Shown: positions 1 to 64,000, numbered from the stretch's first letter. The stretch is 64,000 bases of DNA from Prochlorococcus sp. AG-402-K14 (GCA_003216815.1 QCIG01000001.1:62001-126000), one strand, 5' to 3'. Program-made: numbers and translations. Notes: generated from the letters alone by a model not told the origin.

Positions 1-2
1 TG

Positions 3-614
3 ATTAATAGACATGTACAAAAAAACAATCTTACTTTTTCAGCTCCTTCTAGAAAAATATTAATTGAATGCTTTGAAAACTTTTATTTTGGTGGAGATCC
101 AAATCATGACTCTAGTGAATGGTCAGGCTTTATTAAAGATGAGACGTTATTAGTCAAACAAACACTTTTTGAGGAATTAACTCAGCGAAGAATTGGTTGG
201 GGTTTCGTAAGTGGAGCCGAATTACCATCAGCGAAATTCGTCTTAGAGCAAAGGCTCGGCTTAGCCTCTGCTCCCTTGATTGCAATGGGTGAAGCACCTG
301 AAAAGCCTGATCCAACAGGTTTTATTTCACTATCTTCTAAACTTTCAAATAAACCTTTAGGCTTTTCCAATCCTCCAATTGCATATATTGGAGACACTGT
401 TGCAGACGTTAAAACAGTTATAAATGCTCGAATTAAGATTCCTGATCAGAAATTTATTAGTCTCGCTATTGCCCCCCCACATTTACATGTAGATTCAAGT
501 CGAGAGAAACGTCTCAGATATGAGGCAGAGTTGAGAAAAGCAGGTGCAGACTTGATTATTAAATCGATGGACAATTTAAGAAATGAAATACTAAATTTTT
601 TCATAAACCAATAG
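3..614 (+). CDS. HAD-superfamily (subfamily IA type) hydrolase, 5' end missing
   Basis: The open frame enters from the left edge and runs about 203 codons to a stop at 614. The visible part has the late HAD landmarks: an EKPDPTGF segment (lysine followed by substrate-loop prolines) and the acidic motif YIGDTVADVKT, which in HAD phosphatases binds Mg. The nucleophile Asp motif would lie upstream, outside the window. The family resembles the cyanobacterial HAD-IA group annotated only as hydrolase; the substrate is unknown. It is a soluble protein with no membrane segment in the visible part. Confidence 0.7.
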   Translation: MNRHVQKNNLTFSAPSRKILIECFENFYFGGDPNHDSSEWSGFIKDETLLVKQTLFEELTQRRIGWGFVSGAELPSAKFVLEQRLGLASAPLIAMGEAPEKPDPTGFISLSSKLSNKPLGFSNPPIAYIGDTVADVKTVINARIKIPDQKFISLAIAPPHLHVDSSREKRLRYEAELRKAGADLIIKSMDNLRNEILNFFINQ

Positions 615-761
615 ATAATTTAATAATCTAATTTTTAATTCTCATAATTATTCAATTGCCCAAATAAATTTCTTAAATTGAATTTGTTAGAAAGGTGCTT
701 AAAAAAATTTATTTAGTTATGAGTAGTTATCAATCTTTAGAACCTAACTGGAAAAACGAAA

Positions 762-1046
762 TCAAGCTGAAACTGCTTGAGCATTAATCACTTCATCGTC
801 AGACATGTTTACGTTATCGTTATTTGATTTCTTATTTTTAAAAATATAGTAAGCAGCTCCACCTGCAACAGTTGTGGAGACAATTAATCCAGAAATAAGT
901 GTAAGTGCAAGAAGTCCGCCTATCAGGCCACCTTTCAAACGAAGAAGGTTTGATTTAATTAAAAGAAGTAAAAGTAATGTTGAAGTTGCTTTTAACGAAG
1001 CGATTCTTAAAGCTGTTAAAGGCCAAAAAGGATTAAAGAAAAACAT
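762..1046 (-). CDS. small membrane protein of unknown function
   Basis: 94 residues with two hydrophobic stretches (about residues 20-30 and 38-68) separated by a short basic turn, then an acidic hydrophilic tail ending in AQAVSA. This layout suggests a two-helix inner or thylakoid membrane protein with a soluble C-terminus. I do not recognise the family. The first methionine is used; later ones near residue 80 would remove the helices. It lies just downstream of a three-gene cluster on the same strand. Confidence 0.5.
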   Translation of the reverse strand: MFFFNPFWPLTALRIASLKATSTLLLLLLIKSNLLRLKGGLIGGLLALTLISGLIVSTTVAGGAAYYIFKNKKSNNDNVNMSDDEVINAQAVSA

Positions 1047-1102
1047 TTTAAAATTTCTTTCTTTGAATGTAGAGGTTTTTTTGACCTTTTGAGGGGAAAA
1101 AA

Positions 1103-1285
1103 CTAGGAAATGGTGAAATTGCTTGTAGTTCCTTTAGGTGAAACAGAGTCTTGTACAACATCTTCGCTCATACAATCAGTTGGATAGGAGATCACATTCT
1201 TTGCTGTGAATCCTGTACCAATGGCAACCACTCCAATCACAAAAATCCATTTTAATCTTTCACTTGAAATAAGTCTGTTAATCAT
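1103..1285 (-). CDS. hypothetical single-helix protein, last gene of a three-gene cluster
   Basis: 60 residues with one transmembrane-like segment (WIFVIGVVAIGTGFTA) near the N-terminus and a polar C-terminus with one cysteine. Its start overlaps the stop of the upstream gene by 8 bases, so the three genes 1687 to 1103 look like one transcription unit with coupled translation. The family is not recognised. Confidence 0.55.
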   Translation of the reverse strand: MINRLISSERLKWIFVIGVVAIGTGFTAKNVISYPTDCMSEDVVQDSVSPKGTTSNFTIS

Positions 1286-1493
1286 TTACGAAAAACCCAT
1301 TTATTTTTATTCTGTCAAATAGTCTGAGAATTGGGTCAAAAAGATATTGATCGAGAGTTTTATCAGCATTTTGAGAAGTCATTACCCAATAAATAAAAGC
1401 CCCAATACTGAGAAGAGTTAATATTTTCGGCCAAAAGTTTTCTGGATAATTCGAATCAGATTTGAATTTATTATCTTTTTTCATTACTTCCAC
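1278..1493 (-). CDS. hypothetical single-helix protein, middle gene of the cluster
   Basis: 71 residues: a charged N-terminus, one hydrophobic helix (about residues 23-40, ILTLLSIGAFIYWVM), then an amphipathic tail. It overlaps both the gene before (10 bases) and the gene after (8 bases), typical of a co-translated mini-operon. The function is not recognisable. Confidence 0.55.
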   Translation of the reverse strand: MEVMKKDNKFKSDSNYPENFWPKILTLLSIGAFIYWVMTSQNADKTLDQYLFDPILRLFDRIKINGFFVND

Positions 1494-1687
1494 CGTATAC
1501 GTTCTGGATGATTTTTTTCAATTTTCCTAAGTAGCAAAACAACACCCAAAAGACTCAATGGTCCAATAACAAGAGCCACTTGGATAAAGGTTATTATTAA
1601 AGGATCTAAAAAATTCATCATCTCAACAACTGTCACCGCCATTACAACCAATAATCTTGAAAGTGACTCTGGAGGGATCAAGTACAT
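1484..1687 (-). CDS. hypothetical membrane protein, first gene of the cluster
   Basis: 67 residues, strongly hydrophobic across residues 8-55 (two helices) with a basic C-terminal tail (RKIEKNHPERIRWK) that would stay cytoplasmic. It is the first gene of the overlapping trio that ends at 1103. The upstream region (1688-1929) is shared with the divergent gene at 1930. Confidence 0.55.
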   Translation of the reverse strand: MYLIPPESLSRLLVVMAVTVVEMMNFLDPLIITFIQVALVIGPLSLLGVVLLLRKIEKNHPERIRWK

Positions 1688-1799
1688 ATCTTCTGGCAGA
1701 TTTACTTGTTGCTTTTATCTTAGTATTAGCTTGAATGTACATATTCATTTTAATTTTTTTTTAGAAATGTGAGGTCAACGTACAAATATTCGACTAGTT

Positions 1800-1835
1800 C
1801 GACCTCGGGTGTTCTCTGTAAAACGAACCCGGTTG
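1800..1835. promoter_or_regulatory. GC-rich hairpin in a divergent intergenic region
   Basis: Within an AT-rich spacer between divergent genes, CTCGGGTGTTC can pair, with a one-base bulge, with GAACCCGG about ten bases later. No T-run follows, so it is not an obvious terminator. It may be a leader structure for one of the flanking genes. The folding is by eye only. Confidence 0.25.
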
Positions 1836-1929
1836 CAATCTCTGGTAAGTTTCTTAAAAAATATTAGTCATTGTATTAGGAAGAGTTCAATAAAGTTGCT
1901 AACTTCGTATTAGTTTCAAATTATTTTAA

Positions 1930-2526
1930 TTGAGCTTCAAAGCACTATTATTATTAGCACATCTACAAGCATTTCTCATCCCTATTCTTATTGGAATTAA
2001 GTCCATAAACAGATTCAAGCAAATTAGGTTTCCTCTTCTACCACCTTTAGCCTTTATCTCACTAGGTCTTGCCTCATTGTTTGAGATGTTCGATCATACG
2101 ACTACGGATTGGATATATGTAGCTCACTCATCAATATATAATTGGCTGTTTTATTCATTTCTTTCTATTGGATTATCGTTCTTTACTATTTCAGTAGCTA
2201 AAAACGAGTCGATCATAACTATCAATATTTTGTTAATAATTGCCGCTGTTTTTTGTTATTGGTTTCTTGGCAAGTCGACAACTCTTTTAATTCAAGTAAT
2301 AATAAGTATTTTACTTATTTCGCAATGGTGGAGACGATTTAAAGATTGGGTCTTGTTTATTTATCCGATCACGGGAGTAATCCTTACTACATTTTTTGGG
2401 ATTCTACTTTCAAGTTCAGGCGAACAAATATGGCATGTATTTATAGGTCCATCAGGAACGATAAGTGTTTTAGCTTTTTACGCAGTTTTAAAGAGATCAA
2501 GAAAAAAAGAAATCATTTCTGCTTAA
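1930..2526 (+). CDS. multi-pass membrane protein of unknown function
   Basis: 198 residues from a TTG start, with about six hydrophobic segments separated by short loops and a basic tail (LKRSRKKEIISA) that would face the cytoplasm. A conserved-looking GEQIWHVFIGPSG stretch between the last helices carries a Trp-His pair of the sort seen in small integral membrane enzymes, but I cannot assign a family. It is divergent from the 1687 cluster. Confidence 0.65.
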   Translation: MSFKALLLLAHLQAFLIPILIGIKSINRFKQIRFPLLPPLAFISLGLASLFEMFDHTTTDWIYVAHSSIYNWLFYSFLSIGLSFFTISVAKNESIITINILLIIAAVFCYWFLGKSTTLLIQVIISILLISQWWRRFKDWVLFIYPITGVILTTFFGILLSSSGEQIWHVFIGPSGTISVLAFYAVLKRSRKKEIISA

Positions 2527-2626
2527 TAAGATATTCATCAACTTATGATTTATTAAAATTACATTTGCAGTTATCTTTTTATATAAGATGATATATCCAC
2601 TAAAGTTGATAATTGTTTAACAGCTA

Positions 2627-2791
2627 ATGAGTCTGAGTTCTTATAGACAACACAAAATTTATATTGCTGCAACGATGGGGTATGGACTTGGTTCTGAAGA
2701 TCCAGAAGAATTGGCCCTTTATGAAATGATCAAGAAAGAAATAGAGAAAGACTACAAAAACAGAAATAAGGGCATTCAAAGAACTGATTAG
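2627..2791 (+). CDS. small soluble hypothetical protein
   Basis: 54 codons from ATG to TAG. The peptide is hydrophilic and mildly acidic in the middle (GSEDPEELALYEMIKKEIEK), predicted helical, and ends with a basic tail. The codon pattern looks coding and there is no overlapping gene. It sits just upstream of tRNA-Gly. The family is unknown. Confidence 0.5.
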   Translation: MSLSSYRQHKIYIAATMGYGLGSEDPEELALYEMIKKEIEKDYKNRNKGIQRTD

Positions 2792-2856
2792 ACTCTCATT
2801 TCAGAAAGTGTCTAAAGATAGGGGTAAGCCATTTAACTTCGCTAACTTATAAATCT

Positions 2857-2928
2857 GCGGGTGTAGTTCAGTGGTAGAACGTCAGCTTCCCAAGCTGAAT
2901 GTCGCCAGTTCGAGTCTGGTCATCCGCT
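2857..2928 (+). tRNA. tRNA-Gly (anticodon CCC)
   Basis: A 72-base cloverleaf. The 7-bp acceptor stem GCGGGTG/CATCCGC contains one G-T pair, the D arm is GTAGTTCAGTGGTAGAAC, the anticodon stem TCAGC/GCTGA encloses loop TTCCCAA (anticodon CCC), and the T arm is GCCAG-TTCGAGT-CTGGT. The 3' CCA is not encoded. It lies at the left border of the accessory region, and tRNA genes are common island anchors in this genus. Confidence 0.93.
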
Positions 2929-3035
2929 TAAAAGAAAATCGAAACCAAATGTTAATTGTGTGGTGTAACTCACAACAGCAAGTTCAGTCCACAGAAAACA
3001 ATTGGCATCGACATAATTTGACTTTATAGATTTCC

Positions 3036-3380
3036 ATGGATAATCCCTCTAAGGAACAAATTCTTGCTGCATCCAGTGGATGGGTAGCTACAACATTAAA
3101 TTTCCTTCCTGGGTTAGGTGCTGGATACCTTTACCAACGTCGCTGGATTCCTTACTTTTTAACTGGAGGAGCAGCTACAGCATGGTTCATTCTGGGAGCC
3201 ATCTTAAATAGTGATATAGATCCAACAAAAACTGAGCAATTAATTGGAATAGGAGGCTTATTTTTGATCTCATTCACAACAATGATTGAGGCTAAAATTG
3301 CTCATAAAAAAGCAACCTTAACCGTAGAAGAGCAGCTTCAGGCAAAGACTCCAAAGAGAAAAGGAGGTCTTTTTAGATAA
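3036..3380 (+). CDS. conserved membrane protein (TM2-like)
   Basis: 114 residues with a short hydrophilic N-terminus, a glycine-rich hydrophobic segment (TLNFLPGLGAGYLYQRRW), then two more helices and a basic tail (KTPKRKGGLFR). The first helix followed by GAGYLYQRRW resembles small cyanobacterial TM2-like membrane proteins whose role is unknown. It stands alone, with no operon partner. Confidence 0.65.
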   Translation: MDNPSKEQILAASSGWVATTLNFLPGLGAGYLYQRRWIPYFLTGGAATAWFILGAILNSDIDPTKTEQLIGIGGLFLISFTTMIEAKIAHKKATLTVEEQLQAKTPKRKGGLFR

Positions 3381-3518
3381 TCAGCCATTTAGAAAACTAA
3401 TAGAGATGACAGTAAAAAATCGTAGTTGTGTTATTAGAAACTGATGATATGACTAATGAAACAGAATTTTATAAAAATTATGAAATGCTTTTTTGCTTCT
3501 AATCGTTTGATCAAGTAA

Positions 3519-3802
3519 GTGGCTCTTGAAGTTACCGTATTCAGCTTTGAGATTTCTGTTCCTTTGAACAATGGGCAGCATTCTATGACAGTGAAGGAAA
3601 CAAACAAATTATGAAAGCAGAAAAAATTGTTTGTCTGTATAAAAGTTTAAAGAAAGAGGATCCTAGTAGTGCCGTTGTTATGGAGCAAGCTGCAGAGGGT
3701 AAATCAATCGCAATGTTTTCCAATCATGAAGTAAGACCTTTAGTTAAGGAAGCTGGAAACTTTAATGATTCAACCGTCATCACTAGTTACTTACAAAGTT
3801 AA
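3519..3802 (+). pseudogene. frameshifted copy of the DUF3764-like protein found intact at 26497
   Basis: From a GTG at 3519 the frame reads VALEVTVFSFEISVP and then breaks. One base is missing in a T run at about 3557-3560, and the rest continues in another frame (FEQWAAFYDSEGNK... to DSTVITSYLQS at 3802). The intact paralogue at 26497-26775 aligns along the whole length, including the shared DSTVITSYL end. The 63-codon frame from 3611 alone would lack the N-terminal strand. A sequencing error at one base is possible. Confidence 0.75.
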
Positions 3803-3809
3803 TGAAAAG

Positions 3810-4060
3810 ATGAAACACTTTCTTTCTCTTATTGTATTTGCTGTATTTATGAATAGCTTTACCAAGAACACTTCTCGAGTCAGTTCCTTAAAACAAAATG
3901 TAATCTCTTAGACTCAAAAACAAAGAGATCGTTGCTTAGATTGGTATGCCTACAGAATTGAGACTGCTAAAGCAATTTCGGTCCTAAATCTCAAGACAGA
4001 AAAGAAGCGGATTTAATGGTTTACTATGAGTTCTTAAAAATGTAACTGAATCAAAACTAT
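3810..4060 (+). pseudogene. decayed small secreted protein
   Basis: An ATG at 3810 opens a signal-peptide-like stretch (KHFLSLIVFAVFMNSF) that stops at TAG 3909-3911. Reading through the stop gives TQKQRDRCLDWYAYRIETAK, then at least two frame breaks before LMVYYEFLK. This looks like one exported protein of roughly 75 residues that has collected a stop and indels. No intact copy exists in this window to confirm it. Confidence 0.45.
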
Positions 4061-4194
4061 TTTACTCTCCATTTTTTAGACTTCTCGGATAGTTAAAAAC
4101 AAAATTTAAGAACATTAAAGCATAGAATCTATTCTAGTAATATAAATGAAAGAATCATCAAATTCAAGACTTAACCAACTACAAATAGACCTAA

Positions 4195-5889
4195 ATGAAG
4201 AGTACTAAAGCTATTCCGCTAACAAGAACTTTCTCTGAGTTTGCAAAACAAGCTGACTACTCATTCATGGATTCTCTCAAACCTGATCCACAAGCAACAG
4301 ATGATGGTGACGACCACCTAACAAGAGAAGTCTTTTCTGGTCACTATGTACCAGTCACTCCAACAGCAATTCCAAAACCAAAATATGTCGCTCACAGTAA
4401 AATATTATTTAACGAATTAGGGCTGAGTCAGGAACTTGCTCTTGATGAACTTTTCCAACGTCTATTTTCAGGCGACATAAGGGTTGCAACAAAACCGATG
4501 CGACCAGTTGGTTGGGCTACAGGTTACGCACTATCTATATACGGAACTGAATATACTCAACAGTGTCCATTTGGGACAGGTAACGGCTATGGAGATGGGA
4601 GAGCTATTTCAGTATTTGAAGGTCTCTTTAATGGCAAAAGATGGGAAATGCAACTTAAAGGAGGAGGGCCAACACCATACTGCAGAGGTGCTGATGGAAG
4701 AGCAGTACTTCGTTCAAGTGTTCGTGAGTTTTTAGCGCAGGATTATATGCAGTCACTCGGAGTACCAACTTCACGCTCTCTCACACTATATGTCTCTAAA
4801 TCTGAAACAGTCCGCAGGCCTTGGTATACAAAAGACTCCAATTCATTCGATCCAGACATATTAATAGAAACCCCAGCGGCAATCTCAACACGAGCCGCAC
4901 CATCATTTTTACGTGTTGGTCAGATAGAACTCTTTGCACGTCGAGTACGCAATAATGAGCATCAAGATGCAATGAAAGAGCTCGAGATGATTGTGAAGCA
5001 CTTAATCGTAAGAAATTATAATGAAGAAATTAATCCTTCTCTTAGCTTTATCAATCAAGTCGTTGAGCTCGCAAATTTATTCCGAGAACGACTAACATCA
5101 TTAGTAGCCAATTGGATACGGATTGGCTACTGCCAAGGAAATTTCAACAGTGACAACTGCGCTGCTGGTGGTTTCACCCTCGATTACGGTCCATTTGGAT
5201 TTTGCGAACTCTTCGATCCTAGATTCCAACCTTGGACAGGAGGTGGTGAGCATTTTGCATTCTTTAACCAACAAGTTGCTGCCGAAGCAAATTATCAAAT
5301 GTTTTGGAGATCACTTCGACCTCTGCTTACTGGCAATGCAGAGGCACTAGAGAGGCTGGATAATATCCGAGATGGATTCAATACACTCATGAATCAGAAA
5401 ATGGAGAACATGTGGACAAAGAAACTAGGCCTAGTCAGATATGACGCACCTCTAACAAATGAGATGATAGAACTCATGGTCCAAACAAAGGTTGACTATA
5501 CAATCTTTTTCCGAAAACTTTCTAATATTCCAAGCGAAATTACGGACTTAAAAGATAGTTTTTATCTGCCAATCTCAGAAGAGATTGAGACAAAATGGAT
5601 CAGTTGGCTACAACGATGGAGAGAACACATAATTAACACAGGTGATCAAAGTGAAATATCTGCAAAAATGAAACGTATTAATCCTAAATACACATGGAGG
5701 GAATGGCTCATCACACCAGCTTACGAAAAAGCAGAAAAAGGCGACTATACCCTCATAAAGGAGCTGCAAGATGTTTTAGACAAACCTTTCGAGGAGCAAT
5801 CATTAGAAATACAGAAAAAATATGACAGACTCAAGCCCAAGCAATTCTTTGGTGCTGGGGGGATTTCACATTACAGCTGTTCATCTTAA
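4195..5889 (+). CDS. selO: SelO/YdiU-family protein adenylyltransferase
   Basis: 564 residues. SelO is a pseudokinase-fold enzyme that transfers AMP from ATP to protein hydroxyl groups. Family signatures are present: [20 protein letters not shown] followed by [11 protein letters not shown], where K155 is the likely ATP-positioning lysine. NSDN...[10 protein letters not shown] gives D320 and N321 followed ten residues later by D330, matching the spacing of the catalytic and metal ligands known in bacterial SelO. The chain ends Cys-Ser-Ser; in animal SelO this antepenultimate position is selenocysteine. It is longer than E. coli YdiU (478 residues), with an extended N-terminus and a helical insert before the C-terminus. 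It stands alone, with no operon partner. Confidence 0.92.
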
Positions 5890-6071
5890 TAAAAAGAAAA
5901 TTTAAATACATGCCCTCGGGACTAGCGAATTTAAAAACAAAGCTGAGTTTTCTTAAAAAGACAAAATAAACAGAAAAAGAATCTTTGGATGCCTTTTATA
6001 TAGGTAACCGAACTATTCATTCACTCGATAAAGGAAGAATTAGCTCATGATTAGTTAAATAAAACTTAGTC

Positions 6072-6200
6072 ATGTCAGAAGAAACAAAATCCAAAATTAG
6101 AATTTTTCTTCCGTTTAGTTGGTTCATTCCCGCAATCATTTCTTTTGGTGTGATTAATTCACATCAACTATCAGCTGGTATTTCTCCCATATATATCTAG
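6072..6200 (+). CDS. small single-helix protein
   Basis: 42 codons from ATG to TAG: a charged start (SEETKSK), then one hydrophobic segment (IFLPFSWFIPAIISFGV) and a short polar end. It lies 4 bases upstream of another tiny gene on the same strand (6205). The family is unrecognised; the size and one-helix layout match the many membrane microproteins in this window. Confidence 0.4.
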   Translation: MSEETKSKIRIFLPFSWFIPAIISFGVINSHQLSAGISPIYI

Positions 6201-6204
6201 ATCC

Positions 6205-6333
6205 ATGACATCACACATCCCTGAACTTCACGAATCAATCGTAAAGGCATCCAACGAAGGTAAATTGTGGGGACTAGATCAATTTACCAACAATACATAT
6301 CAACTTGAAATCAATTTTGCCCCCTCTGTTTAA
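6205..6333 (+). CDS. small soluble protein, paralogue of the gene at 29955
   Basis: 42 codons. The segment ESIVKASNEGKLWGLDQF matches ESILEASDKGELWGIENI in the minus-strand gene at 29955-30089, so the two support each other as real genes. It is hydrophilic with no membrane segment. It starts 4 bases after the 6072 gene. The function is unknown. Confidence 0.55.
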   Translation: MTSHIPELHESIVKASNEGKLWGLDQFTNNTYQLEINFAPSV

Positions 6334-6575
6334 CAATAAAGGATAATTTCGATAAGATAATCGCGGAAAATAGAGAGTTGCTTTCTGACTTGACATCCAT
6401 CTTTAACATGGGAACTCAAGCTATCATTGGAGAAGCTCAAGACAAAACAATTGATGAACTTTCAGATTTAATGTCAGAATTAAATGAGATTGAGTGAATT
6501 ATCTAAACCCTAGACACGAATATTGTCGATAAACAATATACAATTTCTTTTCAGAACCTTCAGAAGAAACTCATA

Positions 6576-6821
6576 CTAACTATTAATTTTTTGCCAAATA
6601 ATTTCAGCATCTCTGAGAAGATAAATAGCATCTTTTCTACCAACGGTTTTTTCTACATCGTCCATCAACTTAATGTACCTCTCTCTCAAAGCTTGCTTTT
6701 CCATGACTATTTTAGTAAACATGTGAAGCTTTTCAGATCGGTCATCTATTTTGCATTTCTGAGCATTCTTTATGAGTCCATGTGGAGACCTAGCTCTTAC
6801 TCGAACATTGTGCCTACTCAT
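6576..6821 (-). CDS. basic helical hypothetical protein
   Basis: 81 residues, Arg/Lys-rich at the N-terminus (SRHNVRVRARSPHG), then an amphipathic helical body ending in YLLRDAEIIWQKINS. There is no membrane segment. The size and basic N-terminus would allow nucleic-acid contact, but no known domain is visible. Confidence 0.5.
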   Translation of the reverse strand: MSRHNVRVRARSPHGLIKNAQKCKIDDRSEKLHMFTKIVMEKQALRERYIKLMDDVEKTVGRKDAIYLLRDAEIIWQKINS

Positions 6822-6922
6822 TATTAGACTATGTGATGATTGATCGTCTAATTATTCTGAACAGGGATATTATCTAATGCGTGTAGGGTTAACCTCCAAT
6901 TTTTGTTATTCCACTTAGAAGT

Positions 6923-7048
6923 TTAACTAACTTCAATTCCGTAGTCTTTCACAACTTTAACCAACTCTTTAATTGATAAGTCATCGAGATAATCTCGAAT
7001 ACATTGATAAGCATTAAAGCTATCAATACCTTTGCTCTCATTCAACAT
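6923..7048 (-). CDS. small acidic hypothetical protein
   Basis: From the ATG at 7048 the product is 41 residues (LNESKGIDSFNAYQ... KDYGIEVS), hydrophilic and probably helical. The frame continues upstream to a GTG at 7120, but the extra 24 residues are of different composition (FFRPLFFVFF) and no Shine-Dalgarno site supports that start, so the inner ATG is preferred. The family is unknown. Confidence 0.45.
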   Translation of the reverse strand: MLNESKGIDSFNAYQCIRDYLDDLSIKELVKVVKDYGIEVS

Positions 7049-7157
7049 TGAGTATGATTGTGTATATGGCTTCTCAAAAAATACAAAAAAAAGTGGCCTA
7101 AAAAACCCCTTTAAAGTCACACTCTTATATTGGATCTTTTAATGTTTTAATTTAACT

Positions 7158-7379
7158 TTGATATCTGTGGAAGAAACAAAGAAAAGCAAAAGGCTTGGAT
7201 TTTCCCAAAAGACGTCAAAGGCTTCAGGAAAAGCAGAGTTAATTAAAGAACCTAAAGGAAGACTTATTTCATGGTCTCCCTGGCCACCTGCAAATTTCAA
7301 AACTCGTTATCCAGCTTTCCCTTTAGTCACGACTCTTTTGATTTTAAGTATTTTACGTTGGCTGATAATGGCTAACTAA
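7158..7379 (+). CDS. small tail-anchored membrane protein
   Basis: 73 residues from TTG, or 70 from the GTG at 7167. A long basic, polar N-terminal part (KKSKRLGFSQKTSKASGKAE) is followed by one C-terminal helix (FPLVTTLLILSILRWLIM), so it should be anchored by its tail with the soluble part in the cytoplasm. The function is unknown. Confidence 0.5.
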   Translation: MISVEETKKSKRLGFSQKTSKASGKAELIKEPKGRLISWSPWPPANFKTRYPAFPLVTTLLILSILRWLIMAN

Positions 7380-7468
7380 ACTAATTAAAGACTAAAAGAA
7401 GGGAAAAGTTAATTAAGGAACCCTCGCTGTTATTAAAAGTGAAAACAGGCTATTTCGCTAAGAGGTAA

Positions 7469-7615
7469 TTAACGCCTAGAACAGATGCCGAATTGCAAGC
7501 ACTCCATCACATCATCATCATATTTCATCTTGTAATTAGAAAATAAATCAGAAAATTCTTTCGTTTGAATAGATTTCCCTGAAAAATTCTTAAATAATTG
7601 CTTTGAGAATGGCAT
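7469..7615 (-). CDS. Cx5C microprotein, copy 1 (E-C-L-Q-F-G-I-C-S)
   Basis: 48 codons with a strong Shine-Dalgarno (GGAGG, 7 bases before the ATG). The N-terminal half is basic and amphipathic (PFSKQLFKNFSGKSIQTKEF); the C-terminal half is acidic (YDDDVM) and leads into ECLQFGICS, ending RR. The same C-terminal motif occurs in genes at 9021, 9583 and 22597, so this is a paralogous family. The two cysteines five residues apart could bind metal, form a disulfide or be modified. The function is unknown. Confidence 0.7.
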   Translation of the reverse strand: MPFSKQLFKNFSGKSIQTKEFSDLFSNYKMKYDDDVMECLQFGICSRR

Positions 7616-7920
7616 AGTTAAACCTCCAAACAACCTATTTAATTTCTACTCACTATGGGGTAATAAGTCTATGGGAATGAACACTCAAGTATTTAAACGG
7701 TCAATGAACTAATTAAATAGATAGCGTCAATTTGAGAACTATTAATTAGAGCTTTATTAATATGGAAAATCAATTCATTGATGCAGAGGAACTTTTCTCC
7801 AATCTTTACTTTTTCATTTCTAGTTTGATCAAAATAAATAATTAATGCACAAAATATGGATACAGCATAGAAGTATGAAATAATTAAACCGATGACATCA
7901 AATTGATTAAAAATCTTCCA
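7616..7920. other. gene-free stretch
   Basis: An AT-rich spacer. It contains the Shine-Dalgarno and presumably the promoter of the minus-strand gene at 7615. I see no coding frame, tRNA or repeat in the remainder. Confidence 0.4.
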
Positions 7921-8232
7921 TTATTTTGATTTTTCTCTTTGACTAAAACCATCAGGAGATTGAAGATATGAAGTTTGCCCTAAATAGGGATCTTCACCAA
8001 AAAGATCATTCATTTGCTTTTGTGTCATTTGCCTAGGAGCTTCAACCATTTCACTATGGTCTTCTAATTCTTTAAGAGATGGATCAATTTCACCTGCACT
8101 AAGAGAAGCAGGACAAACAATCAAAAGAAGACCAAGTGAGAAAGAAACAATTCGAATTAGCAATAAGTCAATCATTTTCATAAATTTGCTTATAAGAAGA
8201 ATCGGAATTTTCAACTTGCTTAATAGTCTCAT
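7921..8232 (-). CDS. secreted small protein, paralogue of the gene at 37149
   Basis: 103 residues from the first ATG; an inner ATG at 8181 gives a cleaner signal peptide (LIRIVSFSLGLLLIVCPASLSA, cut after SA). The mature part is acidic. It carries MTQKQMNDLFGEDPYLG, which matches MTEEQLNDLLGEEMYLG in the 37149-37388 protein. Both would be exported to the periplasm or lumen. The role is unknown. Confidence 0.65.
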   Translation of the reverse strand: MRLLSKLKIPILLISKFMKMIDLLLIRIVSFSLGLLLIVCPASLSAGEIDPSLKELEDHSEMVEAPRQMTQKQMNDLFGEDPYLGQTSYLQSPDGFSQREKSK

Positions 8233-8398
8233 CTTGACTTGCTTTGTCCTTCTTGAAAATGAGAATTCACCATCACCCCAGGGCTAAAAAAGGAGATTAG
8301 GTAACCAAAAAGGCAAAAACTACAGACAGAATCTTATTCAAGAAAAGTTGAAAGCAATTAGATATTTAAAGCCTTTTCAGAAATATCGTTTAACTAAA

Positions 8399-8863
8399 TT
8401 AACTCATATCCATTCCTATTTTCATCTCATTCATCGAAACCTCACTCTTTTCATCATCCAATGGTTCTTTACTAATCTCAGGTAATGTTATATCACTGAC
8501 TTCAGGTAAAGATGGTTGAATAACAATCCCTAGAGGATTATCACCATTGTCTTCAAGAACTGATGACACATCTAATTGAGACTCTTCTTTTAGATCTTTA
8601 AGCAATTCATCTTCTGCTAAAAGTTCTTCATTCTCATCGCTTTTCCTTTCACTTGTATCTTTTATTAAAATTTTCGAAAGATCAATTACGTTAATGATTA
8701 CAGATTTCTGACTTGCATATATATCATTTATCAAATTGATTAATTCGCTAGATTTTGAAGACTGAAAAATAAAAGCATAACCAGTCCAGCCAGCCAAAAT
8801 AATCGAAATTAAGACAATAGAAATAAAGGCAGAATACATTGCTTTTATTATTGTCTTAATCAT
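8399..8863 (-). CDS. N-terminally anchored acidic protein
   Basis: 154 residues with one N-terminal helix (residues 10-32, FISIVLISIILAGWTGYAFI), then a helical region and a long acidic, proline-containing, probably disordered tail rich in Glu, Asp and Ser. The soluble part would face the periplasm or lumen. No known domain is visible. Confidence 0.6.
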   Translation of the reverse strand: MIKTIIKAMYSAFISIVLISIILAGWTGYAFIFQSSKSSELINLINDIYASQKSVIINVIDLSKILIKDTSERKSDENEELLAEDELLKDLKEESQLDVSSVLEDNGDNPLGIVIQPSLPEVSDITLPEISKEPLDDEKSEVSMNEMKIGMDMS

Positions 8864-9020
8864 TTTGCGACTTGATATATTGTTGAATCTAGGCGCATCA
8901 ATAGAGTCTTAAAACAACCTCTTCACACCCTGTAAGGGCGCATAAATACCTGGTGGTTTACTCTCTTGTATTTATTCCACAACTGGAGTAAATATATATT
9001 TTTGGTACCTAGGAAACTCC

Positions 9021-9182
9021 ATGATGTCCTTTAATCCATTCAAACCTTTAATCCTAAAATCATTCCTCAGCAATATTTCTAAGAGCAAACAAACAAATGA
9101 TGAGCAACTGGAATGCTTACAGTTTGGTATATGTTCTGTGCAAGTTCAATCTCCAAAACCAGAAGAATTGTATTTCAGGTGA
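9021..9182 (+). CDS. Cx5C microprotein, copy 2
   Basis: 53 residues beginning MMSFNPFKPL and carrying ECLQFGICS at residues 31-39, followed by a variable tail (VQVQSPKPEELYFR). The upstream sequence (from about 8942) resembles the leader of the next copy at 9583: both have AAATACCTG, TATTTATTC and GGAGTA in the same order, so the gene and its leader were duplicated together. Confidence 0.65.
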   Translation: MMSFNPFKPLILKSFLSNISKSKQTNDEQLECLQFGICSVQVQSPKPEELYFR

Positions 9183-9582
9183 AAAATAGACTTAGGACTA
9201 AGCAGCTTCATGAATATTTCCAATAAATTCATTTAATTCTTGAAATTTCCGGTCAAAATAATTTATCTTTTTTTGTTTCCGTCATTTCATAAGGATAAAT
9301 TTTCACTGTCTAATGAAAGATGATTGTCACCACTTATCAAGTAAATCAACTAATTTAAAATTTATTAAACCAAAAATATTAAAGAGCCATTGTTTACCAT
9401 GATTAATATCTTCCATTCTTGAACCTTTTATTTTTGAACTGAATTATTAGTTAGGTATTATTTCATTTATATAAAATAAAAAACCTTCCAAAACTCGTTT
9501 GTCGAATAAATACCTGAGTATTTATTCTCTAGGGTCCACTCCCCTTACAGGAGTAGATATAAAAAAGGGTCTTCAACTTCCT
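9183..9582. other. gene-free stretch with a leader and a possible gene relic
   Basis: 9183-9290 contains, on the minus strand, an uninterrupted frame without a start (FDRKFQELNEFIGNIHEAA) that may be a broken small gene. 9505-9582 is the leader of the Cx5C gene at 9583, similar to the leader before 9021. I see nothing else. Confidence 0.35.
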
Positions 9583-9786
9583 ATGTCCTTCTCTAAACGT
9601 TTTGCTAAATTAACTACTGAAGCTGCAGAGAATGCAGCTAGACTTGTTCTTACTCAACTAACAGAAAGGCTAAATTTTATCAGGCACCAATCAATAATGG
9701 ATGAAGAAATGGAATGTATGCAATTTGGTATATGTTCTTATAAAACACAAGGACAAGCAGAAGTACAAGTACAAGTACAAGTATAA
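9583..9786 (+). CDS. Cx5C microprotein, copy 3, with repeat-expanded tail
   Basis: 67 residues from the ATG at 9583, chosen because MSFSKRF aligns with the starts of the other copies; the frame is open from a TTG at 9499. A helical, Ala-rich region precedes MDEEMECMQFGICS, and the tail ends QVQVQVQV, encoded by a GTACAA hexanucleotide run. The motif position and acidic lead-in match the other three copies. Confidence 0.7.
   Translation: MSFSKRFAKLTTEAAENAARLVLTQLTERLNFIRHQSIMDEEMECMQFGICSYKTQGQAEVQVQVQV
9763..9785 (+). repeat. GTACAA hexanucleotide repeat inside a gene
   Basis: Three full GTACAA units plus a partial one form the last codons of the Cx5C gene (Val-Gln repeats). Slippage in steps of six bases would change the length of the protein tail without a frameshift. 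Confidence 0.8.
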
Positions 9787-9951
9787 AGGAGTAATTACTT
9801 AGGAGTAATTATATATAAATAACTGATCTAATTTTAATATTTTCATCATTAAAATTCACTTTTTTAGTTTTCCCTTTTCTTACTATTGAAGTAATAAGTA
9901 AAAAGCTGAAAAGTCTTAGACTGACTTTTTAGACTTAAATTAATTAGTAAG

Positions 9952-10284
9952 TTATTGGTTATCAGAATCCTCCAAAAGGTCTGAATATTCTGGTGTCTTA
10001 GCTATCGGCAACTCAGAAGCGCTATTAGTTGATCTCACTAACAAAGCAATTAATTCTGATGTTCTTTTATTACTTGCGACATTACTACCGTGCGCTGAAA
10101 CTGCTGCACCAGCAACAAAAGCAGAAATTGGTTTCCACCAAGGCATCGACTTTAGGTCATTCTTTTGAACCTCTGCAAAGAAAAAACCGAGCCCAAACAA
10201 AATACCAAATACACCTCCAGACCACTTGCATATCTCGGCTGAAATAGATTTGGCCTTTTCAGCAGCATTAATTTGATCTTCCAT
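9952..10284 (-). CDS. hypothetical membrane protein
   Basis: 110 residues: a helical N-terminus, two hydrophobic segments (GGVFGILFGLGFFFA and ISAFVAGAAVSA), then a polar C-terminus. The first 12 residues are charged (EDQINAAEKAKS). The family is unrecognised and no partner gene is adjacent. Confidence 0.55.
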   Translation of the reverse strand: MEDQINAAEKAKSISAEICKWSGGVFGILFGLGFFFAEVQKNDLKSMPWWKPISAFVAGAAVSAHGSNVASNKRTSELIALLVRSTNSASELPIAKTPEYSDLLEDSDNQ

Positions 10285-10384
10285 TTTGATTTAAATGACG
10301 AAAGTAAAGAGCGTGATTATTCAATAATTATAAAAGCACTTTTTAAATCTAATGAACATAAGTAACTATTCCAAGATCAAGGTC

Positions 10385-10561
10385 TTAACTTAAGTGAAAA
10401 ATCTTTTCACTTAGTACAAAAACAAAAAGCATAATAGAGCTCATAGCGAGTACGACTCCTCCTATAATAAGAGTATTGTTTTTGTCGGATTGTAATTCTT
10501 TAACAACTTTTTGAATTGATTGAGAATTAGCTAATTTTTCTTCATTTTTTTTCTTACTCAT
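10385..10561 (-). CDS. small single-helix membrane protein
   Basis: 58 codons. A Lys/Glu-rich helical N-terminus (SKKKNEEKLANSQSIQK) is followed by one transmembrane segment (TLIIGGVVLAMSSIMLFVFV) and a short tail. There is no clear Shine-Dalgarno. The layout is typical of the single-helix proteins of this region. Confidence 0.5.
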   Translation of the reverse strand: MSKKKNEEKLANSQSIQKVVKELQSDKNNTLIIGGVVLAMSSIMLFVFVLSEKIFHLS

Positions 10562-10878
10562 TTGATTAAAGTTGAATCGTTAATAAAGTGAGACTATATA
10601 TAAATATGATCATTTACTATTTTTAGTCATAATTTCTAGTTATCAGACTATCTGGTATTTAATTTCAATTGACTTTGACTTTGACTTTGACTTATCCAAT
10701 TGTTAGAAAACTAATATAAAAAAATTCTTTTTTGTCATTATTGATAATTATCTTCACTACTAAGGCTGTGAATCTATCAATTAGCCCCAACGCCGGAAGA
10801 AGCACAATAACTTTTGCTAAGCCAACAACTCAAATTCATTAATTCCAGATAAATTCTTTCTGCCAGAGAAAAATTCAA
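10562..10878. other. gene-free stretch
   Basis: This spacer between a minus-strand and a plus-strand gene must hold their promoters, and it contains the TTTGAC repeat. I see no other coding frame or RNA. Confidence 0.4.
10669..10694 (+). repeat. TTTGAC hexanucleotide repeat
   Basis: Four tandem TTTGAC-type units lie in non-coding DNA. Each unit resembles a -35 promoter hexamer (TTGACT), but no -10 partner is obvious. It may be simple slippage. Confidence 0.7.
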
Positions 10879-11052
10879 ATGCAATTGACTACGTTAGCTT
10901 TAGCTTTCTCAGAGTGGGGTATAGGAAGATTTCCTTTGGATTTAATTGTTTTTCTATCGATTGTTCTTATTTTTGCCTTACCTGCGGGTATAAATAGGAA
11001 AAAAATATTTGTTAAAGGTGATGCCTTTACAACTAGGTTAAAAAAACAATAA
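10879..11052 (+). CDS. small single-helix membrane protein
   Basis: 57 residues: a short amphipathic start (QLTTLALAFSEWGIG), one helix (LDLIVFLSIVLIFALPAG) and a basic tail (NRKKIFVKGDAF...). The tail would be cytoplasmic. The function is unknown. Confidence 0.5.
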   Translation: MQLTTLALAFSEWGIGRFPLDLIVFLSIVLIFALPAGINRKKIFVKGDAFTTRLKKQ

Positions 11053-11425
11053 AAGAATGTGAGGCATTTGTCTTGATATGGTAATGAACTAACTTAGAAC
11101 TTAAATATTGGTAATCTAAACAGAAATCAATCTAGTTAATTAGCAAAGCAAAAAAGTGTGGTTTACAATTATTTAGTAGTATAGATTTTCTTGAATAGTT
11201 AGAAAAATGCTTTGTACTATTCCATTGAGACCAGTTTTCTGAGCTATTGGAGGATGTAATTTTTCTAACCCGAAAAGATTGTGTGAGGGACAATAGTGCG
11301 TAGCATTCAAATTAAAAAAAATTCTCTTCTCCATGTGATCAGGTTGGAGTAGAGCCAACGGTGGTGTACGTTTTGCAAATCATTCTGTCATAGAAAAAAT
11401 TTTGAATTTATTTTTAATTAATTAT
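11053..11425. other. gene-free stretch
   Basis: The only open frame (minus, 11173-11358, 61 codons) lacks a ribosome site and a convincing composition. A segment near 11343 (GGTTGGAGTAGAGCCAACGG) weakly resembles the GGTTGAGGTAGGGCTTTCC element repeated at 26-37 kb. Confidence 0.3.
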
Positions 11426-11512
11426 TTATTGACCATGACAAATACACTTTCCACCCTTCCAAGCTGAACATTTCTTTTTTTTGCACTTCTTTTTTTTCTT
11501 CTTATCTCCCAT
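11426..11512 (-). CDS. 28-residue Lys/Cys-rich peptide
   Basis: An ATG-to-TAA frame encodes MGDKKKKKKCKKKKCSAW plus a short GGKCICHG end: ten lysines and four cysteines in 28 residues. The Cys spacing (C-x4-C, then C-x-C and a following His) would suit metal or nucleic-acid binding. There is no Shine-Dalgarno and the A-rich DNA makes chance possible, so the call is tentative. Confidence 0.4.
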   Translation of the reverse strand: MGDKKKKKKCKKKKCSAWKGGKCICHGQ

Positions 11513-12032
11513 ATGAATTAATGAATATATTTTATTTTAATAGAAGCAAAATCATCTTGTTGGATTATCAAGTTTAAAAATTTGCAACTATAAATTTATT
11601 TTTAACTTTATCATTAATAAGACAAACTCTCTTATAAAAAACTTAAATTCGATTTTCATTGGATGTAGTACCTAACTAAATCAGCAATCAAAAATATAGA
11701 AGCCCTAACGCAAGGATAAGTGAAAAATTTGATCCCACCGAAGTCTTTCTGAAATATTAGGAATATCGTCATTCTTTCTTTTTCTTAAAAGGAGACAAAC
11801 CATTTACTTTTATTTTTTCGAGCTTCTCCATAATTTTTTTAAGTTCAAAATTACAAAGAAGCCATTTTTCCTATAAATTTTTAATTTTTTCTAAGATCAA
11901 AAGAAAAAGATGTCAACAAAAAATATATTTCTACTTTTCGTATTTCTTTAAAAAACAGAGAAATGTTCATCTTGTGACATTCAATACAATCTATTTCTGT
12001 TCTTTGATTCATCCTTCTATGCATGAAAATTG
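11513..12032. other. gene-free stretch
   Basis: About 520 bases of very AT-rich sequence with homopolymer runs. I find no coding frame, hairpin terminator or repeat to report. Confidence 0.4.
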
Positions 12033-12203
12033 ATGGTTATGACCACAAAACTTACCTATCGATATGCATTCACTTTGCTAAAAATGAAAAATGCAGTAGG
12101 AAGAAACGAGTATATGGATTTAGCTAAAGAAGCAAATCTTTTGTGGTATCAGATAGTTAGCAAGAAAGCAAAAAACACACCTCGTATAAACTGTCGAGCT
12201 TGA
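12033..12203 (+). CDS. small basic hypothetical protein
   Basis: 56 residues (or 54 from the ATG at 12039), basic and helical, with no membrane segment; it ends KAKNTPRINCRA. The composition is coding-like and there are no overlapping frames. The function is unknown. Confidence 0.45.
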   Translation: MVMTTKLTYRYAFTLLKMKNAVGRNEYMDLAKEANLLWYQIVSKKAKNTPRINCRA

Positions 12204-12213
12204 TTTTTTTTAA

Positions 12214-12546
12214 TCACTGAGAAAAAGCTGGACCTTTAACTAAATCAGTTTTCTTTCGTATTGAAAATAACTGAGAAAATTTATTTTCAACAAAGGCTCC
12301 AAGGCCTAGGTCAATAAGGATGTGTAAAACGAGAGAAACACAAAAAAGCACATAAAAAATCAAATGACAAATAAATGTATTAGCAAAATCATCCTTTTCC
12401 TTTTCTTTTCCATTTTTTGAAGTTAATTCGCTTTCATTAATTTTTTTTTGGTTACGCTCAGCAACTCTATTAGAACTTGCTGATTCAACCAATCCAAATG
12501 AAACCAATTCAATATCTTTAACTGTTGGAGGAGAAGAAACAGTCAT
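12214..12546 (-). CDS. hypothetical protein with one membrane helix
   Basis: 110 residues. A long polar N-terminal half rich in Ser, Glu and Lys is followed by a hydrophobic segment (ICHLIFYVLFCVSLVLHILI) near residue 60 and a polar C-terminus. The start ATG follows a purine-poor spacer with no strong ribosome site. The family is unknown. Confidence 0.55.
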   Translation of the reverse strand: MTVSSPPTVKDIELVSFGLVESASSNRVAERNQKKINESELTSKNGKEKEKDDFANTFICHLIFYVLFCVSLVLHILIDLGLGAFVENKFSQLFSIRKKTDLVKGPAFSQ

Positions 12547-12859
12547 AACAAATACTTAATTAGACATACAATACTTTCTTATTGATAAGTTTGGCTTATG
12601 AGTTATTCTTTCGTCTCAAATCTTTTTCAAGTAAGCCATCGTTTCGAGATCTTTCTGTAACATGATTGGAACTTTTTGAACATCAAACCTGTTCTTTAAT
12701 TTAGAAATCTTTTTTTTCAAAAAAGCAATGATGAACATAATTTTTTTTTATATCTCTTATTAAATCTACTGACTGAAAAGATTCAATCAGTAAGAATAAC
12801 CAAAGGCAACAGGGGGAGCTAATACCACTCCCAGGGTTATGGCACACAAACAATCAAAA
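12547..12859. other. gene-free stretch with one weak frame
   Basis: The minus-strand 12616-12738 reads as a 40-residue basic peptide starting FIIAFLKKKISKLKN. It lacks a ribosome site and I do not call it. The rest is AT-rich with no feature. Confidence 0.3.
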
Positions 12860-13111
12860 CTACTTTGTAAAAAGAGAACTCTTCACACCAGATTGTTCCC
12901 ACTTCTTAATTGTTGGTCTTAAAAAAGACATTGGAAGAGCAGTCAAAACGGCAAATGAAACTACAAGTATCAAGTCAGTAGTGAAATGATTTATCCCAAA
13001 ATCAGTGCCAGCAAGCCATAGCCAAGGAAATGCAGAAGCAAATAAATTAGTTGGCATTAATTTTCTCCAATGGAAGTCAAGACTATTTGATAATTGTATC
13101 CAATAATTCAT
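12860..13111 (-). CDS. small membrane protein
   Basis: 83 residues with two hydrophobic stretches (FASAFPWLWLAGTDFG and TDLILVVSFAVLTALPMSFL) and a basic tail (KKWEQSGVKSSLFTK). It is probably a two-helix protein. I do not recognise the family. Confidence 0.55.
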   Translation of the reverse strand: MNYWIQLSNSLDFHWRKLMPTNLFASAFPWLWLAGTDFGINHFTTDLILVVSFAVLTALPMSFLRPTIKKWEQSGVKSSLFTK

Positions 13112-13285
13112 TACTTAGTAAAAATTATTAGTTTCCCTTTTTGATTTTCTTTCTTTTATTTAGCCTCATACCGAAACTAAGAACATAATTTGATCAGTTT
13201 CTTGTTGATGGCATAAAAAAATAATTTTAGATTTTCCTTCTGCAAATGTGTGATGATTTACATATCATAAGAAACAATAAATATA

Positions 13286-13675
13286 TTAGTAAGAACAACT
13301 ATTAATAATAGTTTTTTTAATCAATTTATCATTAATTGGGTTAGTCCAGTCTTTAACTTCTTTAAGCTCAGAGTTTAATGGAAGTTTGCTAAATAATCGT
13401 TTCTCACAATCGATTGCCAATAAAAATGATTGAGTATTTATAAAATCATTATTATCAGGATTTACTTGGGAGTATTTAGTCAAAACAGATAAGAAGCCTT
13501 TATTATTGTATTTTATTGAATTAGCATCTATAAACTGAATTTCGTTATTAGTATTTGCTACCTCAATCCAGTCGATCCCCTCAGCAGATGAAGTATCGAA
13601 ACCAGCTAGTAAGAAAGAACATGTAATCAAGCAAAAAATCAGTCCCTTCTCAATAAATATTCTAAGGTTGCTCAT
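13286..13675 (-). CDS. secreted protein resembling the surface-adhesin E-like group
   Basis: 129 residues: a signal peptide (GLIFCLITCSFLLAGFDTSSA), then a domain beginning WIEVANTNNEIQFIDANSIK. The W-x-x-[IV]-A...[FY]-[IV]-D-x-x-S-[IV] opening is typical of small exported proteins annotated as surface-adhesin E-like in cyanobacteria. Cysteines in CEKRLF and at the C-terminal SCSY could form a disulfide in the periplasm. The family assignment rests on this opening alone. Confidence 0.65.
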   Translation of the reverse strand: MSNLRIFIEKGLIFCLITCSFLLAGFDTSSAEGIDWIEVANTNNEIQFIDANSIKYNNKGFLSVLTKYSQVNPDNNDFINTQSFLLAIDCEKRLFSKLPLNSELKEVKDWTNPINDKLIKKTIINSCSY

Positions 13676-13910
13676 TATTTTAGTTATTTTTATATTAATG
13701 CCTACTTAAGCTAACCAATAGAAGAAAAACATCTATTGCTTATAGTAAATATACATAAATTATTTTTTCTTAAAATGTTTAGTTCAATTATTTTCCTATT
13801 AAAAGTGAATAATTTAAAGATATTATTAATAATGAGTGCTCCTACGTCTTGGAATAAGATTCAATAGAAACTTATATTAAATAAATAGCAGTATCTTTTG
13901 GTTTTTAGGC

Positions 13911-14114
13911 TTACTTATAGAATTGATCATATGCTAATTGTTCCTCCATATCTTTACCCAAGGAAGAAAGTACTTCATTAATCCTTTTCAACTCTCTCTC
14001 CAATTCACTTCTTTTAAATTGCAATTCTACAAATCTTCTTTGCATCTCTGATTGAGTCCTCTTTCTAGAAGATTCATTTTTGTGAATTTGTTCAGCTGGA
14101 AAAGGATTTCTCAT
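13911..14114 (-). CDS. coiled-coil hypothetical protein
   Basis: 67 residues with a continuous heptad-like helix from about residue 14 to 58 (RRFVELQFKRSELERELKRI) flanked by polar ends. There is no membrane segment. It is probably a small dimerising protein. The function is unknown. Confidence 0.55.
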   Translation of the reverse strand: MRNPFPAEQIHKNESSRKRTQSEMQRRFVELQFKRSELERELKRINEVLSSLGKDMEEQLAYDQFYK

Positions 14115-14374
14115 TGTTAAGACCTTTTGCTTTAAATATAAAATGGTCTAAAAATGCCTTCCTGACTTTTAATGATTACTAGAGTTAGTCGTAGACATCT
14201 ATAACTGATTTACTTGATATATCAGTAAACTGTAAATCCGTCTTAATGCTGGAGTATTAACACCTCCGTTTTCTTACTTCAAGATTTACTAGGAAATTTC
14301 ACTGGATTTGACCTATTCATCACTATAAAAAATTTCGTCGTATACTTTTAATAGGCGTGTTAGCTATATGCCAA

Positions 14375-14548
14375 TTAGAATATGTGTGTAGTATCCAAAG
14401 TCTCTTTTTTAGCTAATTCCCTCCTCTCAATAAGTTTATTAATAGAAATCAAGGCTAGATCATAAGTAGACAAGCCAATCTCCGCTTCAAAAGAATATTG
14501 ATTAGTAATACCCTTTTTCTTAGTGATAATTACATTCGAATACTCCAT
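14375..14548 (-). CDS. small soluble hypothetical protein
   Basis: 57 residues, beginning EYSNVIITKKKGITNQYSF and ending in a charged helix (RRELAKKETLD). It has a coding-like composition and no overlaps. I do not recognise it. Confidence 0.45.
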   Translation of the reverse strand: MEYSNVIITKKKGITNQYSFEAEIGLSTYDLALISINKLIERRELAKKETLDTTHIF

Positions 14549-14715
14549 TTTATTACCAATAGATATATTTACTTAAAAATATATTAAAATCATTTCAAGA
14601 GTGATTAAGACACTTTTATAATTGATTGTCAGCCCAGCTATAGCTATAGAGAATTCATAACTAATTTTATTTTATATTTAGACTCTCAACATAAAATATA
14701 TTAATTACTAAAATA

Positions 14716-15006
14716 TTAATTTTGTTTATCATTACTATCAAGGATCTTAGTCTTTTTTCTCTTTTGTTTTTGAAGTTTATAACCAAACTCCAAAAGTTGA
14801 TGATATGTCAATCTGGCTTGCAGAGCACTTAAAGAGAGACGTTTCTCATTATCTTTTTGAAGATAGAAATTCCCTTTATTATTATTATTTGTCTCTATTG
14901 TTATGTACTCTTTACCTTTCTTAAGGATCCAAGGCTCTTTTTGATAGCTATTTTCACCATCTTTAAAGTCCCATGGGACTCGTTCTGTCTTTTTCTTCGA
15001 TGGCAT
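14716..15006 (-). CDS. basic hypothetical protein
   Basis: From the ATG at 15006 the product is 96 residues starting PSKKKTERVPWDF. The frame is open to 15081, but the extra residues differ in composition. The middle (KKGKEYITIETNNNNKGNFY) suggests a small beta-rich domain and the C-terminus is a lysine-rich helix. It may bind nucleic acid, but no family is recognised. Confidence 0.55.
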   Translation of the reverse strand: MPSKKKTERVPWDFKDGENSYQKEPWILKKGKEYITIETNNNNKGNFYLQKDNEKRLSLSALQARLTYHQLLEFGYKLQKQKRKKTKILDSNDKQN

Positions 15007-15135
15007 CTTAAAACTACATACCACATATTCTATTTTACATCTTATTCTAGAGATAATCCAATTAATGCTAATAACATCCAAATCAAATGTGACATGGTCG
15101 ATTATCTGAGCATATACAAGTTTTAGATCTTAATA

Positions 15136-15315
15136 CTAATCAGCATTCTCTCTGCTTTTTTTTAGATCAAGCTGTTGTTTAGAGGATATTAATTGAGATG
15201 CAATTGGATTGACTCTATTCTCATATTTTCTTGACCTATAGAGTTCAAATTTGCAAATTTCGTCTCCTTCTAAAAAGCAATCATCAATAAAATCATCAAG
15301 TACTTGTGATGCCAT
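15136..15315 (-). CDS. small soluble hypothetical protein
   Basis: 59 residues. The acidic N-terminus (ASQVLDDFIDDCFLEGDEIC) carries two cysteines and is followed by a basic helical C-terminal half. The DD-C-F-L-E-G-D-E-I-C pattern is only loosely like the Cx5C family and I do not group them. The function is unknown. Confidence 0.5.
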   Translation of the reverse strand: MASQVLDDFIDDCFLEGDEICKFELYRSRKYENRVNPIASQLISSKQQLDLKKSRENAD

Positions 15316-15560
15316 TGTGTAGAAAATGATTACTCAATTAATACGTCATAACAGATCGTTATCAAGTCCGTCTTAACACCTAATTTTAGTACTTATTTCT
15401 ATACTCAAATTAAAAAGAATCTACTACTTAAGGGAGGCATTTTATAAACGCTTCTATGAAAGGTTTGACTTAAGGAGACTTTCTACGTTTCTTTAAGTTA
15501 ATCAAAACCTTTAGCTATCAAGGGTGAGTTGAGCTATAAATAGAGAATTAATTATAAAAA

Positions 15561-15710
15561 ATGAATTACATTCAAAATCTTTCTCCAATTAATCAACTTG
15601 TGGTTTTAGTAGCTTTTATTGGACTTTTATTTGGTATTTTGGTGGTTTACCTTGATAACAGCAAAGGCTTCGAGTTGAAGCGTGACTGGCGTAAGAAAAA
15701 TAGTAGATAA
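15561..15710 (+). CDS. small single-helix membrane protein
   Basis: 49 residues: a short start, one helix (LVVLVAFIGLLFGILVVYL) and a basic tail (KGFELKRDWRKKNSR). The size and topology resemble small photosynthetic-membrane subunits, but no specific match is claimed. Confidence 0.5.
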   Translation: MNYIQNLSPINQLVVLVAFIGLLFGILVVYLDNSKGFELKRDWRKKNSR

Positions 15711-15760
15711 TCGTGAATAAGTCTATTGAAATGACTTTGTTTTTAGAAATTACATTTTTA

Positions 15761-16060
15761 CTAATGAGTTACACCACAATCCATGATGAATATATTCGTA
15801 TCAATAGAGTTAACCCAACGTAACTTGAATAGATCTTGATATTCCGCACTGTTACAAGCTTTTATTGCAGCTTAATTGAATGGGAACTCAATATTCACTG
15901 CTAATTGTCCACCATTTCATTCAACATTTACTGGCTCCATATCTTTAGCAAATACAGAACTCGAGTTCGGATAGAACCCAAGGTTGAAAAAAACTTCAAA
16001 ATATTCAGCGAATGCTGGATGAGTAAACATTGATGTAACAAGCCAAAAGCACTTAGAAAT
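15761..16060 (-). pseudogene. decayed copy of the DUF1330-like gene at 37935
   Basis: The minus strand aligns along its whole length with the intact 37935-38231 gene. Shared pieces include FWLVTSMFTHPAFAEYFEVF, VFAKDMEPVNVE and an end decoding as the intact copy's. The start ATG has become ATT and stops interrupt the middle (for example near 15876 and 15917). Confidence 0.75.
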
Positions 16061-16364
16061 CAAAAAACAACTGAAGTGAAAAAGTTTGCGCACATTGTTC
16101 AATTATTAAAATAAATATTAGAAAATCAATCAAAGCAGGTGGAGTCGCAGTTACAGATGAAGATGCTTGATTCAGATGGGGGTGACTGTTAGTCCTGCAT
16201 ATCTTCGCCATAAAAATTGAGATCATATTGACATGTAAAGAGGTTATTCCAAATTGGCACAATAACGCTACATTTAGTGCAAGCAGAGAACTAAATGAAT
16301 GACATCAACGCTATATTCACCATGTATTTACCCAGAGATAGTCACCCATGCAACCCTTAGCCTA
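16061..16364. other. gene-free stretch
   Basis: A 69-codon minus-strand frame here (16053-16262) overlaps the DUF1330 relic and has no ribosome site. A short plus-strand stretch (AGGVAVTDEDA then stop, near 16130) may be a relic. Nothing is convincing. Confidence 0.3.
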
Positions 16365-16493
16365 ATGACTAAAATCACTGACTACTCTACATTTTGTGAA
16401 ACTTCTCTTACTGCCAAAGAGCAAGACGAAGCATTAAGAAGAGCTTGGATAAGTAATACCGAAGTAAAACTTTTAGAGCGCAAAAGCAAATAA
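16365..16493 (+). CDS. small soluble hypothetical protein
   Basis: 42 residues from the ATG at 16365 (TKITDYSTFCETSLTAKEQD...). The frame is open from 16299, but the added residues look non-coding. It is helical and mildly basic at the end. The family is unknown. Confidence 0.4.
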   Translation: MTKITDYSTFCETSLTAKEQDEALRRAWISNTEVKLLERKSK

Positions 16494-16939
16494 CTTGTCG
16501 AAAAAAAATTGCATATAAAATAGAACTGGCATTTTTTTATTGTGGATGCTTCGATATTAGTAGTATTTCTTGAGCACAGGCACTAATAGTCGGATCTTTT
16601 ACATCAAGATTTGGTAATGTTTCTACCCTTTCTGAAATTGACCAGATGAATATAACCAATAAATTATTTTTCGATATTATTTGTTTGAAGGCTATTCAAT
16701 TTTCTATCTTGATTCCTAGAATATTAAAATCGTAGATGAATAAAGCGGATATTCAAGAGCATCTAAAGAGAGCCTAATTTGACTTTATAAGAAAGGATAT
16801 CAAAAAAAATTGTCATCTTTTTAAGGTTAAAGCTCTCCATATAAATCATTGCTCTTTTATATGAAGAACATTAATACTGATGAAATTAAATATGTTAATG
16901 CTGCTGAAATAAAGAGTAAGTAACTGCTAGAAAGGACTA
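16494..16939. other. gene-free stretch
   Basis: A TTG-started 40-codon frame on the minus strand (16537-16659, SERVETLPNLDVKDPTIS) and a 20-codon frame at 16861-16923 are possible micro-genes without support. The remainder shows nothing. Confidence 0.3.
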
Positions 16940-17266
16940 ATGAAATTCTTTTTACCGATCTATCAAGACCTTAATGATTACTTTGCAGTAAAAACCAAGA
17001 CCATATCTCGTATAGCCATAGCTGACATTATGGATAACAGTATGCTGATAAGATGGTATAGCAAAATCTTTGATAGCTACTTACTAGTAAAAGATTTGAA
17101 AGGCTTTGGATATTTTGAATCTGATTTCTCACATGGTTATGTACAAGCCACATTTCGTTTTAACAAACTTGCCTTAGAGGTAATAAAATTTCAATTAGAC
17201 CTACGTGGTCTTAATAAAAGAAACACTAGAGAAATTTCAATTATTGAAGCGACAATGAAAGGCTAA
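16940..17266 (+). CDS. hypothetical soluble protein
   Basis: 108 residues, mixed alpha/beta, with no membrane segment. It begins KFFLPIYQDLNDYF and ends with a charged helix. The composition is coding-like. I cannot name the family. The next gene (17323) is on the same strand 56 bases on. Confidence 0.55.
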   Translation: MKFFLPIYQDLNDYFAVKTKTISRIAIADIMDNSMLIRWYSKIFDSYLLVKDLKGFGYFESDFSHGYVQATFRFNKLALEVIKFQLDLRGLNKRNTREISIIEATMKG

Positions 17267-17322
17267 TCGCATACAATAACCAAAACTATTGTACGGCAAT
17301 CAAAAAGTGGCATGATGATATT

Positions 17323-17604
17323 ATGAATCGTCTAGATGAACTGATAGTTTTACTTAATAGCTTTTTCAATAGGGGAAGCACTAACAAGAGAGAAATGAAA
17401 AGGGTTTTTCAGTGGAAAAGGTATCTTAAATGGAACGATTTAACACCTGAAGAAAAACTCTCAGCTAAACGATTCATTTTACTCCCGGTATTTGCGTATT
17501 TAATAATTGGGATCTTTAATCAGAACTTCTCATTAATTGTTCTATTCCTAATTGGGTATGTACTTTATAAGAAATTCGAGAAAAGAAGTATTGAAAAAAA
17601 ATAA
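17323..17604 (+). CDS. hypothetical membrane protein
   Basis: 93 residues: a charged soluble half (residues 1-48) followed by two hydrophobic helices (FILLPVFAYLIIGIF and LIVLFLIGYVLYK) and a basic end. It may share a transcript with 16940. The function is unknown. Confidence 0.55.
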   Translation: MNRLDELIVLLNSFFNRGSTNKREMKRVFQWKRYLKWNDLTPEEKLSAKRFILLPVFAYLIIGIFNQNFSLIVLFLIGYVLYKKFEKRSIEKK

Positions 17605-17730
17605 ATAAACTTTGATTATTTTTTACCTCTTACAATTCACTGCTAATTAAATACTTTAAGAATAGTAAGCCTATTAATGTCTATCTCAAGACAAATGTAA
17701 TAGGTAATCTCATTTCCTCAGCTATAAAAA

Positions 17731-17756
17731 AAAAGGAACTAATAAGTTCCCTTTTG
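17731..17756. terminator. hairpin terminator
   Basis: AAAAGGAACT and AGTTCCCTTTT pair around the loop AATA, flanked by A and T runs, so it could end transcripts from either side. It sits after 17604 and before 17776. Confidence 0.65.
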
Positions 17757-17775
17757 ATTTTTCTAACTATTTTAA

Positions 17776-17958
17776 ATGGTTTCATTTGCAAGAGCAAGAA
17801 CAAGATCATGGCTTTCTAAGGTATGGCCTATGGCAGTTCAACCCATTAAAAATGAAGCAGATAAGCTGGGAGCATACAATGAGCTTATAAAAAATCAACA
17901 AGAACAAAATAAGTGTTTTTTAGAAGCTAGCAAGAATGGCGGAATGTGGTTTTCTTAA
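17776..17958 (+). CDS. small basic hypothetical protein
   Basis: 60 residues: a basic, Arg-rich start (VSFARARTRSWLSK), then a polar helical region ending KNGGMWFS. There is no membrane segment. It is preceded by the terminator at 17731, so it has its own transcription start. The function is unknown. Confidence 0.5.
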   Translation: MVSFARARTRSWLSKVWPMAVQPIKNEADKLGAYNELIKNQQEQNKCFLEASKNGGMWFS

Positions 17959-18271
17959 GAATCTGACTAAATCCCTGAGAGACAATAATATTCTCAAGTC
18001 CTTTTTCATTCATTACAGATAAGATCTATCACCCTTTTGACTGCAGCACCATAGAAGAAGAGGTATCAAGTATTGGAATTTAGAATGCATAAGTTAATTC
18101 CATCTTTATTGAAGATCTTTAATAAGTGTTATACGAATTCTAATGAAGCATGAAATAGCCAATCCATGAAAATATCTTTTCTACTGATTTGAACATTTCT
18201 AATGAACTAACTTCTTTTCACAATCATTTAGTTTATTGTCAGTCGAACCAGTGTTAAAGGTCTAGTCTTGC
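17959..18271. other. gene-free stretch
   Basis: Between convergent genes. I see no coding frame, repeat or clear terminator. Confidence 0.4.
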
Positions 18272-18700
18272 CTAAAGTTCTTTAGCTAAATATTCAATAT
18301 AATTTTTCAAAGTATAGCCATGAGAATCATCATTACCTTTTACAAAATCAATATCATCAATTAGGTCTATGTTATGTCCTGCCATTAGCTCCTTTACTCG
18401 GGCATTAAACCAATCTTTAACAGATTTCTCTAATGCATCTTTTTGGTGCTGAGACCATAGATAAGTATCAAATGCTGTTACTGCATCTTCTCTACTCCAT
18501 TTTTGTAGTCCTATGAAGTGATTTTTTACTGGACAATCTTTTCTATTTATATAATGTTTCTTAGAAGTTCTAGACATTCCTCGTGCATACCGTTCTTCAG
18601 CAAATATATTTTTAACTAACAACTGACCTGCCATGTTTTCATTTTTAATTTGAACCTCTCTTCTCATATCCTTTTGACCTAAGACTTGTATTGGATCCAT
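18272..18700 (-). CDS. KDCPV-family hypothetical protein, paralogue of the gene at 38836
   Basis: 142 residues. It shares with the 38836-39378 protein a start of the form I-x-VLGQ-x-D-x-RR, the motif Y-I-x-RKDCPV, a tryptophan-rich middle, a W-x-[ND]-ARVK segment and the ending HGYTLK-x-YIE. The conserved Cys, His and Trp could form an active or binding site. It is soluble. The two copies lie 20 kb apart, one beside tRNA-Pro. No known family is recognised. Confidence 0.7.
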   Translation of the reverse strand: MDPIQVLGQKDMRREVQIKNENMAGQLLVKNIFAEERYARGMSRTSKKHYINRKDCPVKNHFIGLQKWSREDAVTAFDTYLWSQHQKDALEKSVKDWFNARVKELMAGHNIDLIDDIDFVKGNDDSHGYTLKNYIEYLAKEL

Positions 18701-18702
18701 AG

Positions 18703-18804
18703 CTAATTAGTTTTTGTAGGTTCACTTACTTTCGATTGAAAATCTCCAAGTAGATTGTTCCAATAATTCATCAAAGAATCAGGCATAGGTGTGTTTAATG
18801 GCAT
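18703..18804 (-). CDS. 33-residue peptide upstream of the KDCPV gene
   Basis: ATG to TAG, ending two bases before the start of the 18700 gene, so it could be a coupled leader peptide or small partner. The sequence PLNTPMPDSLMNYWNNLLGD is hydrophilic. There is no other support. Confidence 0.35.
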   Translation of the reverse strand: MPLNTPMPDSLMNYWNNLLGDFQSKVSEPTKTN

Positions 18805-18852
18805 TTAATAGAAAGTACATTAAGCATTATTTTTGCTGCTAATCCCGTTTTA

Positions 18853-18922
18853 ACAGAATTTGTTTCACTTCATAACCATGAACAAATTTAATTTCGCCCG
18901 AATCTAATTTAATAATTGATAA
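18853..18922 (-). pseudogene. fragment of the VDSGEI-family gene (see 32354, 35664)
   Basis: The minus strand decodes as IIKLDSGEIKFVHGYEVKQI, matching VANVDTGEIKFVHGEEVREI in the 35664 protein and the equivalent in the 32354 protein. Only this core survives; the flanks are not alignable. Confidence 0.65.
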
Positions 18923-18954
18923 GTTTTAACATCTTGATTTGTATTTTCTTTTGA

Positions 18955-19047
18955 TTAAAAACAATCATCTTCTACACCCCGACCCGAATCAGTAGATGGA
19001 ATAGCACAAATTGAAAGGGCAAAAACTAATGAAATAACCTTTTTCAC
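18955..19047 (-). CDS. short exported peptide, relative of the gene at 37701
   Basis: 30 residues from a GTG start. The signal-like start KKVISLVFALSICAIPS parallels KKLISLVFTLSVIGSPS in the 37701 gene, and both have a GTG start. This copy stops early after a short tail (EDDCF), so it may be a truncated remnant. Confidence 0.45.
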   Translation of the reverse strand: MKKVISLVFALSICAIPSTDSGRGVEDDCF

Positions 19048-19058
19048 TTTGAACTAAG

Positions 19059-19085
19059 AAGATTCTCTGGATATATCAGAATCTT
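19059..19085. terminator. 8-bp hairpin with T run
   Basis: AAGATTCT and AGAATCTT pair around an 11-base loop, followed on the plus strand by TTTTC. No plus-strand gene ends close upstream. The rest of the 19048-19400 gap shows only the presumed promoter of the gene at 19401. Confidence 0.4.
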
Positions 19086-19400
19086 TTTCTTGATCCATTA
19101 TTTTTAAAAAATTAATCAAGACTACTCAGTCGAAAACGAAATCAGATCCATCCCTTTAGAGAGTCTTAAATAGTCGAAATATAAAGATCTGATAAGTCCT
19201 TCTTTTTTTATTATTTGTGATCCCGAAAGATTGCATTAGTTTTTTGGGAATAGTTAAAGGAGTAAATAGTTTCATAGGCCCTCTTTGCTATAACTTTGTT
19301 TTAGACCTTTTATTTGCTCATTGAAAGTATTTAACTACTACAAAATTGGTGCAATGAAGGTACCTTCAAGTCATGATAGTTATAAGCATAAAAACTAATT

Positions 19401-19616
19401 ATGGGAGAAGCCAAAAGGAGAAAAGAATTGGGGCTGCCCCCTAGAGAAAAGCCAATAGAGACAGATTTACCTACACTTGACAAGAAAGTTATACAAAATA
19501 AAGTAAGAACTTTTTTATATAAAAATCCAATTATTCCATTCCTTTTTTATGGTGGTGCAATAGCAGCTCTCTTTTGGGGTGTATTTAATCTCGTGAAAGT
19601 CTATAAATTGCTTTAA
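19401..19616 (+). CDS. DUF2839-like small membrane protein
   Basis: 71 residues starting MGEAKRRKELGLPPREKP, the signature start of cyanobacterial DUF2839-type proteins, then one C-terminal helix (IIPFLFYGGAIAALFWGVF). The tail helix would anchor it with the basic N-terminus in the cytoplasm. A second copy lies at 20059. The function is unknown. Confidence 0.75.
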   Translation: MGEAKRRKELGLPPREKPIETDLPTLDKKVIQNKVRTFLYKNPIIPFLFYGGAIAALFWGVFNLVKVYKLL

Positions 19617-19689
19617 CAAAAAAACACTTCTTTCCACTAGTTCTATCATAAAATAAATATCAATTAATACAAATAATATTAATTATACT

Positions 19690-19863
19690 GGAATAAAATC
19701 GCTTCAATAGGTCTTGTATACCATTATTTAAAACAAATAAAGTTAGGAAGAGGATGATACCAGGAGAACTAATTCTTCAAGGTAAAAACACAACTCTTTC
19801 TTTTCAAGTAGCTAGCTTTACTGCAATTAACCTACGTATTACACTTATTTTTAATTTTTTCTG
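19690..19863 (+). pseudogene. decayed DUF2905-like gene
   Basis: The nucleotide sequence aligns with the intact gene at 23095-23298 (TATTTAAAACAAATA, then the GRLPGD-equivalent, then the last helix), but stops and frame changes break it. It sits between two DUF2839-like genes. Confidence 0.7.
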
Positions 19864-20058
19864 ATCGCCCGAGGAATTCTCGATAAAAACTGAGTATGAG
19901 CTTTTGTTTTGATTATTTTTCTGACTTTTAGAGAAGCCCAAATCATTGGTTAAATTATTCCCAATCTGATTTTTTTTAGCTTTGCATTTATGTAAAATAA
20001 AATATAAGTTGACGCTCGTTTTATTCTGTGAGCATTAGCCCTTTTTTTTTTACTAATT

Positions 20059-20241
20059 ATGGGAGAAGCCAAAAGAAGAAAGGAGTTGGGAATGCCTCCT
20101 AGAGATAAGAAGAAAAAGAACATGGATAAGAAAGCTGGTTTTCTCAACAATCTCTCAGCAAAATATCCCTTTTTGCCCTTTATTCTCGGTGGTGTTCTTT
20201 TAACTATACTTATTGTTGATTTAGTGAATTACTACAAATAG
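20059..20241 (+). CDS. DUF2839-like small membrane protein, second copy
   Basis: 60 residues: MGEAKRRKELGMPPRDK, a lysine-rich linker, then one helix (FLPFILGGVLLTILIVDLV). It shares its first 18 residues almost exactly with the 19401 gene, and the upstream ACTAATT is also shared, so the pair is a local duplication. Confidence 0.75.
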   Translation: MGEAKRRKELGMPPRDKKKKNMDKKAGFLNNLSAKYPFLPFILGGVLLTILIVDLVNYYK

Positions 20242-20408
20242 AAGGATGCTTGAGCCCTTTTTTCTAGAAATAAAAGCTGATTAATACGCATCTTATTAGG
20301 ACCGATTGATATTGGAAATATTAAGGATGACTTAGTTCAACACATTCACCTGTTCCCTCTTGCCTAATTAGGAATTAGTACTTGAGTATAAGCCGAGGTG
20401 TTTAAATC

Positions 20409-20615
20409 ATGAGGAATCAATTAGAACATAGTCATTCTAATAGGAGGTTTATGAAGCTAAGAACTCCATTTTCCGTCATCAAAAATGCTTTGAGTGATAT
20501 ACGGGTAATGCATGATTTCAATTACGAATTTCCTGCTGACACTCGAGAGGAGTTTTGGGAAGAAGAATGTGATATCCATCCAACTTCTTCAACATGCAAA
20601 GTTTATGACAATTGA
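20409..20615 (+). CDS. CP12-like protein with the C-terminal GAPDH-binding motif, copy 1
   Basis: 68 residues; a start at 20451 (53 residues) is possible because AGGAGG precedes that ATG at short spacing. The C-terminus EECDIHPTSSTCKVYDN has the C-x8-C-[RK]-x-Y-[DE] form of the CP12 C-terminal loop, which in CP12 inserts into the glyceraldehyde-3-phosphate dehydrogenase site and switches the Calvin cycle off in the dark. The N-terminal cysteine pair and the AWDAVEEL core of full CP12 are absent. A paralogue is at 23373. The CP12 link is inferred from the motif only. Confidence 0.65.
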   Translation: MRNQLEHSHSNRRFMKLRTPFSVIKNALSDIRVMHDFNYEFPADTREEFWEEECDIHPTSSTCKVYDN

Positions 20616-20630
20616 AAGAGCAATTACCTC

Positions 20631-20813
20631 ATGGATCCTTTAGATCCTGCACTTCAAAGTACTTCTATTTCAGGAGTTAAGCCATTATTAACTCTGGCAA
20701 TATTTGCTGGAGTTGGATCTTTTTTCTTTGGAGCACTTTTTACTGCTATTAAAAAAGGAATTAAAGAAGAAGGTTGGTTCAAATTCAATCAAGGCAAAGA
20801 AAAAAAAGATTAA
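20631..20813 (+). CDS. small single-helix membrane protein
   Basis: 60 residues: a polar N-terminus (DPLDPALQSTSISG), one glycine-containing helix (LLTLAIFAGVGSFFFGALF) and a Lys-rich tail. It starts 15 bases after the CP12-like gene and is probably co-transcribed. The function is unknown. Confidence 0.6.
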   Translation: MDPLDPALQSTSISGVKPLLTLAIFAGVGSFFFGALFTAIKKGIKEEGWFKFNQGKEKKD

Positions 20814-20870
20814 GCAAGTTCATTTTAAGTCTCTATTTTGAACAAAAGATTTCAGTAGATACAATCACAA

Positions 20871-21053
20871 ATGGATTTCTTTGATGAGTTCGAAATTATT
20901 GGTGGGATCATTCCGAACTTGATTGGCTTAGCAGTTTTTTGTGGGGTAATAATTTATTTTGATCAAACTAGAAAAGCAAAAGTCAGACGAGGAGAAAAAA
21001 TAATTAGTCAATATAAAGGTAAAACTAGTTTGATATTTTTTAAGTTTTTATGA
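20871..21053 (+). CDS. GG-I-[IV]-PNLI small membrane protein, copy 1
   Basis: 60 residues with IIGGIIPNLIGLAVFCGVII, shared with the gene at 28501 (IIGGIVPNLIAFVLFIGAIG) and a broken copy at 34174. It has one membrane helix and a basic C-terminus. Three copies in one window support a real family of unknown role. Confidence 0.65.
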   Translation: MDFFDEFEIIGGIIPNLIGLAVFCGVIIYFDQTRKAKVRRGEKIISQYKGKTSLIFFKFL

Positions 21054-21133
21054 ATTGGGTATTTCTTTCAGGTAGTAAAAATCATTGTCCTTAGCGAATC
21101 TAATTACATCAAAATCTAATTTTTCTTCCCACG

Positions 21134-21352
21134 ATGCCTTTTGCGGTTATTTCTGAAGCTGGTAATTGGGTTCCTTCTTATTCCCTTCTCTATTTTGTTT
21201 TGATCATGGGCGCTCTACTTACAGCTGGTGTCGCCATGTCAGCTTTTTCCTTTTACGATGATTACTATTGGGGGGATAAGGATTTTAGAGATCAACTTAG
21301 GTTTCATCCTTCAAACAGGAATTCATCCAATCAAAAGGCTCGAAAGGCCTAA
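21134..21352 (+). CDS. small single-helix membrane protein
   Basis: 72 residues: a helix (LLYFVLIMGALLTAGVAMSA) followed by an aromatic/acidic stretch (FYDDYYWGDKDFRDQ) and a polar tail. The family is unknown; the size and layout suggest a membrane-associated accessory protein. Confidence 0.6.
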   Translation: MPFAVISEAGNWVPSYSLLYFVLIMGALLTAGVAMSAFSFYDDYYWGDKDFRDQLRFHPSNRNSSNQKARKA

Positions 21353-21431
21353 ACAAGATTTACAAATATTTAAATAGAAAAATGGGGCAATAGACCCCTC
21401 ATAATCGTCTTTAATACACTGACCGTATTTA

Positions 21432-21647
21432 CTAAGAAGTGACTTCCTCCTTCTCCTTCCTGGCTGGAGCAGGAGCTTTGATCTCTTATTGTAGTTAATG
21501 CTCTCGATCATCAAGAACCTTGACTCGAGCTTGATAACTCTCCTCTAGTCTCTTACGAGAAGCCTCGATATTTTCGAGTTCTTCTTCTCTTTGTTTACGC
21601 TTGATTTCTTCTAGCTGACTATCAGAGACCACATAAACAGTTCTCAT
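21432..21647 (-). pseudogene. coiled-coil protein with a probable frameshift
   Basis: From the ATG at 21647 the first 50 residues (RTVYVVSDSQLEEIKRKQRE...) stop at 21495. A second frame immediately downstream reads IKAPAPARKEKEEVTS to a stop at 21432, the sort of Pro/Ala tail expected on such a protein. One indel near 21490 would join them. Without a homologue in the window this stays an inference; the first part alone may be functional. Confidence 0.45.
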
Positions 21648-21896
21648 AGGGGAGAAGAAGGAATCAGCGAATACTCCCTCAAATAAAGAAGAATACATTA
21701 CATTCATTCGAAAGACATATCTACTTTGACTTGACTACTTGGAATTTAAAATTTTACAAACCGAATAATCAATTACAGCCTCTACGACTAAGATCAGTTG
21801 CCACTACTACTTGTTTGAGCATACCTATAGATTACTAGTAAGTCTTAAGCAAAACTCTTTGCTATTAATTAGTACAAAATGAAGTTAGTAATAGAA

Positions 21897-22475
21897 TTAA
21901 ATTTGCTTATTAGGGAATAATTCTTTATTTGACTCAGGAAGGTAACCTTGTGGATTCATTGGCTGTAGATCTCGTGGAAAACCATAATTAAAAAATTCTC
22001 TTATGTTTAATTGATTCAAAGATTCTTGCTCAGGAATAACAAATGTATCTCGAATCAAGTTAACCTCAATTTCTTTTCTTTTACCTTTTTCGTTAGTTCT
22101 AGCAATGACTAATTTAATTGGCTTATCTTTAGGACCTTTGATTAATTTAATTGCCTCCTTCAAACCCATTCCTTTAGTAGCCTTTCCATCTATCTTTAGG
22201 ATTACATCACCTGATTTCATATCGGCATCACTTGCAGGCGTGCTATCAATAATTGATTGAATTGTTATTTCTGCCATATCACTATTCAGAAAAAGCGTTA
22301 TACCAATACCAGTCATTTCCCTTTTGATTTTTTTAGTTGCTCTCTGATTAGTTCTTACGCAACCAGAATAATCTCTAGCTTCAAGGCAACGTTTGTGAAT
22401 CTCTTCTGAGACCTCAGCCTTTACAGTACTTGGTAATACAAAAGCAAAAATAATGGGAAGAATTAAGTGTTTCAT
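21897..22475 (-). CDS. exported PDZ-domain protein
   Basis: 192 residues: a signal peptide (LILPIIFAFVLPSTVKA), a cysteine pair segment (KRCLEARDYSGCVRTN), then a PDZ domain at about residues 54-145. The PDZ features are GIGITLF, STPASDADMKSGDVILKIDG and the helix LKEAIKLIKGPKDKPI. There is no protease domain. PDZ folds bind C-terminal or exposed peptides, so it is likely a periplasmic or lumenal binding or scaffold protein. The tail is polar. Confidence 0.8.
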   Translation of the reverse strand: MKHLILPIIFAFVLPSTVKAEVSEEIHKRCLEARDYSGCVRTNQRATKKIKREMTGIGITLFLNSDMAEITIQSIIDSTPASDADMKSGDVILKIDGKATKGMGLKEAIKLIKGPKDKPIKLVIARTNEKGKRKEIEVNLIRDTFVIPEQESLNQLNIREFFNYGFPRDLQPMNPQGYLPESNKELFPNKQI

Positions 22476-22596
22476 TTTTGGATGTTCCCTACACTAATCT
22501 CAAGCTGTATGCGCTATCAATTTCTAATATATGCCGTCCATTTGATTTATAGATACTCCTATTTTCAAAAGCTCTCTGAAATTTAGATATGACTAG

Positions 22597-22776
22597 TTAA
22601 AAATGAAAATATGGAATGTCTTTCAGTCGAGGAGGCTTAGATGAGCAAATACCAAATTGCATGCACTCAATAACATCATCGTCATATTTGGGTTTGGAAG
22701 TAGAAAACAATTCATAATTCAGGAAAGATCCTTTGACATTATTTAGTAGATGATTAAATGGATTTCCACAAGACAT
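22597..22776 (-). CDS. Cx5C microprotein, copy 4
   Basis: 59 residues with a good Shine-Dalgarno (AGGAGA, about 8 bases before the ATG). The order is as in copy 1: a polar N-terminus, then KYDDDVIECMQFGICS, then a variable tail (SKPPRLKDIPYFHF). The acidic YDDDV lead-in is shared with copy 1 at 7469, 15 kb away. Confidence 0.7.
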   Translation of the reverse strand: MSCGNPFNHLLNNVKGSFLNYELFSTSKPKYDDDVIECMQFGICSSKPPRLKDIPYFHF

Positions 22777-23094
22777 AATAAGTTCTCCTAAAAATGTTGG
22801 GGAGACATTCCATCCAATATGACTTTGAATGCCTTCCCCTCTACTATCAGAACCAAGTCTTAAACTAAAAATTCTGATAATTCTTTTCTAATCAAAGTTA
22901 TCTAAAAATCAAATCAGTATAAATTACTGTTTTGTCTTGAATATTTTGCGGGAGGCATTTAAACCTCCCTAAAGCCTTAGCCATTAATCAAAGTGTAGGC
23001 AGAGACCCTAGGAAAGTTTTAATTGAAAACGTAATAATTGAAAAGGGTGCTATCACCCAAGTATTAGTACAGTTGGGTTAATCAATAACTAATA
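22777..23094. other. gene-free stretch with a GC hairpin
   Basis: It contains GGGAGG-CATTTAAA-CCTCCC at 22950-22969, a strong hairpin without a T run, and a weaker ACCCAA/TTGGGT pair just before the gene at 23095. They may be transcript ends or leader structures. There is no coding frame. Confidence 0.4.
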
Positions 23095-23298
23095 ATGCAA
23101 AGGATACTAATTACAATTGGACTTGTAATTGTTTCGATCGGCGTTCTATATCCCTATTTAAAACAAATAGGTTTGGGACGATTACCTGGGGACATCATTC
23201 TTAGAGGTGAGAACTCAACTTTTTATTTCCCAGTCGTTAGCTGTATTGCCATTAGTCTACTTCTTACAGTCATCCTTAATTTGTTCCGAACTTCCTAG
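23095..23298 (+). CDS. DUF2905-like membrane protein
   Basis: 67 residues: helix 1 (ILITIGLVIVSIGVLYPYL), a short loop GLGRLPGDIILRGEN, then helix 2 (FYFPVVSCIAISLLLTVIL). The GRLPGDI loop is the mark of the small DUF2905 family. A decayed copy lies at 19690, followed like this one by a CP12-like gene further on, so a gene block was duplicated. Confidence 0.8.
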   Translation: MQRILITIGLVIVSIGVLYPYLKQIGLGRLPGDIILRGENSTFYFPVVSCIAISLLLTVILNLFRTS

Positions 23299-23372
23299 TA
23301 TCTGCCATAAGTCAAGAGGCTGATTAAAATCATTCTTTTTCTATGACTAATCTGATGAGTAGGGAGTAATAC

Positions 23373-23606
23373 TTGAGTAATAACCGAGGTATCAAAATCA
23401 GAAAGGATCAATTAGAACAATGGTATCTGAAAAGGAGGTTTATGAAACTAAAAACTCCGGTCTCTGTCATCAAAGATGCGTTAAATGATATTCAAGTGAT
23501 GCATGATTTCAATTACATCATTCCACCTGAAACAAGAGAAGAGTTTTGGGAAAATGAATGCGATCTTCACCCAACCAACTCAACCTGCAAGACATATGAA
23601 GTGTAA
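23373..23606 (+). CDS. CP12-like protein, copy 2
   Basis: 77 residues from TTG, or 54 from the ATG at 23442, which has AGGAGG just upstream. It aligns with the 20409 protein from RRFMKL to the end and finishes NECDLHPTNSTCKTYEV, again C-x8-C-K-x-Y-[DE]. The leader AATACTTGAGTAATAACCGAGG is also shared with copy 1. The shared body (TPVSVIKDALNDIQVMHDFN) has no counterpart that I know in CP12. Confidence 0.65.
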   Translation: MSNNRGIKIRKDQLEQWYLKRRFMKLKTPVSVIKDALNDIQVMHDFNYIIPPETREEFWENECDLHPTNSTCKTYEV

Positions 23607-23608
23607 AC

Positions 23609-24007
23609 AAAATTATTTGTACATATCTTGGTGATTTAAAAACAGAGTCCCTTCATCAACTGTCTGGTTCAGTCTTACGAACTGATGCCCCTATAGATCA
23701 TGAAGGGAAAGGTCGATATTTCTGCCCTACAGATCTAGTGGCGACAGGATTAGGGACTTGTCTACTAACAGTGATGGGTATCAAAGCGAAAAAGGAAAGG
23801 TGGTCATTAGATGGTCTAAAACTAGAGGTTAATAAAAAGATGTCTAAGCTTGGTCCCAGGAAAATCGATACTTTAGTTGTTAATATTTTCACCCCATCAA
23901 ATCTGACGGCTGATCAATTGAATGGATTAAAAGAAGAAATAAAAGATTGTCCTGTATTGAGGAATATTCAAAGTTCGACAAACATTAATCTTCTATGGAA
24001 ACAATAG
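23609..24007 (+). CDS. OsmC-family protein without a normal start codon
   Basis: The frame reads KIICTYLGDLKTESLHQLSG and CPTDLVATGLGTCLLTVMGI, the OsmC/Ohr-like fold's N-terminal strand and helix, then a normal C-terminal half to 24007. OsmC proteins reduce organic hydroperoxides with cysteines; the helix cysteine (GTCLLT) is present. No ATG, GTG or TTG lies between the in-frame stop at 23597 and the domain; the next, GTG 23738, would remove a third of it. It uses a rare start (ATT at 23612), is coupled to the upstream gene, or has lost its start. Confidence 0.65.
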   Translation, partial: KIICTYLGDLKTESLHQLSGSVLRTDAPIDHEGKGRYFCPTDLVATGLGTCLLTVMGIKAKKERWSLDGLKLEVNKKMSKLGPRKIDTLVVNIFTPSNLTADQLNGLKEEIKDCPVLRNIQSSTNINLLWKQ

Positions 24008-24023
24008 TAAAGGAGGATTTGCA

Positions 24024-24507
24024 ATGCGTTTAAATTTTGTTCCTACCAATGTTTTCCGTGAGACACCTCAAGTATCGTTCTTCGATGCAGGTATCAAAGA
24101 TTCTAATGGATCTGATGTCGTAATTCATCACGGCAATGCAATCTCACCCCTAAACGATGGAGAATTTGAGCAGTATTACGTACATCGACATCAGATTGAT
24201 CACAATTTAGTTATTGAAGGTAGTCGTATTTTTACTTTGATCAATCCTAAATGGGATGAACCACATCACATTATTTTCTTAAACCGCGCGATGGGAGCAC
24301 TTCAAATTCCTATAGGAACAATATCATCGATCAATCTCTAATAAAGAAGGAAGTATTGTTCTAAACCACGCCGTAAGGGGTGAAAAATTTAATCATGAAA
24401 AAGAATTTATACCTGTTAGTTTAAGAGACAGAAAAGATCTGAAAACAGCTCAAAAAAAAGGATCCCGTTTACTGGATTTGGGAAAAAGATCAAATCAAAA
24501 GAATTAA
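24024..24507 (+). pseudogene. frameshifted copy of the cupin-like gene at 30567
   Basis: It has the same AGGAGG ribosome site and the same first 98 codons as 30567 (about 90% identical). Two extra bases (AT) at about 24320 shift the frame to an early stop at 24341. Downstream DNA still aligns with the paralogue (IVLN, EFIPVSLRDRKDL) in other frames, with a second indel near 24460. The truncated 105-residue product keeps most of the cupin strands but loses the last. Confidence 0.8.
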
Positions 24508-24509
24508 GT

Positions 24510-24725
24510 TTGAGCAAATTCAATCTAGAGAAAAAATTTCTTAATCGGATTAAAAAACTTGTCTTGAAACAAACGAAGCTACCACCACAAATAGTGCTTC
24601 AAAAATCGAAGGAAGTGATTTTCCAATTGGAAAACCCATTACCCTCGGATGATCCACATCAGTTTCCTCTGAAGGGACCCTTAAAGATTAAAAGGTCTGC
24701 AGATCAATTATTGATTCATTATTAA
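24510..24725 (+). CDS. basic hypothetical protein
   Basis: 71 residues from TTG, lysine-rich with a proline-rich loop (LENPLPSDDPHQFPLKGP). It begins where the cupin relic ends, so it may be an independent gene or relic. There is no strong ribosome site. The function is unknown. Confidence 0.4.
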   Translation: MSKFNLEKKFLNRIKKLVLKQTKLPPQIVLQKSKEVIFQLENPLPSDDPHQFPLKGPLKIKRSADQLLIHY

Positions 24726-24862
24726 GCACTAATAAACTGATATAAAAGGAATCAAGGATGAGATGAAGTTAAAGAGCCTTGACTTTTAGGCATTAAGACT
24801 TATTGATATTCTGTAGCCGTTGATACAAAAATAATGCTCATTCTAGAAATGGAGCATTTGCG

Positions 24863-25207
24863 ATGCCCCTGAGAAAACCATTCCACATAACACCTCAGGG
24901 TGGATCAATTCATTGCTTAGAGGGCCTGGCTGGAAGAATCTTTAGAGCTTGTTCTGCAAATCAATGCACTTATACAGGAAATCTTCACAGTGCAAAAACG
25001 TTTATAGACTTTGTTGAAAACAAAACTATTAAATTTCTTCCTTCTGAGAAAAAAAACGAAAAGATCCCATTTCAACGCAAAACAACCCTTAAGTGGAATG
25101 AAGACGGAAGTCTATCTTCAATTGATATGGCAAGGATATTGAGTCGCCTTGAAAAAAAACATTTGACCGAATGTGATCTTTCTTGCGAATGGGGAACTTC
25201 TAACTGA
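24863..25207 (+). CDS. cysteine-containing hypothetical protein
   Basis: 114 residues, soluble, with Cys in SIHCLEG, RACSANQC and ECDLSCEWG; the first half is Gly-rich (HITPQGGSIHCLEGLAGR). The six or so cysteines could bind a metal. A charged helical C-terminal half follows. No family is recognised. It has its own upstream spacer. Confidence 0.55.
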   Translation: MPLRKPFHITPQGGSIHCLEGLAGRIFRACSANQCTYTGNLHSAKTFIDFVENKTIKFLPSEKKNEKIPFQRKTTLKWNEDGSLSSIDMARILSRLEKKHLTECDLSCEWGTSN

Positions 25208-25320
25208 AGAACATATACAAAGATTATAAATAAGGCTTCAAAGGCAAGGTCAAATTGAATGATAAAAACGTTCAATCAAATTTGGATACTAAGAAAACCA
25301 GAATTAACAGGTAAAAAAAA

Positions 25321-25398
25321 TACGGTTGGAGTTGGAAAAAAATTGCTGTATTTATGATGTAAGTCCTACTACTGTCAGGCGGTGGAGTTTGTTATGAA
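25321..25398 (+). pseudogene. helix-turn-helix micro-relic, copy 1
   Basis: With one frame change this reads WSWKKIA...YDVSPTTVRRWSLL, a short helix-turn-helix. Related sequences occur at 28691 (open frame) and 31564 (open frame), and tails at 26350, 29796 and 36815. It is probably the remnant of a DNA-binding protein of a lost mobile element. Confidence 0.55.
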
Positions 25399-25434
25399 AG
25401 AAGGGTCTCTGCGTCTTCTAATTTGCCTGATACT

Positions 25435-25623
25435 TTAAGTCTTTTTATTTCCTATCCAGTCTTCTGGCTTTTTCATCATCCAATCCATAATTCCATCGCT
25501 ATCCATATTCTTAGAGCTAAGGCCAAAGGCAACGATAAATAAAAGAGTAAAAGAAATTATAATTACGAGTAAAAGAGGGCTTATGCCCATTTCAGAAAGG
25601 GTAAGACTAAAAAGATATTGCAT
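25435..25623 (-). CDS. SEMG[IL]SP small membrane protein, copy 1
   Basis: 62 residues: LSEMGISPLLLVIIISFTLL, a helix, then a polar tail (NMDSDGIMDWMMKKPEDW). The opening SEMG-[IL]-SP and the helix are shared with the gene at 47934, so this is a two-copy family. The topology is a single helix. The function is unknown. Confidence 0.6.
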   Translation of the reverse strand: MQYLFSLTLSEMGISPLLLVIIISFTLLFIVAFGLSSKNMDSDGIMDWMMKKPEDWIGNKKT

Positions 25624-25680
25624 AATAAGAAAGTGAAATTTTTTTAATTGGAATTTTAAAACTAAAGCTTATGAGGTTGA

Positions 25681-25884
25681 TTATCCATGCCACAAGAGCT
25701 CAAATAATTGACATTTTTCCATAGAAATGAATTGTTGAAACATTGTTTCTTCAAATAACCTTCTTAGTTCCATTTCATTAGCTTTTTTCGCCATTGTATT
25801 AGCTAGTTTACTGGCTATTTCTTGATGATTAGATTCCTGTTCCATATTTTCAAAATTATATTTATTAACCTTTTCTAGAATCAA
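25681..25884 (-). CDS. small helical soluble protein
   Basis: 67 residues, or 54 from an inner ATG at 25845. It is acidic and helical (ASKLANTMAKKANEMELRRL), with no membrane segment. The function is unknown. Confidence 0.5.
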   Translation of the reverse strand: MILEKVNKYNFENMEQESNHQEIASKLANTMAKKANEMELRRLFEETMFQQFISMEKCQLFELLWHG

Positions 25885-25953
25885 ATATCTCTTTTTTTTT
25901 TGTATTGTTTACATAATGTATTTCCTATGTATCAAAAATTTCGTAAATGAGTT

Positions 25954-26079
25954 CTAGGCGTTGGCTTTGTTTTGTCGTAGTTTTAAATAAAAATCGTTTA
26001 GTGGTTCTTTTATAGAAAATATTTTTCCGTAGAAATCTGCGCAGTGTTGAATTAACGGCTTAAAAGGGTTCATGTCCAT
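25954..26079 (-). CDS. MNPFKPL microprotein, copy 1
   Basis: 41 residues starting MDMNPFKPLIQHCADFYGKI, with an AGGA ribosome site about 9 bases upstream. A second copy at 28986 matches along its whole length (about 75% by eye). It starts 10 bases after the stop of the 36-residue membrane peptide gene at 26090, so the two form a mini-operon. Confidence 0.65.
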   Translation of the reverse strand: MDMNPFKPLIQHCADFYGKIFSIKEPLNDFYLKLRQNKANA

Positions 26080-26089
26080 TTTCTTAGTC

Positions 26090-26200
26090 CTAAACGATTA
26101 CTGAAGTAGCAATATCAAATGAACCTGATGCAAGGATTAGAGCAGGTATGCAAAAAAGAGATAGGAACTTAGCTGCTGAGGAATTATTGATTGAAGTCAT
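26090..26200 (-). CDS. 36-residue single-helix peptide, copy 1
   Basis: TSINNSSAAKFLSLFCIPAL is followed by a short ASGSFDIATSVIV end: one helix with Ala-Lys entry. A near-identical gene lies at 30098 and a related one at 33839 (AAKLIVLWNLPALLLLAGAY). The size and single helix recall small photosystem or cytochrome-complex subunits, but this is analogy only. Confidence 0.65.
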   Translation of the reverse strand: MTSINNSSAAKFLSLFCIPALILASGSFDIATSVIV

Positions 26201-26272
26201 GACAAGTAGAGTTTAAAAATTAAGTGAAAAGTCAGAACTTCTCAACAATAAGAGTATTCCTTTCTTAAAGAC

Positions 26273-26300
26273 GTTCGGTTGGGGTAGGGCTAACCGTGGA
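26273..26300 (+). repeat. GTTCGGTT-GGGGTAGGGC element
   Basis: One of at least five copies of a short element (also 29336, 30303, 35493, 37123; weaker at 31886 and 36575; reversed near 33750). CGGTT and AACCG can form a small stem here. In three places it opens the leader of a CDLC microprotein gene. Confidence 0.55.
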
Positions 26301-26388
26301 ATAAATTGTTCTTATATATCATGCTGCTCTTTTTTGAACGGATTTAACTTTAGACGGTGGTCAATGGCTTGAAAACTAGGCAAAAGGA

Positions 26389-26410
26389 AACCCTCACTAG
26401 GGAGGGTTTT
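26389..26410 (+). terminator. hairpin terminator
   Basis: AACCCTC pairs with GAGGGTT, followed by TTTT. It follows a sequence (GGTCAATGGCTTGAAAACTAG) shared with the helix-turn-helix relic tails at 29815 and 36815. Confidence 0.75.
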
Positions 26411-26496
26411 TATGTCAGAAGAGTCTCAAAAGATGGTCTTCCGTATAGAAAATCTAGAAGACATATGCGATGCTCTGATGACTTGTAATTATTTGG

Positions 26497-26775
26497 ATGG
26501 CTTTGGAGACAACAGTATTTACTTTCAAGATTTCTGTTCCGTTTGTAGATTGGGCGAAAGGTTTTGATAGTCCGGAGGTTGTGGCAATGCATGAGGCTAA
26601 CTCAATAAAACCTTTATACAGAGGTGTTAGTAAAGATGATCCTGATGCAGTTGTGGTGATCCATCAAGCAGAAGAGGGTGTTGCAAAAGCTTTTTTTGAA
26701 GGAAGTAGAGAAACTGTTGAAGCTACAGGTCATATATATGATTCAACCGTGATTACCAGCTACTTAGCAGGTTAA
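26497..26775 (+). CDS. DUF3764-like protein, intact copy
   Basis: 92 residues. ETTVFTFKISVPFVDWAKGF opens a dimeric ferredoxin-like (alpha/beta barrel) fold of the sort seen in small stress or monooxygenase-like proteins; it ends DSTVITSYLAG. The broken copy at 3519 shares the whole layout. It is soluble. The next gene (26781) starts 5 bases after the stop and is co-translated. Confidence 0.7.
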   Translation: MALETTVFTFKISVPFVDWAKGFDSPEVVAMHEANSIKPLYRGVSKDDPDAVVVIHQAEEGVAKAFFEGSRETVEATGHIYDSTVITSYLAG

Positions 26776-26780
26776 GAGAG

Positions 26781-27044
26781 ATGGAAAAGCTCTTTATTGT
26801 ATGTACTTTTGACTGCTCCTTTGAATACTACGCAGAAACTATTAAAAAGTTTGTCAAAGAATATGGAGATGGAGTTGTTATTGACTATGACTTAAACAAA
26901 ATCAATGCTCATAAATCACACTCTTTTTATAACGTCACAAGCTTAGAAGCTTTTTCAAAAATCCTCGATAACCCTTTTGCTAGAGAATGGGACAAAACTA
27001 ACAACTGCAAAGATATTGTTTATAAGGTTGAAGGAGCTTTATAG
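26781..27044 (+). CDS. hypothetical protein in an operon with the DUF3764-like gene
   Basis: 87 residues, acidic and soluble, starting EKLFIVCTFDCSFEYYAETI. Like its neighbour it looks like a small alpha/beta protein, and the 5-base gap suggests linked function. No family is recognised. Confidence 0.6.
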   Translation: MEKLFIVCTFDCSFEYYAETIKKFVKEYGDGVVIDYDLNKINAHKSHSFYNVTSLEAFSKILDNPFAREWDKTNNCKDIVYKVEGAL

Positions 27045-27124
27045 ATTATTTTTTAGTTTTTAAAATTAAGTAAATAAGTGAACCGCTTTCGACTCGCACC
27101 TCTACAAAGCAAAAAATATGAGGC

Positions 27125-27658
27125 TTAAGGTATCCGTCCATTAGCCTGAAGCTCATCCGTGAATCCAAAAGCTAGTGGACTGGTTAGACGGTCAGGGAAA
27201 AGCACACCATCCAAGTGGTCGTTTTCATGCTGAATGACTCGTGCATGGAAATCTTGCAACTCTTCACTATGGAAAACTCCTTCTCGATCTTGCCATTTCA
27301 GGTGAATACGTTGCCATCGATTAACTTCACCGCGCATACCAGGTACACTGAGGCAACCCTCCCAACCAACACTCAATTCATCTCCAATTGATTTAATTAC
27401 AGGATTGATCACAACACGATCAGGCAAAGGATCAGCATCGGGGTATCGAGGGTTATGCCCCATCCCGACCACGAAAGCCCTCCAAGGTTCATCGATCTGC
27501 GGTGCCGCAAGTCCTGCTCCAGCACAAGCCAACTTTGTATCAAACAGATCGTCTATTAGCTGTTGTAGACGTTGACTGCCGAACATGTCATCTGGGACTT
27601 CTGCCGCAGGTGCACGCAATGCTGGATGCCCAATTCGAAGAACATTACGAATCCCCAT
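27125..27658 (-). CDS. def: peptide deformylase
   Basis: 177 residues. The enzyme removes the N-formyl group from new proteins using Fe or Zn. All three signature motifs are intact: GAGLAAPQ (residues 47-54), EGCLS (100-104, Cys metal ligand) and HENDH (144-148, the HExxH metal site with Glu as base). The gene is much richer in GC (about half) than its surroundings, pointing to transfer or to a locally conserved gene in decayed DNA. It stands alone on the minus strand. Confidence 0.93.
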   Translation of the reverse strand: MGIRNVLRIGHPALRAPAAEVPDDMFGSQRLQQLIDDLFDTKLACAGAGLAAPQIDEPWRAFVVGMGHNPRYPDADPLPDRVVINPVIKSIGDELSVGWEGCLSVPGMRGEVNRWQRIHLKWQDREGVFHSEELQDFHARVIQHENDHLDGVLFPDRLTSPLAFGFTDELQANGRIP

Positions 27659-27905
27659 CTACCAATCATGACAACAGCAATAGCCTACCTCGACCAATCT
27701 CAAATAAATTCATTAGTTTTAAAAAATGGTTATATGTCCAGTGAGAACCAACAAGCCCTGCGTCTTCGACTCGCTTAGTTGATGAATGATGTAAACCCTT
27801 TTCTCTAACAATTTCGACGAGTTTCCATTAGCCAGTAGTCCTTTATTCATGTAATGCCTGATTGAACAAGTTCAGCTATAACGAGCAGGTATTTATATAT
27901 CTTTC

Positions 27906-28337
27906 ATGCGCCGTTTTTTACTTCTTGCACTAACAGCTGGAATTTCCATCCCAATAGTTGCATGTAGCCCAAAGAAGCAAACATCCCTTGAACCTGTGGT
28001 AGTAGAAACTCTTATTAGTGCATCTGAATCGTGGAATGGAGATTCTTTTAGGTATCCAAGAGGGCAAGCAGAAATGAAACTTGAGAAAATAACTGCTAAA
28101 CCTGGTTTTAAAACACCTTTACATTTACATCCACAGCCTGGGATTATTTATATACAGAAAGGAACTCTTTATTGTAAAACTAATGACGGACAATCCTTGA
28201 CTGTAGTGGCTGGTGAAAGCTTCGCTTCATCCCAGAACACTGCTCATTATTGTCAAAACATTGGCAATGAAGAGATGGTGGTTTTTAGTGCCTCAGCCGG
28301 ATCTAAAGGTAAGGAAACGACTGTCCCGACTGAATAA
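27906..28337 (+). CDS. exported cupin-domain lipoprotein
   Basis: 143 residues. The signal peptide ends in a lipobox-like IPIVAC-S (Cys 20), so it is likely a lipoprotein. The mature part is a single cupin: KPGFKTPLHLHPQPGIIYIQ (His-x-His metal ligands) and a second box near ESFASSQNTAHYCQN. Many such cupins bind a metal and a small ligand; the substrate is unknown. A terminator follows at 28395. Confidence 0.8.
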   Translation: MRRFLLLALTAGISIPIVACSPKKQTSLEPVVVETLISASESWNGDSFRYPRGQAEMKLEKITAKPGFKTPLHLHPQPGIIYIQKGTLYCKTNDGQSLTVVAGESFASSQNTAHYCQNIGNEEMVVFSASAGSKGKETTVPTE

Positions 28338-28394
28338 ATAAACGCTTTCTGATTAAATAAAGAAGGTTGACAGCCGATTGCCATCGGTATGACT

Positions 28395-28421
28395 GGGGCT
28401 GACTTAGGTCAGTCCTTTTTT
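28395..28421 (+). terminator. hairpin terminator after the cupin gene
   Basis: GGCTGAC/GGTCAGTCC is followed by TTTTTT. Upstream lies TTGACAGCCGATTGCCATCGG then TATGAC, which resembles a promoter with a short spacer. The same block recurs at 31165-31220 and, degraded, at 34305. It is a terminator or a very short transcript. Confidence 0.7.
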
Positions 28422-28500
28422 ATGTGATCAATCAGAAAGTCTCAATTTCTATTTCCATAGAGAATAATCATATGCCTTAATCTTTTACCATAATGAACAA

Positions 28501-28686
28501 ATGAACTTCGCTGATAACTGGGCCAGGGTTTTTGTTGTGATTACGTTTCTTACTTTTGGAGAAGCTCAGATTATTGGTGGAATCGTTCCCAATCTGATTG
28601 CTTTTGTATTATTCATTGGAGCGATTGGATACTTTGCCTCAACTGGAAAAATGGCTGAGATGTTCGGCTGGAAAAACAAGAATTAA
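28501..28686 (+). CDS. GG-I-[IV]-PNLI small membrane protein, copy 2
   Basis: 61 residues. Residues 21-41 (AQIIGGIVPNLIAFVLFIGA) match the 20871 gene; the tail TGKMAEMFGWKNKN matches the broken copy at 34174. It has an N-terminal hydrophobic stretch plus one helix. Confidence 0.65.
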   Translation: MNFADNWARVFVVITFLTFGEAQIIGGIVPNLIAFVLFIGAIGYFASTGKMAEMFGWKNKN

Positions 28687-28690
28687 AAGC

Positions 28691-28777
28691 TACAAAAGTT
28701 ACTGCTGGAGTTGGAAAAAGATTGCAGATATTTACAGCGATAGTCCTACAACTGCTAGGCGGTGGTCTATTGCTTAG
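28691..28777 (+). pseudogene. helix-turn-helix micro-relic, copy 2
   Basis: An open stretch encodes WSWKKIADIYSDSPTTARRW plus SIA, starting right after the 28501 gene in another frame and lacking its own start. It is the best-preserved copy of the family seen at 25321 and 31564. Confidence 0.5.
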
Positions 28778-28871
28778 TAGCGAGCGTAAAAATCAAACAA
28801 AAGTTGACCTATTAATTCACCCAATCCGAACAATGATTTCTTCTTTGGTTGTTCTGAAGTAGATGAAGTCA

Positions 28872-28979
28872 TTACATGCACTGGCGAAGTCTATTGACAA
28901 GGATTGTTGAAAAGCCGATGAACAATCCAGCGGGTATGGCCAAGCTTGCAATAATTGTTGCTTCGTTGATTCCGTACAT
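28872..28979 (-). CDS. 35-residue single-helix peptide
   Basis: YGINEATIIASLAIPAGLFI and a short basic end (VNRLRQCM): one helix with positive-inside charge. The size is like small cytochrome b6f or photosystem subunits. There is no strong ribosome site. Confidence 0.4.
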   Translation of the reverse strand: MYGINEATIIASLAIPAGLFIGFSTILVNRLRQCM

Positions 28980-28985
28980 AATTTT

Positions 28986-29117
28986 TTAAGCGTTGGAGTT
29001 AGCTTTGCTTAGTAGTAGTTTTAAATAAAAATTGTTTAGTGGCTCTTTTATGGAAAGTATTTTTCCGTAGAACTCTTCGCAATGTTGGAGTAACGGCTTG
29101 AAAGGATTCATGTCCAT
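28986..29117 (-). CDS. MNPFKPL microprotein, copy 2
   Basis: 43 residues starting MDMNPFKPLLQHCEEFYGKI, a close paralogue of 25954 with the same AGGACTAA upstream. The upstream neighbour that precedes copy 1 (the 36-residue helix gene) is reduced here to its last few codons (CTAAACGATTACTGA), so a two-gene block was duplicated and trimmed. Confidence 0.65.
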   Translation of the reverse strand: MDMNPFKPLLQHCEEFYGKILSIKEPLNNFYLKLLLSKANSNA

Positions 29118-29181
29118 TTTTTTAGTCCTAAACGATTACTGAAAAAGAAAACCCCCACGTTGGAGGGTTAACTAATGGTTT

Positions 29182-29300
29182 TGATTACAAAAAAAGTGTA
29201 GACCTAATGAACTTTTAATGAATTAGCGAAGAGAGGACAGGATTTCGACGACCGTCCCCCGATCTAGCTTGATGATGCTTCCGTATCACGCCATCAATAT
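29182..29300 (+). ncRNA. repeated structured element, copy 1
   Basis: The block contains AAAAAAAGTGTAGACCTAATGA, then GGACAG-GATTTCGACGA-CCGTCC, then a second possible hairpin. It recurs at 36967-37100, where the stem is GGGACAG/CTGTCCC and one pair that is mismatched here is restored. There is no coding frame in either copy. It may be a small RNA or the leader of the GTTCGG element that follows in both copies. Confidence 0.45.
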
Positions 29301-29335
29301 GTGACTAGTTTAGAAAGGATTTAATGAGTCCTGAT

Positions 29336-29506
29336 GTTCGGTTTAGGTAGGGCTATCCAATCTTTTCTTGTTTTCTAACTTGATTTCGCCTAATATTTAA
29401 TTGAGGCCAAAGCTCATCAAGACATAATTGACTTTATATAGTACTAGTCGATTAATAACCCCTTTAGTTATTGGAATTTCTTGAGGGGTTTCTTGTTTTA
29501 ACCTGT
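29336..29506 (+). repeat. 170-bp direct repeat with putative small-RNA unit, copy 1
   Basis: Nearly identical to 35493-35658. The distal part has TTGACT, a 16-17 base spacer and TATAGT (promoter-like), then AATAACCCCTTTAGTTATT and GAGGGGTTTCTTGTT. These can fold as AATAAC/GTTATT or as AACCCCT/AGGGGTT plus T run, alternative hairpins like a terminator. This predicts a transcript of about 50 bases. Confidence 0.55.
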
Positions 29507-29525
29507 TTTTACTTGATCCATAAAA

Positions 29526-29545
29526 ATGGGGGCCAATGCCCCCAA
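29526..29545 (-). terminator. hairpin terminator for the minus-strand gene at 29563
   Basis: GGGGGC-CAAT-GCCCCC with an AT-rich run (ATTTTTATGG on the minus strand). The same arrangement ends the minus-strand gene at 36287, together with the shared TCGACTGTCAAC. Confidence 0.75.
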
Positions 29546-29562
29546 GCAAATCGACTGTCAAC

Positions 29563-29715
29563 TTAGTAAGTGTTTAAGTCAAATTTTGATTCAGTAGTCT
29601 TAACTGGAATTGGATTATTTGCTAAAGAATCATCTCCTGAGGAGGCTTGAAAAATAACTCCAGCCCCACCTATCAATAAAACTGCGAACATGATTGCGTG
29701 ATATGCAGTAAACAT
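29563..29715 (-). CDS. 50-residue single-helix protein
   Basis: FTAYHAIMFAVLLIGGAGVI is followed by a polar tail ending SKFDLNTY. One helix near the N-terminus; the tail is probably soluble. A strong terminator follows. The function is unknown. Confidence 0.6.
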   Translation of the reverse strand: MFTAYHAIMFAVLLIGGAGVIFQASSGDDSLANNPIPVKTTESKFDLNTY

Positions 29716-29836
29716 TTTCTAAAACCAATACTTATAAAAATCTAATCAGTTGAGCTATAGCAGTGAGGTAGTACAAAGCGAATGTTTCTGGGGTGTTTCT
29801 GCTACTACTGCTAGGCGGTAGTCAATGGCTTAAAAA

Positions 29837-29968
29837 TTAGAGTTTCACCAAGTAGGAAATAAACCAAGCGGTAAAAATAACTTTTCCCAAAATGAGATAT
29901 GGAACAAAATTAAAAGCCTTCTTTTCGAATGCTGCTCTATCAAATGCTGGTTTATCAGCTGAAGTCAT
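29837..29968 (-). CDS. 43-residue single-helix protein
   Basis: A polar N-terminus (TSADKPAFDRAAFEKKAFN), then a helix (VPYLILGKVIFTAWFISYLV). It overlaps the upstream gene (29955) by 14 bases; with 30098 the three form an operon. A helix-turn-helix relic tail lies just beyond its stop (29796-29835). Confidence 0.55.
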   Translation of the reverse strand: MTSADKPAFDRAAFEKKAFNFVPYLILGKVIFTAWFISYLVKL

Positions 29969-30089
29969 GAGAAAGAAGCAACTGAATTTCTAGCGGGGTT
30001 AAATCAATATTTTCTATTCCCCAAAGCTCACCTTTGTCTGAAGCTTCAAGGATGGATTCGTAAAAATCAGGTGAAAAATTTTTAGGCAT
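29955..30089 (-). CDS. small soluble protein, paralogue of 6205
   Basis: 44 residues, PKNFSPDFYESILEASDKGE then LWGIENIDLTPLEIQ. ES-I-[VL]-x-AS-x-x-G-[KE]-LWG is shared with the 6205 gene. It sits between two single-helix genes in a tight operon. The function is unknown. Confidence 0.6.
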   Translation of the reverse strand: MPKNFSPDFYESILEASDKGELWGIENIDLTPLEIQLLLSHDFS

Positions 30090-30097
30090 TGTGCTAA

Positions 30098-30208
30098 TTA
30101 AACGATTACAGAAGTAGCAACATCAAATGAACCTGATGCAAGTAGAAGAGCAGGGATGCAGAAAAGGGCTAGGAACTTAGCTGCTGAAGAATTATTGATT
30201 GAAGTCAT
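30098..30208 (-). CDS. 36-residue single-helix peptide, copy 2
   Basis: Differs from copy 1 (26090) at about five residues; most codon changes are silent or conservative, which argues for selection on the protein. It is first in the operon 30208 to 29837. The helix is AAKFLALFCIPALLLA. Confidence 0.65.
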   Translation of the reverse strand: MTSINNSSAAKFLALFCIPALLLASGSFDVATSVIV

Positions 30209-30302
30209 GAAAAGTAGAAGTTGAAAAGGTTTTGGTGAAACAAGGATTGAACATTCCAGTCACCAATGACATAAAGATAAAAACTAACCTTCTACTACTG
30301 AT

Positions 30303-30382
30303 GTTCGGTTTTGGTAGGGCTTTCCCACTCCCTTTTTAAAAGCAGGTGGAGTAGACCAAAGATGTAGAAAGAGGAGGTCTTT
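30303..30382 (+). promoter_or_regulatory. leader of CDLC microprotein gene, copy 1
   Basis: Contains the GTTCGGTT-TTGGTAGGGCTTTCC element, an inverted pair (CCCACTCC with GGAGTAG), GACCAAAG, and ends in AGGAGG before the ATG. Leaders before 31951 and 36644 share GTAGTG-TTTTCC-TACTCC, GGATTAGA, GTGTAAGAAAGGAGG. Conservation of the whole leader suggests post-transcriptional control. Confidence 0.55.
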
Positions 30383-30535
30383 ATGAGACTATTCACTCCC
30401 TTCACCATCCCTAAAAAGGGAAACTGCGATCTTTGTAGGATTCAGAAAAATAAGAAAAAAGTATTCGAGAATCATTTATTAGTTAACCTTTTTAGAAACC
30501 TTTATAGGCAGAGATTTGATTTCGTTTTTGACTGA
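30383..30535 (+). CDS. CDLC microprotein, copy 1 (read-through form)
   Basis: 50 residues. The first 26 (RLFTPFTIPKKGNCDLCRIQ...) match the other two copies; here the stop TAG has become GTA, so translation continues for 24 more residues. A C-x2-C pair could bind zinc or iron. AGGAGG 6-7 bases before the ATG is a very strong ribosome site. The function is unknown. Confidence 0.7.
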   Translation: MRLFTPFTIPKKGNCDLCRIQKNKKKVFENHLLVNLFRNLYRQRFDFVFD

Positions 30536-30566
30536 CCTTGAAAACAACAGTAAAGGAGGATTTGAA

Positions 30567-31094
30567 ATGCGTTTAAATTTTGTTCCTACTCATGTTTTCC
30601 GTGAGACACCTCAAGTATCTTTCTTCGATGCAGGAGTAAAAGGATGTAATGGATCTGATGTCGTAATTCATCACGGCAATGCCATCTCACCTCCAAACGA
30701 TGGTGATTTTGAACAGTATTATGTACATCGACATCAAATTGATAACAATTTAGTAATTGAAGGTAGTCGTGTTTTTACTTTGATCAATCCTGAATGGGAT
30801 GAACCACATCACATTATTTATTTAAATCGTGCCATGGGCGCACTTCAAATTCCTGTCGGAACATATCATCGATCAATCTCTAATAAAGAAGGAAGTATTG
30901 TTCTAAACCAAGCCGTAAGAGATGAAGAATTTAATCCTGAAAATGAATTTATACCAGTTAGTTTAAGAGACAGAAAAGATCTGCAAGAAGCTCAAAAGAA
31001 AAATCCTGTTTACTGGGTTTGGGAAAAAGATCAGATTAAAAGGATTAAGCTAGATCCAATTAAATCTAAGAAAAAAGCTCTAAGTAAACTTTAG
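30567..31094 (+). CDS. cupin-like protein (RmlC-type fold)
   Basis: 175 residues from the ATG that follows AGGAGG; a longer frame from 30516 is open but lacks a site. YYVHRHQIDNNLVIEGSR supplies the His-x-His and Gly of a cupin box, and IPVGTYHRSISNKEGSIV the second. It resembles the sugar-epimerase/cupin group without the catalytic signature, so the substrate is not assigned. A frameshifted copy is at 24024. Confidence 0.75.
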   Translation: MRLNFVPTHVFRETPQVSFFDAGVKGCNGSDVVIHHGNAISPPNDGDFEQYYVHRHQIDNNLVIEGSRVFTLINPEWDEPHHIIYLNRAMGALQIPVGTYHRSISNKEGSIVLNQAVRDEEFNPENEFIPVSLRDRKDLQEAQKKNPVYWVWEKDQIKRIKLDPIKSKKKALSKL

Positions 31095-31225
31095 AAAAAT
31101 CTAATAGAAAATTTAAAATTCACTACAAGCTCGACTCCTATGAAAGAAAGTAGTATTAGTTGACAGCCAATTACTCATCTAAACAACTAGGGGTGATTCA
31201 GGTCAGTCCTTTTATATGACTATTC

Positions 31226-31309
31226 TCAGGAACAGGCAAGTTTGTTCGCTTTACAATTGCTGCCTTACTCTTCGTACCAGTTGACTTTCTTGCTTACATG
31301 ACTACTATC
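31226..31309 (+). pseudogene. 84-bp duplicate of the end of the 33956 gene
   Basis: Identical to 34034-34117 except for one base. It encodes the last 28 residues (GTGKFVRFTIAALLFVPV...) but has no start. It lies just before the gene at 31319. The near-identity indicates a recent copying event. Confidence 0.8.
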
Positions 31310-31318
31310 TGAAATCAA

Positions 31319-31435
31319 GTGACTTCAACAAACACCACTAGGAATAACAAAAGATTCGGAAAAATTATTGTCTACGGCATAGCTGCTAAATTATCAATTT
31401 TTTCTGTATTTCTTTTTTATATGATGAGAGGTTAA
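31319..31435 (+). CDS. small membrane protein, paralogue of 35224
   Basis: 38 residues from GTG. RFGKIIVYGIAAKLSIFSVF and LFYMMRG match RFGKIIAYGIGAKLTILAGF and LFYMMAN in the 35224 gene. One helix. It starts 9 bases after the duplicated gene end and 3 bases before the next gene (31439). Confidence 0.6.
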   Translation: MTSTNTTRNNKRFGKIIVYGIAAKLSIFSVFLFYMMRG

Positions 31436-31438
31436 ATC

Positions 31439-31519
31439 ATGACAAGACAAGAAAAAATAAAAGCCGCTGAAGAGAGGATTAAAGAATTAGAAACTCTCAT
31501 AAAGCATTTAAAAAAATAG
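31439..31519 (+). CDS. 26-residue charged helix
   Basis: TRQEKIKAAEERIKELETLI and KHLKK: a perfect amphipathic or coiled-coil helix. It follows the 31319 gene by 3 bases, so the two are probably translated together. The function is unknown. Confidence 0.45.
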   Translation: MTRQEKIKAAEERIKELETLIKHLKK

Positions 31520-31563
31520 AATTTATTTTTTACTTTAAAGCAGCACTTTTCTTATAGTTGGAC

Positions 31564-31626
31564 TTGAAAAAGATAGCTGATATATACGGTGTATCTCCAA
31601 TTACCATTCGGAGATGGGCGTTATGA
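31564..31626 (+). pseudogene. helix-turn-helix micro-relic, copy 3
   Basis: A TTG-started frame of 20 codons, LKKIADIYGVSPITIRRWAL, a textbook helix-turn-helix pair. It is shorter than copies 1 and 2, and the upstream sequence (TATAGTTGGACT) still matches their WSW codons in another frame. Confidence 0.5.
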
Positions 31627-31663
31627 GTAATTTTATTCATTTACAAACGGTTACCGTTTTGGC

Positions 31664-31858
31664 TTGAGTGCTTTATATATCCGTACTTCGACTATGGGTT
31701 CTTTTCCAAAGGATACGCATAAGTATGCTTTCGCAATGGTTAAAGCAGCAAGATCAATGCCTATAGATGCGGCTGAAAAATTAGAGCATATAAAACAACT
31801 AAGATTTAATGTTCAACTAAAGGAACTAAGAAAAAGAATCAACCGAAGGATCACGTAG
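31664..31858 (+). CDS. basic helical hypothetical protein
   Basis: 64 residues from TTG, or 54 from the ATG at 31694 (GSFPKDTHKYAFAMVKAARS). Strongly basic C-terminus (LRKRINRRIT). It is preceded by the perfect palindrome AACGGTTACCGTT (about 31646-31658), a possible operator. It may bind nucleic acid. Confidence 0.45.
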   Translation: MSALYIRTSTMGSFPKDTHKYAFAMVKAARSMPIDAAEKLEHIKQLRFNVQLKELRKRINRRIT

Positions 31859-31885
31859 AAATTAACTTTTTATTCAACTTTTTGT

Positions 31886-31950
31886 AGTGTTTTCCTACTC
31901 CTAATAAGCAAACAGAAGGATTAGACCAAAGGTGTAAGAAAGGAGGCTTT
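31886..31950 (+). promoter_or_regulatory. leader of CDLC microprotein gene, copy 2
   Basis: TGTAGTGTTTTCCTACTCC, then GAAGGATTAGACCAAAGGTG and AAGAAAGGAGG. It is colinear with the leaders at 30303 and 36575. Confidence 0.55.
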
Positions 31951-32040
31951 ATGAAACTCTTCACTCCCTTCACCATCCCCAAAAGAGACAACTGCGATCT
32001 TTGCAGGATTAAAAGGAATAATCAGAAGAGGGGCAAATAG
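31951..32040 (+). CDS. CDLC microprotein, copy 2
   Basis: 29 residues: KLFTPFTIPKRDNCDLCRIK then a basic tail (RNNQKRGK). Lys and Arg replace each other relative to the other copies, while NCDLCRI is invariant. Strong AGGAGG site. The function is unknown. Confidence 0.7.
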   Translation: MKLFTPFTIPKRDNCDLCRIKRNNQKRGK

Positions 32041-32134
32041 CCTCTCTTCTTTTTGCTGCTGCAAAAATGTATCCGAGGATGCGGCACCTTAAAAATGCGT
32101 GCGATACAAATAAATCAAGAGTTACCTCTCCATA

Positions 32135-32227
32135 ATGGCAAAAGAACTTAAGGTTTCTTCGTCCTTGCTAACGGTTGGCGTGAGTGTACTTCTTTCGCTG
32201 GGACAGCTACATTCTCTAACTATTTAA
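32135..32227 (+). CDS. 30-residue single-helix peptide
   Basis: AKELKVSSSLLTVGVSVLLS and a short end. The stop overlaps the end of the opposite-strand gene 32220. It lacks a ribosome site; tentative. Confidence 0.3.
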   Translation: MAKELKVSSSLLTVGVSVLLSLGQLHSLTI

Positions 32228-32351
32228 ATTCCTTTACAGGGATAGATTTGATTTCGTTTTCGACCATTTGTTTCCACATAGGTGAATTACTAGCCAAGAA
32301 GAAAACTCCAATGGCAGCGATAAAAGGGAATAGATTTTTAAATTGCTTCAT
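32220..32351 (-). CDS. 43-residue single-helix protein
   Basis: KQFKNLFPFIAAIGVFFLAS, then a polar tail VENEIKSIPVKEFK. The tail coding sequence also occurs, without the rest, opposite the ends of CDLC copies 1 and 3 (near 30520 and 36780), so these three loci once shared a convergent gene pair. It follows the 32354 gene by 2 bases. Confidence 0.55.
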   Translation of the reverse strand: MKQFKNLFPFIAAIGVFFLASNSPMWKQMVENEIKSIPVKEFK

Positions 32352-32353
32352 TT

Positions 32354-32641
32354 CTACTGTTGTTGCTGCTGAATTTGCTCATAAAAAATAGAAGGCTTTT
32401 TAATTGTTGTCCGATATTCGCTAACTATCTCAGTAACTTCTTCTCCATGAATCCAGCGGATTTCGCCAGAATCTACGTTAGCAATTTGAAAGAGTGAGGG
32501 TGCATGAGGAACACGAGAGCCACCAACAAAAGTAAGGACTTTTCCAATTTGGTCCTTTTCATATAGAACAGCGTCCCCAGGTCTGACTTTTAAAAATAAA
32601 GGTTCATCCATAAGTTCATTCTGTCCAAAGCCATCAAGCAA
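32354..32641 (-). CDS. VDSGEI-family hypothetical protein, copy 1
   Basis: 95 residues. V-x-x-x-D-x-[IV]-x-KVL-[TS]-FVGG-[SA]-R, LFQ-[IV]-ANVD-[ST]-GEI and HGEEV-x-EIVS are shared with the 35664 protein, and the core with the relic at 18853. It is predicted as a small all-beta, SH3-like domain. It ends with QQQQQ. The function is unknown. Confidence 0.7.
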   Translation of the reverse strand: MLDGFGQNELMDEPLFLKVRPGDAVLYEKDQIGKVLTFVGGSRVPHAPSLFQIANVDSGEIRWIHGEEVTEIVSEYRTTIKKPSIFYEQIQQQQQ

Positions 32642-32776
32642 GGGAAGTATCCTTTTAGACCAAATTTCAAGTCTGTTAAATCAAGTAGTTTCAGACAGTA
32701 TTTGCCTAAGAAATAAAGCTATCACTAGCGAGTAAAGACTCAGGAGATCCCGCTGAGATCCCAGTCTCACTTTCCC

Positions 32777-32860
32777 ATTAAAAAAGACAGGCTGGGAATC
32801 CTGTCTCTGACTGATCGGGGCGACAGGATTCGAACCTGCGACCTAGTGCTCCCAAAGCAC
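32777..32860 (-). repeat. partial tRNA-Pro with downstream sequence (attachment-site-like)
   Basis: 82 of 84 bases equal 38413-38497. It includes the tRNA-Pro 3' end, T arm and variable region back to the anticodon stem (32815-32860), plus the hairpin GACAGG...CCTGTC that follows the tRNA. The 5' half is missing; the match ends exactly in the anticodon arm. It is typical of the distal border of a tRNA-integrated element. Confidence 0.85.
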
Positions 32861-32861
32861 T

Positions 32862-32903
32862 AAAAAAGGCCCTTTCCGTAATGACAGAGAAGAGGCCTTT
32901 TTT
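32862..32903. terminator. terminator for the hli operon
   Basis: AAAAAAGGCC and GGCCTTTTTT pair perfectly (10 bp), with a T run on either strand. It ends the minus-strand hli operon. Confidence 0.85.
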
Positions 32904-32924
32904 TATTAGATTTAAAAGTTAGAA

Positions 32925-33050
32925 CTATACAATTCCTGGAATGATCCAGCCTGTTATTCCGTAGTTAATTACTGCTGCAAAGAAGCCCATCATCGCAAGG
33001 CGACCGTTCATTTGCTCTGCTGTTTTCCAATAGTTAGTTTCTTTGTTCAT
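32925..33050 (-). CDS. hli: high-light-inducible protein (HLIP), last of four
   Basis: 41 residues from the ATG at 33050, chosen because it overlaps the upstream stop (TAATG). It has the one-helix chlorophyll-binding signature E-x-x-NGR-x-AM-x-GF (EQMNGRLAMMGFFAAV) and ends TGWIIPGIV. HLIPs bind chlorophyll and carotenoid in the thylakoid and protect photosystem II and pigment synthesis under high light. Confidence 0.9.
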   Translation of the reverse strand: MNKETNYWKTAEQMNGRLAMMGFFAAVINYGITGWIIPGIV

Positions 33051-33196
33051 TACACAACACCTGGAATGATTTGACCAGTTGTTAGATATGCACCAATTAG
33101 TGCCCAGCATCCAACAAATGCTGCGTAGCCATTGAGTCTTTCAGCAATTACTTTGCCTTCTTCTACTCTTGGAGTTTCTGTGGTTTGGTTTTTCAT
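33050..33196 (-). CDS. hli: high-light-inducible protein, third of four
   Basis: 48 residues. AERLNGYAAFVGCWALIGAY keeps E-x-x-N-G and the spacing, but the Arg of NGR is Tyr; it ends TTGQIIPGVV. Stop and next start overlap as TAATG, so translation is coupled. Thylakoid membrane. Confidence 0.88.
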   Translation of the reverse strand: MKNQTTETPRVEEGKVIAERLNGYAAFVGCWALIGAYLTTGQIIPGVV

Positions 33197-33315
33197 TAAA
33201 CGACACCTGGGATAAGTTGACCAGTTGTTAGGTAGATACCTGTTAGTAGAACGAATGCCATCATGGCTGGTCTGCCGATGCTTCTTTCTAGAATTGTTTT
33301 GTTAGATGGTTGCAT
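33196..33315 (-). CDS. hli: high-light-inducible protein, second of four
   Basis: 39 residues, ERSIGRPAMMAFVLLTGIYL then TTGQLIPGVV. The motif is E-x-x-x-GR-x-AM, with Ile in place of the usual Asn. It also joins its neighbour through TAATG. It is among the shortest HLIP forms. Confidence 0.88.
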   Translation of the reverse strand: MQPSNKTILERSIGRPAMMAFVLLTGIYLTTGQLIPGVV

Positions 33316-33349
33316 TGTTTTTAATAGTTACTTATTAGTAGTTATTCGC

Positions 33350-33556
33350 TTAGAAAATTCCAGGAATGATTTGACCTGTTGTGAAGTATGAAACTAAAAG
33401 ACTGATCATGCCGATCATTGCCCAACGGCCATTTGTCTTTTCTGCTTCCTCTGGATAGCTGGTGTAGTCCCCTACAAGCTGAGGCTGTGTTTCACGGCCA
33501 AAGATGTTTTGCTTACCGTACTCAGTGATTACCTGAGATGAAGTTGAACTTGTCAT
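33350..33556 (-). CDS. hli: high-light-inducible protein, first of four
   Basis: 68 residues with a longer soluble N-terminus (QVITEYGKQNIFGRETQPQ) and EEAEKTNGRWAMIGMISLLV, TTGQIIPGIF. First gene of the operon, 34 bases before the next. The N-terminal region is probably stromal. The 33557-33838 region upstream must hold the promoter. Confidence 0.9.
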   Translation of the reverse strand: MTSSTSSQVITEYGKQNIFGRETQPQLVGDYTSYPEEAEKTNGRWAMIGMISLLVSYFTTGQIIPGIF

Positions 33557-33838
33557 TACTGGAATTGCGTTGATGTGAATGAATGTAAAGTATTAACTTT
33601 GTAGCGCAAAGATACGGTCGGGTACGGCTTCTTCTAATCCTTAGCAGCCTTCAACCTTAAATACCAACTACATCAACTAATTAGAGAGATATTTATCCAA
33701 TGATTAGATCTATTGATAACCCTCATAAGTATAAATAGCCCGAACTGGTTAGCCCTACTTCAACCGTCCTACTCCTATTGAGAACCTCTATCTATATTTC
33801 ACTCATCTTTTTAAACCACCTAGACCAAACTTTTAGTC

Positions 33839-33949
33839 ATGCTTGCAATCAACAAAACCACTGCTGCAAAACTAATCGTTCTCTGGAATCTTCCTGCACT
33901 TCTTTTATTAGCTGGTGCTTATGAAGTTGGTACATCCGTATTTGCTTAA
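33839..33949 (+). CDS. 36-residue single-helix peptide, related to 26090 and 30098
   Basis: LAINKTTAAKLIVLWNLPAL then LLLAGAYEVGTSVFA. It shares AAK-[FL], PAL and the TSV ending with the two minus-strand copies. It is divergent from the hli operon and 6 bases upstream of the next gene. Confidence 0.6.
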   Translation: MLAINKTTAAKLIVLWNLPALLLLAGAYEVGTSVFA

Positions 33950-33955
33950 CTAACA

Positions 33956-34120
33956 ATGACATCATCTGATAACAGCCCAAAGAATTGGTCCGAGTGGAAC
34001 AACACAAAGCATTTCACTGATTATTCAAGAGATTCAGGAACAGGCAAGTTTGTTCGCTTTACAATTGCTGCCTTACTCTTCGTACCAGTTGGCTTTCTTG
34101 CTTACATGACTACTATTTAG
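33956..34120 (+). CDS. 54-residue single-helix protein
   Basis: A polar N-terminus rich in Asn, Ser and Trp (SPKNWSEWNNTKHFTDYSRD), then a helix FTIAALLFVPVGFLAYM. Its last 28 codons are duplicated at 31226. It is in an operon with 33839. The position beside the hli genes hints at a thylakoid role. Confidence 0.65.
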   Translation: MTSSDNSPKNWSEWNNTKHFTDYSRDSGTGKFVRFTIAALLFVPVGFLAYMTTI

Positions 34121-34173
34121 GCAAAAAATGCAGCCGAGAAGTATTGATCTAATACTTTTTATCGGTCTGCAAA

Positions 34174-34288
34174 TTTGGTGGCATCGTTCCGAACCTTATT
34201 GCTTTTAGCTTGTTCTGGAGCGATTGGATACTTTGCTTTAACTGGAAAAATGGCTGAGATATTTGGTATTAGAAAACGGCCCAAATAA
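34174..34288 (+). pseudogene. broken copy of the GGIVPNLI membrane protein
   Basis: FGGIVPNLIAFSLFW then a frame change and GAIGYFALTGKMAEIFG; the intact form is at 28501. The upstream part of the gene is gone. Confidence 0.75.
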
Positions 34289-34350
34289 GATTATTCCTCC
34301 ACCGTTTGACCGCCGATTGCTATCGAAAACACAGGAATGAAATGACTAAG

Positions 34351-34503
34351 TCAATCCTTATTATCAAATTCTTCTTCTTTCTGGATTTTAATTTCAACTC
34401 TCATATTCATTCCTAAAAAAACAATGATGACTCCTATTACCGGAAGCCAAAGGCCAAATTGTTTTGATTCAGCTGCTGCTTGATTAAAAATATCAGGAGT
34501 CAT
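34351..34503 (-). CDS. 50-residue single-helix protein
   Basis: TPDIFNQAAAESKQFGLWLP then helix VIGVIIVFLGMNM and an acidic tail (KIQKEEEFDNKD). Its start overlaps the upstream stop (TAATG at 34503). The function is unknown. Confidence 0.55.
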   Translation of the reverse strand: MTPDIFNQAAAESKQFGLWLPVIGVIIVFLGMNMRVEIKIQKEEEFDNKD

Positions 34504-34661
34504 TATTGATTAACACTCCATTTATCTTGATAAGGAAGTTGGTAATCCTCTTTATTCATAGGAATCCAACTCCAATCAACGCAAATGGTTATTTGATAAC
34601 CAATTACATATAAAGCAAGCATTGCATTGAATAAATTTATGTGTTGAACGGGAGCATCCAT
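34503..34661 (-). CDS. 52-residue hypothetical protein
   Basis: A helix NLFNAMLALYVIGYQITICV followed by a Trp/Asp-rich polar tail (DWSWIPMNKEDYQLPYQDKW). It is first of a two-gene operon. The function is unknown. Confidence 0.55.
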   Translation of the reverse strand: MDAPVQHINLFNAMLALYVIGYQITICVDWSWIPMNKEDYQLPYQDKWSVNQ

Positions 34662-34844
34662 AATTATCACTAAAAAATTTCACTAAATATTCTCACAGAA
34701 GATAAGAATATAGTTGACGGAAAATACTACACAAATTCATCCGTCGGGAGGCCACCTCGAAAGTTACTTGATGTTAATTGGAAGACTTTTTGCATCTTTC
34801 ATCTCGATTTTCGTTAAAAATCAAATTCAAATATATTTTCTTCA

Positions 34845-35150
34845 ATGGCTCTTTTTAAACTTGACTGGGCATTTCCTACTCAGGAATCATCATTTGCAGG
34901 AGGAGAAAAATTTCTTGAATATCTTGAAGCTGGTGGTCCAGCTGACGAAACTGAAGGTTTTAAAATTCTTTGGCGTGTAACCAACCCACTTAATGGAACA
35001 GGTAGCTTCGTCGCTGAAGCAACTGATATCAGCAAGATGTGGGAACACGCTGCTCCTTGGATCAAAGGGTTTGGATGTATGTGCGAAGTAGAGGCTGTGT
35101 TCTCAGACGAGCAATTTGTTACTACTGCGAAAAAAATCTACGCATCTTAA
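34845..35150 (+). CDS. DUF3303-like protein, copy 1
   Basis: 101 residues: ALFKLDWAFPTQESSFAGGE, then G-F-K-I-L-W-R-V...NGTGSFVAEATD and a W-x-x-AAPW helix. It matches the layout of the 48228 protein (W-[KA]-F, IAW...DGTGVIICRA, FGPW). It is a compact dimeric alpha/beta barrel fold of unknown role. A strong terminator follows. Confidence 0.7.
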   Translation: MALFKLDWAFPTQESSFAGGEKFLEYLEAGGPADETEGFKILWRVTNPLNGTGSFVAEATDISKMWEHAAPWIKGFGCMCEVEAVFSDEQFVTTAKKIYAS

Positions 35151-35195
35151 ATAATTGACTTATCCATAGTTGAAATCATTTTTGAATGAATACTC

Positions 35196-35223
35196 AGGAC
35201 TGACTTAGCTCAGTCCTTTTTTA
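35196..35223 (+). terminator. hairpin terminator
   Basis: AGGACTGA and TCAGTCCT pair around CTTAGC, then TTTTTT. It is related in sequence to the terminator at 28395. Confidence 0.85.
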
Positions 35224-35361
35224 TTAGTTGGCCATCATATAAAAAAGGAATCCTGCAAGAATAGTTAGCTTTGCACCAATGCCGTATGCAATTATTTTTC
35301 CAAATCTTGATCCTCTGGAATAATCAGACCAATGATTATCAGCCTTATTACTTGAAGTCAT
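35224..35361 (-). CDS. 45-residue single-helix protein, paralogue of 31319
   Basis: TSSNKADNHWSDYSRGSRFG then helix IIAYGIGAKLTILAGFLFYM. It also shares the TSS...W-S-[ED]...DYSR opening with the 33956 gene, linking the two groups. The function is unknown. Confidence 0.6.
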   Translation of the reverse strand: MTSSNKADNHWSDYSRGSRFGKIIAYGIGAKLTILAGFLFYMMAN

Positions 35362-35492
35362 TTCTAATTAGAGAAAAGGTTTAGCGAGAAAAGGAAGTTG
35401 CTATGCAGTACACCTTCCTTAACTCTCATTGGATCAATGCTCACTGATAACCAATGTTCAAGGAACATAACTAGAAATTCATTATTCCTCTA

Positions 35493-35658
35493 GGCCGGTT
35501 GAGGTAGGGCTTTCCAATCTTTACTTGTTTTCTAAGCTGATTTCCCCTATAAATTAATTGAGGCCAAACCTCATCAAGACATAGATTGACTTCATATAGT
35601 ACGAGTCAATTTAATAACCCCTTTAGTTATTGGAATTTCTAGAGGGGTTTCTTGTTGG
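35493..35658 (+). repeat. 170-bp direct repeat with putative small-RNA unit, copy 2
   Basis: See 29336-29506. Here the promoter-like part is TTGACT...TATAGT, and the hairpin is AACCCCT...AGGGGTT followed by TCTTGTT. Differences between the copies fall mostly outside the stems. Confidence 0.55.
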
Positions 35659-35663
35659 TTATT

Positions 35664-35990
35664 TTAATTCCCGCTCAATTTCTTTTTGCCTATTTTTTTC
35701 TCATAGTTTTCAACCGTTGGAAGGATGTTAGTTATGGGCCCTTCAGTCGGAGATTCAAGTCTTTTTTGTACTTCTTGCTCGTACGTTGAAACTATTTCTC
35801 TTACTTCCTCCCCATGCACAAATTTAATTTCGCCTGTATCTACATTTGCGACTTGAAAAAGAGTCGGGGCTAATGGATCTCTAGCACCTCCAACAAATGA
35901 GAGAACTTTGCAGATTTCATCCTCGCCAACTAAAACGGTGTCTCTTGATTTGACCTGAAGGAATAGGGGATCTTCTTCTATTTCATGCAT
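35664..35990 (-). CDS. VDSGEI-family hypothetical protein, copy 2
   Basis: 108 residues from the ATG at 35990 (HEIEEDPLFLQVKS); the frame is open to 36011. KVLSFVGGARDPLAPTLFQV and ANVDTGEIKFVHGEEVREIV match copy 1. A longer charged tail replaces the poly-Gln end. It overlaps the upstream gene (35983) by 8 bases. Confidence 0.7.
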   Translation of the reverse strand: MHEIEEDPLFLQVKSRDTVLVGEDEICKVLSFVGGARDPLAPTLFQVANVDTGEIKFVHGEEVREIVSTYEQEVQKRLESPTEGPITNILPTVENYEKKIGKKKLSGN

Positions 35991-36165
35991 CTTTCTTTTC
36001 CTTACTCTCAAAATCGCTGGCTATTGATTTCAAAATACCAGCTATATAGTCGGGAGGGCATTGGAGTTCTTCAAGTAAGTCATTGGCTTCGTCTTTAATA
36101 AATTCACAACTGCTGCTAATTACCCCATTTATTTGATCGGCTGTGGGTTTCCATTCTTCACTCAT
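35983..36165 (-). CDS. small acidic hypothetical protein
   Basis: 60 residues, helical, SEEWKPTADQINGVISSSCE ... PPDYIAGILKSIASDFES. The PP-x-x-IA-x-IL ending resembles the 37389 protein (PPNVIAEILRDYADRL), so the two may be related. First gene of an overlapping pair with 35664. Confidence 0.55.
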   Translation of the reverse strand: MSEEWKPTADQINGVISSSCEFIKDEANDLLEELQCPPDYIAGILKSIASDFESKEKKDA

Positions 36166-36235
36166 AGCGATTAATAATCTTTGATTACTTTCTACCAGTC
36201 AGTCGAAGTGCTGTACTTCATTTATACCAAAAAAA

Positions 36236-36256
36236 TAGGGGGCTAACTGCCCCCTA
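36236..36256 (-). terminator. hairpin terminator for the gene at 36287
   Basis: TAGGGGG-CTAACTG-CCCCCTA with a T run on the minus strand (TATTTTTTTGG). Confidence 0.8.
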
Positions 36257-36286
36257 GCGATCGACTGTCAACAATTCAATTCTGAA

Positions 36287-36451
36287 TCAAGAATCCATTG
36301 CTGCAACTTCTTCACGAGCTTGCTTTTGCCTTTCTTCAAAAACTGAAGGTTTGTAAGAAGTAAATACTCCTTTCTTAAATGTTGCAAGTTGAGCAGCGTG
36401 AAGCATATCTGCTTTCTTAATACGCTTTTTAGTTAAAGCTAGGTTGTTCAT
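36287..36451 (-). CDS. small basic helical protein
   Basis: 54 residues: NNLALTKKRIKKADMLHAAQ, LATFKKGVFTSYKPSVFEER and a helical end. It is soluble and Lys/Arg-rich, with its own terminator. The composition suggests nucleic-acid or complex binding. The function is unknown. Confidence 0.6.
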   Translation of the reverse strand: MNNLALTKKRIKKADMLHAAQLATFKKGVFTSYKPSVFEERQKQAREEVAAMDS

Positions 36452-36574
36452 GACCTATTCAATTACTGGAAATCCCGTTCCCTACTTCCATCTCATGCAC
36501 CCCAAAATCTGGGGCGAACGTACAAAAAGGATAACAAATAAGAATAAGTAGGTAAAGCCGACATTACGACATTT

Positions 36575-36643
36575 AAGTAGTGCTTTCCTACTCCCTACAA
36601 GTAAAAAGAAGGATTAGAAAAAGGGTGTAAGAAAGGAGGTCTT
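36575..36643 (+). promoter_or_regulatory. leader of CDLC microprotein gene, copy 3
   Basis: TTAAGTAGTGCTTTCCTACTCCC, GAAGGATTAGAAAAAGG and TGTAAGAAAGGAGG; see 30303 and 31886. Confidence 0.55.
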
Positions 36644-36724
36644 ATGAGACTATTTACTCCCTTCACTATCCCTAAAAAGGAAAACTGCGATCTTTGCAGA
36701 ATTGAGAAGAATAAGAAAAAATAG
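36644..36724 (+). CDS. CDLC microprotein, copy 3
   Basis: 26 residues, RLFTPFTIPKKENCDLCRIE then KNKKK. AGGAGG ribosome site. It is probably the ancestral length, because copy 1 extends only through loss of this same stop. Confidence 0.7.
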   Translation: MRLFTPFTIPKKENCDLCRIEKNKKK

Positions 36725-36844
36725 TTGAGAATCCATTATTAGATAACCTTTTTTAAAACCTATATCGGCAAAGATTTGATTTCGTTATCGACTGATCTGA
36801 AAATATTAGTCGATGGTCTATTGCTCGAAGACTAGACACAAGAA

Positions 36845-36866
36845 AACCCTCTTTTTAGGGAGGGTT
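36845..36866 (+). terminator. hairpin terminator-like
   Basis: AACCCTC/GAGGGTT around TTTTTAGG, related to 26389. It follows a helix-turn-helix relic tail (GGTCTATTGCTCGAAGACTAG). Confidence 0.6.
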
Positions 36867-36966
36867 CGCTAGCTTTAATAGTTACTCAAAGCGCCTAATC
36901 AATATATTGAAGAGACTGATAATGCCCGGTATGTAGGAAATGCAAGGCTTAACCTGAGATTTTGTT

Positions 36967-37100
36967 TACCAAAAAAAGTGCAGACTTAATGAACTTTTTA
37001 TGATTTGCGAGCAAAGGGACAGGATTTCGACGACTGTCCCCTTCTCTAACTAGAGCTATCGCATCCTTTCGATACTCGCTCTCGCATGAAACAAATATAA
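36967..37100 (+). ncRNA. repeated structured element, copy 2
   Basis: Colinear with 29182-29300; perfect stem GGGACAG/CTGTCCC around GATTTCGACGA. It is followed in both copies by the GTTCGG element (37123 here). Confidence 0.45.
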
Positions 37101-37148
37101 AAAGAATTTTTATAGTCCTGATGTTCGGTTGAGGTAGTGCTTTCCTCT

Positions 37149-37388
37149 CTATTTTTTCTTTGTCTTGCTGTAATCCCTCTTGCTATAAACCTTGTTGCCA
37201 CGCAAATCAAGAGTACCTAAATACATTTCCTCACCCAGTAAATCGTTTAGTTGCTCTTCCGTCATTGGTTCAAGTGCAGGTGTTTCAGCATTTGCCTCTT
37301 GCGGTATTAGCTCAACATCTTCCGCTTGAACTGCAAAAGGACAGAAAAACAAAAGCAGACCAAGAACAAAAGCAAAGAGTTTTTTCAT
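37149..37388 (-). CDS. secreted small protein, paralogue of 7921
   Basis: 79 residues: a signal peptide (KKLFAFVLGLLLFFCPFAVQA), an acidic linker, then MTEEQLNDLLGEEMYLG and a basic tail. Its ATG directly follows the stop of the upstream gene (TAG-ATG), so they are translated together. The function is unknown. Confidence 0.7.
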   Translation of the reverse strand: MKKLFAFVLGLLLFFCPFAVQAEDVELIPQEANAETPALEPMTEEQLNDLLGEEMYLGTLDLRGNKVYSKRDYSKTKKK

Positions 37389-37505
37389 CTAATCCAACCT
37401 ATCTGCATAATCTCTGAGAATTTCTGCAATCACATTTGGAGGAATTTCTTCTTGAGCGTCCTTGCAAAGATCAAAGAACTTATCCATGAACTCTTTTCTG
37501 GTCAT
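37389..37505 (-). CDS. 38-residue helical protein
   Basis: TRKEFMDKFFDLCKDAQEEI then PPNVIAEILRDYADRLD. It is soluble and helical. It abuts the secreted-protein gene 37149 with no spacer. Possibly related to 35983. Confidence 0.55.
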   Translation of the reverse strand: MTRKEFMDKFFDLCKDAQEEIPPNVIAEILRDYADRLD

Positions 37506-37591
37506 TTTCCTGAATGGGTCGAATTTTTTACTATTAAAGGCTCAAAATCTCTTTTGTAGCTCTCGGCACTATTACTCAATTTTCAATGCAG

Positions 37592-37699
37592 CTACCAATC
37601 TGGATATTCCCCTTCTACTGGTTCTTCGTAGAAATCTCCCTTTTTTATACCAGCAAAATATTCAATTAAAAATTCTGGCTGCTTTACTTGTTCTTCCAA
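37592..37699 (-). CDS. 35-residue acidic peptide
   Basis: From a TTG that begins just after the 37701 stop: EEQVKQPEFLIEYFAGIKKG, DFYEEPVEGEYPDW. The composition is coding-like but the start is uncertain. It may be coupled to 37701. Confidence 0.4.
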   Translation of the reverse strand: MEEQVKQPEFLIEYFAGIKKGDFYEEPVEGEYPDW

Positions 37700-37700
37700 C

Positions 37701-37853
37701 TTAGGCGTCAGTTTCTTTTACTTGTTCAGTTTTTGTTTCTTGATTGGTTTTGTCTTTTGAATAAGAGCAACCACCTTCTCCTCCCCAACCCCAAGCAAAA
37801 GAAGGACTTCCAATAACTGAAAGAGTAAAAACCAATGAAATAAGCTTTTTCAC
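37701..37853 (-). CDS. small exported Gly/Trp-rich protein
   Basis: 50 residues from GTG: a signal peptide (KKLISLVFTLSVIGSPSFA), then AWGWGGEGGCSYSKDKTNQE and an acidic tail. One cysteine. A truncated relative is at 18955. The function is unknown. Confidence 0.6.
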   Translation of the reverse strand: MKKLISLVFTLSVIGSPSFAWGWGGEGGCSYSKDKTNQETKTEQVKETDA

Positions 37854-37934
37854 TTTGTACTTATAAGTAGGTTCAACATCTTAAGAGCATTTTTCTTTAG
37901 CCGTTAAATCCAGTCAAATCAAACTGAACATTTA

Positions 37935-38231
37935 TTAATGAGTTACTCCGCCATCAATGATGGTGATATTGGTATCTGTTGAATTTGCCCAACGTAATTT
38001 GCTTAGTTCTTGATATTCCGAACTATTAAAAGCATCAATTGCAGCTTGCTTTGAGGGAAACTCAATGATGACTCCTAATTTTCCACCCTTTCCTTCAACA
38101 GTTTCGGCTTCCATATCTTTGGCAAAAACTGAACCACCTACCGATTCAACCCAAGGCTGAAAGGCTTCAACATATTCAGCAAAAGCTGGATTCGTAACTG
38201 TTGTAGTAACGAGCCAAAAACCCTTAGCCAT
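37935..38231 (-). CDS. DUF1330-like protein
   Basis: 98 residues, AKGFWLVTTTVTNPAFAEYV, VFAKDMEAETVEGKGG and IEFPSKQAAIDAFNSSEYQE follow the DUF1330 pattern (dimeric ferredoxin-like fold, FPS-x-x-A-x-x-[AW]-[FY]-x-S-x-EYQ). The start is the second ATG. It is soluble, with unknown function. It lies just upstream of tRNA-Pro; a decayed copy is at 15761. Confidence 0.8.
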   Translation of the reverse strand: MAKGFWLVTTTVTNPAFAEYVEAFQPWVESVGGSVFAKDMEAETVEGKGGKLGVIIEFPSKQAAIDAFNSSEYQELSKLRWANSTDTNITIIDGGVTH

Positions 38232-38451
38232 CAAATAAAAATCAATTCAAGAAATTTTTACATACTCCATCTAGTTTGGATAGAAATATCAGAGAATCAA
38301 ATACCGAAGCTCGCAGTATCTTCAAATAACAAAAAGCCTCAAGCTTAATCGCTTCTACAGGAATGGCTTTCATTCCTCGTATGACATAAATATGACATAA
38401 ATAACTTAAAGGCATTAAAAAAGACAGGCTGGGAAACCTGTCTCTGACTAA

Positions 38452-38525
38452 TCGGGGCGACAGGATTCGAACCTGCGACCTAGTGCTCCCAAAGCACCCG
38501 CGCTACCAAGCTGCGCCACGCCCCG
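38452..38525 (-). tRNA. tRNA-Pro (anticodon UGG)
   Basis: A 74-base cloverleaf on the minus strand: 7-bp acceptor CGGGGCG/CGCCCCG with discriminator A, anticodon loop TTTGGGA (anticodon TGG), T arm GCAGG-TTCGAAT-CCTGT. A hairpin terminator (GACAGG...CCTGTC) follows its 3' end. Two partial copies (32815-32860 and 39597-39639) flank it. Confidence 0.95.
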
Positions 38526-38835
38526 CCAACTAGAATTGTAGCCCCTGATAGCGTCTAAGAAAATATAAATTCTCTAAAGGTTGACTCAATAATGTTCAAA
38601 TACAACCATTGGCTCCTTTTTGTCACTCGTTTATCACTCGCGTTCTCACTCGAAATATATAGAAGAGATGAAAAAACAATACTGAACTTGTAAAAGGAGA
38701 AAGAAATCTCAAAGAAGCTAAGGCAGCTCTACGAACTTGAGTTACGTGTAGCAAATCATCTCCATAAAAATAGAGATCAAAAAACACGTTTAATATTGAG
38801 AATGATGGATTTATGCGAAGAGGATGAGAACTCGG

Positions 38836-39378
38836 ATGAGCGAACAAATTGAAGTACTAGGACAATTTGATGTAAGGCGTGATGAAGTTCCTGCTGATCC
38901 TGAAAAGAGCGGACCTGGAATAATGAAAACAGATAAGGCACTTCTTCAAAATACTTTTGGTGGTGATCAATTAGATGCGGCTGTAGGCAGTGTTAGAGAC
39001 AAAAAGAGATACGTTACTGGCTACAACAATGAAGCAAAGAAGTTTTATATAAGTAGAAAAGATTGCCCAGTTCATAATTTTTGCGAGGAACTAGCTGGGC
39101 CAAATAAAAGAGCAGAAGGGATACAAATGTTTGATGTACTTTTTTGGAACTCTTGGGTAGCTTGCAAAGAGATGCCCAATGATGCCAAAGAGTGGCTTGA
39201 TGCAAGAGTAAAAGATTATAAAAATGGAACTAGGATGGATTTTGTTTGTGATTGTAGAAAGTTTAGAGGTAATGATGCAGATAGAACTCAAGCCAGTGAA
39301 ATGACTAGGGCTGAATATCCGTTTGACTGTCATGGTTATACACTTAAAAAATACATAGAAGATGAAGCAAAGAACTAA
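38836..39378 (+). CDS. KDCPV-family hypothetical protein, paralogue of 18272
   Basis: 180 residues from the ATG at 38836 (SEQIEVLGQFDVRRDE); 184 from 38824. It shares FYISRKDCPV, W...WLDARVK, GND and HGYTLKKYIE with the 18272 protein, plus extra cysteine-bearing segments (VCDCRKFRG). It is soluble. It lies between tRNA-Pro and a 5' tRNA fragment, so it is probably cargo of an integrated element. Confidence 0.7.
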   Translation: MSEQIEVLGQFDVRRDEVPADPEKSGPGIMKTDKALLQNTFGGDQLDAAVGSVRDKKRYVTGYNNEAKKFYISRKDCPVHNFCEELAGPNKRAEGIQMFDVLFWNSWVACKEMPNDAKEWLDARVKDYKNGTRMDFVCDCRKFRGNDADRTQASEMTRAEYPFDCHGYTLKKYIEDEAKN

Positions 39379-39438
39379 GAACCTGGCCTCATTCAAACTC
39401 ATTGGATATAAAAATATTTAAATAAGCATGCAAAGAAT

Positions 39439-39499
39439 ATGCCTCTCGGAGTTGAATTCCTAGGGGTTTGATCAATTCAAACGCATAATTGAGAGGCAT
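39439..39499. terminator. long inverted repeat
   Basis: ATGCCTCTC and GAGAGGCAT are 9-bp arms, with inner AATTC/GAATT-like matches, lying after the KDCPV gene. The large loop makes a terminator only possible; it may instead be a recombination site. Confidence 0.45.
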
Positions 39500-39596
39500 T
39501 CCCTTCTATTTATTATTTGTCATTCTCTATCACTACTAATAGTTAATTGCATTAAAAAATCCCTATTAACACAGGGAAATCGCATGACTCAAGTTC

Positions 39597-39639
39597 TGCT
39601 CCCAAAGCACCCGCGCTAGCAAGCTGCGCCACGCCCCGG
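39597..39639 (-). repeat. partial tRNA-Pro, 5' half
   Basis: 42 of 43 bases equal the acceptor, D arm and anticodon arm of the intact tRNA-Pro (one change in the D loop region); the 3' half is replaced by unrelated sequence. It is complementary in content to the 3'-half copy at 32815. Confidence 0.85.
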
Positions 39640-40366
39640 ACTTTTTAATCTTAAGGCTTAAGAGGCGAATAATTGCCTGTAATAAAAAATTATTTCCAAA
39701 TTCACAATTATTGAAAACTCATTAGTGATATTCAAAAATCCATTCAATATTAAAAATCATAGTAAAAAAATTCTCTATTAGACAAATAGTGAACTTACTG
39801 ACAAAGAAGAAAGCATCGCTTGGAGTCACTAAGTTCTAATACTGACAGAATACAAAGAAAATCTCAGCTTATGGGTTTATTTTTAAAATGTAAAAATAAT
39901 GATTTAAATAGAATTATTATTATATATATTATTTTTAGTAACATATTTTATATAAAATAATAGTACTCGAAAAAAGCCTAGGAAAGAAATCCTGAATGCA
40001 ATTACAAAATCCGAAAATACAAAGAAATCAAATTATACAAATATATTGTATAAACAAAATCTGAAAATAATTCTATAATAAAAAAAGAAAATACAAAAAG
40101 AGATATCCATTATCGAAGAGTCATTGGATTTGAAATTAATTATGTAAATCAAGAGATACTTGAATTAATTAAAAATTTTAAGAAGCCAAGCAAATGCCAA
40201 ACCCAAGTTAAGGGTTTTAGTTTGAGCATTTAACTTTGCTGTTTTAGGATTCATTATTATGTATCCGATAAATTATTGACCTAAATCTTCTATCTATAGT
40301 TTTAATTTATGAACTCGTGGGAACTCACTCTATTTGTTAGAATATGTATAACTATTAGAAAATACA
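39640..40366. other. gene-free, very AT-rich stretch
   Basis: About 730 bases of extreme AT content with no coding frame, tRNA or clear hairpin. It adjoins the tRNA fragment and may be old element DNA. Confidence 0.4.
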
Positions 40367-40528
40367 TTGGCGCCTCATTTACACCATCCTTTTTTAATTT
40401 TGATTTGGCACATACTCGTTGGCTATCTTCTTACAGTTAGTTGTAACTGGAACTGGATACCTTTAACAAAGGATGAAAAGAAGAGAGGGCCATCTCTTGA
40501 CCAAGTCAGAGGTAAAATATTTAGTTAG
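40367..40528 (+). CDS. 53-residue single-helix protein
   Basis: TTG start: APHLHHPFLILIWHILVGYL and LTVSCNWNW, then a charged tail (LTKDEKKRGPSLDQVRGKIF). It has a His-rich entry and one helix. No ribosome site is seen, but the composition is coding-like. Confidence 0.45.
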   Translation: MAPHLHHPFLILIWHILVGYLLTVSCNWNWIPLTKDEKKRGPSLDQVRGKIFS

Positions 40529-40774
40529 CAGGAAAAAAGTTGATGATATAATTAAAGAAAAGTAAAATCGATTGATTAGAAAAATATTGGCAATTAAAAT
40601 TTTAAATTAAACAAATAAAATTGTAATTACAAATTACAGCAACGAGTTTATCAATCAATTGGAACCAATTCAAATTAGTAGAAATTATTAAAGTACGGCT
40701 AAGCCCAATAAAAAAGCCCTCGATAATGAAAATTTTGTATTAACTTCTATTTTTACCTGCGAGTACAAGGTCAA

Positions 40775-40891
40775 ATGGCTCAACGAATTAACGTTGCTTT
40801 AACTTCCATCCCATTAGGGAGTAGAGATTTAATTGAATTTATTTTCTTCTGCGCTGTCGGCTTTACTGCCGGTAGCATAGGTTTATTATAA
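40775..40891 (+). CDS. 38-residue single-helix peptide
   Basis: AQRINVALTSIPLGSRDLIE then FIFFCAVGFTAGSIGLL. It has a polar lead-in and one helix at the C-terminus. Start ATG, no overlap. The function is unknown. Confidence 0.5.
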   Translation: MAQRINVALTSIPLGSRDLIEFIFFCAVGFTAGSIGLL

Positions 40892-41360
40892 TTTATACAT
40901 TTATGATTTTTTAATCATTTTTTTTTATCTAATATATTTACATATACATATACTGTATTAAGAATCAACATAAGATTTAAAATTTTAATCAATAACATTT
41001 CAGTGAAATCTAGTTATATCTGATTATTTTTTGTACTAATAAATAATCATTATATATCTACGGTTAAATTAATTTAATGAGAATAAATAGCTAGTGACTT
41101 CAAGCTTAGAAAGATGTTATTGGTAGAAGGCGAAGAACATATTCGAAAAAAGCTTTCGAGTTCTTTCTGTGAGAGAAATGAAGGCAGTTTTTTTATTTGA
41201 TTTTAACTGCCTTCTTTCCATAATTAATTTTTCCCTTATTTGAAGACCTTATCAAATCAGCTGTATAGATTTGAAATAATAGACATAACCTTTTAGATTT
41301 AAATCTCGGAAACAAAAAATATCATTCATAATTTAAACATATAATTGTTTTGCCTAATAA
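40892..41360. other. gene-free stretch with a terminator
   Basis: AT-rich. GAAGGCAGTT and AACTGCCTTC (41180-41214) form a perfect 10-bp stem with T runs, a good terminator, but no gene clearly ends into it, so a small RNA upstream is possible. Confidence 0.5.
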
Positions 41361-41759
41361 GTGAAACTGATACAAAATTTTGCTGAGCTACTTCACAAAA
41401 TTAAATTACCATCACCAGAAAAATGCTTTGTTCTAGAAGAGGGCGATGATAAATACATAAAAAAATGGATACAAAACGGAGAAATCACTTGTGAACTGGA
41501 AATACTTTTTAAATGGCTAAGCGAAGAATATAAACTAAAGAAAACAAAATTAAGCCCGGCAGAACAAAAACTTGCCGCAGAAGTTAAAAAAAGATTCCCA
41601 ATGGACCAGTGGCGTGCAATCAAAATCTTTAGTGATCACCAGAAAAAATATCGATACTACAAAAGGGCGGTAGAAGACGTAAAAAGTCGGACCTCCCCCC
41701 GCATGAACGAACAAGCAATAATGACAATCTTCAGCTCAAGCTGGGGTATAAATACCTAG
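41361..41759 (+). CDS. hypothetical soluble protein
   Basis: 132 residues from GTG: a helical, charged protein (PSPEKCFVLEEGDDKYIKKW; later YYKRAVEDVKSRTSPRMNEQ). There is no membrane segment. The basic middle and C-terminal half could bind nucleic acid. The family is unknown. Confidence 0.55.
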   Translation: MKLIQNFAELLHKIKLPSPEKCFVLEEGDDKYIKKWIQNGEITCELEILFKWLSEEYKLKKTKLSPAEQKLAAEVKKRFPMDQWRAIKIFSDHQKKYRYYKRAVEDVKSRTSPRMNEQAIMTIFSSSWGINT

Positions 41760-41799
41760 TATGGTATAATTACCTATAAGTTTTAAAGGCAAAGTCCAA

Positions 41800-41892
41800 A
41801 TGATTGAAAAGTACCCTCTTCTACCATTTCTTATATTTGCCGGGGCATTAATTAGCACAGCGACGATTGGCTTGCCTGTCTTTGCTGGATAA
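41800..41892 (+). CDS. 30-residue single-helix peptide
   Basis: IEKYPLLPFLIFAGALISTA then TIGLPVFAG. The size and topology resemble small photosystem I or b6f subunits, but I cannot name it. Confidence 0.45.
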   Translation: MIEKYPLLPFLIFAGALISTATIGLPVFAG

Positions 41893-42055
41893 GTTAACTT
41901 ATAAGTCGATTAATGAAATGCTTTGTATTAATTGACAGGAAAAAGTTATTTTATTTAATTTTATAATAATTATTATAAATTATAAAACTTATACTTAGAC
42001 AAATCAAAGATTATATAAATGAAATTAAAGCTATGTAAATAATCAATAACAATTC

Positions 42056-42166
42056 CTATTTATCCAAAATCACCGACCAATAATTAAATAAAAAATAAGA
42101 AGAATACAAAAATATTCCAAGATAAATCCAATTAAGCCAGGCTGGCCGCCTATTACCATTAGTCAT
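42056..42166 (-). CDS. 36-residue single-helix peptide
   Basis: TNGNRRPAWLNWIYLGIFLY then SSYFLFNYWSVILDK: basic N-terminus and one aromatic-rich helix. It lies in an otherwise empty 400-base spacer (41893-42291), which shows nothing else. Confidence 0.45.
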   Translation of the reverse strand: MTNGNRRPAWLNWIYLGIFLYSSYFLFNYWSVILDK

Positions 42167-42291
42167 TAATGTTAATACCCCCTTATAAATATAATATACT
42201 TAATATATCTAAGAATTGACTCTAGCGATAAGATGCTTAACTTAAATTCTAAAATTTAAAAACTACAAGTTAATACTTAAAAAAGATATTC

Positions 42292-42792
42292 ATGAAAAGA
42301 CCTTATAAGTTTCTCCACAAACACTTAAAAGAGTTCAGTGACACCTTTGAAAGTTTACGTGGAAATAAATGGTCATTGAATTTTCCGGTTTTTATTTTTG
42401 ATAGAGATTGGTTCAGGCTTAAAAAAGTTAAATTACAAGATTTAGCAAAAGAACTTAAGCCAGACAACTCACAAGAAGCCCCAGAATTAATTCAATATGA
42501 ACAATTACTCAAAGAAGGTCGTGATCATATATTCGCTATTCAAGAGTGCTGGAATGAATTTGGAATTGAAGATTTTCATCGATCTCTTAGAAAATCATCT
42601 GAATGGAGATCTAAAGGGAATAATGGATGGACATTTAAAAAATACGCTGAACTACTAATTGGATATAGAAATATAATTGAAAAAAAAGAAATTCTTATAC
42701 CGTTAATTATTTTAGGAAGAACACCAAAGGAAAATCATCAACTTGAATGGATAAGTGAAGAATTTATCTCTGAGTTAACAATAACAGGTTAA
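42292..42792 (+). CDS. hypothetical soluble protein
   Basis: 166 residues, charged and helical, with WSLNFPVFIFDRDWFRLKKV near the N-terminus and WRSKGNNGWTFKKYAELLIG in the second half. The FKKYAE-x-L part is faintly like the HGYTLKKYIE end of the KDCPV family; I do not group them. No family is recognised. Confidence 0.55.
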   Translation: MKRPYKFLHKHLKEFSDTFESLRGNKWSLNFPVFIFDRDWFRLKKVKLQDLAKELKPDNSQEAPELIQYEQLLKEGRDHIFAIQECWNEFGIEDFHRSLRKSSEWRSKGNNGWTFKKYAELLIGYRNIIEKKEILIPLIILGRTPKENHQLEWISEEFISELTITG

Positions 42793-42812
42793 AAATTCAA
42801 TATTAAACATTT

Positions 42813-42989
42813 TCAAGCAATAGTTAGATCATCTGATCTTGTACCCCATTCCGTATCTTCCAAAAGATCAGAGTAACAAGAAGCATTTACTAAGTTATAT
42901 TTCTGAAATTTCCAATCAGAATCTTCAAGATAATCAGAGTATTCAAATGTTTTGGCAAGAAGAGAAAATTCTTTACTAAAAGGGCACAT
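42813..42989 (-). CDS. small acidic protein
   Basis: 58 residues, CPFSKEFSLLAKTFEYSDYL, EDSDWKFQKYNLVNASCYSD and an acidic end. Repeated [EY]-SD-x-LED-[ST]-[DE]-W units hint at an internal duplication. It is soluble. The function is unknown. Confidence 0.5.
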   Translation of the reverse strand: MCPFSKEFSLLAKTFEYSDYLEDSDWKFQKYNLVNASCYSDLLEDTEWGTRSDDLTIA

Positions 42990-43198
42990 AAACTTAATGT
43001 ATATTTTTAATCATTCCCAGGAATAAAGGTAAATGCAACTAAACATTATAATTCCTAAATATTTAGATAAAAGAGAAAAGCAAGCTATAGAAAAAATCGG
43101 ACTTGAATAGAAAGAGCAGTTAAATCAAAGAAATAAGCAATTCAATGAAATTTGATCAACCTTAGGATATTGTATGGTGAAAAATTACCACAATAAGA

Positions 43199-43492
43199 AT
43201 GCGTTACATCAAAAAAAAACAAGATGAAGACTTTGATATCAGCAAACTCTCACAGGGAGATTATTACTTTTCAGGCCAAGAGGGATTTGTAAAAATTGAA
43301 GTCGATAAAAATGGTCATCAGTCATGGAATTTGGAAAATTGGTTTTCCTCTTTAGATCCAGACAAAAATGAAGCGCAGCGCAATAAAGTCATTCAAGACA
43401 TCAAAAGTCGAATAAATGCAGAGACAGGAATTATTAATCCAACTAAAAAGTTTGGAATAAAAAACTTTTTAAACCTTTTTACTAATAAGTGA
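43199..43492 (+). CDS. hypothetical soluble protein
   Basis: 97 residues, charged, with DYYFSGQEGFVKIEVDKNGH and W...WFSSLDPDKNEAQRNK. It is probably an alpha/beta domain. No family is recognised. Convergent with the next gene. Confidence 0.5.
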   Translation: MRYIKKKQDEDFDISKLSQGDYYFSGQEGFVKIEVDKNGHQSWNLENWFSSLDPDKNEAQRNKVIQDIKSRINAETGIINPTKKFGIKNFLNLFTNK

Positions 43493-43502
43493 AAACCAAA
43501 AA

Positions 43503-43844
43503 TCAATCTAAAAATATAAATATTTGATTTACGGCGATTCCTATTAGAATATATCTCAATAAAGTACACCAAGCATATAAATAAACGCAATCATAATCTG
43601 ACTTAGAGAGTTCAGTTCCTTTTAGTTTTAATAATATATTAAATCGGTAGTTTGAATTATTTTTAATAATCAGCAAGACACATACGAATACAGAAAGGAA
43701 TAGGTTTGATTTTATCAGCAAAAAAAAGGATGCTAGAAAAGAAAGATTTGATAAAAAATCAATATTAGGAATAAATATAGCTGGTAAAACAAGTAAATTA
43801 GATAATATATATATAAATTTATTATGATTTAGAAAAGAAACCAT
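43503..43844 (-). CDS. multi-helix membrane protein
   Basis: 113 residues with three or four hydrophobic segments (ILSNLLVLPAIFI, LSFLASFFLLI, FLSVFVCVLLII, YILIGIAVNQIFIFL). The AT-rich DNA inflates such frames, so confidence is moderate. The function is unknown. Confidence 0.5.
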   Translation of the reverse strand: MVSFLNHNKFIYILSNLLVLPAIFIPNIDFLSNLSFLASFFLLIKSNLFLSVFVCVLLIIKNNSNYRFNILLKLKGTELSKSDYDCVYLYAWCTLLRYILIGIAVNQIFIFLD

Positions 43845-44113
43845 TTTACGAATAATGTATAATTATATAATTAGCAAATAATTAAAAAGAATGCAAATTT
43901 AAAATCAAAATTAACAAAAATTAGAAATCAATTTAAAGATCTAATAGAATCATTAAAGCTAAGGTGCAAAAGCTGAAAAGGAATCAGGGAAAAGGCCAAA
44001 TAGCTAAAAGGATGATCTAATATAAATATATATTTATTTATATATTTATTTATTTTTCATCTAACAACTATACGTTGATAAGAAGTTATGATTAAATTAA
44101 TAGTTTTTTTCAA

Positions 44114-44356
44114 ATGAAAATATTGCTTTTATTATCAATAATCACAATAGTGACTTTATTAATTGGGAAAAAAGTAATTAATCTAGCAAAAACGAATCTT
44201 TTCAAAGATCAAGCTGCCTGGTCTGGAAAAGATATAAAAATAAATTACAACAGCTCAAGGCAAGCAAATGAATCAAAAGGGAAGTCAAACTATTTAAAAA
44301 TGATTGCTGATGAATCTAAAATTTATTTAGATGATCAATCTAATAAAGAAGAATAA
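44114..44356 (+). CDS. N-terminally anchored small protein
   Basis: 80 residues: a hydrophobic N-terminus (ILLLLSIITIVTLLIGKKVI), anchor or uncleaved signal, then a polar, Lys/Ser/Asn-rich soluble part. The function is unknown. Confidence 0.5.
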   Translation: MKILLLLSIITIVTLLIGKKVINLAKTNLFKDQAAWSGKDIKINYNSSRQANESKGKSNYLKMIADESKIYLDDQSNKEE

Positions 44357-44522
44357 GAGTAAACAACTATTCTTTAAGCTATGATTAAAAAATATTTAAA
44401 AATTAAATAAAAAGTGCTTATTATTTAAGTACAATAAATTTGATCATTTTATTGAAATGTACTATCAATTTTTATTAGTCAATAATATATTATTCCTATT
44501 AATAAAGAATGCCTTAATTAAT

Positions 44523-44684
44523 ATGACAATAAATAATCCCATTTTTATTTTTGCTGTAATAACAGTAATTTGGTTCATTCCTGGAATAATTGTTAGAAGG
44601 TTTAATGAAAGAAGACAACTAGAAAAAAAAGAACGAAGTCAAGCTGATGCAATTCAAAAACTTTATCCTAAGCCCAAAGATTGA
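44523..44684 (+). CDS. small single-helix protein
   Basis: 53 residues from the ATG at 44523 (TINNPIFIFAVITVIWFIPG, then a charged helix RRFNERRQLEKKERSQADAI). The frame is open from 44457, but that extension is hydrophobic and unlike the rest. It has one helix and a cytoplasmic charged tail. Confidence 0.5.
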   Translation: MTINNPIFIFAVITVIWFIPGIIVRRFNERRQLEKKERSQADAIQKLYPKPKD

Positions 44685-44734
44685 TTTAAGGTATTGAAGA
44701 TATAATGAGTTAATATCAAACAAAAAAGCAGTTA

Positions 44735-45010
44735 ATGATGATAAGGAAACTAGGACAATATGGTGGATACATGCTAAGTGGGATATTAATAGCATGGCTT
44801 ATAAACCCAATAGCAGCCTTAGCTTTTATTGAAGTTTTCTTGAAAATGACATTATTAATTTCCATACCAGTAGCTGGGGCTTATCTTCTAGATAAGCTAA
44901 TTCTTTTGAAACATCAAAAAGCATGGAATATAATTCTACTGATATGGACAATAGCAAGTATTTATTTAAGTTTTAAATTGGTTAAATTAATAGAAAGCCT
45001 AATTAATTAA
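44735..45010 (+). CDS. three-helix membrane protein
   Basis: 91 residues: helices GYMLSGILIAWLI, MTLLISIPVAGAYLL and IILLIWTIASIYL with short loops. The function is unknown. Confidence 0.5.
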   Translation: MMIRKLGQYGGYMLSGILIAWLINPIAALAFIEVFLKMTLLISIPVAGAYLLDKLILLKHQKAWNIILLIWTIASIYLSFKLVKLIESLIN

Positions 45011-45329
45011 AAAATAAGATATTATTAAAAATAAATGAATCCTAACAGCTCTCAAAAAGTAGAATTTTCAGTAATTTTTGTTTTTTAATTGTTATACACG
45101 GTTTTCTCAACATAATCAAAACTATTGTTAAGTAATTTTTGATTTAAATAATAGATATTTATATCATCAGACTATTAAATATATTTCTATTATTAAATCA
45201 ATTTAAATTAGAATTAATCTATATCTCTACTAGGGGACTAAGTAACAAAACCTAATCGTAAGCAATTAGAAAATACTTAAAATTTCTAGAAGTTAAAATA
45301 TCTAGCCATATCGCGAGAATTAGTGCTTT
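45011..45329. other. gene-free stretch
   Basis: AT-rich with no coding frame or hairpin of note. It should carry the promoter of the gene at 45330. Confidence 0.4.
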
Positions 45330-45611
45330 ATGGATAATGATAAATACAGTAAAAATTTGAACAACATGGTGCTTCCATTTCTTACTGCAATATTTTTCCC
45401 AGATTATGGTTACCAAGGTATCCCTTGGGATTTGTATTTACTTCATTTTTTCTTCTTTGCCATTGTAATTCCATTTCATGTAATCATATTTGCAGCTCGT
45501 AACGCTCAAGCCGTAAAGCCAAACGGAGTAAAGGACTGGCTAAAGGGAGCAACTAATGCAACTAAAGACGACACAGCAACAATGTTTCCAAACAATTTTC
45601 CTACCGCTTAA
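45330..45611 (+). CDS. membrane protein of unknown function
   Basis: 93 residues; residues 14-60 are hydrophobic with aromatic residues (FFPDYGYQGIPWDLYLLHFF, then VIPFHVIIFAARNA), then a polar tail. A start at the inner ATG (45366) is possible. The conserved-looking composition and GC above its flanks support a real gene. Confidence 0.6.
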   Translation: MDNDKYSKNLNNMVLPFLTAIFFPDYGYQGIPWDLYLLHFFFFAIVIPFHVIIFAARNAQAVKPNGVKDWLKGATNATKDDTATMFPNNFPTA

Positions 45612-45715
45612 CTCTCGAGAAACCCTTCAAAAAATGTCTGAATTTATCAAGGTGCTACAACTTCATTAAATTTGGGCAATTTTAGGTTTATATATATACC
45701 TGCATCTAAAAAAAA

Positions 45716-45859
45716 ATGCTTCATTTGCCATTCTTAACCTTTGCCTTAGGAGGGGGAAGCCTCTCAGCGACTATTGTCGGAGTTGTATCCCTTGTTCTTT
45801 TTGGACTAGTTGGTGTAATTGCAGGGCCAAATCTATCTAAATTTGATTCCGAAGCTTAG
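45716..45859 (+). CDS. 47-residue single-helix protein
   Basis: LHLPFLTFALGGGSLSATIV then VVSLVLFGLVGVIAGP and a short acidic tail. The Gly-rich helix with an NLSKFDSEA end resembles small photosynthetic-membrane proteins. The function is unknown. Confidence 0.55.
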   Translation: MLHLPFLTFALGGGSLSATIVGVVSLVLFGLVGVIAGPNLSKFDSEA

Positions 45860-46302
45860 GTAGATAGCTGCTAGCAACATCAACTAGCAAACTACCTAAA
45901 TAAAAAATCGATTTTAGATTTTTATCTTCTAGGGATTCACATTCTTTAAGAAAACTCCAATTCCATTAAGTGACTTTGCACTTGGTGGAATTTGTTTTTT
46001 TTTAGCTGTAATTAAATTACTCATAAAAATAATCCCTAAAAAGCAATATCTAAAAAAAAATTAGTTTCTAGGAAATCTGACATCAGCAGATATTAGAGAG
46101 GTAAATAAAATAAAATACATAAGGAAAGCTTATAACTCGTATGATCATTAGATATAAAGCTTGATTATTTGTAGCTCTGGCTTATACATTCATTTGAATC
46201 AAAACATACAAACTTTAATCAAATGGAAATGAACCCTTATAAGCCTTTCATACAAGCAATAAAAAAAATGTATAGAAATTTCAAGTAAAAGCTCATAAAT
46301 TT
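45860..46302. other. gene-free stretch with a start-less frame
   Basis: Near 45940-46064 a frame reads FFKKTPIPLSDFALGGICFF and LAVIKLLIKIIPKKQYLKKN, a good single-helix protein, but there is no ATG, GTG or TTG start. It may be a decayed gene. I see nothing else. Confidence 0.35.
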
Positions 46303-47859
46303 TTAGTGAGCCGACCTATATTCCCCGCCTCTTCCTCCTGCTTCTTTTGCTTGACCTATCCGAGAGAATAAATTTAAACTTTCATCATTTAAGTTAATCA
46401 CCTCAACCTCCGACCCACCTAGTTTTATCCTTCTTATTACTTGATCAAGGACGGTCACACCGCTCTGATCCCAAATATGAGCTTCAGCCATATCGATTGT
46501 AATTTTTTTAGGATGCTCATGTAGCTCAAAACCTTGCCTAAAGTAAATACTACTAACAAAAAATAACTGACCTTTAACTTTATAAATCCTGTGATTTTCA
46601 TCATTTAAAGAAGACTCAACCTTAATAACTTTTGCCACTTTCCTACTAAATAATATAGCTGCAAGACCAACACCTGAAAGGAGTCCTAACGCTAAATTAT
46701 GTGTTATCACAGTTACGAATACTGTTAAAATCATAACTGAGCTATCGCTTCTTGGTAAACGGCGAATATCTTTTATCGAAATCCAATTTGCAGTATTAAT
46801 TGCAATCATAATCATTACTCCAACCAATGTAGCCATTGGTATTTGATTTACCCAATCTTTTGCAGCAAGAATCATTGCTATTAAACATACGCCAGAACTT
46901 AAGGTTGAAAGGCGAGTTCTTCCTCCATACCCCACATTCATAACCGATTGACCAACAAGAGCACATCCAGCCATGCCTCCAAAAAGAGAACTAACAATAT
47001 TTCCTATACCTTGCCCTCTCGCTTCAACATTTTTATTTGTACTTTTATCAGTCAAATCATCAAGAATATCTTGAGTAAGAAAAGTCTCCATAAGACCTAC
47101 CAAAGAGATTGCTAAAGCTGTTGGAAGAATCAAACCAAGTGTTTCTAAATTAAATGGGACTTTTGGGAAACCAAAACTAGGCAATCCATTAGGAAGAATT
47201 CCTAAATTGGAAACAGTGGGAACATTCAATTTAAAGCCAATAGAAATAGCAGTGCAAAGAAAAATTGCAACTAATGCAGATGGTAAAACCTTAGTAACTT
47301 TTGGAAGTAAATAAATAATTACTAAAGTAAGAGAGGTCAATCCCCAAACCGCTGGCAGTTGAACTGCCGTAACAACTTTTGCAGAATGAGCAAGGTCAAT
47401 ACCTAAATGAGGTAATTGAGCTAAAAATATTAAGATAGCCAAACCATTTACAAAGCCATCCATCACAGGCTGAGGAACAAATCTCATCTGATGTGCAAGT
47501 CTTAAATACCCCCAAGCGATTTGAAGAACTCCTGTAAGCAATCCAGCTGCTAAAAGATATTGGAGACCAAGACCAGGGCTAATATTTTCGCCCTGTTGAA
47601 CAATACCAGTCATCAAAAGAGCAGTTGAACCAGTTACCGAAGTAATCATGGCCATTCTCCCACCAAAAATTGCGAGGGTGACAGAAAGCAAGAAGGCACC
47701 AAACAATCCAACTCTTGGATCAACCCCTGCGATCCCAGAAAAAGCTATTGCCTCTGGAATCATTGCAAATGCGACAACAAGACCTGCCAGAACATCACGA
47801 GAGGGAGAGACAATTCTCTCCTTTGCTAAAAAATTGTTCAATTTCAAAACAACGCTCAT
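46303..47859 (-). CDS. SulP-family anion transporter with STAS domain
   Basis: 518 residues. SulP proteins move sulfate, bicarbonate or other anions, often with sodium. The N-terminal signature [20 protein letters not shown] and [15 protein letters not shown] is present, followed by about 12 membrane segments and a C-terminal STAS domain (from about residue 415; [20 protein letters not shown]). Marine cyanobacteria use BicA-type SulP carriers for bicarbonate; this could be one (BicA2-like), but sequence alone does not fix the substrate. It stands alone on the minus strand. Confidence 0.9.
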
Positions 47860-47933
47860 ACCATCCTGCCCTATTAGATATGAGAATTTATATTTTCACG
47901 AAGATCTTCTTACTTATATGAATAAATCAATGA

Positions 47934-48137
47934 TCAATCAGATTCATCATTGTTCTCTATAAATGAATCCATTAATTTTTTGTATTCATTCTCTCTTGAG
48001 CTTTTTGTAAATCCAACAATAAAAACAATAGATGAAACTATAATTAAAGATAGTATTGCTGGACTAAGACCCATTTCACTAGCAGACAAAGCAAATAAAA
48101 GAGGAACTGACATTAAGTCCAAAATGAATTTCATCAA
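47934..48137 (-). CDS. SEMG[IL]SP small membrane protein, copy 2
   Basis: 67 residues: [20 protein letters not shown] then VFIVGF and a charged tail ending ENNDESD. It matches the 25435 gene in SEMG-[IL]-SP and the following helix, with an extra N-terminal hydrophobic part. Confidence 0.6.
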
Positions 48138-48227
48138 GACTAAGTTGAATGGAACATTCTTTAAAGTTTTTTAGACAGAAGTTTATTTTTCAAAACAGTG
48201 AATTGAAAAGATACTAAAAATTTACTT

Positions 48228-48524
48228 TTATTTTTCTTTTATTAAACCAACAAATTCCTCAGTAGTTAAAGCAGGTTTATACTCCCAAGTCATTCCAAAT
48301 TTATCTCTCCAGGGGCCAAATACTTTGAATAAAGTTGATGCACTTGAAGCTCTACAAATTATTACACCTGTCCCATCTTGAGGTGTATGAGCCCATGCAA
48401 TTCTTTCATAGCCATCAATAAGATCATTGGATCTCCCACTTTCAACATAATCTACAAATGCATCTGAAGAATAAAGTTGGTCCTCAGAAGATTCAAATTT
48501 CCAAGTGACTATATAAAGCTGCAT
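48228..48524 (-). CDS. DUF3303-like protein, copy 2
   Basis: 98 residues: QLYIVTWKFESSEDQLYSSD, then IAWAHTPQDGTGVIICRASS, FGPWRDKFG and an acidic end. Same layout as 34845. It is probably a small dimeric fold. The function is unknown. Confidence 0.7.
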   Translation of the reverse strand: MQLYIVTWKFESSEDQLYSSDAFVDYVESGRSNDLIDGYERIAWAHTPQDGTGVIICRASSASTLFKVFGPWRDKFGMTWEYKPALTTEEFVGLIKEK

Positions 48525-48561
48525 TTTTAATTTTACTTAGTAATTTAATTGTATCTGAGGA

Positions 48562-48885
48562 TTAGTTTTTATTCCTAAAACCAGGTTCAAATTGTCTACG
48601 TGCAGCCTGCGTCCTTAATAATAATTGCCTTCCAGAACTTGAAAGCGTAAACCTCAAAGCTTTCCCAGATTTAAACATTGCCTCTCCAATTGCCTTGGTT
48701 CTAGATAATTCGATTTGGTATGCCCGACTAACCGCTCTTTCAGCATCAACATTGGCTAACTTTGCCTGCTGAGCTAAACGTTTAGTTTTTGATTTTGGAA
48801 TAACTGATAGCTCGCTTTCAGGTTCAGCCCACCTCCATAACCAATTAGAATTGGATTTTGTGATTGAAGAAGATTTCTTAACCAT
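48562..48885 (-). CDS. basic hypothetical protein
   Basis: 107 residues from the ATG at 48885 (VKKSSSITKSNSNWLWRWAE); the frame is open from 48951. It is highly basic and helical (KTKRLAQQAKLANVDAERAV; later RQLLLRTQAARRQFEP). No known domain; possibly ribosome- or nucleic-acid-associated. Confidence 0.6.
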   Translation of the reverse strand: MVKKSSSITKSNSNWLWRWAEPESELSVIPKSKTKRLAQQAKLANVDAERAVSRAYQIELSRTKAIGEAMFKSGKALRFTLSSSGRQLLLRTQAARRQFEPGFRNKN

Positions 48886-49148
48886 ACCCCCATTTCCATA
48901 AGACAAGAGGCAAATATTCACCTCAGAAAGACCATAACCGGATATAAGCAAAAAAAAGGATTGAACAACAAAAAAAAAATGAAAATTAAAAAAGTGCCTT
49001 AAAAAAGAATAAGACGAATAAAATGCATGAAACCCAAGAATATTTAATTTTTATTAATTCATCAATAAAAATGAACAACTAAGAAAATAGTTTTTTTTTA
49101 GACATAGACAAAGATAACTAAAAGATTGAGAATCGAAATCTTTAATTA

Positions 49149-49238
49149 CTAATTAAAGGTTAATTGAAACTCCATTAAAGCCCACATATACAAAGATATA
49201 TTTACAGCAATTGCAGCACCTACTGAAAGTTTCTTCAT
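49149..49238 (-). CDS. 29-residue single-helix peptide
   Basis: KKLSVGAAIAVNISLYMWAL then MEFQLTFN. One helix; small subunit-like. It is without a ribosome site and therefore tentative. Confidence 0.35.
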   Translation of the reverse strand: MKKLSVGAAIAVNISLYMWALMEFQLTFN

Positions 49239-49328
49239 AATAAAGTAAATTGCTATGTTTATAATTCAGCAACAAAATTTCCTTAGAGAAAGTATTTATA
49301 TTCTCATCAACACATTAATATACGAACT

Positions 49329-49661
49329 TCATAGATCATCAACAAGGAAAAGGAATCCAGATCGACACTCCTCTAGTATTTTTTTTATCTTTGCTAATTT
49401 TGAATCAAGCAATTGATTAGCATTTACAGAGACCCAAATAGGTTTTATCAGTTCATTATTGGGTCCAAGTCTTACACGAGCTCCAAACCAATTTGCATGA
49501 GAAGGAATTGAAGCTCTGCATTTTATCTCATTATTAGATAAATCAACCTTCCTCTCAATAAGCCAGTCTTCAAATAAAATCAAGTCAGTAAAATTATTTA
49601 AGCCGGCATTAGCCGATGTGAAACTGAAAATAAAAAAAACTAAAAAAAAAGAACTTTTCAA
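49329..49661 (-). CDS. exported small protein
   Basis: 110 residues: a signal peptide (KSSFFLVFFIFSFTSANA), then a domain with C in IKCRASIPSHANWFGARVRL and EECRSG, a likely disulfide. It ends VDDL. No family is recognised. Periplasmic or lumenal. Confidence 0.6.
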   Translation of the reverse strand: MKSSFFLVFFIFSFTSANAGLNNFTDLILFEDWLIERKVDLSNNEIKCRASIPSHANWFGARVRLGPNNELIKPIWVSVNANQLLDSKLAKIKKILEECRSGFLFLVDDL

Positions 49662-49714
49662 AACTTAAAAGATATAAATCAATTTGGCTTTCTAGAAATT
49701 GCCATAAATTTAAA

Positions 49715-49786
49715 TGGGTCGCCTGAGATTCGAACTCAGGACCAGCCGGTTAAAAGCCGGATGCTCTACCACTGAGCTAGCGACCC
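49715..49786 (-). tRNA. tRNA-Lys (anticodon UUU)
   Basis: 72 bases: acceptor GGGTCGC/GCGACCC with discriminator A, anticodon loop CTTTTAA (anticodon TTT), T arm CTGAG-TTCGAAT-CTCAG. One mismatch sits at the top of the anticodon stem. It marks the left edge of the core block. Confidence 0.94.
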
Positions 49787-49996
49787 TCCTAGACCAATAG
49801 TAATAGTCCAATATGAAAAATATCATGTTGTTGAAGCATTAATGGCCTTAATGTTCCTTTTTGAGGAGTAGAAAACAATTTGAAGAATTTTTTTTCCTTC
49901 CTCATTGACTTTTTAGATAGTATTGAAGTCTTAATAAATAGTTGAGGGACATGAGAATATTATTTAATTAAGCTTTTAAAAAGAGAACACGACAGT

Positions 49997-51400
49997 TTGA
50001 AAGAAGATCCATCGGTAACCGTAATAGGCGCTGGTCTCGCAGGTTCAGAAGCAGCATGGCAAATAGCACGTGCTGGAGTCAAAGTAACTCTCTTTGAAAT
50101 GCGACCAAAGAAGAAGTCTCCAGCTCACCACTCATCCGAATTCGCTGAACTTGTTTGCAGCAATAGCTTTGGAGCGCTTAGTAGTGATAGAGCTGCAGGA
50201 CTTTTACAAGAAGAGTTAAGAAATTTAAAATCTATTGTCATCGCAAAAGCTGATCAACACTCTGTCCCCGCAGGAGGAGCACTTGCAGTAGACAGAAGTC
50301 AATTCAGCCTATCAATCACAAATGAACTTTCCTCTCATCCCCTAATAAGAATCATTAGAGATGAATGTCCGTGCCTACCAAATGCTGAACAAATTACAAT
50401 TTTGGCTACAGGTCCTCTAACAAGCGAATCGCTAGCTGAAGACATCCAAAAATTTACAGGAGAACGTGAATGTCATTTTTTTGATGCGGCTAGTCCAATA
50501 ATTACTGGGGAAAGCATTGATTTTTCAACAGCATTTCGGGCTAGTAGATACGACAAAGGGGATGCTGATTACGTTAATTGCCCAATGAATGAAGAGTCGT
50601 ATCATAAATTTCACTCTGCGTTAATCAAAGCTGAGCAAGCTGAACTAAAGGATTTTGAAGAAGAATCAGCTCTTTTTTTTGAAGGCTGCCTTCCCATAGA
50701 AGAGCTTGCGAAAAGAGGCCTTGAAACTATGCGTTATGGCCCATTAAAGCCAATTGGCCTCTGGGATCCAAGATGGGGAGATGTAAACGACAAAAGCCTT
50801 CGAAGGCTGAAAAGAGCTCATGCTGTCGTTCAATTAAGACAAGAGGATAAAGCAGGTCAACTATGGAATCTCGTTGGTTTTCAAACAAATTTAAAATGGG
50901 GCGAACAAAAACGTGTATTCAGAATGATTCCTGGCTTGTCGAATGCAGAATTTATTCGCTTGGGAGTAATGCATAGAAATACTTTTCTTGAATCTCCAAA
51001 GCTATTAGAGCCAACACTTCAGTTCATAAATAGAAAAACTTTATTCGCTGCTGGACAGATCACAGGTACAGAGGGGTATGCTGCAGCAATAGCTGGAGGT
51101 TGGTTAGCAGGAACTAACGCAGCACTGTTGGTAAAGGGATTAAATACAATTACTTTGCCACCCTCTACCATGATTGGGGCATTGACAAACTTTGTCAGTA
51201 ATAGTCAAGAAAGCTTACGAGTTCAAAATAAAAAACACTTTCAACCTATGCCAGCTAATTTCGGATTACTGCCTGAACTCGAGAACAGAGTTAACAACAA
51301 ACGTGAAAGATACAAAAAATATAGAGATAGAGCTATGAGTCAAGTAAAGAAGTTAAGAGAAACATTATTAGATAAAAACTCTACTCAACCGCCCAATTAA
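49997..51400 (+). CDS. trmFO: methylenetetrahydrofolate-tRNA uracil-5 methyltransferase
   Basis: 467 residues from TTG. TrmFO uses FAD and methylene-tetrahydrofolate to make ribothymidine at tRNA position 54. The N-terminal dinucleotide fold is [20 protein letters not shown]; the family signatures [24 protein letters not shown]-like [20 protein letters not shown] and [20 protein letters not shown] follow. The length is normal for the family. It is 16 bases upstream of crtH and may share its transcript. Confidence 0.96.
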
Positions 51401-51415
51401 AAAATTTCTTAAATC

Positions 51416-52978
51416 ATGGCTCAATTAACAAATAAAACTAAGGCTTCTTGTAAATGGGATTCAATAGTTATTGGTTCCGGTCTTGGTGGCTTAGTGACTG
51501 CAAGTCAACTTGCCAGCAAGGGTGCAAAAGTTCTTGTGCTAGAACAGTACAAAATTCCTGGTGGAAGTGGCGGTTCATTTAAAAGAAAAGGATTTACTTT
51601 TGATGTTGGAGCATCTATGATTTTCGGCTTTGGTAAGAAGGGGTACACTAATTTATTAACACGAGCTCTACAAGATGTTGGGCAAGAATGTGAAACAGTT
51701 CCTGACCCAACACAATTGGCATATCATCTACCTAATCATTTAGAAATCACAGTTGATAGAGATTATAAAAAATTCATTACTAAACTAATTGATTTATTTC
51801 CCCATGAAGAGAAAGGAATAAATCATTTCTACGAAACATGTTGGGATGTATTTAATTGTCTGAATTCGATGCCTTTACTTTCAATAGAGGATCCAGGTTA
51901 TCTAATGAAAGTTTTTTTCAAATCACCCTTATCATGCCTAGGGCTCGCAAGATGGTTACCAGTTAATGCCGGAGATGTTGCTAGACGACATATAAAAGAT
52001 CCCGCACTTTTAAAATTTATAGATATTGAATGTTTTTGCTGGTCAGTCATGCCCGCTGACTTAACACCAATGATAAATGCAGGAATGGTCTTTTCCGATA
52101 GACATTATGGGGGTATTAACTATCCCAAAGGAGGTGTTGGTATTATTGCAGAAAAATTAGTGAAAGGAATTGAAAATTTCAAAGGAGAAATTAGATATAA
52201 AGCTAAAGTTAAAAAAATAATTTTTGAGAACGGAAAGGCAATAGGTGTTTCATTGGATAATGGTGAAGAATTTTTTGGTAAAACAATAGTCTCTAATGCC
52301 ACAAGATGGGATACATTTGGTGGCCAAGGAATCAATGATCCACTTGTGGAGCCAGATAAAACTCCAACAACCGAGATAAAATGGAAAAATAGATACATAC
52401 CTTCGCCTTCATTTTTATCTCTTCATTTGGGAGTAGGGAAAGACTTTATTCCTGCTAATACAGATTGCCATCACTTACTTCTCGATACTTGGGAAGAAAT
52501 GGAACATGAACAAGGAGTTACTTTTCTATCAATCCCAACTCTATTAGATCCATCATTAGCACCTTCAGATAGCCACATTGTTCATGCCTTTACGCCTTCT
52601 TCAATGGATTGTTGGGAGGGCTTAAGCAACAAAGAATATCTTGACAAGAAAAAAGAAGATGGAGATAAACTTATATCAAAGTTAGAAAAATTATTTCCAA
52701 ATCTTAGTCAAAATATTTTACACAAGGAAATAGGTAGTCCAAGAACACATAAAAGGTTTCTTGCTAGAAACAAAGGCAGTTATGGGCCAATACCTTCAAT
52801 GAGATTACCTGGTCTTCTTCCTATGCCATTTAATACTACAAAGATAAAAGGACTCTATTGTGTTGGTGATTCTTCTTTCCCTGGTCAAGGATTAAATGCA
52901 GTGGCCTTTAGCGGCTATGCATGTGCTCACAAAATAGGTGCAAAACTTGGACTTAACAAATGGGAACTTCCTAAATAA
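51416..52978 (+). CDS. crtH: prolycopene/carotenoid cis-trans isomerase
   Basis: 520 residues. CrtH (CRTISO) converts poly-cis lycopene to the all-trans form for carotenoid synthesis. The FAD fold is VIGSGLGGLVTASQLASKGA with the GGSGGSFKRKGFTFDVGASM region, and the typical C-terminus is GLYCVGDSSFPGQGLNAVAF-SG. The family is close to phytoene desaturases; the CVGDSSFPGQG form favours the isomerase. Downstream of trmFO by 16 bases. Confidence 0.85.
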   Translation: MAQLTNKTKASCKWDSIVIGSGLGGLVTASQLASKGAKVLVLEQYKIPGGSGGSFKRKGFTFDVGASMIFGFGKKGYTNLLTRALQDVGQECETVPDPTQLAYHLPNHLEITVDRDYKKFITKLIDLFPHEEKGINHFYETCWDVFNCLNSMPLLSIEDPGYLMKVFFKSPLSCLGLARWLPVNAGDVARRHIKDPALLKFIDIECFCWSVMPADLTPMINAGMVFSDRHYGGINYPKGGVGIIAEKLVKGIENFKGEIRYKAKVKKIIFENGKAIGVSLDNGEEFFGKTIVSNATRWDTFGGQGINDPLVEPDKTPTTEIKWKNRYIPSPSFLSLHLGVGKDFIPANTDCHHLLLDTWEEMEHEQGVTFLSIPTLLDPSLAPSDSHIVHAFTPSSMDCWEGLSNKEYLDKKKEDGDKLISKLEKLFPNLSQNILHKEIGSPRTHKRFLARNKGSYGPIPSMRLPGLLPMPFNTTKIKGLYCVGDSSFPGQGLNAVAFSGYACAHKIGAKLGLNKWELPK

Positions 52979-53000
52979 ATTATCAAAAACCTACCAAAAG

Positions 53001-53765
53001 CTACGAAGGCAAGTTATCAAGACTAAATCTATACCCCTGCTGGCGAACAGTTGTAATTCCTCCGCCATCACCAAGACCTGCTTGTTCTAGTTTTCTTCTA
53101 AGCGTTAAAACCTGAGTATCTACAGATCGAGGACCACCACTAAATGGAGGCCAAGCCATGCGAAGTAGCTCATGTCTGCTTCTTACCATGCCAGGAGGCA
53201 TCAACAAAGCACACAACAAAGCGAATTCCCTTGGACTTAATTCTACGGGTTTCTCTCTTAATGTAACCTGCCTGAGAAGAAGGTGAACTTCCAAAGGTCC
53301 TACAGCAACACGTTCCTGCAAACCAATCCTTCCTCTTTTCAGCAAAGTCCTGCAACGAGCAGCTAATTCCTCTAGGCCGAAAGGTTTCCTTAAAACATCA
53401 TCAGCACCATCGTCTAAAAGACCCACGACCGGTTCAACTCCAGTTCTTGCTGTTAAAACAATCACCGAACAACCCAATTGTTGTGAAAGTCGAAGCGCCG
53501 AGCTCTTTTCTAACAATTCAGCACTTACTAACAAATCTGGTGATTGATCACGACAAAGGTCTACTGCTTCCTCAGCTGAACCTACGGCGGCGGCGAGTTG
53601 GCCATCCTGCCTAAGCCTTTGAACCAAAACTGTTCTGAGGGTTGGATGTGGCTCGACCACAAGCACCTTGGAAGGCGATTGTGTGGTCGCTTGAATAGGA
53701 GAAGAACCTGATGAGGATCCTTGAATTTGCTCAGTAGCAAGCTGATCTGCAGGTATTAATGTCAC
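53001..53765 (-). CDS. OmpR-type response regulator with atypical receiver
   Basis: 254 residues: a variable N-terminus, a receiver domain (about 33-145) and a winged-helix DNA-binding domain (about 152-252; ELSPREFALLCALL, RSVDTQVLTLRRKLEQ, TVRQQGYRF). The receiver keeps LTAR (T105) and K127 (RKPFG), but the phospho-acceptor Asp is Ser 81 (PDLLVSAEL) and the acidic pocket is reduced to VEPHP. It is thus unlikely to be controlled by normal phosphorylation. GC is about 50%, far above neighbours. Convergent with crtH. Confidence 0.85.
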   Translation of the reverse strand: MTLIPADQLATEQIQGSSSGSSPIQATTQSPSKVLVVEPHPTLRTVLVQRLRQDGQLAAAVGSAEEAVDLCRDQSPDLLVSAELLEKSSALRLSQQLGCSVIVLTARTGVEPVVGLLDDGADDVLRKPFGLEELAARCRTLLKRGRIGLQERVAVGPLEVHLLLRQVTLREKPVELSPREFALLCALLMPPGMVRSRHELLRMAWPPFSGGPRSVDTQVLTLRRKLEQAGLGDGGGITTVRQQGYRFSLDNLPS

Positions 53766-53853
53766 AAGCCAGAAAAGTAGACCCTTAGACTAGAGGAGAT
53801 ATTAAAGCAAACTGTTCACTGACTACCAAGAATAGTCCGTGTCTTAGCAAACC

Positions 53854-54120
53854 ATGACATCTTTTGATGCTCCAGAAACAATCAAACACTTCCAATCAAT
53901 TTGTGATGCCTGTCAAGAACTAACAAGTCGTTACCACAGCCCCTCTGAACTCAGGATTTATGCTGATGGATATTTGCATTCTCTTAGGAATTGCAAGAGT
54001 TTAGGGCCTAGAGATCAAGAGAGGTTAGAGGCATTAATTGATAGATGGATCATGGATCCATCAAGTTTTATTGGTCCTGATGGGGATATTAATAACCTCT
54101 TTTTTCAAAGGGAAAACTAA
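53854..54120 (+). CDS. conserved cyanobacterial hypothetical protein
   Basis: 88 residues, helical: SICDACQELTSRYHSPSELR, YADGYLHSLRNCKSLGPRDQ, LIDRWIMDPSSFIGPDGD. There is no membrane segment. The wording is strongly conserved-looking (cyanobacterial core type), but the function is unknown. Divergent from the response regulator. Confidence 0.7.
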   Translation: MTSFDAPETIKHFQSICDACQELTSRYHSPSELRIYADGYLHSLRNCKSLGPRDQERLEALIDRWIMDPSSFIGPDGDINNLFFQREN

Positions 54121-54154
54121 CTAATAAGTAAAAAAGTAACAAGTTAGTAACAGG

Positions 54155-54478
54155 TTATGAAGCTAGTGCAATTTCTAGTTTTTCTTTCAATTCCCCAGCG
54201 TTATACATGCTTATTAATATGTCTGACCCTCCAATAAATTCTCCTTTTACGTAAACCTGGGGTATTGTTGGCCAGTTTGAATATTCTTTTATTCCCTCTC
54301 GAATGTCCATATCTGAAAGCACGTCAAAAGTTTCGAAGCTCATTCCTAATGAATTTAGAATTTGAACAACATTATTAGAGAAACCACATTGTGGCATCAA
54401 CTTATTGCCTTTCATGAAAACAAATATTGGTTTTGAATTAATTAAAAGTTCAATTTTCGAACGGGTGTTGGAATCCAT
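54155..54478 (-). CDS. grxD: monothiol glutaredoxin (Grx4 type)
   Basis: 107 residues with the monothiol CGFS site at residues 31-34 (PQCGFSNNVV), WPTIPQVYVKGEFIGGSDIL (glutathione-binding loop) and the expected length. These glutaredoxins carry [2Fe-2S] clusters with glutathione and pair with BolA proteins in iron trafficking. It follows bolA by 11 bases. Confidence 0.95.
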   Translation of the reverse strand: MDSNTRSKIELLINSKPIFVFMKGNKLMPQCGFSNNVVQILNSLGMSFETFDVLSDMDIREGIKEYSNWPTIPQVYVKGEFIGGSDILISMYNAGELKEKLEIALAS

Positions 54479-54489
54479 GATGGAAAAAT

Positions 54490-54726
54490 TTAATTAGGGG
54501 TTGAGGTTTTCAGGGCCAAAGCGTGAATTGTTTCAGTTTTCAATTCATTTTTTAAAGCACCATAAACAAGTTGATGTTGCTGGACAAGAGATAAACCAGA
54601 GAACTTGTTAGATACCACATTGACCTCAAGATGATCCCCCCCTCCCAAATCTTTTACATCTATTTGAGCATCTGGAAGTGATTGCTTTATCAGAAGTGTA
54701 ACTTCTTCGGTTGTAATCATTTTCAA
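54490..54726 (-). CDS. bolA: BolA-family protein
   Basis: 78 residues, the normal length. It has [20 protein letters not shown] then [13 protein letters not shown] and a conserved final helix; the His residues of HLEV and QQHQLVY can complete a Grx-BolA [2Fe-2S] cluster. Upstream partner of grxD. Confidence 0.92.
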
Positions 54727-54803
54727 ATAAGGAATTAAGGTGAATTAATGAAAAATAAATTTTTAAATGACTGCTAAGGAATAAATGAATTTACTTGATC
54801 ATA

Positions 54804-55496
54804 TTATCGTCGACCAACAGCTAACAAAGCCGATTGTTCAGCAGAGCGCATACTTTTAGAGAGTTCAAGATTAAAATCATCTGTTGATTGAGTAAAATCA
54901 TTGGTAATAATTATTGGTTTAGAAAAACAAATTGAGGCTGAACCCCAAAACTTTGGAATAATTTCACTATAGGCTAAACCAACTGGGACAATATTCACTT
55001 CTAATCCCTTACTCGCAGCAAGTTGAGCCAACCGAATTAATCCTTTCTTAAGCTTTACAGGTTCACTACTTCTATTAATCTTACCTTCTGGAAATACAAC
55101 CAATTGCTGTCGCGATATCAATAAATCCACTGCATATCTAAGAGTAGTTAAAGAAGGTCTTCCTTGATCAATAGGGAAACAACCTAACCTGTTTAAGAAC
55201 CATCCTTGTAAACCTTTCATCTCTGACCTGGTGACCATATATCTACAATCTCTATTGGTAATTCTTCTACCAGCTGCCATGGTCAACATCAAAGCATCCC
55301 ATCTAGATCTATGAGTAGGAGCGAGAACAACAGAACCTTTCAAAGGTAAATTTTCAGAGCCAATAACTATTCTTCTCCGAAAAAAGCAATTCAAAGCAAT
55401 ATCTTGAGTCGAAACCATTGCCAAACGACTCCAGAGGGGATCAACACCAAGACATATTTTTTTTTCTCTCTGAAGAAGGGGCAAAGAAACCCTCAT
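54804..55496 (-). CDS. plsC: 1-acyl-glycerol-3-phosphate acyltransferase (PlsC-like)
   Basis: 230 residues. HRSRWD (HX4D, residues 62-67) is the catalytic motif and FPEG (135-138) binds the phosphate of lysophosphatidate; IVPVGLAY is the last motif. Step two of phospholipid synthesis at the membrane. The substrate in this organism is inferred from the family. Divergent from pdxJ. Confidence 0.88.
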   Translation of the reverse strand: MRVSLPLLQREKKICLGVDPLWSRLAMVSTQDIALNCFFRRRIVIGSENLPLKGSVVLAPTHRSRWDALMLTMAAGRRITNRDCRYMVTRSEMKGLQGWFLNRLGCFPIDQGRPSLTTLRYAVDLLISRQQLVVFPEGKINRSSEPVKLKKGLIRLAQLAASKGLEVNIVPVGLAYSEIIPKFWGSASICFSKPIIITNDFTQSTDDFNLELSKSMRSAEQSALLAVGRR

Positions 55497-55622
55497 TAAT
55501 CATCCTTATAATGAAGTTAACGCCGAAAGCTTTATTATTTACTCTTGCACTGGGCAGTTACTCCAGCGGCTAAACCTAATTATGCTTTTGATGCATACAA
55601 TCCAAGTATATTTTTAATTTTC

Positions 55623-56360
55623 ATGGCAAGCCTTGGCGTAAACATTGATCACATAGCAAATGTCCGAGAAGCTCGTAAGACATTTGAACCAGACCCAGTA
55701 ACAATGGTGCTTTTGGCAGAATTAGGGGGAGCTGATGGAATAACAGTTCACCTAAGAGAAGATAGAAGGCATATTCAAGATAGAGATCTAAATCTTTTAA
55801 AAGAAACCGTAAATACTCGTCTAAACCTCGAAATGGCTGCCACTGAAGAAATGACAGCGATAGCACTTAATACCAAGCCAGATATGGTTACACTAGTACC
55901 AGAGAAGAGAGAAGAAGTCACTACAGAAGGAGGACTTGATGTTATAAAACACAAAGAAAAATTAAAAGAAATAATTCAACGCCTCTCAGAAAAATCTATT
56001 CCAGTAAGTCTTTTTGTAGATCCAGTACAGGAGCAATTGGAAAACTGTGCAGAGATCAAGGCAGCATGGATAGAACTACATACAGGTAAATATGCAATTA
56101 CAAAAAACAAAGCAAGAGCATTGGAATTATCCATTCTTAAAGAAAGCACAGCGAAAGCAAAATCCTATGGACTTAGAGTAAATGCAGGGCATGGACTGAC
56201 ATATCAAAACGTCGAAGCCATTGCAGCTATTGATGGGATTGAAGAATTAAATATTGGCCATACAATTATTTCTAGAGCCCTTTCAGTAGGCCTATCTCAA
56301 GCAGTAAAAGAAATGAAAAACCTAATCATCCATCCAAGGAAAGACAACTTCTTAATTTAA
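55623..56360 (+). CDS. pdxJ: pyridoxine 5'-phosphate synthase
   Basis: 245 residues from the ATG at 55623, chosen because [20 protein letters not shown] is the conserved start of PdxJ (the frame is open from 55545). PdxJ condenses 1-deoxyxylulose-5-phosphate with aminoacetone phosphate to vitamin B6. [14 protein letters not shown] and [12 protein letters not shown] are intact active-site motifs; TIM barrel. Confidence 0.96.
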
Positions 56361-56387
56361 AAATATCTTTAAATCGCATTTTGATCC

Positions 56388-59300
56388 TTGCTAACAATTT
56401 ATCGAAGTAATAAAGCTGAATGGTTAGTAGAGATACTGGGACAGGAACTCCGATTAAATCCTCCTGAAATAACAGAAGAAGTTAACATTATTGTAAGTAC
56501 ATGGCCCTCAAGCAGATGGCTGAGTGAAAAACTTTCAATTATTAATGATATCAATGCATTAGTTAAATACCCTTTCCCCGGTACATATTTAAAAAGGTTA
56601 GTAAAGAAATTTATTGGTATTGATCCCAATGAAAAAGATCCATGGGAAAAGCATAATCTTGTTTGGAATATTTTAGAATTATTACCAGAATTAATCAAAA
56701 AAGAAGAAGCTCAGATAATTAAATCATGGTGCAAAAAAAACAAGGTCGAAAATGAACATATCAATCTAGATTCATGGGATCTTGCGAATCATATTGCAGA
56801 GATATTTGATGATTACATACTTTATAGACCTGAAGTTATAAAACAATGGCTAATCAAGAACAAAAAAAAAGCTTCGAGTGACATTAGTGTTAATAAGAAT
56901 GTTCTTTGGCAAGAAATACTATTCAACTTATTACATGAAAAGATAAATAAAGACCCCTTCTGCATCCAAGTAGAAAAAGCTATTGAAGTTTTAAAGAAAG
57001 CTGATATTTCTAAACTAGATTATCCAAAAAATCTATATATCTATGGACTTAGCAGTCTGGCACCACTGCAAATAGATTTAATACAGGCATTCTCAAAAGT
57101 AATAAATATAAAAATTTATCTGATTTCTCCATGCAATGATCTTTGGCAAAGATGTGAAGCAAGAAGACTACAATTTAGAAACGCATGGAATACACCTCCT
57201 GACAGGCAATGGTTACTAGAATCTCCAAGACTTGAGGCTTTCCTAGGAAGGATGGGGGCCGAATTCCAACAGTTGCTTGAGGGAAGTGGGGAATATCAAT
57301 TAGGTGACAGAAATGAAGAAGATATTTTTTCTCTTACAGCAGATATCGCTGCTAATAAAGGAAATAAACCAAATATCTTAGAACAACTACAACAAGAATT
57401 ATTATCCACAAAAAGTGAAACTATTTTAACTAAGGAAAAATCTGACAAATCACTACTTTTCCTTAAATCTCCAGGAAAGTATCGGCAAGTAGAATTAATA
57501 CGAGACCATATCTTACAGCTCTTCGCTAAGAATAAGAAGCTACAACCCAGAGATGTTTTAATAATGACACCTCAAATTGATAGTTATGCACCAATATTTG
57601 CCTCAGTATTTAACAATTTAAATCATGATACAACTAAGTTACCCTGGGTGATTACAGACAGAAGTCAAGAGGAGAAAGTTGGTTTAATACATTTTGTGTT
57701 ATACCTATTAGAGATTTCAGCATCTCGTCTAACCGCCTCAATTTTTGAACTCCTTTTAACTAATCCAGCATTACAAAAGCAACAGAGAATAAGTATTGAA
57801 GAGGTGAGTGACATAACCAGAGGTCTTCAATCTGCTGGGTTTACTTGGGGACTTGATTCTTCAGAAAGATTTGGAGAAGAAACTCATAGCCTATGTTGGT
57901 GTCTAGAGAGGTTTCTTCTCGGTCTTGTTCTACCGGACGATCCAATAAATGGTGTAAAAAATATCTCTCCATATTCCGAGAATATTTCAAATACAGAGTT
58001 TATAAAAGCTTGGAGTACTCTCTCAAAACTTTGCAATTATATCGATGAGATTCGAAGTAAACGTTCATGTAGAGAATGGATAAAACTTATAACATCACTT
58101 ATTAATGATTTATTTGGAGATGGTGGTGAATGGGCTTGGGAAGCACAACAACTACTAACTATTGTTAACAATTGGGGGCTCATAACTGTCAATTGTGAAC
58201 TAGAAATTGATTGTTTAGTGGTCAAAGACATAATTTCAAAAGCATTAAGTTCTACAAATGGAAAATTTGGTCATAGAACAGGGAAGATCACAATCAGTGC
58301 ATTAGAACCGATGAGAGCAATCCCTCATGAAATCATCATCGTCATGGGACTAGATAGTAGAACTTTCCCAAGAATAGATAATAGAAGAAGTTTTAATCTC
58401 CTAGAAAGGAAAAAAGAACTTGGAGACCCTAACCAATATGACAAAGACCGTTACTCATTGCTAGAAGCTTTAATCTCAACTCGACAAAATCTTTTGCTTT
58501 CTTGGAATTCAAAAGATGAAAAGACAGGTGAAGATCTTGCCCCCCCAAGTCCTATTCAACAATGGCTGAATTACTTAAAAATCAAATTAGGTCCCAATGC
58601 ATTTGAAGATATTCTTATTGAGCCACCAGCGAATCCTCTTGATCAAAGCAATTTTATAAAAACCGACAATTCGCAAATCATGAGTTGTGATAGGAAAAAT
58701 CTAGAAGCGAGAGAATGGCTTGAAAAATCAATACAAATCAAAAATGTCTCACCAATATTGCCAATAAATTGGGAAGAGCCAAAAGGAAGCAAATTAAATT
58801 CATATTCCTTCGAGAAAACAAAAGAATGGTTACTGAATCCACAAATAACTTGGTTGAAAGAGAACGAAATCCAATCAAAAGAATTTGTCAATCTTATTGA
58901 AGATAATGACTTGCTGGAGCTTTCAGAGTTAGATAGATATAAACTTCTTAAACATCGACTAGAAAATAGTGATATTAGAAAAATTAAGGAAATAAAAGAT
59001 AAAAAAAATTATTGGGAAGAAAACTTTGCGGGTAAGGGTATTTTCCCTCTCAAAGCCTCCGGATTAATAGAGGAATTTCTTCTTGAGGAGCGGTGGAATA
59101 ATTTAATATCAGCAATTCATGCTAACGGTGAAATAACTAAAAAAAGTATTGAGATGGAAGAGTTAGAGGGTGAATTTTACTTTGGAGGGAATAATTTAAT
59201 ACTTATTGAAGTTGGAATTTTAAAATATAAAACACTTATGAATGGATGGCTAAATCATTTATATTTATCCGCAAATAGTTCATTTAATTCTAAGACTTTG

Positions 59301-59681
59301 ATAATATCTAAAAAAAAGGATTATAGTAATAAAATCAACTTCGAAGTTACCAAGGAAATATTACCAATTAACACTCAAGAAGCGCTTGAAACCCTCAGAG
59401 AAATCAGTCTAATAGCAGCCGAGGGAAGAAAAAATTGTTGGCCCATACCACCAGAAAGTGGTCTAGCCTATGCCCTAGCAATAAACGAACAGAATAAGAA
59501 CGAGCAAGATTTATTTCGAAAAAAATGGGAAGGTGATTTATATATTAAAGGTGAAAGAGAGGCTTTGTCGATGGAGCTTTGCTTTGGCAAGGAGTGTAAA
59601 TCTTCTACACTTTTAGACGATGAATCATTTAATGATGTATTAATGAGTCTATATAAACCAATTCTAAAAAATACAAACTAA
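56388..59681 (+). CDS. recC: exodeoxyribonuclease V, gamma subunit
   Basis: 1097 residues from TTG, near the E. coli RecC length (1122). RecC holds the inactive helicase and nuclease-like folds that read Chi in RecBCD, the enzyme that resects DNA ends for RecA. Conserved parts include LNPPEITEEVNIIVSTWPSS, RCEARRLQFRNAWN, and IPHEIIIVMGLDSRTFPRID followed by DRYSLLEALISTR. A 20-base gap precedes a small methyltransferase gene, then recB. Confidence 0.93.
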   Translation: MLTIYRSNKAEWLVEILGQELRLNPPEITEEVNIIVSTWPSSRWLSEKLSIINDINALVKYPFPGTYLKRLVKKFIGIDPNEKDPWEKHNLVWNILELLPELIKKEEAQIIKSWCKKNKVENEHINLDSWDLANHIAEIFDDYILYRPEVIKQWLIKNKKKASSDISVNKNVLWQEILFNLLHEKINKDPFCIQVEKAIEVLKKADISKLDYPKNLYIYGLSSLAPLQIDLIQAFSKVINIKIYLISPCNDLWQRCEARRLQFRNAWNTPPDRQWLLESPRLEAFLGRMGAEFQQLLEGSGEYQLGDRNEEDIFSLTADIAANKGNKPNILEQLQQELLSTKSETILTKEKSDKSLLFLKSPGKYRQVELIRDHILQLFAKNKKLQPRDVLIMTPQIDSYAPIFASVFNNLNHDTTKLPWVITDRSQEEKVGLIHFVLYLLEISASRLTASIFELLLTNPALQKQQRISIEEVSDITRGLQSAGFTWGLDSSERFGEETHSLCWCLERFLLGLVLPDDPINGVKNISPYSENISNTEFIKAWSTLSKLCNYIDEIRSKRSCREWIKLITSLINDLFGDGGEWAWEAQQLLTIVNNWGLITVNCELEIDCLVVKDIISKALSSTNGKFGHRTGKITISALEPMRAIPHEIIIVMGLDSRTFPRIDNRRSFNLLERKKELGDPNQYDKDRYSLLEALISTRQNLLLSWNSKDEKTGEDLAPPSPIQQWLNYLKIKLGPNAFEDILIEPPANPLDQSNFIKTDNSQIMSCDRKNLEAREWLEKSIQIKNVSPILPINWEEPKGSKLNSYSFEKTKEWLLNPQITWLKENEIQSKEFVNLIEDNDLLELSELDRYKLLKHRLENSDIRKIKEIKDKKNYWEENFAGKGIFPLKASGLIEEFLLEERWNNLISAIHANGEITKKSIEMEELEGEFYFGGNNLILIEVGILKYKTLMNGWLNHLYLSANSSFNSKTLIISKKKDYSNKINFEVTKEILPINTQEALETLREISLIAAEGRKNCWPIPPESGLAYALAINEQNKNEQDLFRKKWEGDLYIKGEREALSMELCFGKECKSSTLLDDESFNDVLMSLYKPILKNTN

Positions 59682-59701
59682 TCTAATTATTAAATCTAAA
59701 A

Positions 59702-60259
59702 ATGAAACCAGGTAAAAACAAACTCTTTAAGAAAATTAAGGCTAATTTCTCAAGGTGGGGATTTAGCAAGAATGGGCTATTACTAAATTCCAAGGGAGAA
59801 TGGTATTTGTGTTGTCAGATATTACTAATCCTGTTACATCTAACACCTCCCTACCCAAAGATAGAAAATATACCATTTTTAATAAATATTTTTCATATTA
59901 TTATTGGATTAACAATTTCAATTCAGGGTCTACTTACTACCCTACAAGCCTTTATAGATTTGGGAAATAATCTTACACCGCTTCCTTATCCAATGGATGA
60001 TTCAAATCTTATAAAAAATAATTCATACCAAGAGACTCGACATCCACTTTATAAGGGATTATTACTTATTTCATTAGGAATATGTATTTTTTCATTAAGT
60101 CTAATACATCTATTTCTACTTATATTGTTAGCTTACAATTTAAAAACAAAAGCTATAAAAGAAGAAGAAAGATTAAAAATTAAATTTCCTGAATACAAAA
60201 AATACATCGAAGAAGTACCAGCTATTATAAGAAATATAAAGTATTTAGATTGGAGATAA
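59702..60259 (+). CDS. membrane methyltransferase (isoprenylcysteine/phospholipid type)
   Basis: 185 residues with three or four helices and the C-terminal SAM-binding pair ETRHPLYKGL and EEERLKIKFPEYKKYIEEVP, typical of the isoprenylcysteine carboxyl and phospholipid methyltransferase family. The acceptor cannot be told from sequence. It separates recC from recB and probably shares their transcript. Confidence 0.82.
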   Translation: MKPGKNKLFKKIKANFSRWGFSKNGLLLNSKGEWYLCCQILLILLHLTPPYPKIENIPFLINIFHIIIGLTISIQGLLTTLQAFIDLGNNLTPLPYPMDDSNLIKNNSYQETRHPLYKGLLLISLGICIFSLSLIHLFLLILLAYNLKTKAIKEEERLKIKFPEYKKYIEEVPAIIRNIKYLDWR

Positions 60260-60357
60260 TAGAATGTTAATTACAAAAGATTTCAAATATATAAATCAAA
60301 GAATATTAAAGAAATCATTCTTTAGTAATTATTTTATTTTTTAACCATGAGATAATT

Positions 60358-63300
60358 ATGCAGGATATAAAAGTATTTCAACCTAATAAATATCCTTTAA
60401 CGAATGGAATGCGTTTAATTGAAGCAAGTGCTGGAACTGGAAAAACATTTTCTCTTTCTCATCTTGTCTTAAGGCTTTTGACAGAAAAAGAATATTCTAT
60501 AAATGAAATACTAGTTGTCAGCTTTACAGAAGCAACAGCATCTGAAATAAAAGCAAAAATCATTGAGAGACTAATTTTGGCATTAAAAACAATAGAATCA
60601 ATAAATACAAAAACAGAGCAATCTGAAATTGACAATGTATTAAATGAATGGGTCGAATTAAATATAACATCTCAAGAAAGAGCTATATACTTAGCCTCGC
60701 TACTTTTACAAGCATTAGAGAGGATTGACAATGCTGACATAACGACAATTCATGGATTTTGCAGCAAAACACTCCAAAGAGAAGCTATTGAGAATGGGAG
60801 CAACTTGAATCCAACAATAGAAAAAGATTCGCATACACTAATAAATGAAATAGTCGAAGAATATTGGAAAAAAGAAATATTAGAAATGGAAATCTCAGAA
60901 TTAAAAGGGATATTTAAAACTAATTTCAATCGTAAGAATTTAATTCAAGTTCTTAATACACTTGATAATGATCCAAATAATATATTAAAGAAAACATTTA
61001 AAGGCTTGAAAATAGAAGAGAATCTTACAAATCAGTTAAACATTTATATTGAATCCTTATGGATGAATTTCATAACTATTTGGGAAGATAAGGGAAAGGA
61101 ATTAGAAGATTATTTCATAGAATTCACTAATAATCTTAAATCTCAAGGTATTAAAGATACAAAGCCATACTCATCCAAGCCTAGGAAAAATCGTTATGAA
61201 CTTTTAAATAACTGGGTAGAAAAATATAAAGATAAAAAACGACCTTCATATGAAGATATTCAAAATAATAGCCTTATAAATAAATATTTTCATCCTAAAA
61301 ATATTTACCATCTAGATGTTAAGTATAAAATTAATTCATGTTCAAAAGAAATGGATGCAATACTTGATATTATAGGAGAGTTATATGATGGTCCATGTGA
61401 ATATGTTTGGGAACATGCTTTATTATGGACAAAGAGGGAACTTGAGAGAAGGAAAGATAAAAAGGGATTAATAAATTATTCTGATCTACTTAAATTACTA
61501 GATCCAAAAACATTAAATAGTAATAAAACTAATGATGTAGTTAACATTAATAATATCTATAAGAACTTAAAATTTAGATATAAAGTAGCACTAATTGATG
61601 AGTTCCAAGATACAGACCCGGTTCAATTAAGATTACTAACAGAAGCATTTGGAAATAGATCTACACATCTATTTCTTATGATTGGAGATCCAAAACAAGC
61701 AATCTATAGTTTTAGAGGGGGAAGCTTAAATACATATATGAAAGCCAGAGAGACATGTGATCGAATTGATTTGATGAATTCAAACTATAGAAGTACCAAA
61801 TCTCTAATTTTAACACTCAATAAATTATTTATTAATGGACTAATAAGGTCAAATCTTTCAACTCAAGAACTTAATCCATGTTCACAAGAAGACCTACTAA
61901 AACTTAATGGAATAAAAGAGCCATTAAAAATCATAAATCTAATAGGTAATAATCAAAAAGAAAATATACAAAGGATAAAATTAGAGTCAAAAAGCAAAAT
62001 AGAGGAAAGAATTCCGAAAGTTATTGGAACCTATTTATTAGAACTATTAAGCAATAATCCCAAAGATCTAACCCCCTCAGATATTTGCATACTAGTCAAT
62101 AGACACGATCAAGCTAAAAACATCCATAGCTATTTATCAAAAATAAAAATCCCATCACAACTTCTTAGCAATGAAAACATTTTTACTAGAGAGGGTGCTC
62201 AAATTCTGCAAATTTTCATTAACTGCATAGTCAGTCCCTATAACCAACAAAAACTTGCACTACTAGCTTGTTCTGAGCTAATGCAATGGAAAAAGGAAAA
62301 GCTTTGTGAATCAAAATTCAATGGTGATTTTGATTCACTATCCACGAAATTATCTGAACTTGCTCAATTATTTCCAAAGATTGGATTATTAGGTTGCTTA
62401 TCTAACTTTCTAGAAGGGAAATCAATAGCTGAGCTTTCTCATAGAGGAACTTTATTGAGTGATCTTTATCAAAGCGCTCAGTTAGTAGATGAGCAGATCC
62501 ATCGAGAGAAACTTAATGTTCTAAGAGCATCTCAATGGCTTAGTAGTCAACGATTCAAGTCGACTGAGCCAATACCTGAAGAATATCAACCAAACAGTGT
62601 CATAAGTAATAGCTCTATCAATTTAATTACGATACACAAGAGTAAAGGACTTCAATTTAAAATAGTAATATGTCCATACTTGTGGCAAAAGCCTCCAGAT
62701 CAAAAAAGTCATTTATGGAAAGACAATCAAAATCTACTCATTTCTAAAAAGTATCAATGGCATAAAAAATTTAATGATTATCAAGAATTCAGTAGAAAAG
62801 AATCATTAAACGAAGCAGAGCGTTTAGCTTACGTTGCTCTTACGAGAGCAAAAAAGCAATTAATAATCCTATGGGCACAGGGTGCTGGTCAAGAAGGGAA
62901 TCCTCTTTCAGGATTTTTATTTGGATCTGAGTCAATAAATTTAAATATAGAAGACCATACGAAAGAGATTATGGAACAATCATTTAAAAAGAGAGAATTA
63001 AAAGTTGATGTTCAAGATGTAAAATCAATTCAAACTAATAAAACCTGGACTAAACCCAAAAGCAAATTAAAATTATCTCTTGGAGCAACTCCTAAACACA
63101 AATTTGATAATAGTTGGGGAAGGTTTAGTTTCTCAAAATGGATAACACAAGAAAATAACAACTCAATTTATAAAGAATTATCAGACGAGTTGAATGAAGA
63201 TCTTGCATTTAAAGATGAGGTTGATGAAATATCTGTAGAAAAATTTGATCAAGTATTTAAAGAAAAAGATCAAAGTATTGATAAATTATCAAGTCGAAAA

Positions 63301-64000
63301 TGGTCAAAAGAAAGTCCTATTGGAAATTTTCCTCGTGGTCCTATAGCAGGTACTTGTCTTCATAAAATACTTGAAAGAGTAGATTTTAATAATATTGATA
63401 ATAAAGTAAGAGTTTCTTCTATAATAGAAGAAGAGTTAAATTCAGTTAATATAAGTAGTTCATTTATTAAGCCAATTAATATTTTATTAAATAGAATTGC
63501 AAATATACCTTTAGGTGGTCCTTTAGGTAAATTTAAATTAAAAAATTTAAATCCCGAAGACTCGATAAAAGAATTAAAATTTGATATTCCAATTTGTCAT
63601 AATAGAAATCCAATTAATACTCTCGAATTATCATCAATATTTAGAGAAGATGTCCAAAAAAAATATGGCTCGGATTATATAAATAAACTAATTAATCTTA
63701 ATATCTACAGTAGCGGTTTCCTAACCGGATCAATTGATCAGGTTTTTGCAGATAACCCAGATCATGAAAATGCTAAATGGTGGGTTTTAGATTGGAAAAG
63801 TAATTGGATAGGTAGTCAGATATCAGAAGAAGGTCGTTTCACTTGCGGCCCATCAAATTATTCAAGGGAAAGAATGGATGAAGAGATGTACCAACATCAC
63901 TATCCACTACAAGCCCATATATATTTACTTGCATTACATAGATTCTTAAACTGGAGACTCCCTAATTATTCAGCTCAAAAACATCTTGGAGGTTATGTTT
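60358..64000 (+). CDS. recB: exodeoxyribonuclease V, beta subunit, 3' end outside window
   Basis: 1214 codons visible. The helicase motifs are EASAGTGKT (Walker A, K29), DEFQDTDPVQ (414), GDPKQAIYSFRGG (443), HKSKGLQF (760) and VALTRAKK (826); the C-terminal nuclease has GTCLH (998) and the catalytic D-x-K as DWKSN (D1145, K1147). RecB is the 3'-5' helicase and nuclease of RecBCD. ATG start at 60358. recD is expected downstream. Confidence 0.95.
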   Translation, partial: MQDIKVFQPNKYPLTNGMRLIEASAGTGKTFSLSHLVLRLLTEKEYSINEILVVSFTEATASEIKAKIIERLILALKTIESINTKTEQSEIDNVLNEWVELNITSQERAIYLASLLLQALERIDNADITTIHGFCSKTLQREAIENGSNLNPTIEKDSHTLINEIVEEYWKKEILEMEISELKGIFKTNFNRKNLIQVLNTLDNDPNNILKKTFKGLKIEENLTNQLNIYIESLWMNFITIWEDKGKELEDYFIEFTNNLKSQGIKDTKPYSSKPRKNRYELLNNWVEKYKDKKRPSYEDIQNNSLINKYFHPKNIYHLDVKYKINSCSKEMDAILDIIGELYDGPCEYVWEHALLWTKRELERRKDKKGLINYSDLLKLLDPKTLNSNKTNDVVNINNIYKNLKFRYKVALIDEFQDTDPVQLRLLTEAFGNRSTHLFLMIGDPKQAIYSFRGGSLNTYMKARETCDRIDLMNSNYRSTKSLILTLNKLFINGLIRSNLSTQELNPCSQEDLLKLNGIKEPLKIINLIGNNQKENIQRIKLESKSKIEERIPKVIGTYLLELLSNNPKDLTPSDICILVNRHDQAKNIHSYLSKIKIPSQLLSNENIFTREGAQILQIFINCIVSPYNQQKLALLACSELMQWKKEKLCESKFNGDFDSLSTKLSELAQLFPKIGLLGCLSNFLEGKSIAELSHRGTLLSDLYQSAQLVDEQIHREKLNVLRASQWLSSQRFKSTEPIPEEYQPNSVISNSSINLITIHKSKGLQFKIVICPYLWQKPPDQKSHLWKDNQNLLISKKYQWHKKFNDYQEFSRKESLNEAERLAYVALTRAKKQLIILWAQGAGQEGNPLSGFLFGSESINLNIEDHTKEIMEQSFKKRELKVDVQDVKSIQTNKTWTKPKSKLKLSLGATPKHKFDNSWGRFSFSKWITQENNNSIYKELSDELNEDLAFKDEVDEISVEKFDQVFKEKDQSIDKLSSRKWSKESPIGNFPRGPIAGTCLHKILERVDFNNIDNKVRVSSIIEEELNSVNISSSFIKPINILLNRIANIPLGGPLGKFKLKNLNPEDSIKELKFDIPICHNRNPINTLELSSIFREDVQKKYGSDYINKLINLNIYSSGFLTGSIDQVFADNPDHENAKWWVLDWKSNWIGSQISEEGRFTCGPSNYSRERMDEEMYQHHYPLQAHIYLLALHRFLNWRLPNYSAQKHLGGYV

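Follow-up and report, generated by a model that had tools for sequence, protein, structure and literature searches.

A Prochlorococcus-restricted family of multicopy Cys-pair microproteins with a near-invariant core, mostly encoded behind a shared leader

CP12 (PF02672), the redox-controlled linker of GAPDH and PRK, is a thiol switch, and it resembles the proteins described here in being very short, acidic, and largely disordered and in having Cys pairs close to the C terminus. However, the family described here has a C-x5-C spacing where CP12 has C-x8-C, and it lacks the AWD-VEEL helix motif; the PF02672 profile matched none of the members scanned. Prochlorosins, the lanthipeptide precursors with Nif11/N11P leaders that are made by Prochlorococcus MIT9313, are likewise encoded in Prochlorococcus by multicopy, dispersed short genes. 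In contrast to their layout, in which a conserved leader precedes a hypervariable Cys/Ser/Thr core, the Cys-containing block here is invariant and the N terminus variable, neither Pfam nor NCBIfam detects a Nif11/N11P leader domain, and a LanC-like gene is absent from the genus (see below). The hli genes are also multicopy, short, and island associated, and hli-like genes lie beside the group D members of our family in MED4 and other high-light genomes, but the family has no transmembrane chlorophyll-binding helix and is unrelated to them in sequence. Finally, unannotated small open reading frames (ORFs) were found in MED4 with a tiling array (Steglich 2008, PMC2518516). One family member (657929 to 658111) adjoins the noncoding RNA (ncRNA) Yfr16 in the same stretch as PMED4_07522 from that study, although PMED4_07522 could instead be the adjacent 53-aa ORF; that paper's main text contains neither the family nor its motif or leader (PMC2518516).

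We examined a 64,000-nucleotide stretch of Prochlorococcus DNA (the window), in which an earlier note had reported four related small genes. All four ORFs are real, and each encodes a run of acidic residues followed by EC[LM]QFGICS: copy A (7469 to 7615, minus strand, with an alternative TTG start at 7633; 48 aa, MPFSKQLFKNF...YDDDVMECLQFGICSRR), copy B (9024 to 9182, plus strand, with ATG at 9021 or 9024; 52 aa, ...LECLQFGICSVQVQSPKPEELYFR), copy C (9583 to 9786, plus strand; 67 aa, with the N-terminal helix TTEAAENAARLVLTQLTERL and the core MECMQFGICS), and copy D (22597 to 22776, minus strand; 59 aa, MSCGNPFNHLL...YDDDVIECMQFGICSSKPPRLKDIPYFHF), which belongs to the most widely distributed group. 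A degenerate DNA pattern back-translated from EC.QFGIC matched this genome five times, the fifth copy lying outside the window on contig 18 (24292 to 24474, minus strand), and the exact back-translated motif pattern matched 33 of 41 genomes of the genus; the reversed control patterns matched nowhere in either search, so the motif is not a product of chance. Profile searches recovered relatives in 39 of these 41 genomes, with up to seven matches per genome in the low-light NATL-like genus. Between 93 and 95 of 400 Cyanobiaceae genomes matched (profiles A1 and A3), confined to 5 of 59 genera, and the matching named contigs from a separate collection were all Prochlorococcus. The absence of homologues outside the window, which the earlier note had named as the result that would tell against it, is thus contradicted. 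Viral contigs held no relative, and the best match in phage genomes had E = 2. Across the phylum, no comparable sequence turned up elsewhere; the best external match (E = 5e-4) spanned 20 positions, contained an internal stop codon, and overlapped an unrelated 443-aa ORF. Searches of PHROGs gave subthreshold matches only (best E = 0.014), Pfam and NCBIfam gave no significant match, PADLOC and a PDB sequence search gave none, and a literature search on the motif string returned a single unrelated paper. We describe a hitherto undescribed family of ~48 to 67 residues that is restricted to Prochlorococcus. The gene is missing from several complete high-light genomes and is therefore not essential. 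The earlier observation is partly confirmed: the family is real, but larger and more ordered than first described.

The core, D-x3-E-C-[LM]-Q-F-G-I-C, is near-invariant across 98 distinct members (91 in the first reading). Numbered from the first Cys, which is present in all 98, D(-5) is conserved in 96, E(-1) in 97, Q and F in 95 each, G in 97, I in 90, and the second Cys (+6) in 97. Both Cys are retained in 97 of the 98, and a degenerate member in genome G001 (locus L191) has lost the second. In the divergent subtypes ECLTYGFCS, QFGNC, and ECLQFGFCS, the Cys pair and the Gly are kept while the adjoining residues vary. Pooled pairwise Nei-Gojobori estimates, whose pairs are not phylogenetically independent, gave core dN/dS values of 0.025 for group A, 0.00 for B, 0.009 for C, 0.00 for C', and 0.017 for low-light D; the value for high-light D is undefined, with no nonsynonymous change and saturated synonymous change. 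Within groups, the corresponding ranges are 0.23 to 0.50 for the N terminus and 0.22 to 0.76 for the tail. The core is under purifying selection, and the tail values indicate constraint or its relaxation, not diversification. Values near 1 between the copies, the other result that the earlier note had named as telling against it, were not found.

Reading of the same members (91, later 98) distinguished the groups A, B, C, C', D, E, and F/F2, with tails shared within groups. Group A begins with MPFSKQLF and ends, in relatives, in TRPAPPREIPYFHF; group B begins with MSFNPFKPL and ends in SPRPEELYFG; group C (...TTEAAENAARLVL.QL.ERL) ends in QPQRVNF and has a shorter form, C', in other genera. 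Group D (MSCGNPF/Y...), found in both low-light and high-light clades, ends in PPRLKDIPYFHF, or in EEIPYFHY in the high-light members. Group E reads MSCGNPFKHAIEDVKETF...ENECLQFG[IN]CSMDY, group F reads MTCGNPFNHMLKN...ECLTYGFCS, and group F2 reads MSCGNPFVHMLKS...ECLQFGFCS...KEIPYFHF, with the tail SLKEIPYFHF. A, D, and F2 share an IPYFHF/Y ending, orthologues keep their subgroup tails (e.g., ...PPREIPYFHF), and 84 of the 98 members have an aromatic residue or His among their last four. The claim that the tails differ completely therefore does not survive comparison with the relatives. The window conceals the group-wise tails because two of its copies are damaged. Copy A carries a premature TAA, and the remnant of its lost tail follows in frame (7433 to 7468, minus strand; LPLSEIACFHF and a stop), colinear with PVPPREIPYFHF of locus L083, whereas most of its orthologues, in 20 further loci, end in ...REIPYFHF. 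In copy C, an AAGTAC hexamer repeat (9761 to 9784, plus strand) encodes VQVQVQV and substitutes for the normal tail, which thereby reads AEVQVQVQV as opposed to QPQRVNF or QPQRVIQ in orthologues. The reasoning from a conserved block followed by a hypervariable end was thus built on what is largely an artifact of copies A and C; damage to individual copies can give an impression of hypervariability that comparison with relatives dispels. Elsewhere, contig 27 of genome G036 (locus L193) encodes two F2 copies (1356 to 1529 and 4642 to 4815), ~3.3 kb apart and with identical 140-nt upstream regions, which were either duplicated recently or result from a repeat in the assembly.

The regions upstream of several low-light D genes and of the A, B, C, C', and E genes align over ~65 nt, revealing a shared element, GTATAAATACTTgAGTGTTta-YTCTCTAG ... 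AGGAGTAGAAATaaa. A sequence-only model of this leader, searched against nine genomes at a threshold of E ≤ 2e-4, gave 32 matches, 26 before family members (one of them degenerate) and 6 before an unrelated microprotein, here termed T. The F copies are also preceded by the ~65-nt leader; the leaders of F and T were absent from the model and so provide independent support, whereas the A to E matches arise partly by construction. This holds for the window, where the leaders of copies A (7639 to 7703, minus strand; E = 3.1e-16), B (8934 to 8997, plus strand; E = 6.8e-14), and C (9503 to 9563, plus strand; E = 4.1e-14) are themselves in the model. The leaders of the two tandem genes B and C are indeed related, as had been noted, but copy A bears the same leader too. 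High-light D copies have no recognizable leader, and those of the window's own genus have at most half of one: a possible 5' half lies ~260 nt upstream of copy D (23034 to 23073, minus strand; a weak match, E = 0.045, also seen by eye in loci L090 and L096). A stem-loop in the D leader (22799 to 22839, minus strand; GGGGAAGGCATTC...GAATGTCTCCCC) is recognizable in four orthologues by eye, unscored. RNAalifold predicted no common pairs on the leader alignment, and we therefore set aside a conserved RNA structure and treat the leader as a sequence element. Two further candidates were rejected: an inverted repeat, ATAAATAC...GTATTTAT, occurs in the genome only at the window's B and C copies, and orthologues do not retain it in that form; the Yfr6 cluster-53 5' untranslated region (PMC1242208), judged by eye from the MED4 Yfr6 sequence, looks unlike the leader. 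A start site just after TATAAATA would mark the shared element as promoter and leader combined.

Microprotein T comprises 56 aa (M[TIN]RKRDKIWTAIIAT[KR]QWF[TS]KLF...DTHDKGD), has no Cys, and matches nothing in Pfam or PADLOC. It is encoded at positions 2438 to 2608 (plus strand) of locus L187 and in five further loci (L148, L149, L150, L188, and L189), divergently beside E copies, and appears frameshifted in genome G002. The placement of family members and T behind one leader implies a putative regulon, and, as most paralogues keep this common promoter or leader, they are probably switched on together.

In many genomes of the genus, the family forms a recurrent three-gene cluster, with A on one strand and B and C on the other. 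A SelO gene (4195 to 5889, plus strand) lies close to copies A to C in the window, SelO stands beyond group A in 20 loci of the genus, and it also occurs near C' (genome G043, locus L124) and near one D (locus L095). Its presence beside A, C', and one D in different clades suggests that this neighborhood is the ancestral locus. Three near-complete genomes of the genus without SelO (G001, G008, and G014) also lack the A-B-C cluster, as if the block had been gained or lost whole. A functional tie to SelO was rejected, since SelO is nearly universal (348 of the 400 Cyanobiaceae genomes and 57 of the 59 genera) and co-occurrence is therefore not specific. High-light D genes lie 33 to 65 nt after a gene for a membrane protein of 53 aa that has Cx8C at its C terminus and, in some strains, 13 nt before one for a short protein with longer homologues that terminate in a Cx8C tail like that of CP12. 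In MED4 (locus L130, 650000 to 669000), the family member at 657929 to 658111 is accordingly flanked by ORFs at 657730 to 657891, encoding the 53-aa single-span protein (C-terminal CSKSKSDPYC), and at 658125 to 658271; this trio possibly forms one operon. As a general partner, the 53-aa protein was discarded, since the genus yielded no convincing match to it (best E = 0.04). The MED4 member is in genomic island 2 and adjoins Yfr16, an ncRNA whose expression follows the photosynthetic redox state (PMC2518516); an Rfam Yfr11-family match at 657391 to 657529 agrees within one base with the published Yfr16 at 657392 to 657529. Yfr16 itself, encoded on the other strand, may have no bearing on the family gene. 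The window also encodes a small protein (23373 to 23606, plus strand) whose end, FWENECDLHPTNSTCKTYEV, resembles the CP12 Cx8C tail (no Pfam CP12 match) and which recurs as a DNA repeat of 75% identity at 20369 to 20608; a glutamine-II riboswitch (36467 to 36523, minus strand; RF01704, 42.5 bits); and two copies of the ncRNA Yfr13 (29403 to 29476 and 35560 to 35635, both plus strand; RF02364).

AlphaFold2 models for C and D are of low to medium confidence (mean pLDDT of 69 and 64, respectively) and show helices running from the N terminus into the core and tails without secondary structure; the N-terminal hydrophobic moments exceed those of shuffled sequences in some groups only. A fold search with the low-confidence D model (pLDDT of 64) returned one match, at E = 3.7. 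From these features we infer short, probably cytosolic proteins, presumably translated in vivo, with a variable N-terminal helix, an acidic core module, and a short tail, largely disordered and frequently with an aromatic residue at its end; the paralogues, multiplied in the low-light NATL-like genus and mostly under the common leader, would be induced together. The helix-plus-turn core with its Cys pair may bind one shared partner and open or close with redox state as a thiol switch, while the N-terminal helix and tail would determine the site, or the additional target, to which each paralogue attaches. We favor such a set of thiol-switch or docking microproteins tentatively, as a reading that could well prove wrong. 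It is consistent with the near-invariance and low dN/dS of the core, the retention of the Cys pair and Gly in divergent subtypes, the shared leader, the predicted helices, and the proximity of the MED4 member to redox-following Yfr16; the low confidence of the models, the leaderless high-light D copies, and the complete high-light genomes without the gene argue against it. The Cys pair could equally hold a metal or be merely structural.

The main rivals to thiol-switch docking are a redox-silent tag and metal binding. A tag or docking role, one of the three options of the earlier note (modified-peptide precursor, metal site, or targeting tag), which as a whole is partly supported, would fit a core that binds one receptor, e.g., a protease or one of the complexes of photosynthesis or carbon fixation, with the aromatic C terminus as the recognition end. 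The restriction of conservation to a block of 8 to 12 residues between variable flanks and the frequent aromatic or His ending point that way, as does a gene for a probably secreted PDZ domain protein that follows copy D after 121 nt in the same orientation (21897 to 22475, minus strand). However, that protein apparently has a signal peptide and the microproteins have none, it accompanies D only in the window's own genus (five loci), for which we rejected it as the partner, and the aromatic end is lost in window copy A; docking without redox chemistry appears less probable than the reading we favor. Somewhat less probable again are metal-binding chaperones or buffers, in which the two Cys with acidic or His residues would coordinate Zn, Cu, or Fe, perhaps within a homodimer. 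The invariant Cys pair, its acidic neighbors, the tail His of A, D, and F2 (PYFHF), and the additional Cys that many members of D, E, and F have near the N terminus (MSCGNP; five Cys in E) are compatible with a metal site, but CxxC or CxC spacing is absent, the only universal ligands are the two Cys and Asp/Glu, and no metal site relative was found in Pfam or the PDB. A universal Cys2His site is unlikely because B, C, and E lack the tail His; the additional N-terminal Cys is likewise absent in A, B, and C.

We consider it improbable that these are stress or phage-response microproteins, i.e., small host genes induced during infection. The MED4 member does share genomic island 2 with the phage-induced PMM0684 to PMM0686 and Yfr15 (PMC2518516), but the cluster of the window's genus sits beside SelO at one conserved position in relatives, and the searches found neither a phage homologue nor a PADLOC match. 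Least of all do we expect precursors of ribosomally made modified peptides with a cross-linked Cys pair: despite the short length, the Cys/Ser content, the dispersed paralogues, and the production of prochlorosins by Prochlorococcus MIT9313, the would-be core is the most conserved part, the tails show no diversifying selection, no precursor domain was detected, no modifying enzyme is recognizable among the recurrent neighbor clusters, and the LanC-like domain (PF05147) is absent from all 41 genomes of the genus, many of them incomplete (a Deinobacterium control was positive), making a lanthipeptide, specifically, unlikely.

These genes thus look like those of coexpressed small regulators, not of modified-peptide precursors: conserved, multicopy, very short proteins with a nearly unchangeable eight-residue block and no entry in Pfam, NCBIfam, or PHROGs. 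Existing RNA-seq data allow a direct test of the proposed regulon, and a redox or metal role of the Cys pair could be tested with a single purified protein. No photosynthetic organism is more numerous than Prochlorococcus, which possesses few regulators of the classical kind. More speculatively, and with considerable doubt on our part, up to seven paralogous thiol-switch proteins plus T could form a regulon under one dedicated leader, all of them acting interchangeably as adaptors on one central target. If this is true, a regulator-poor bacterium could tune one central target under different conditions.
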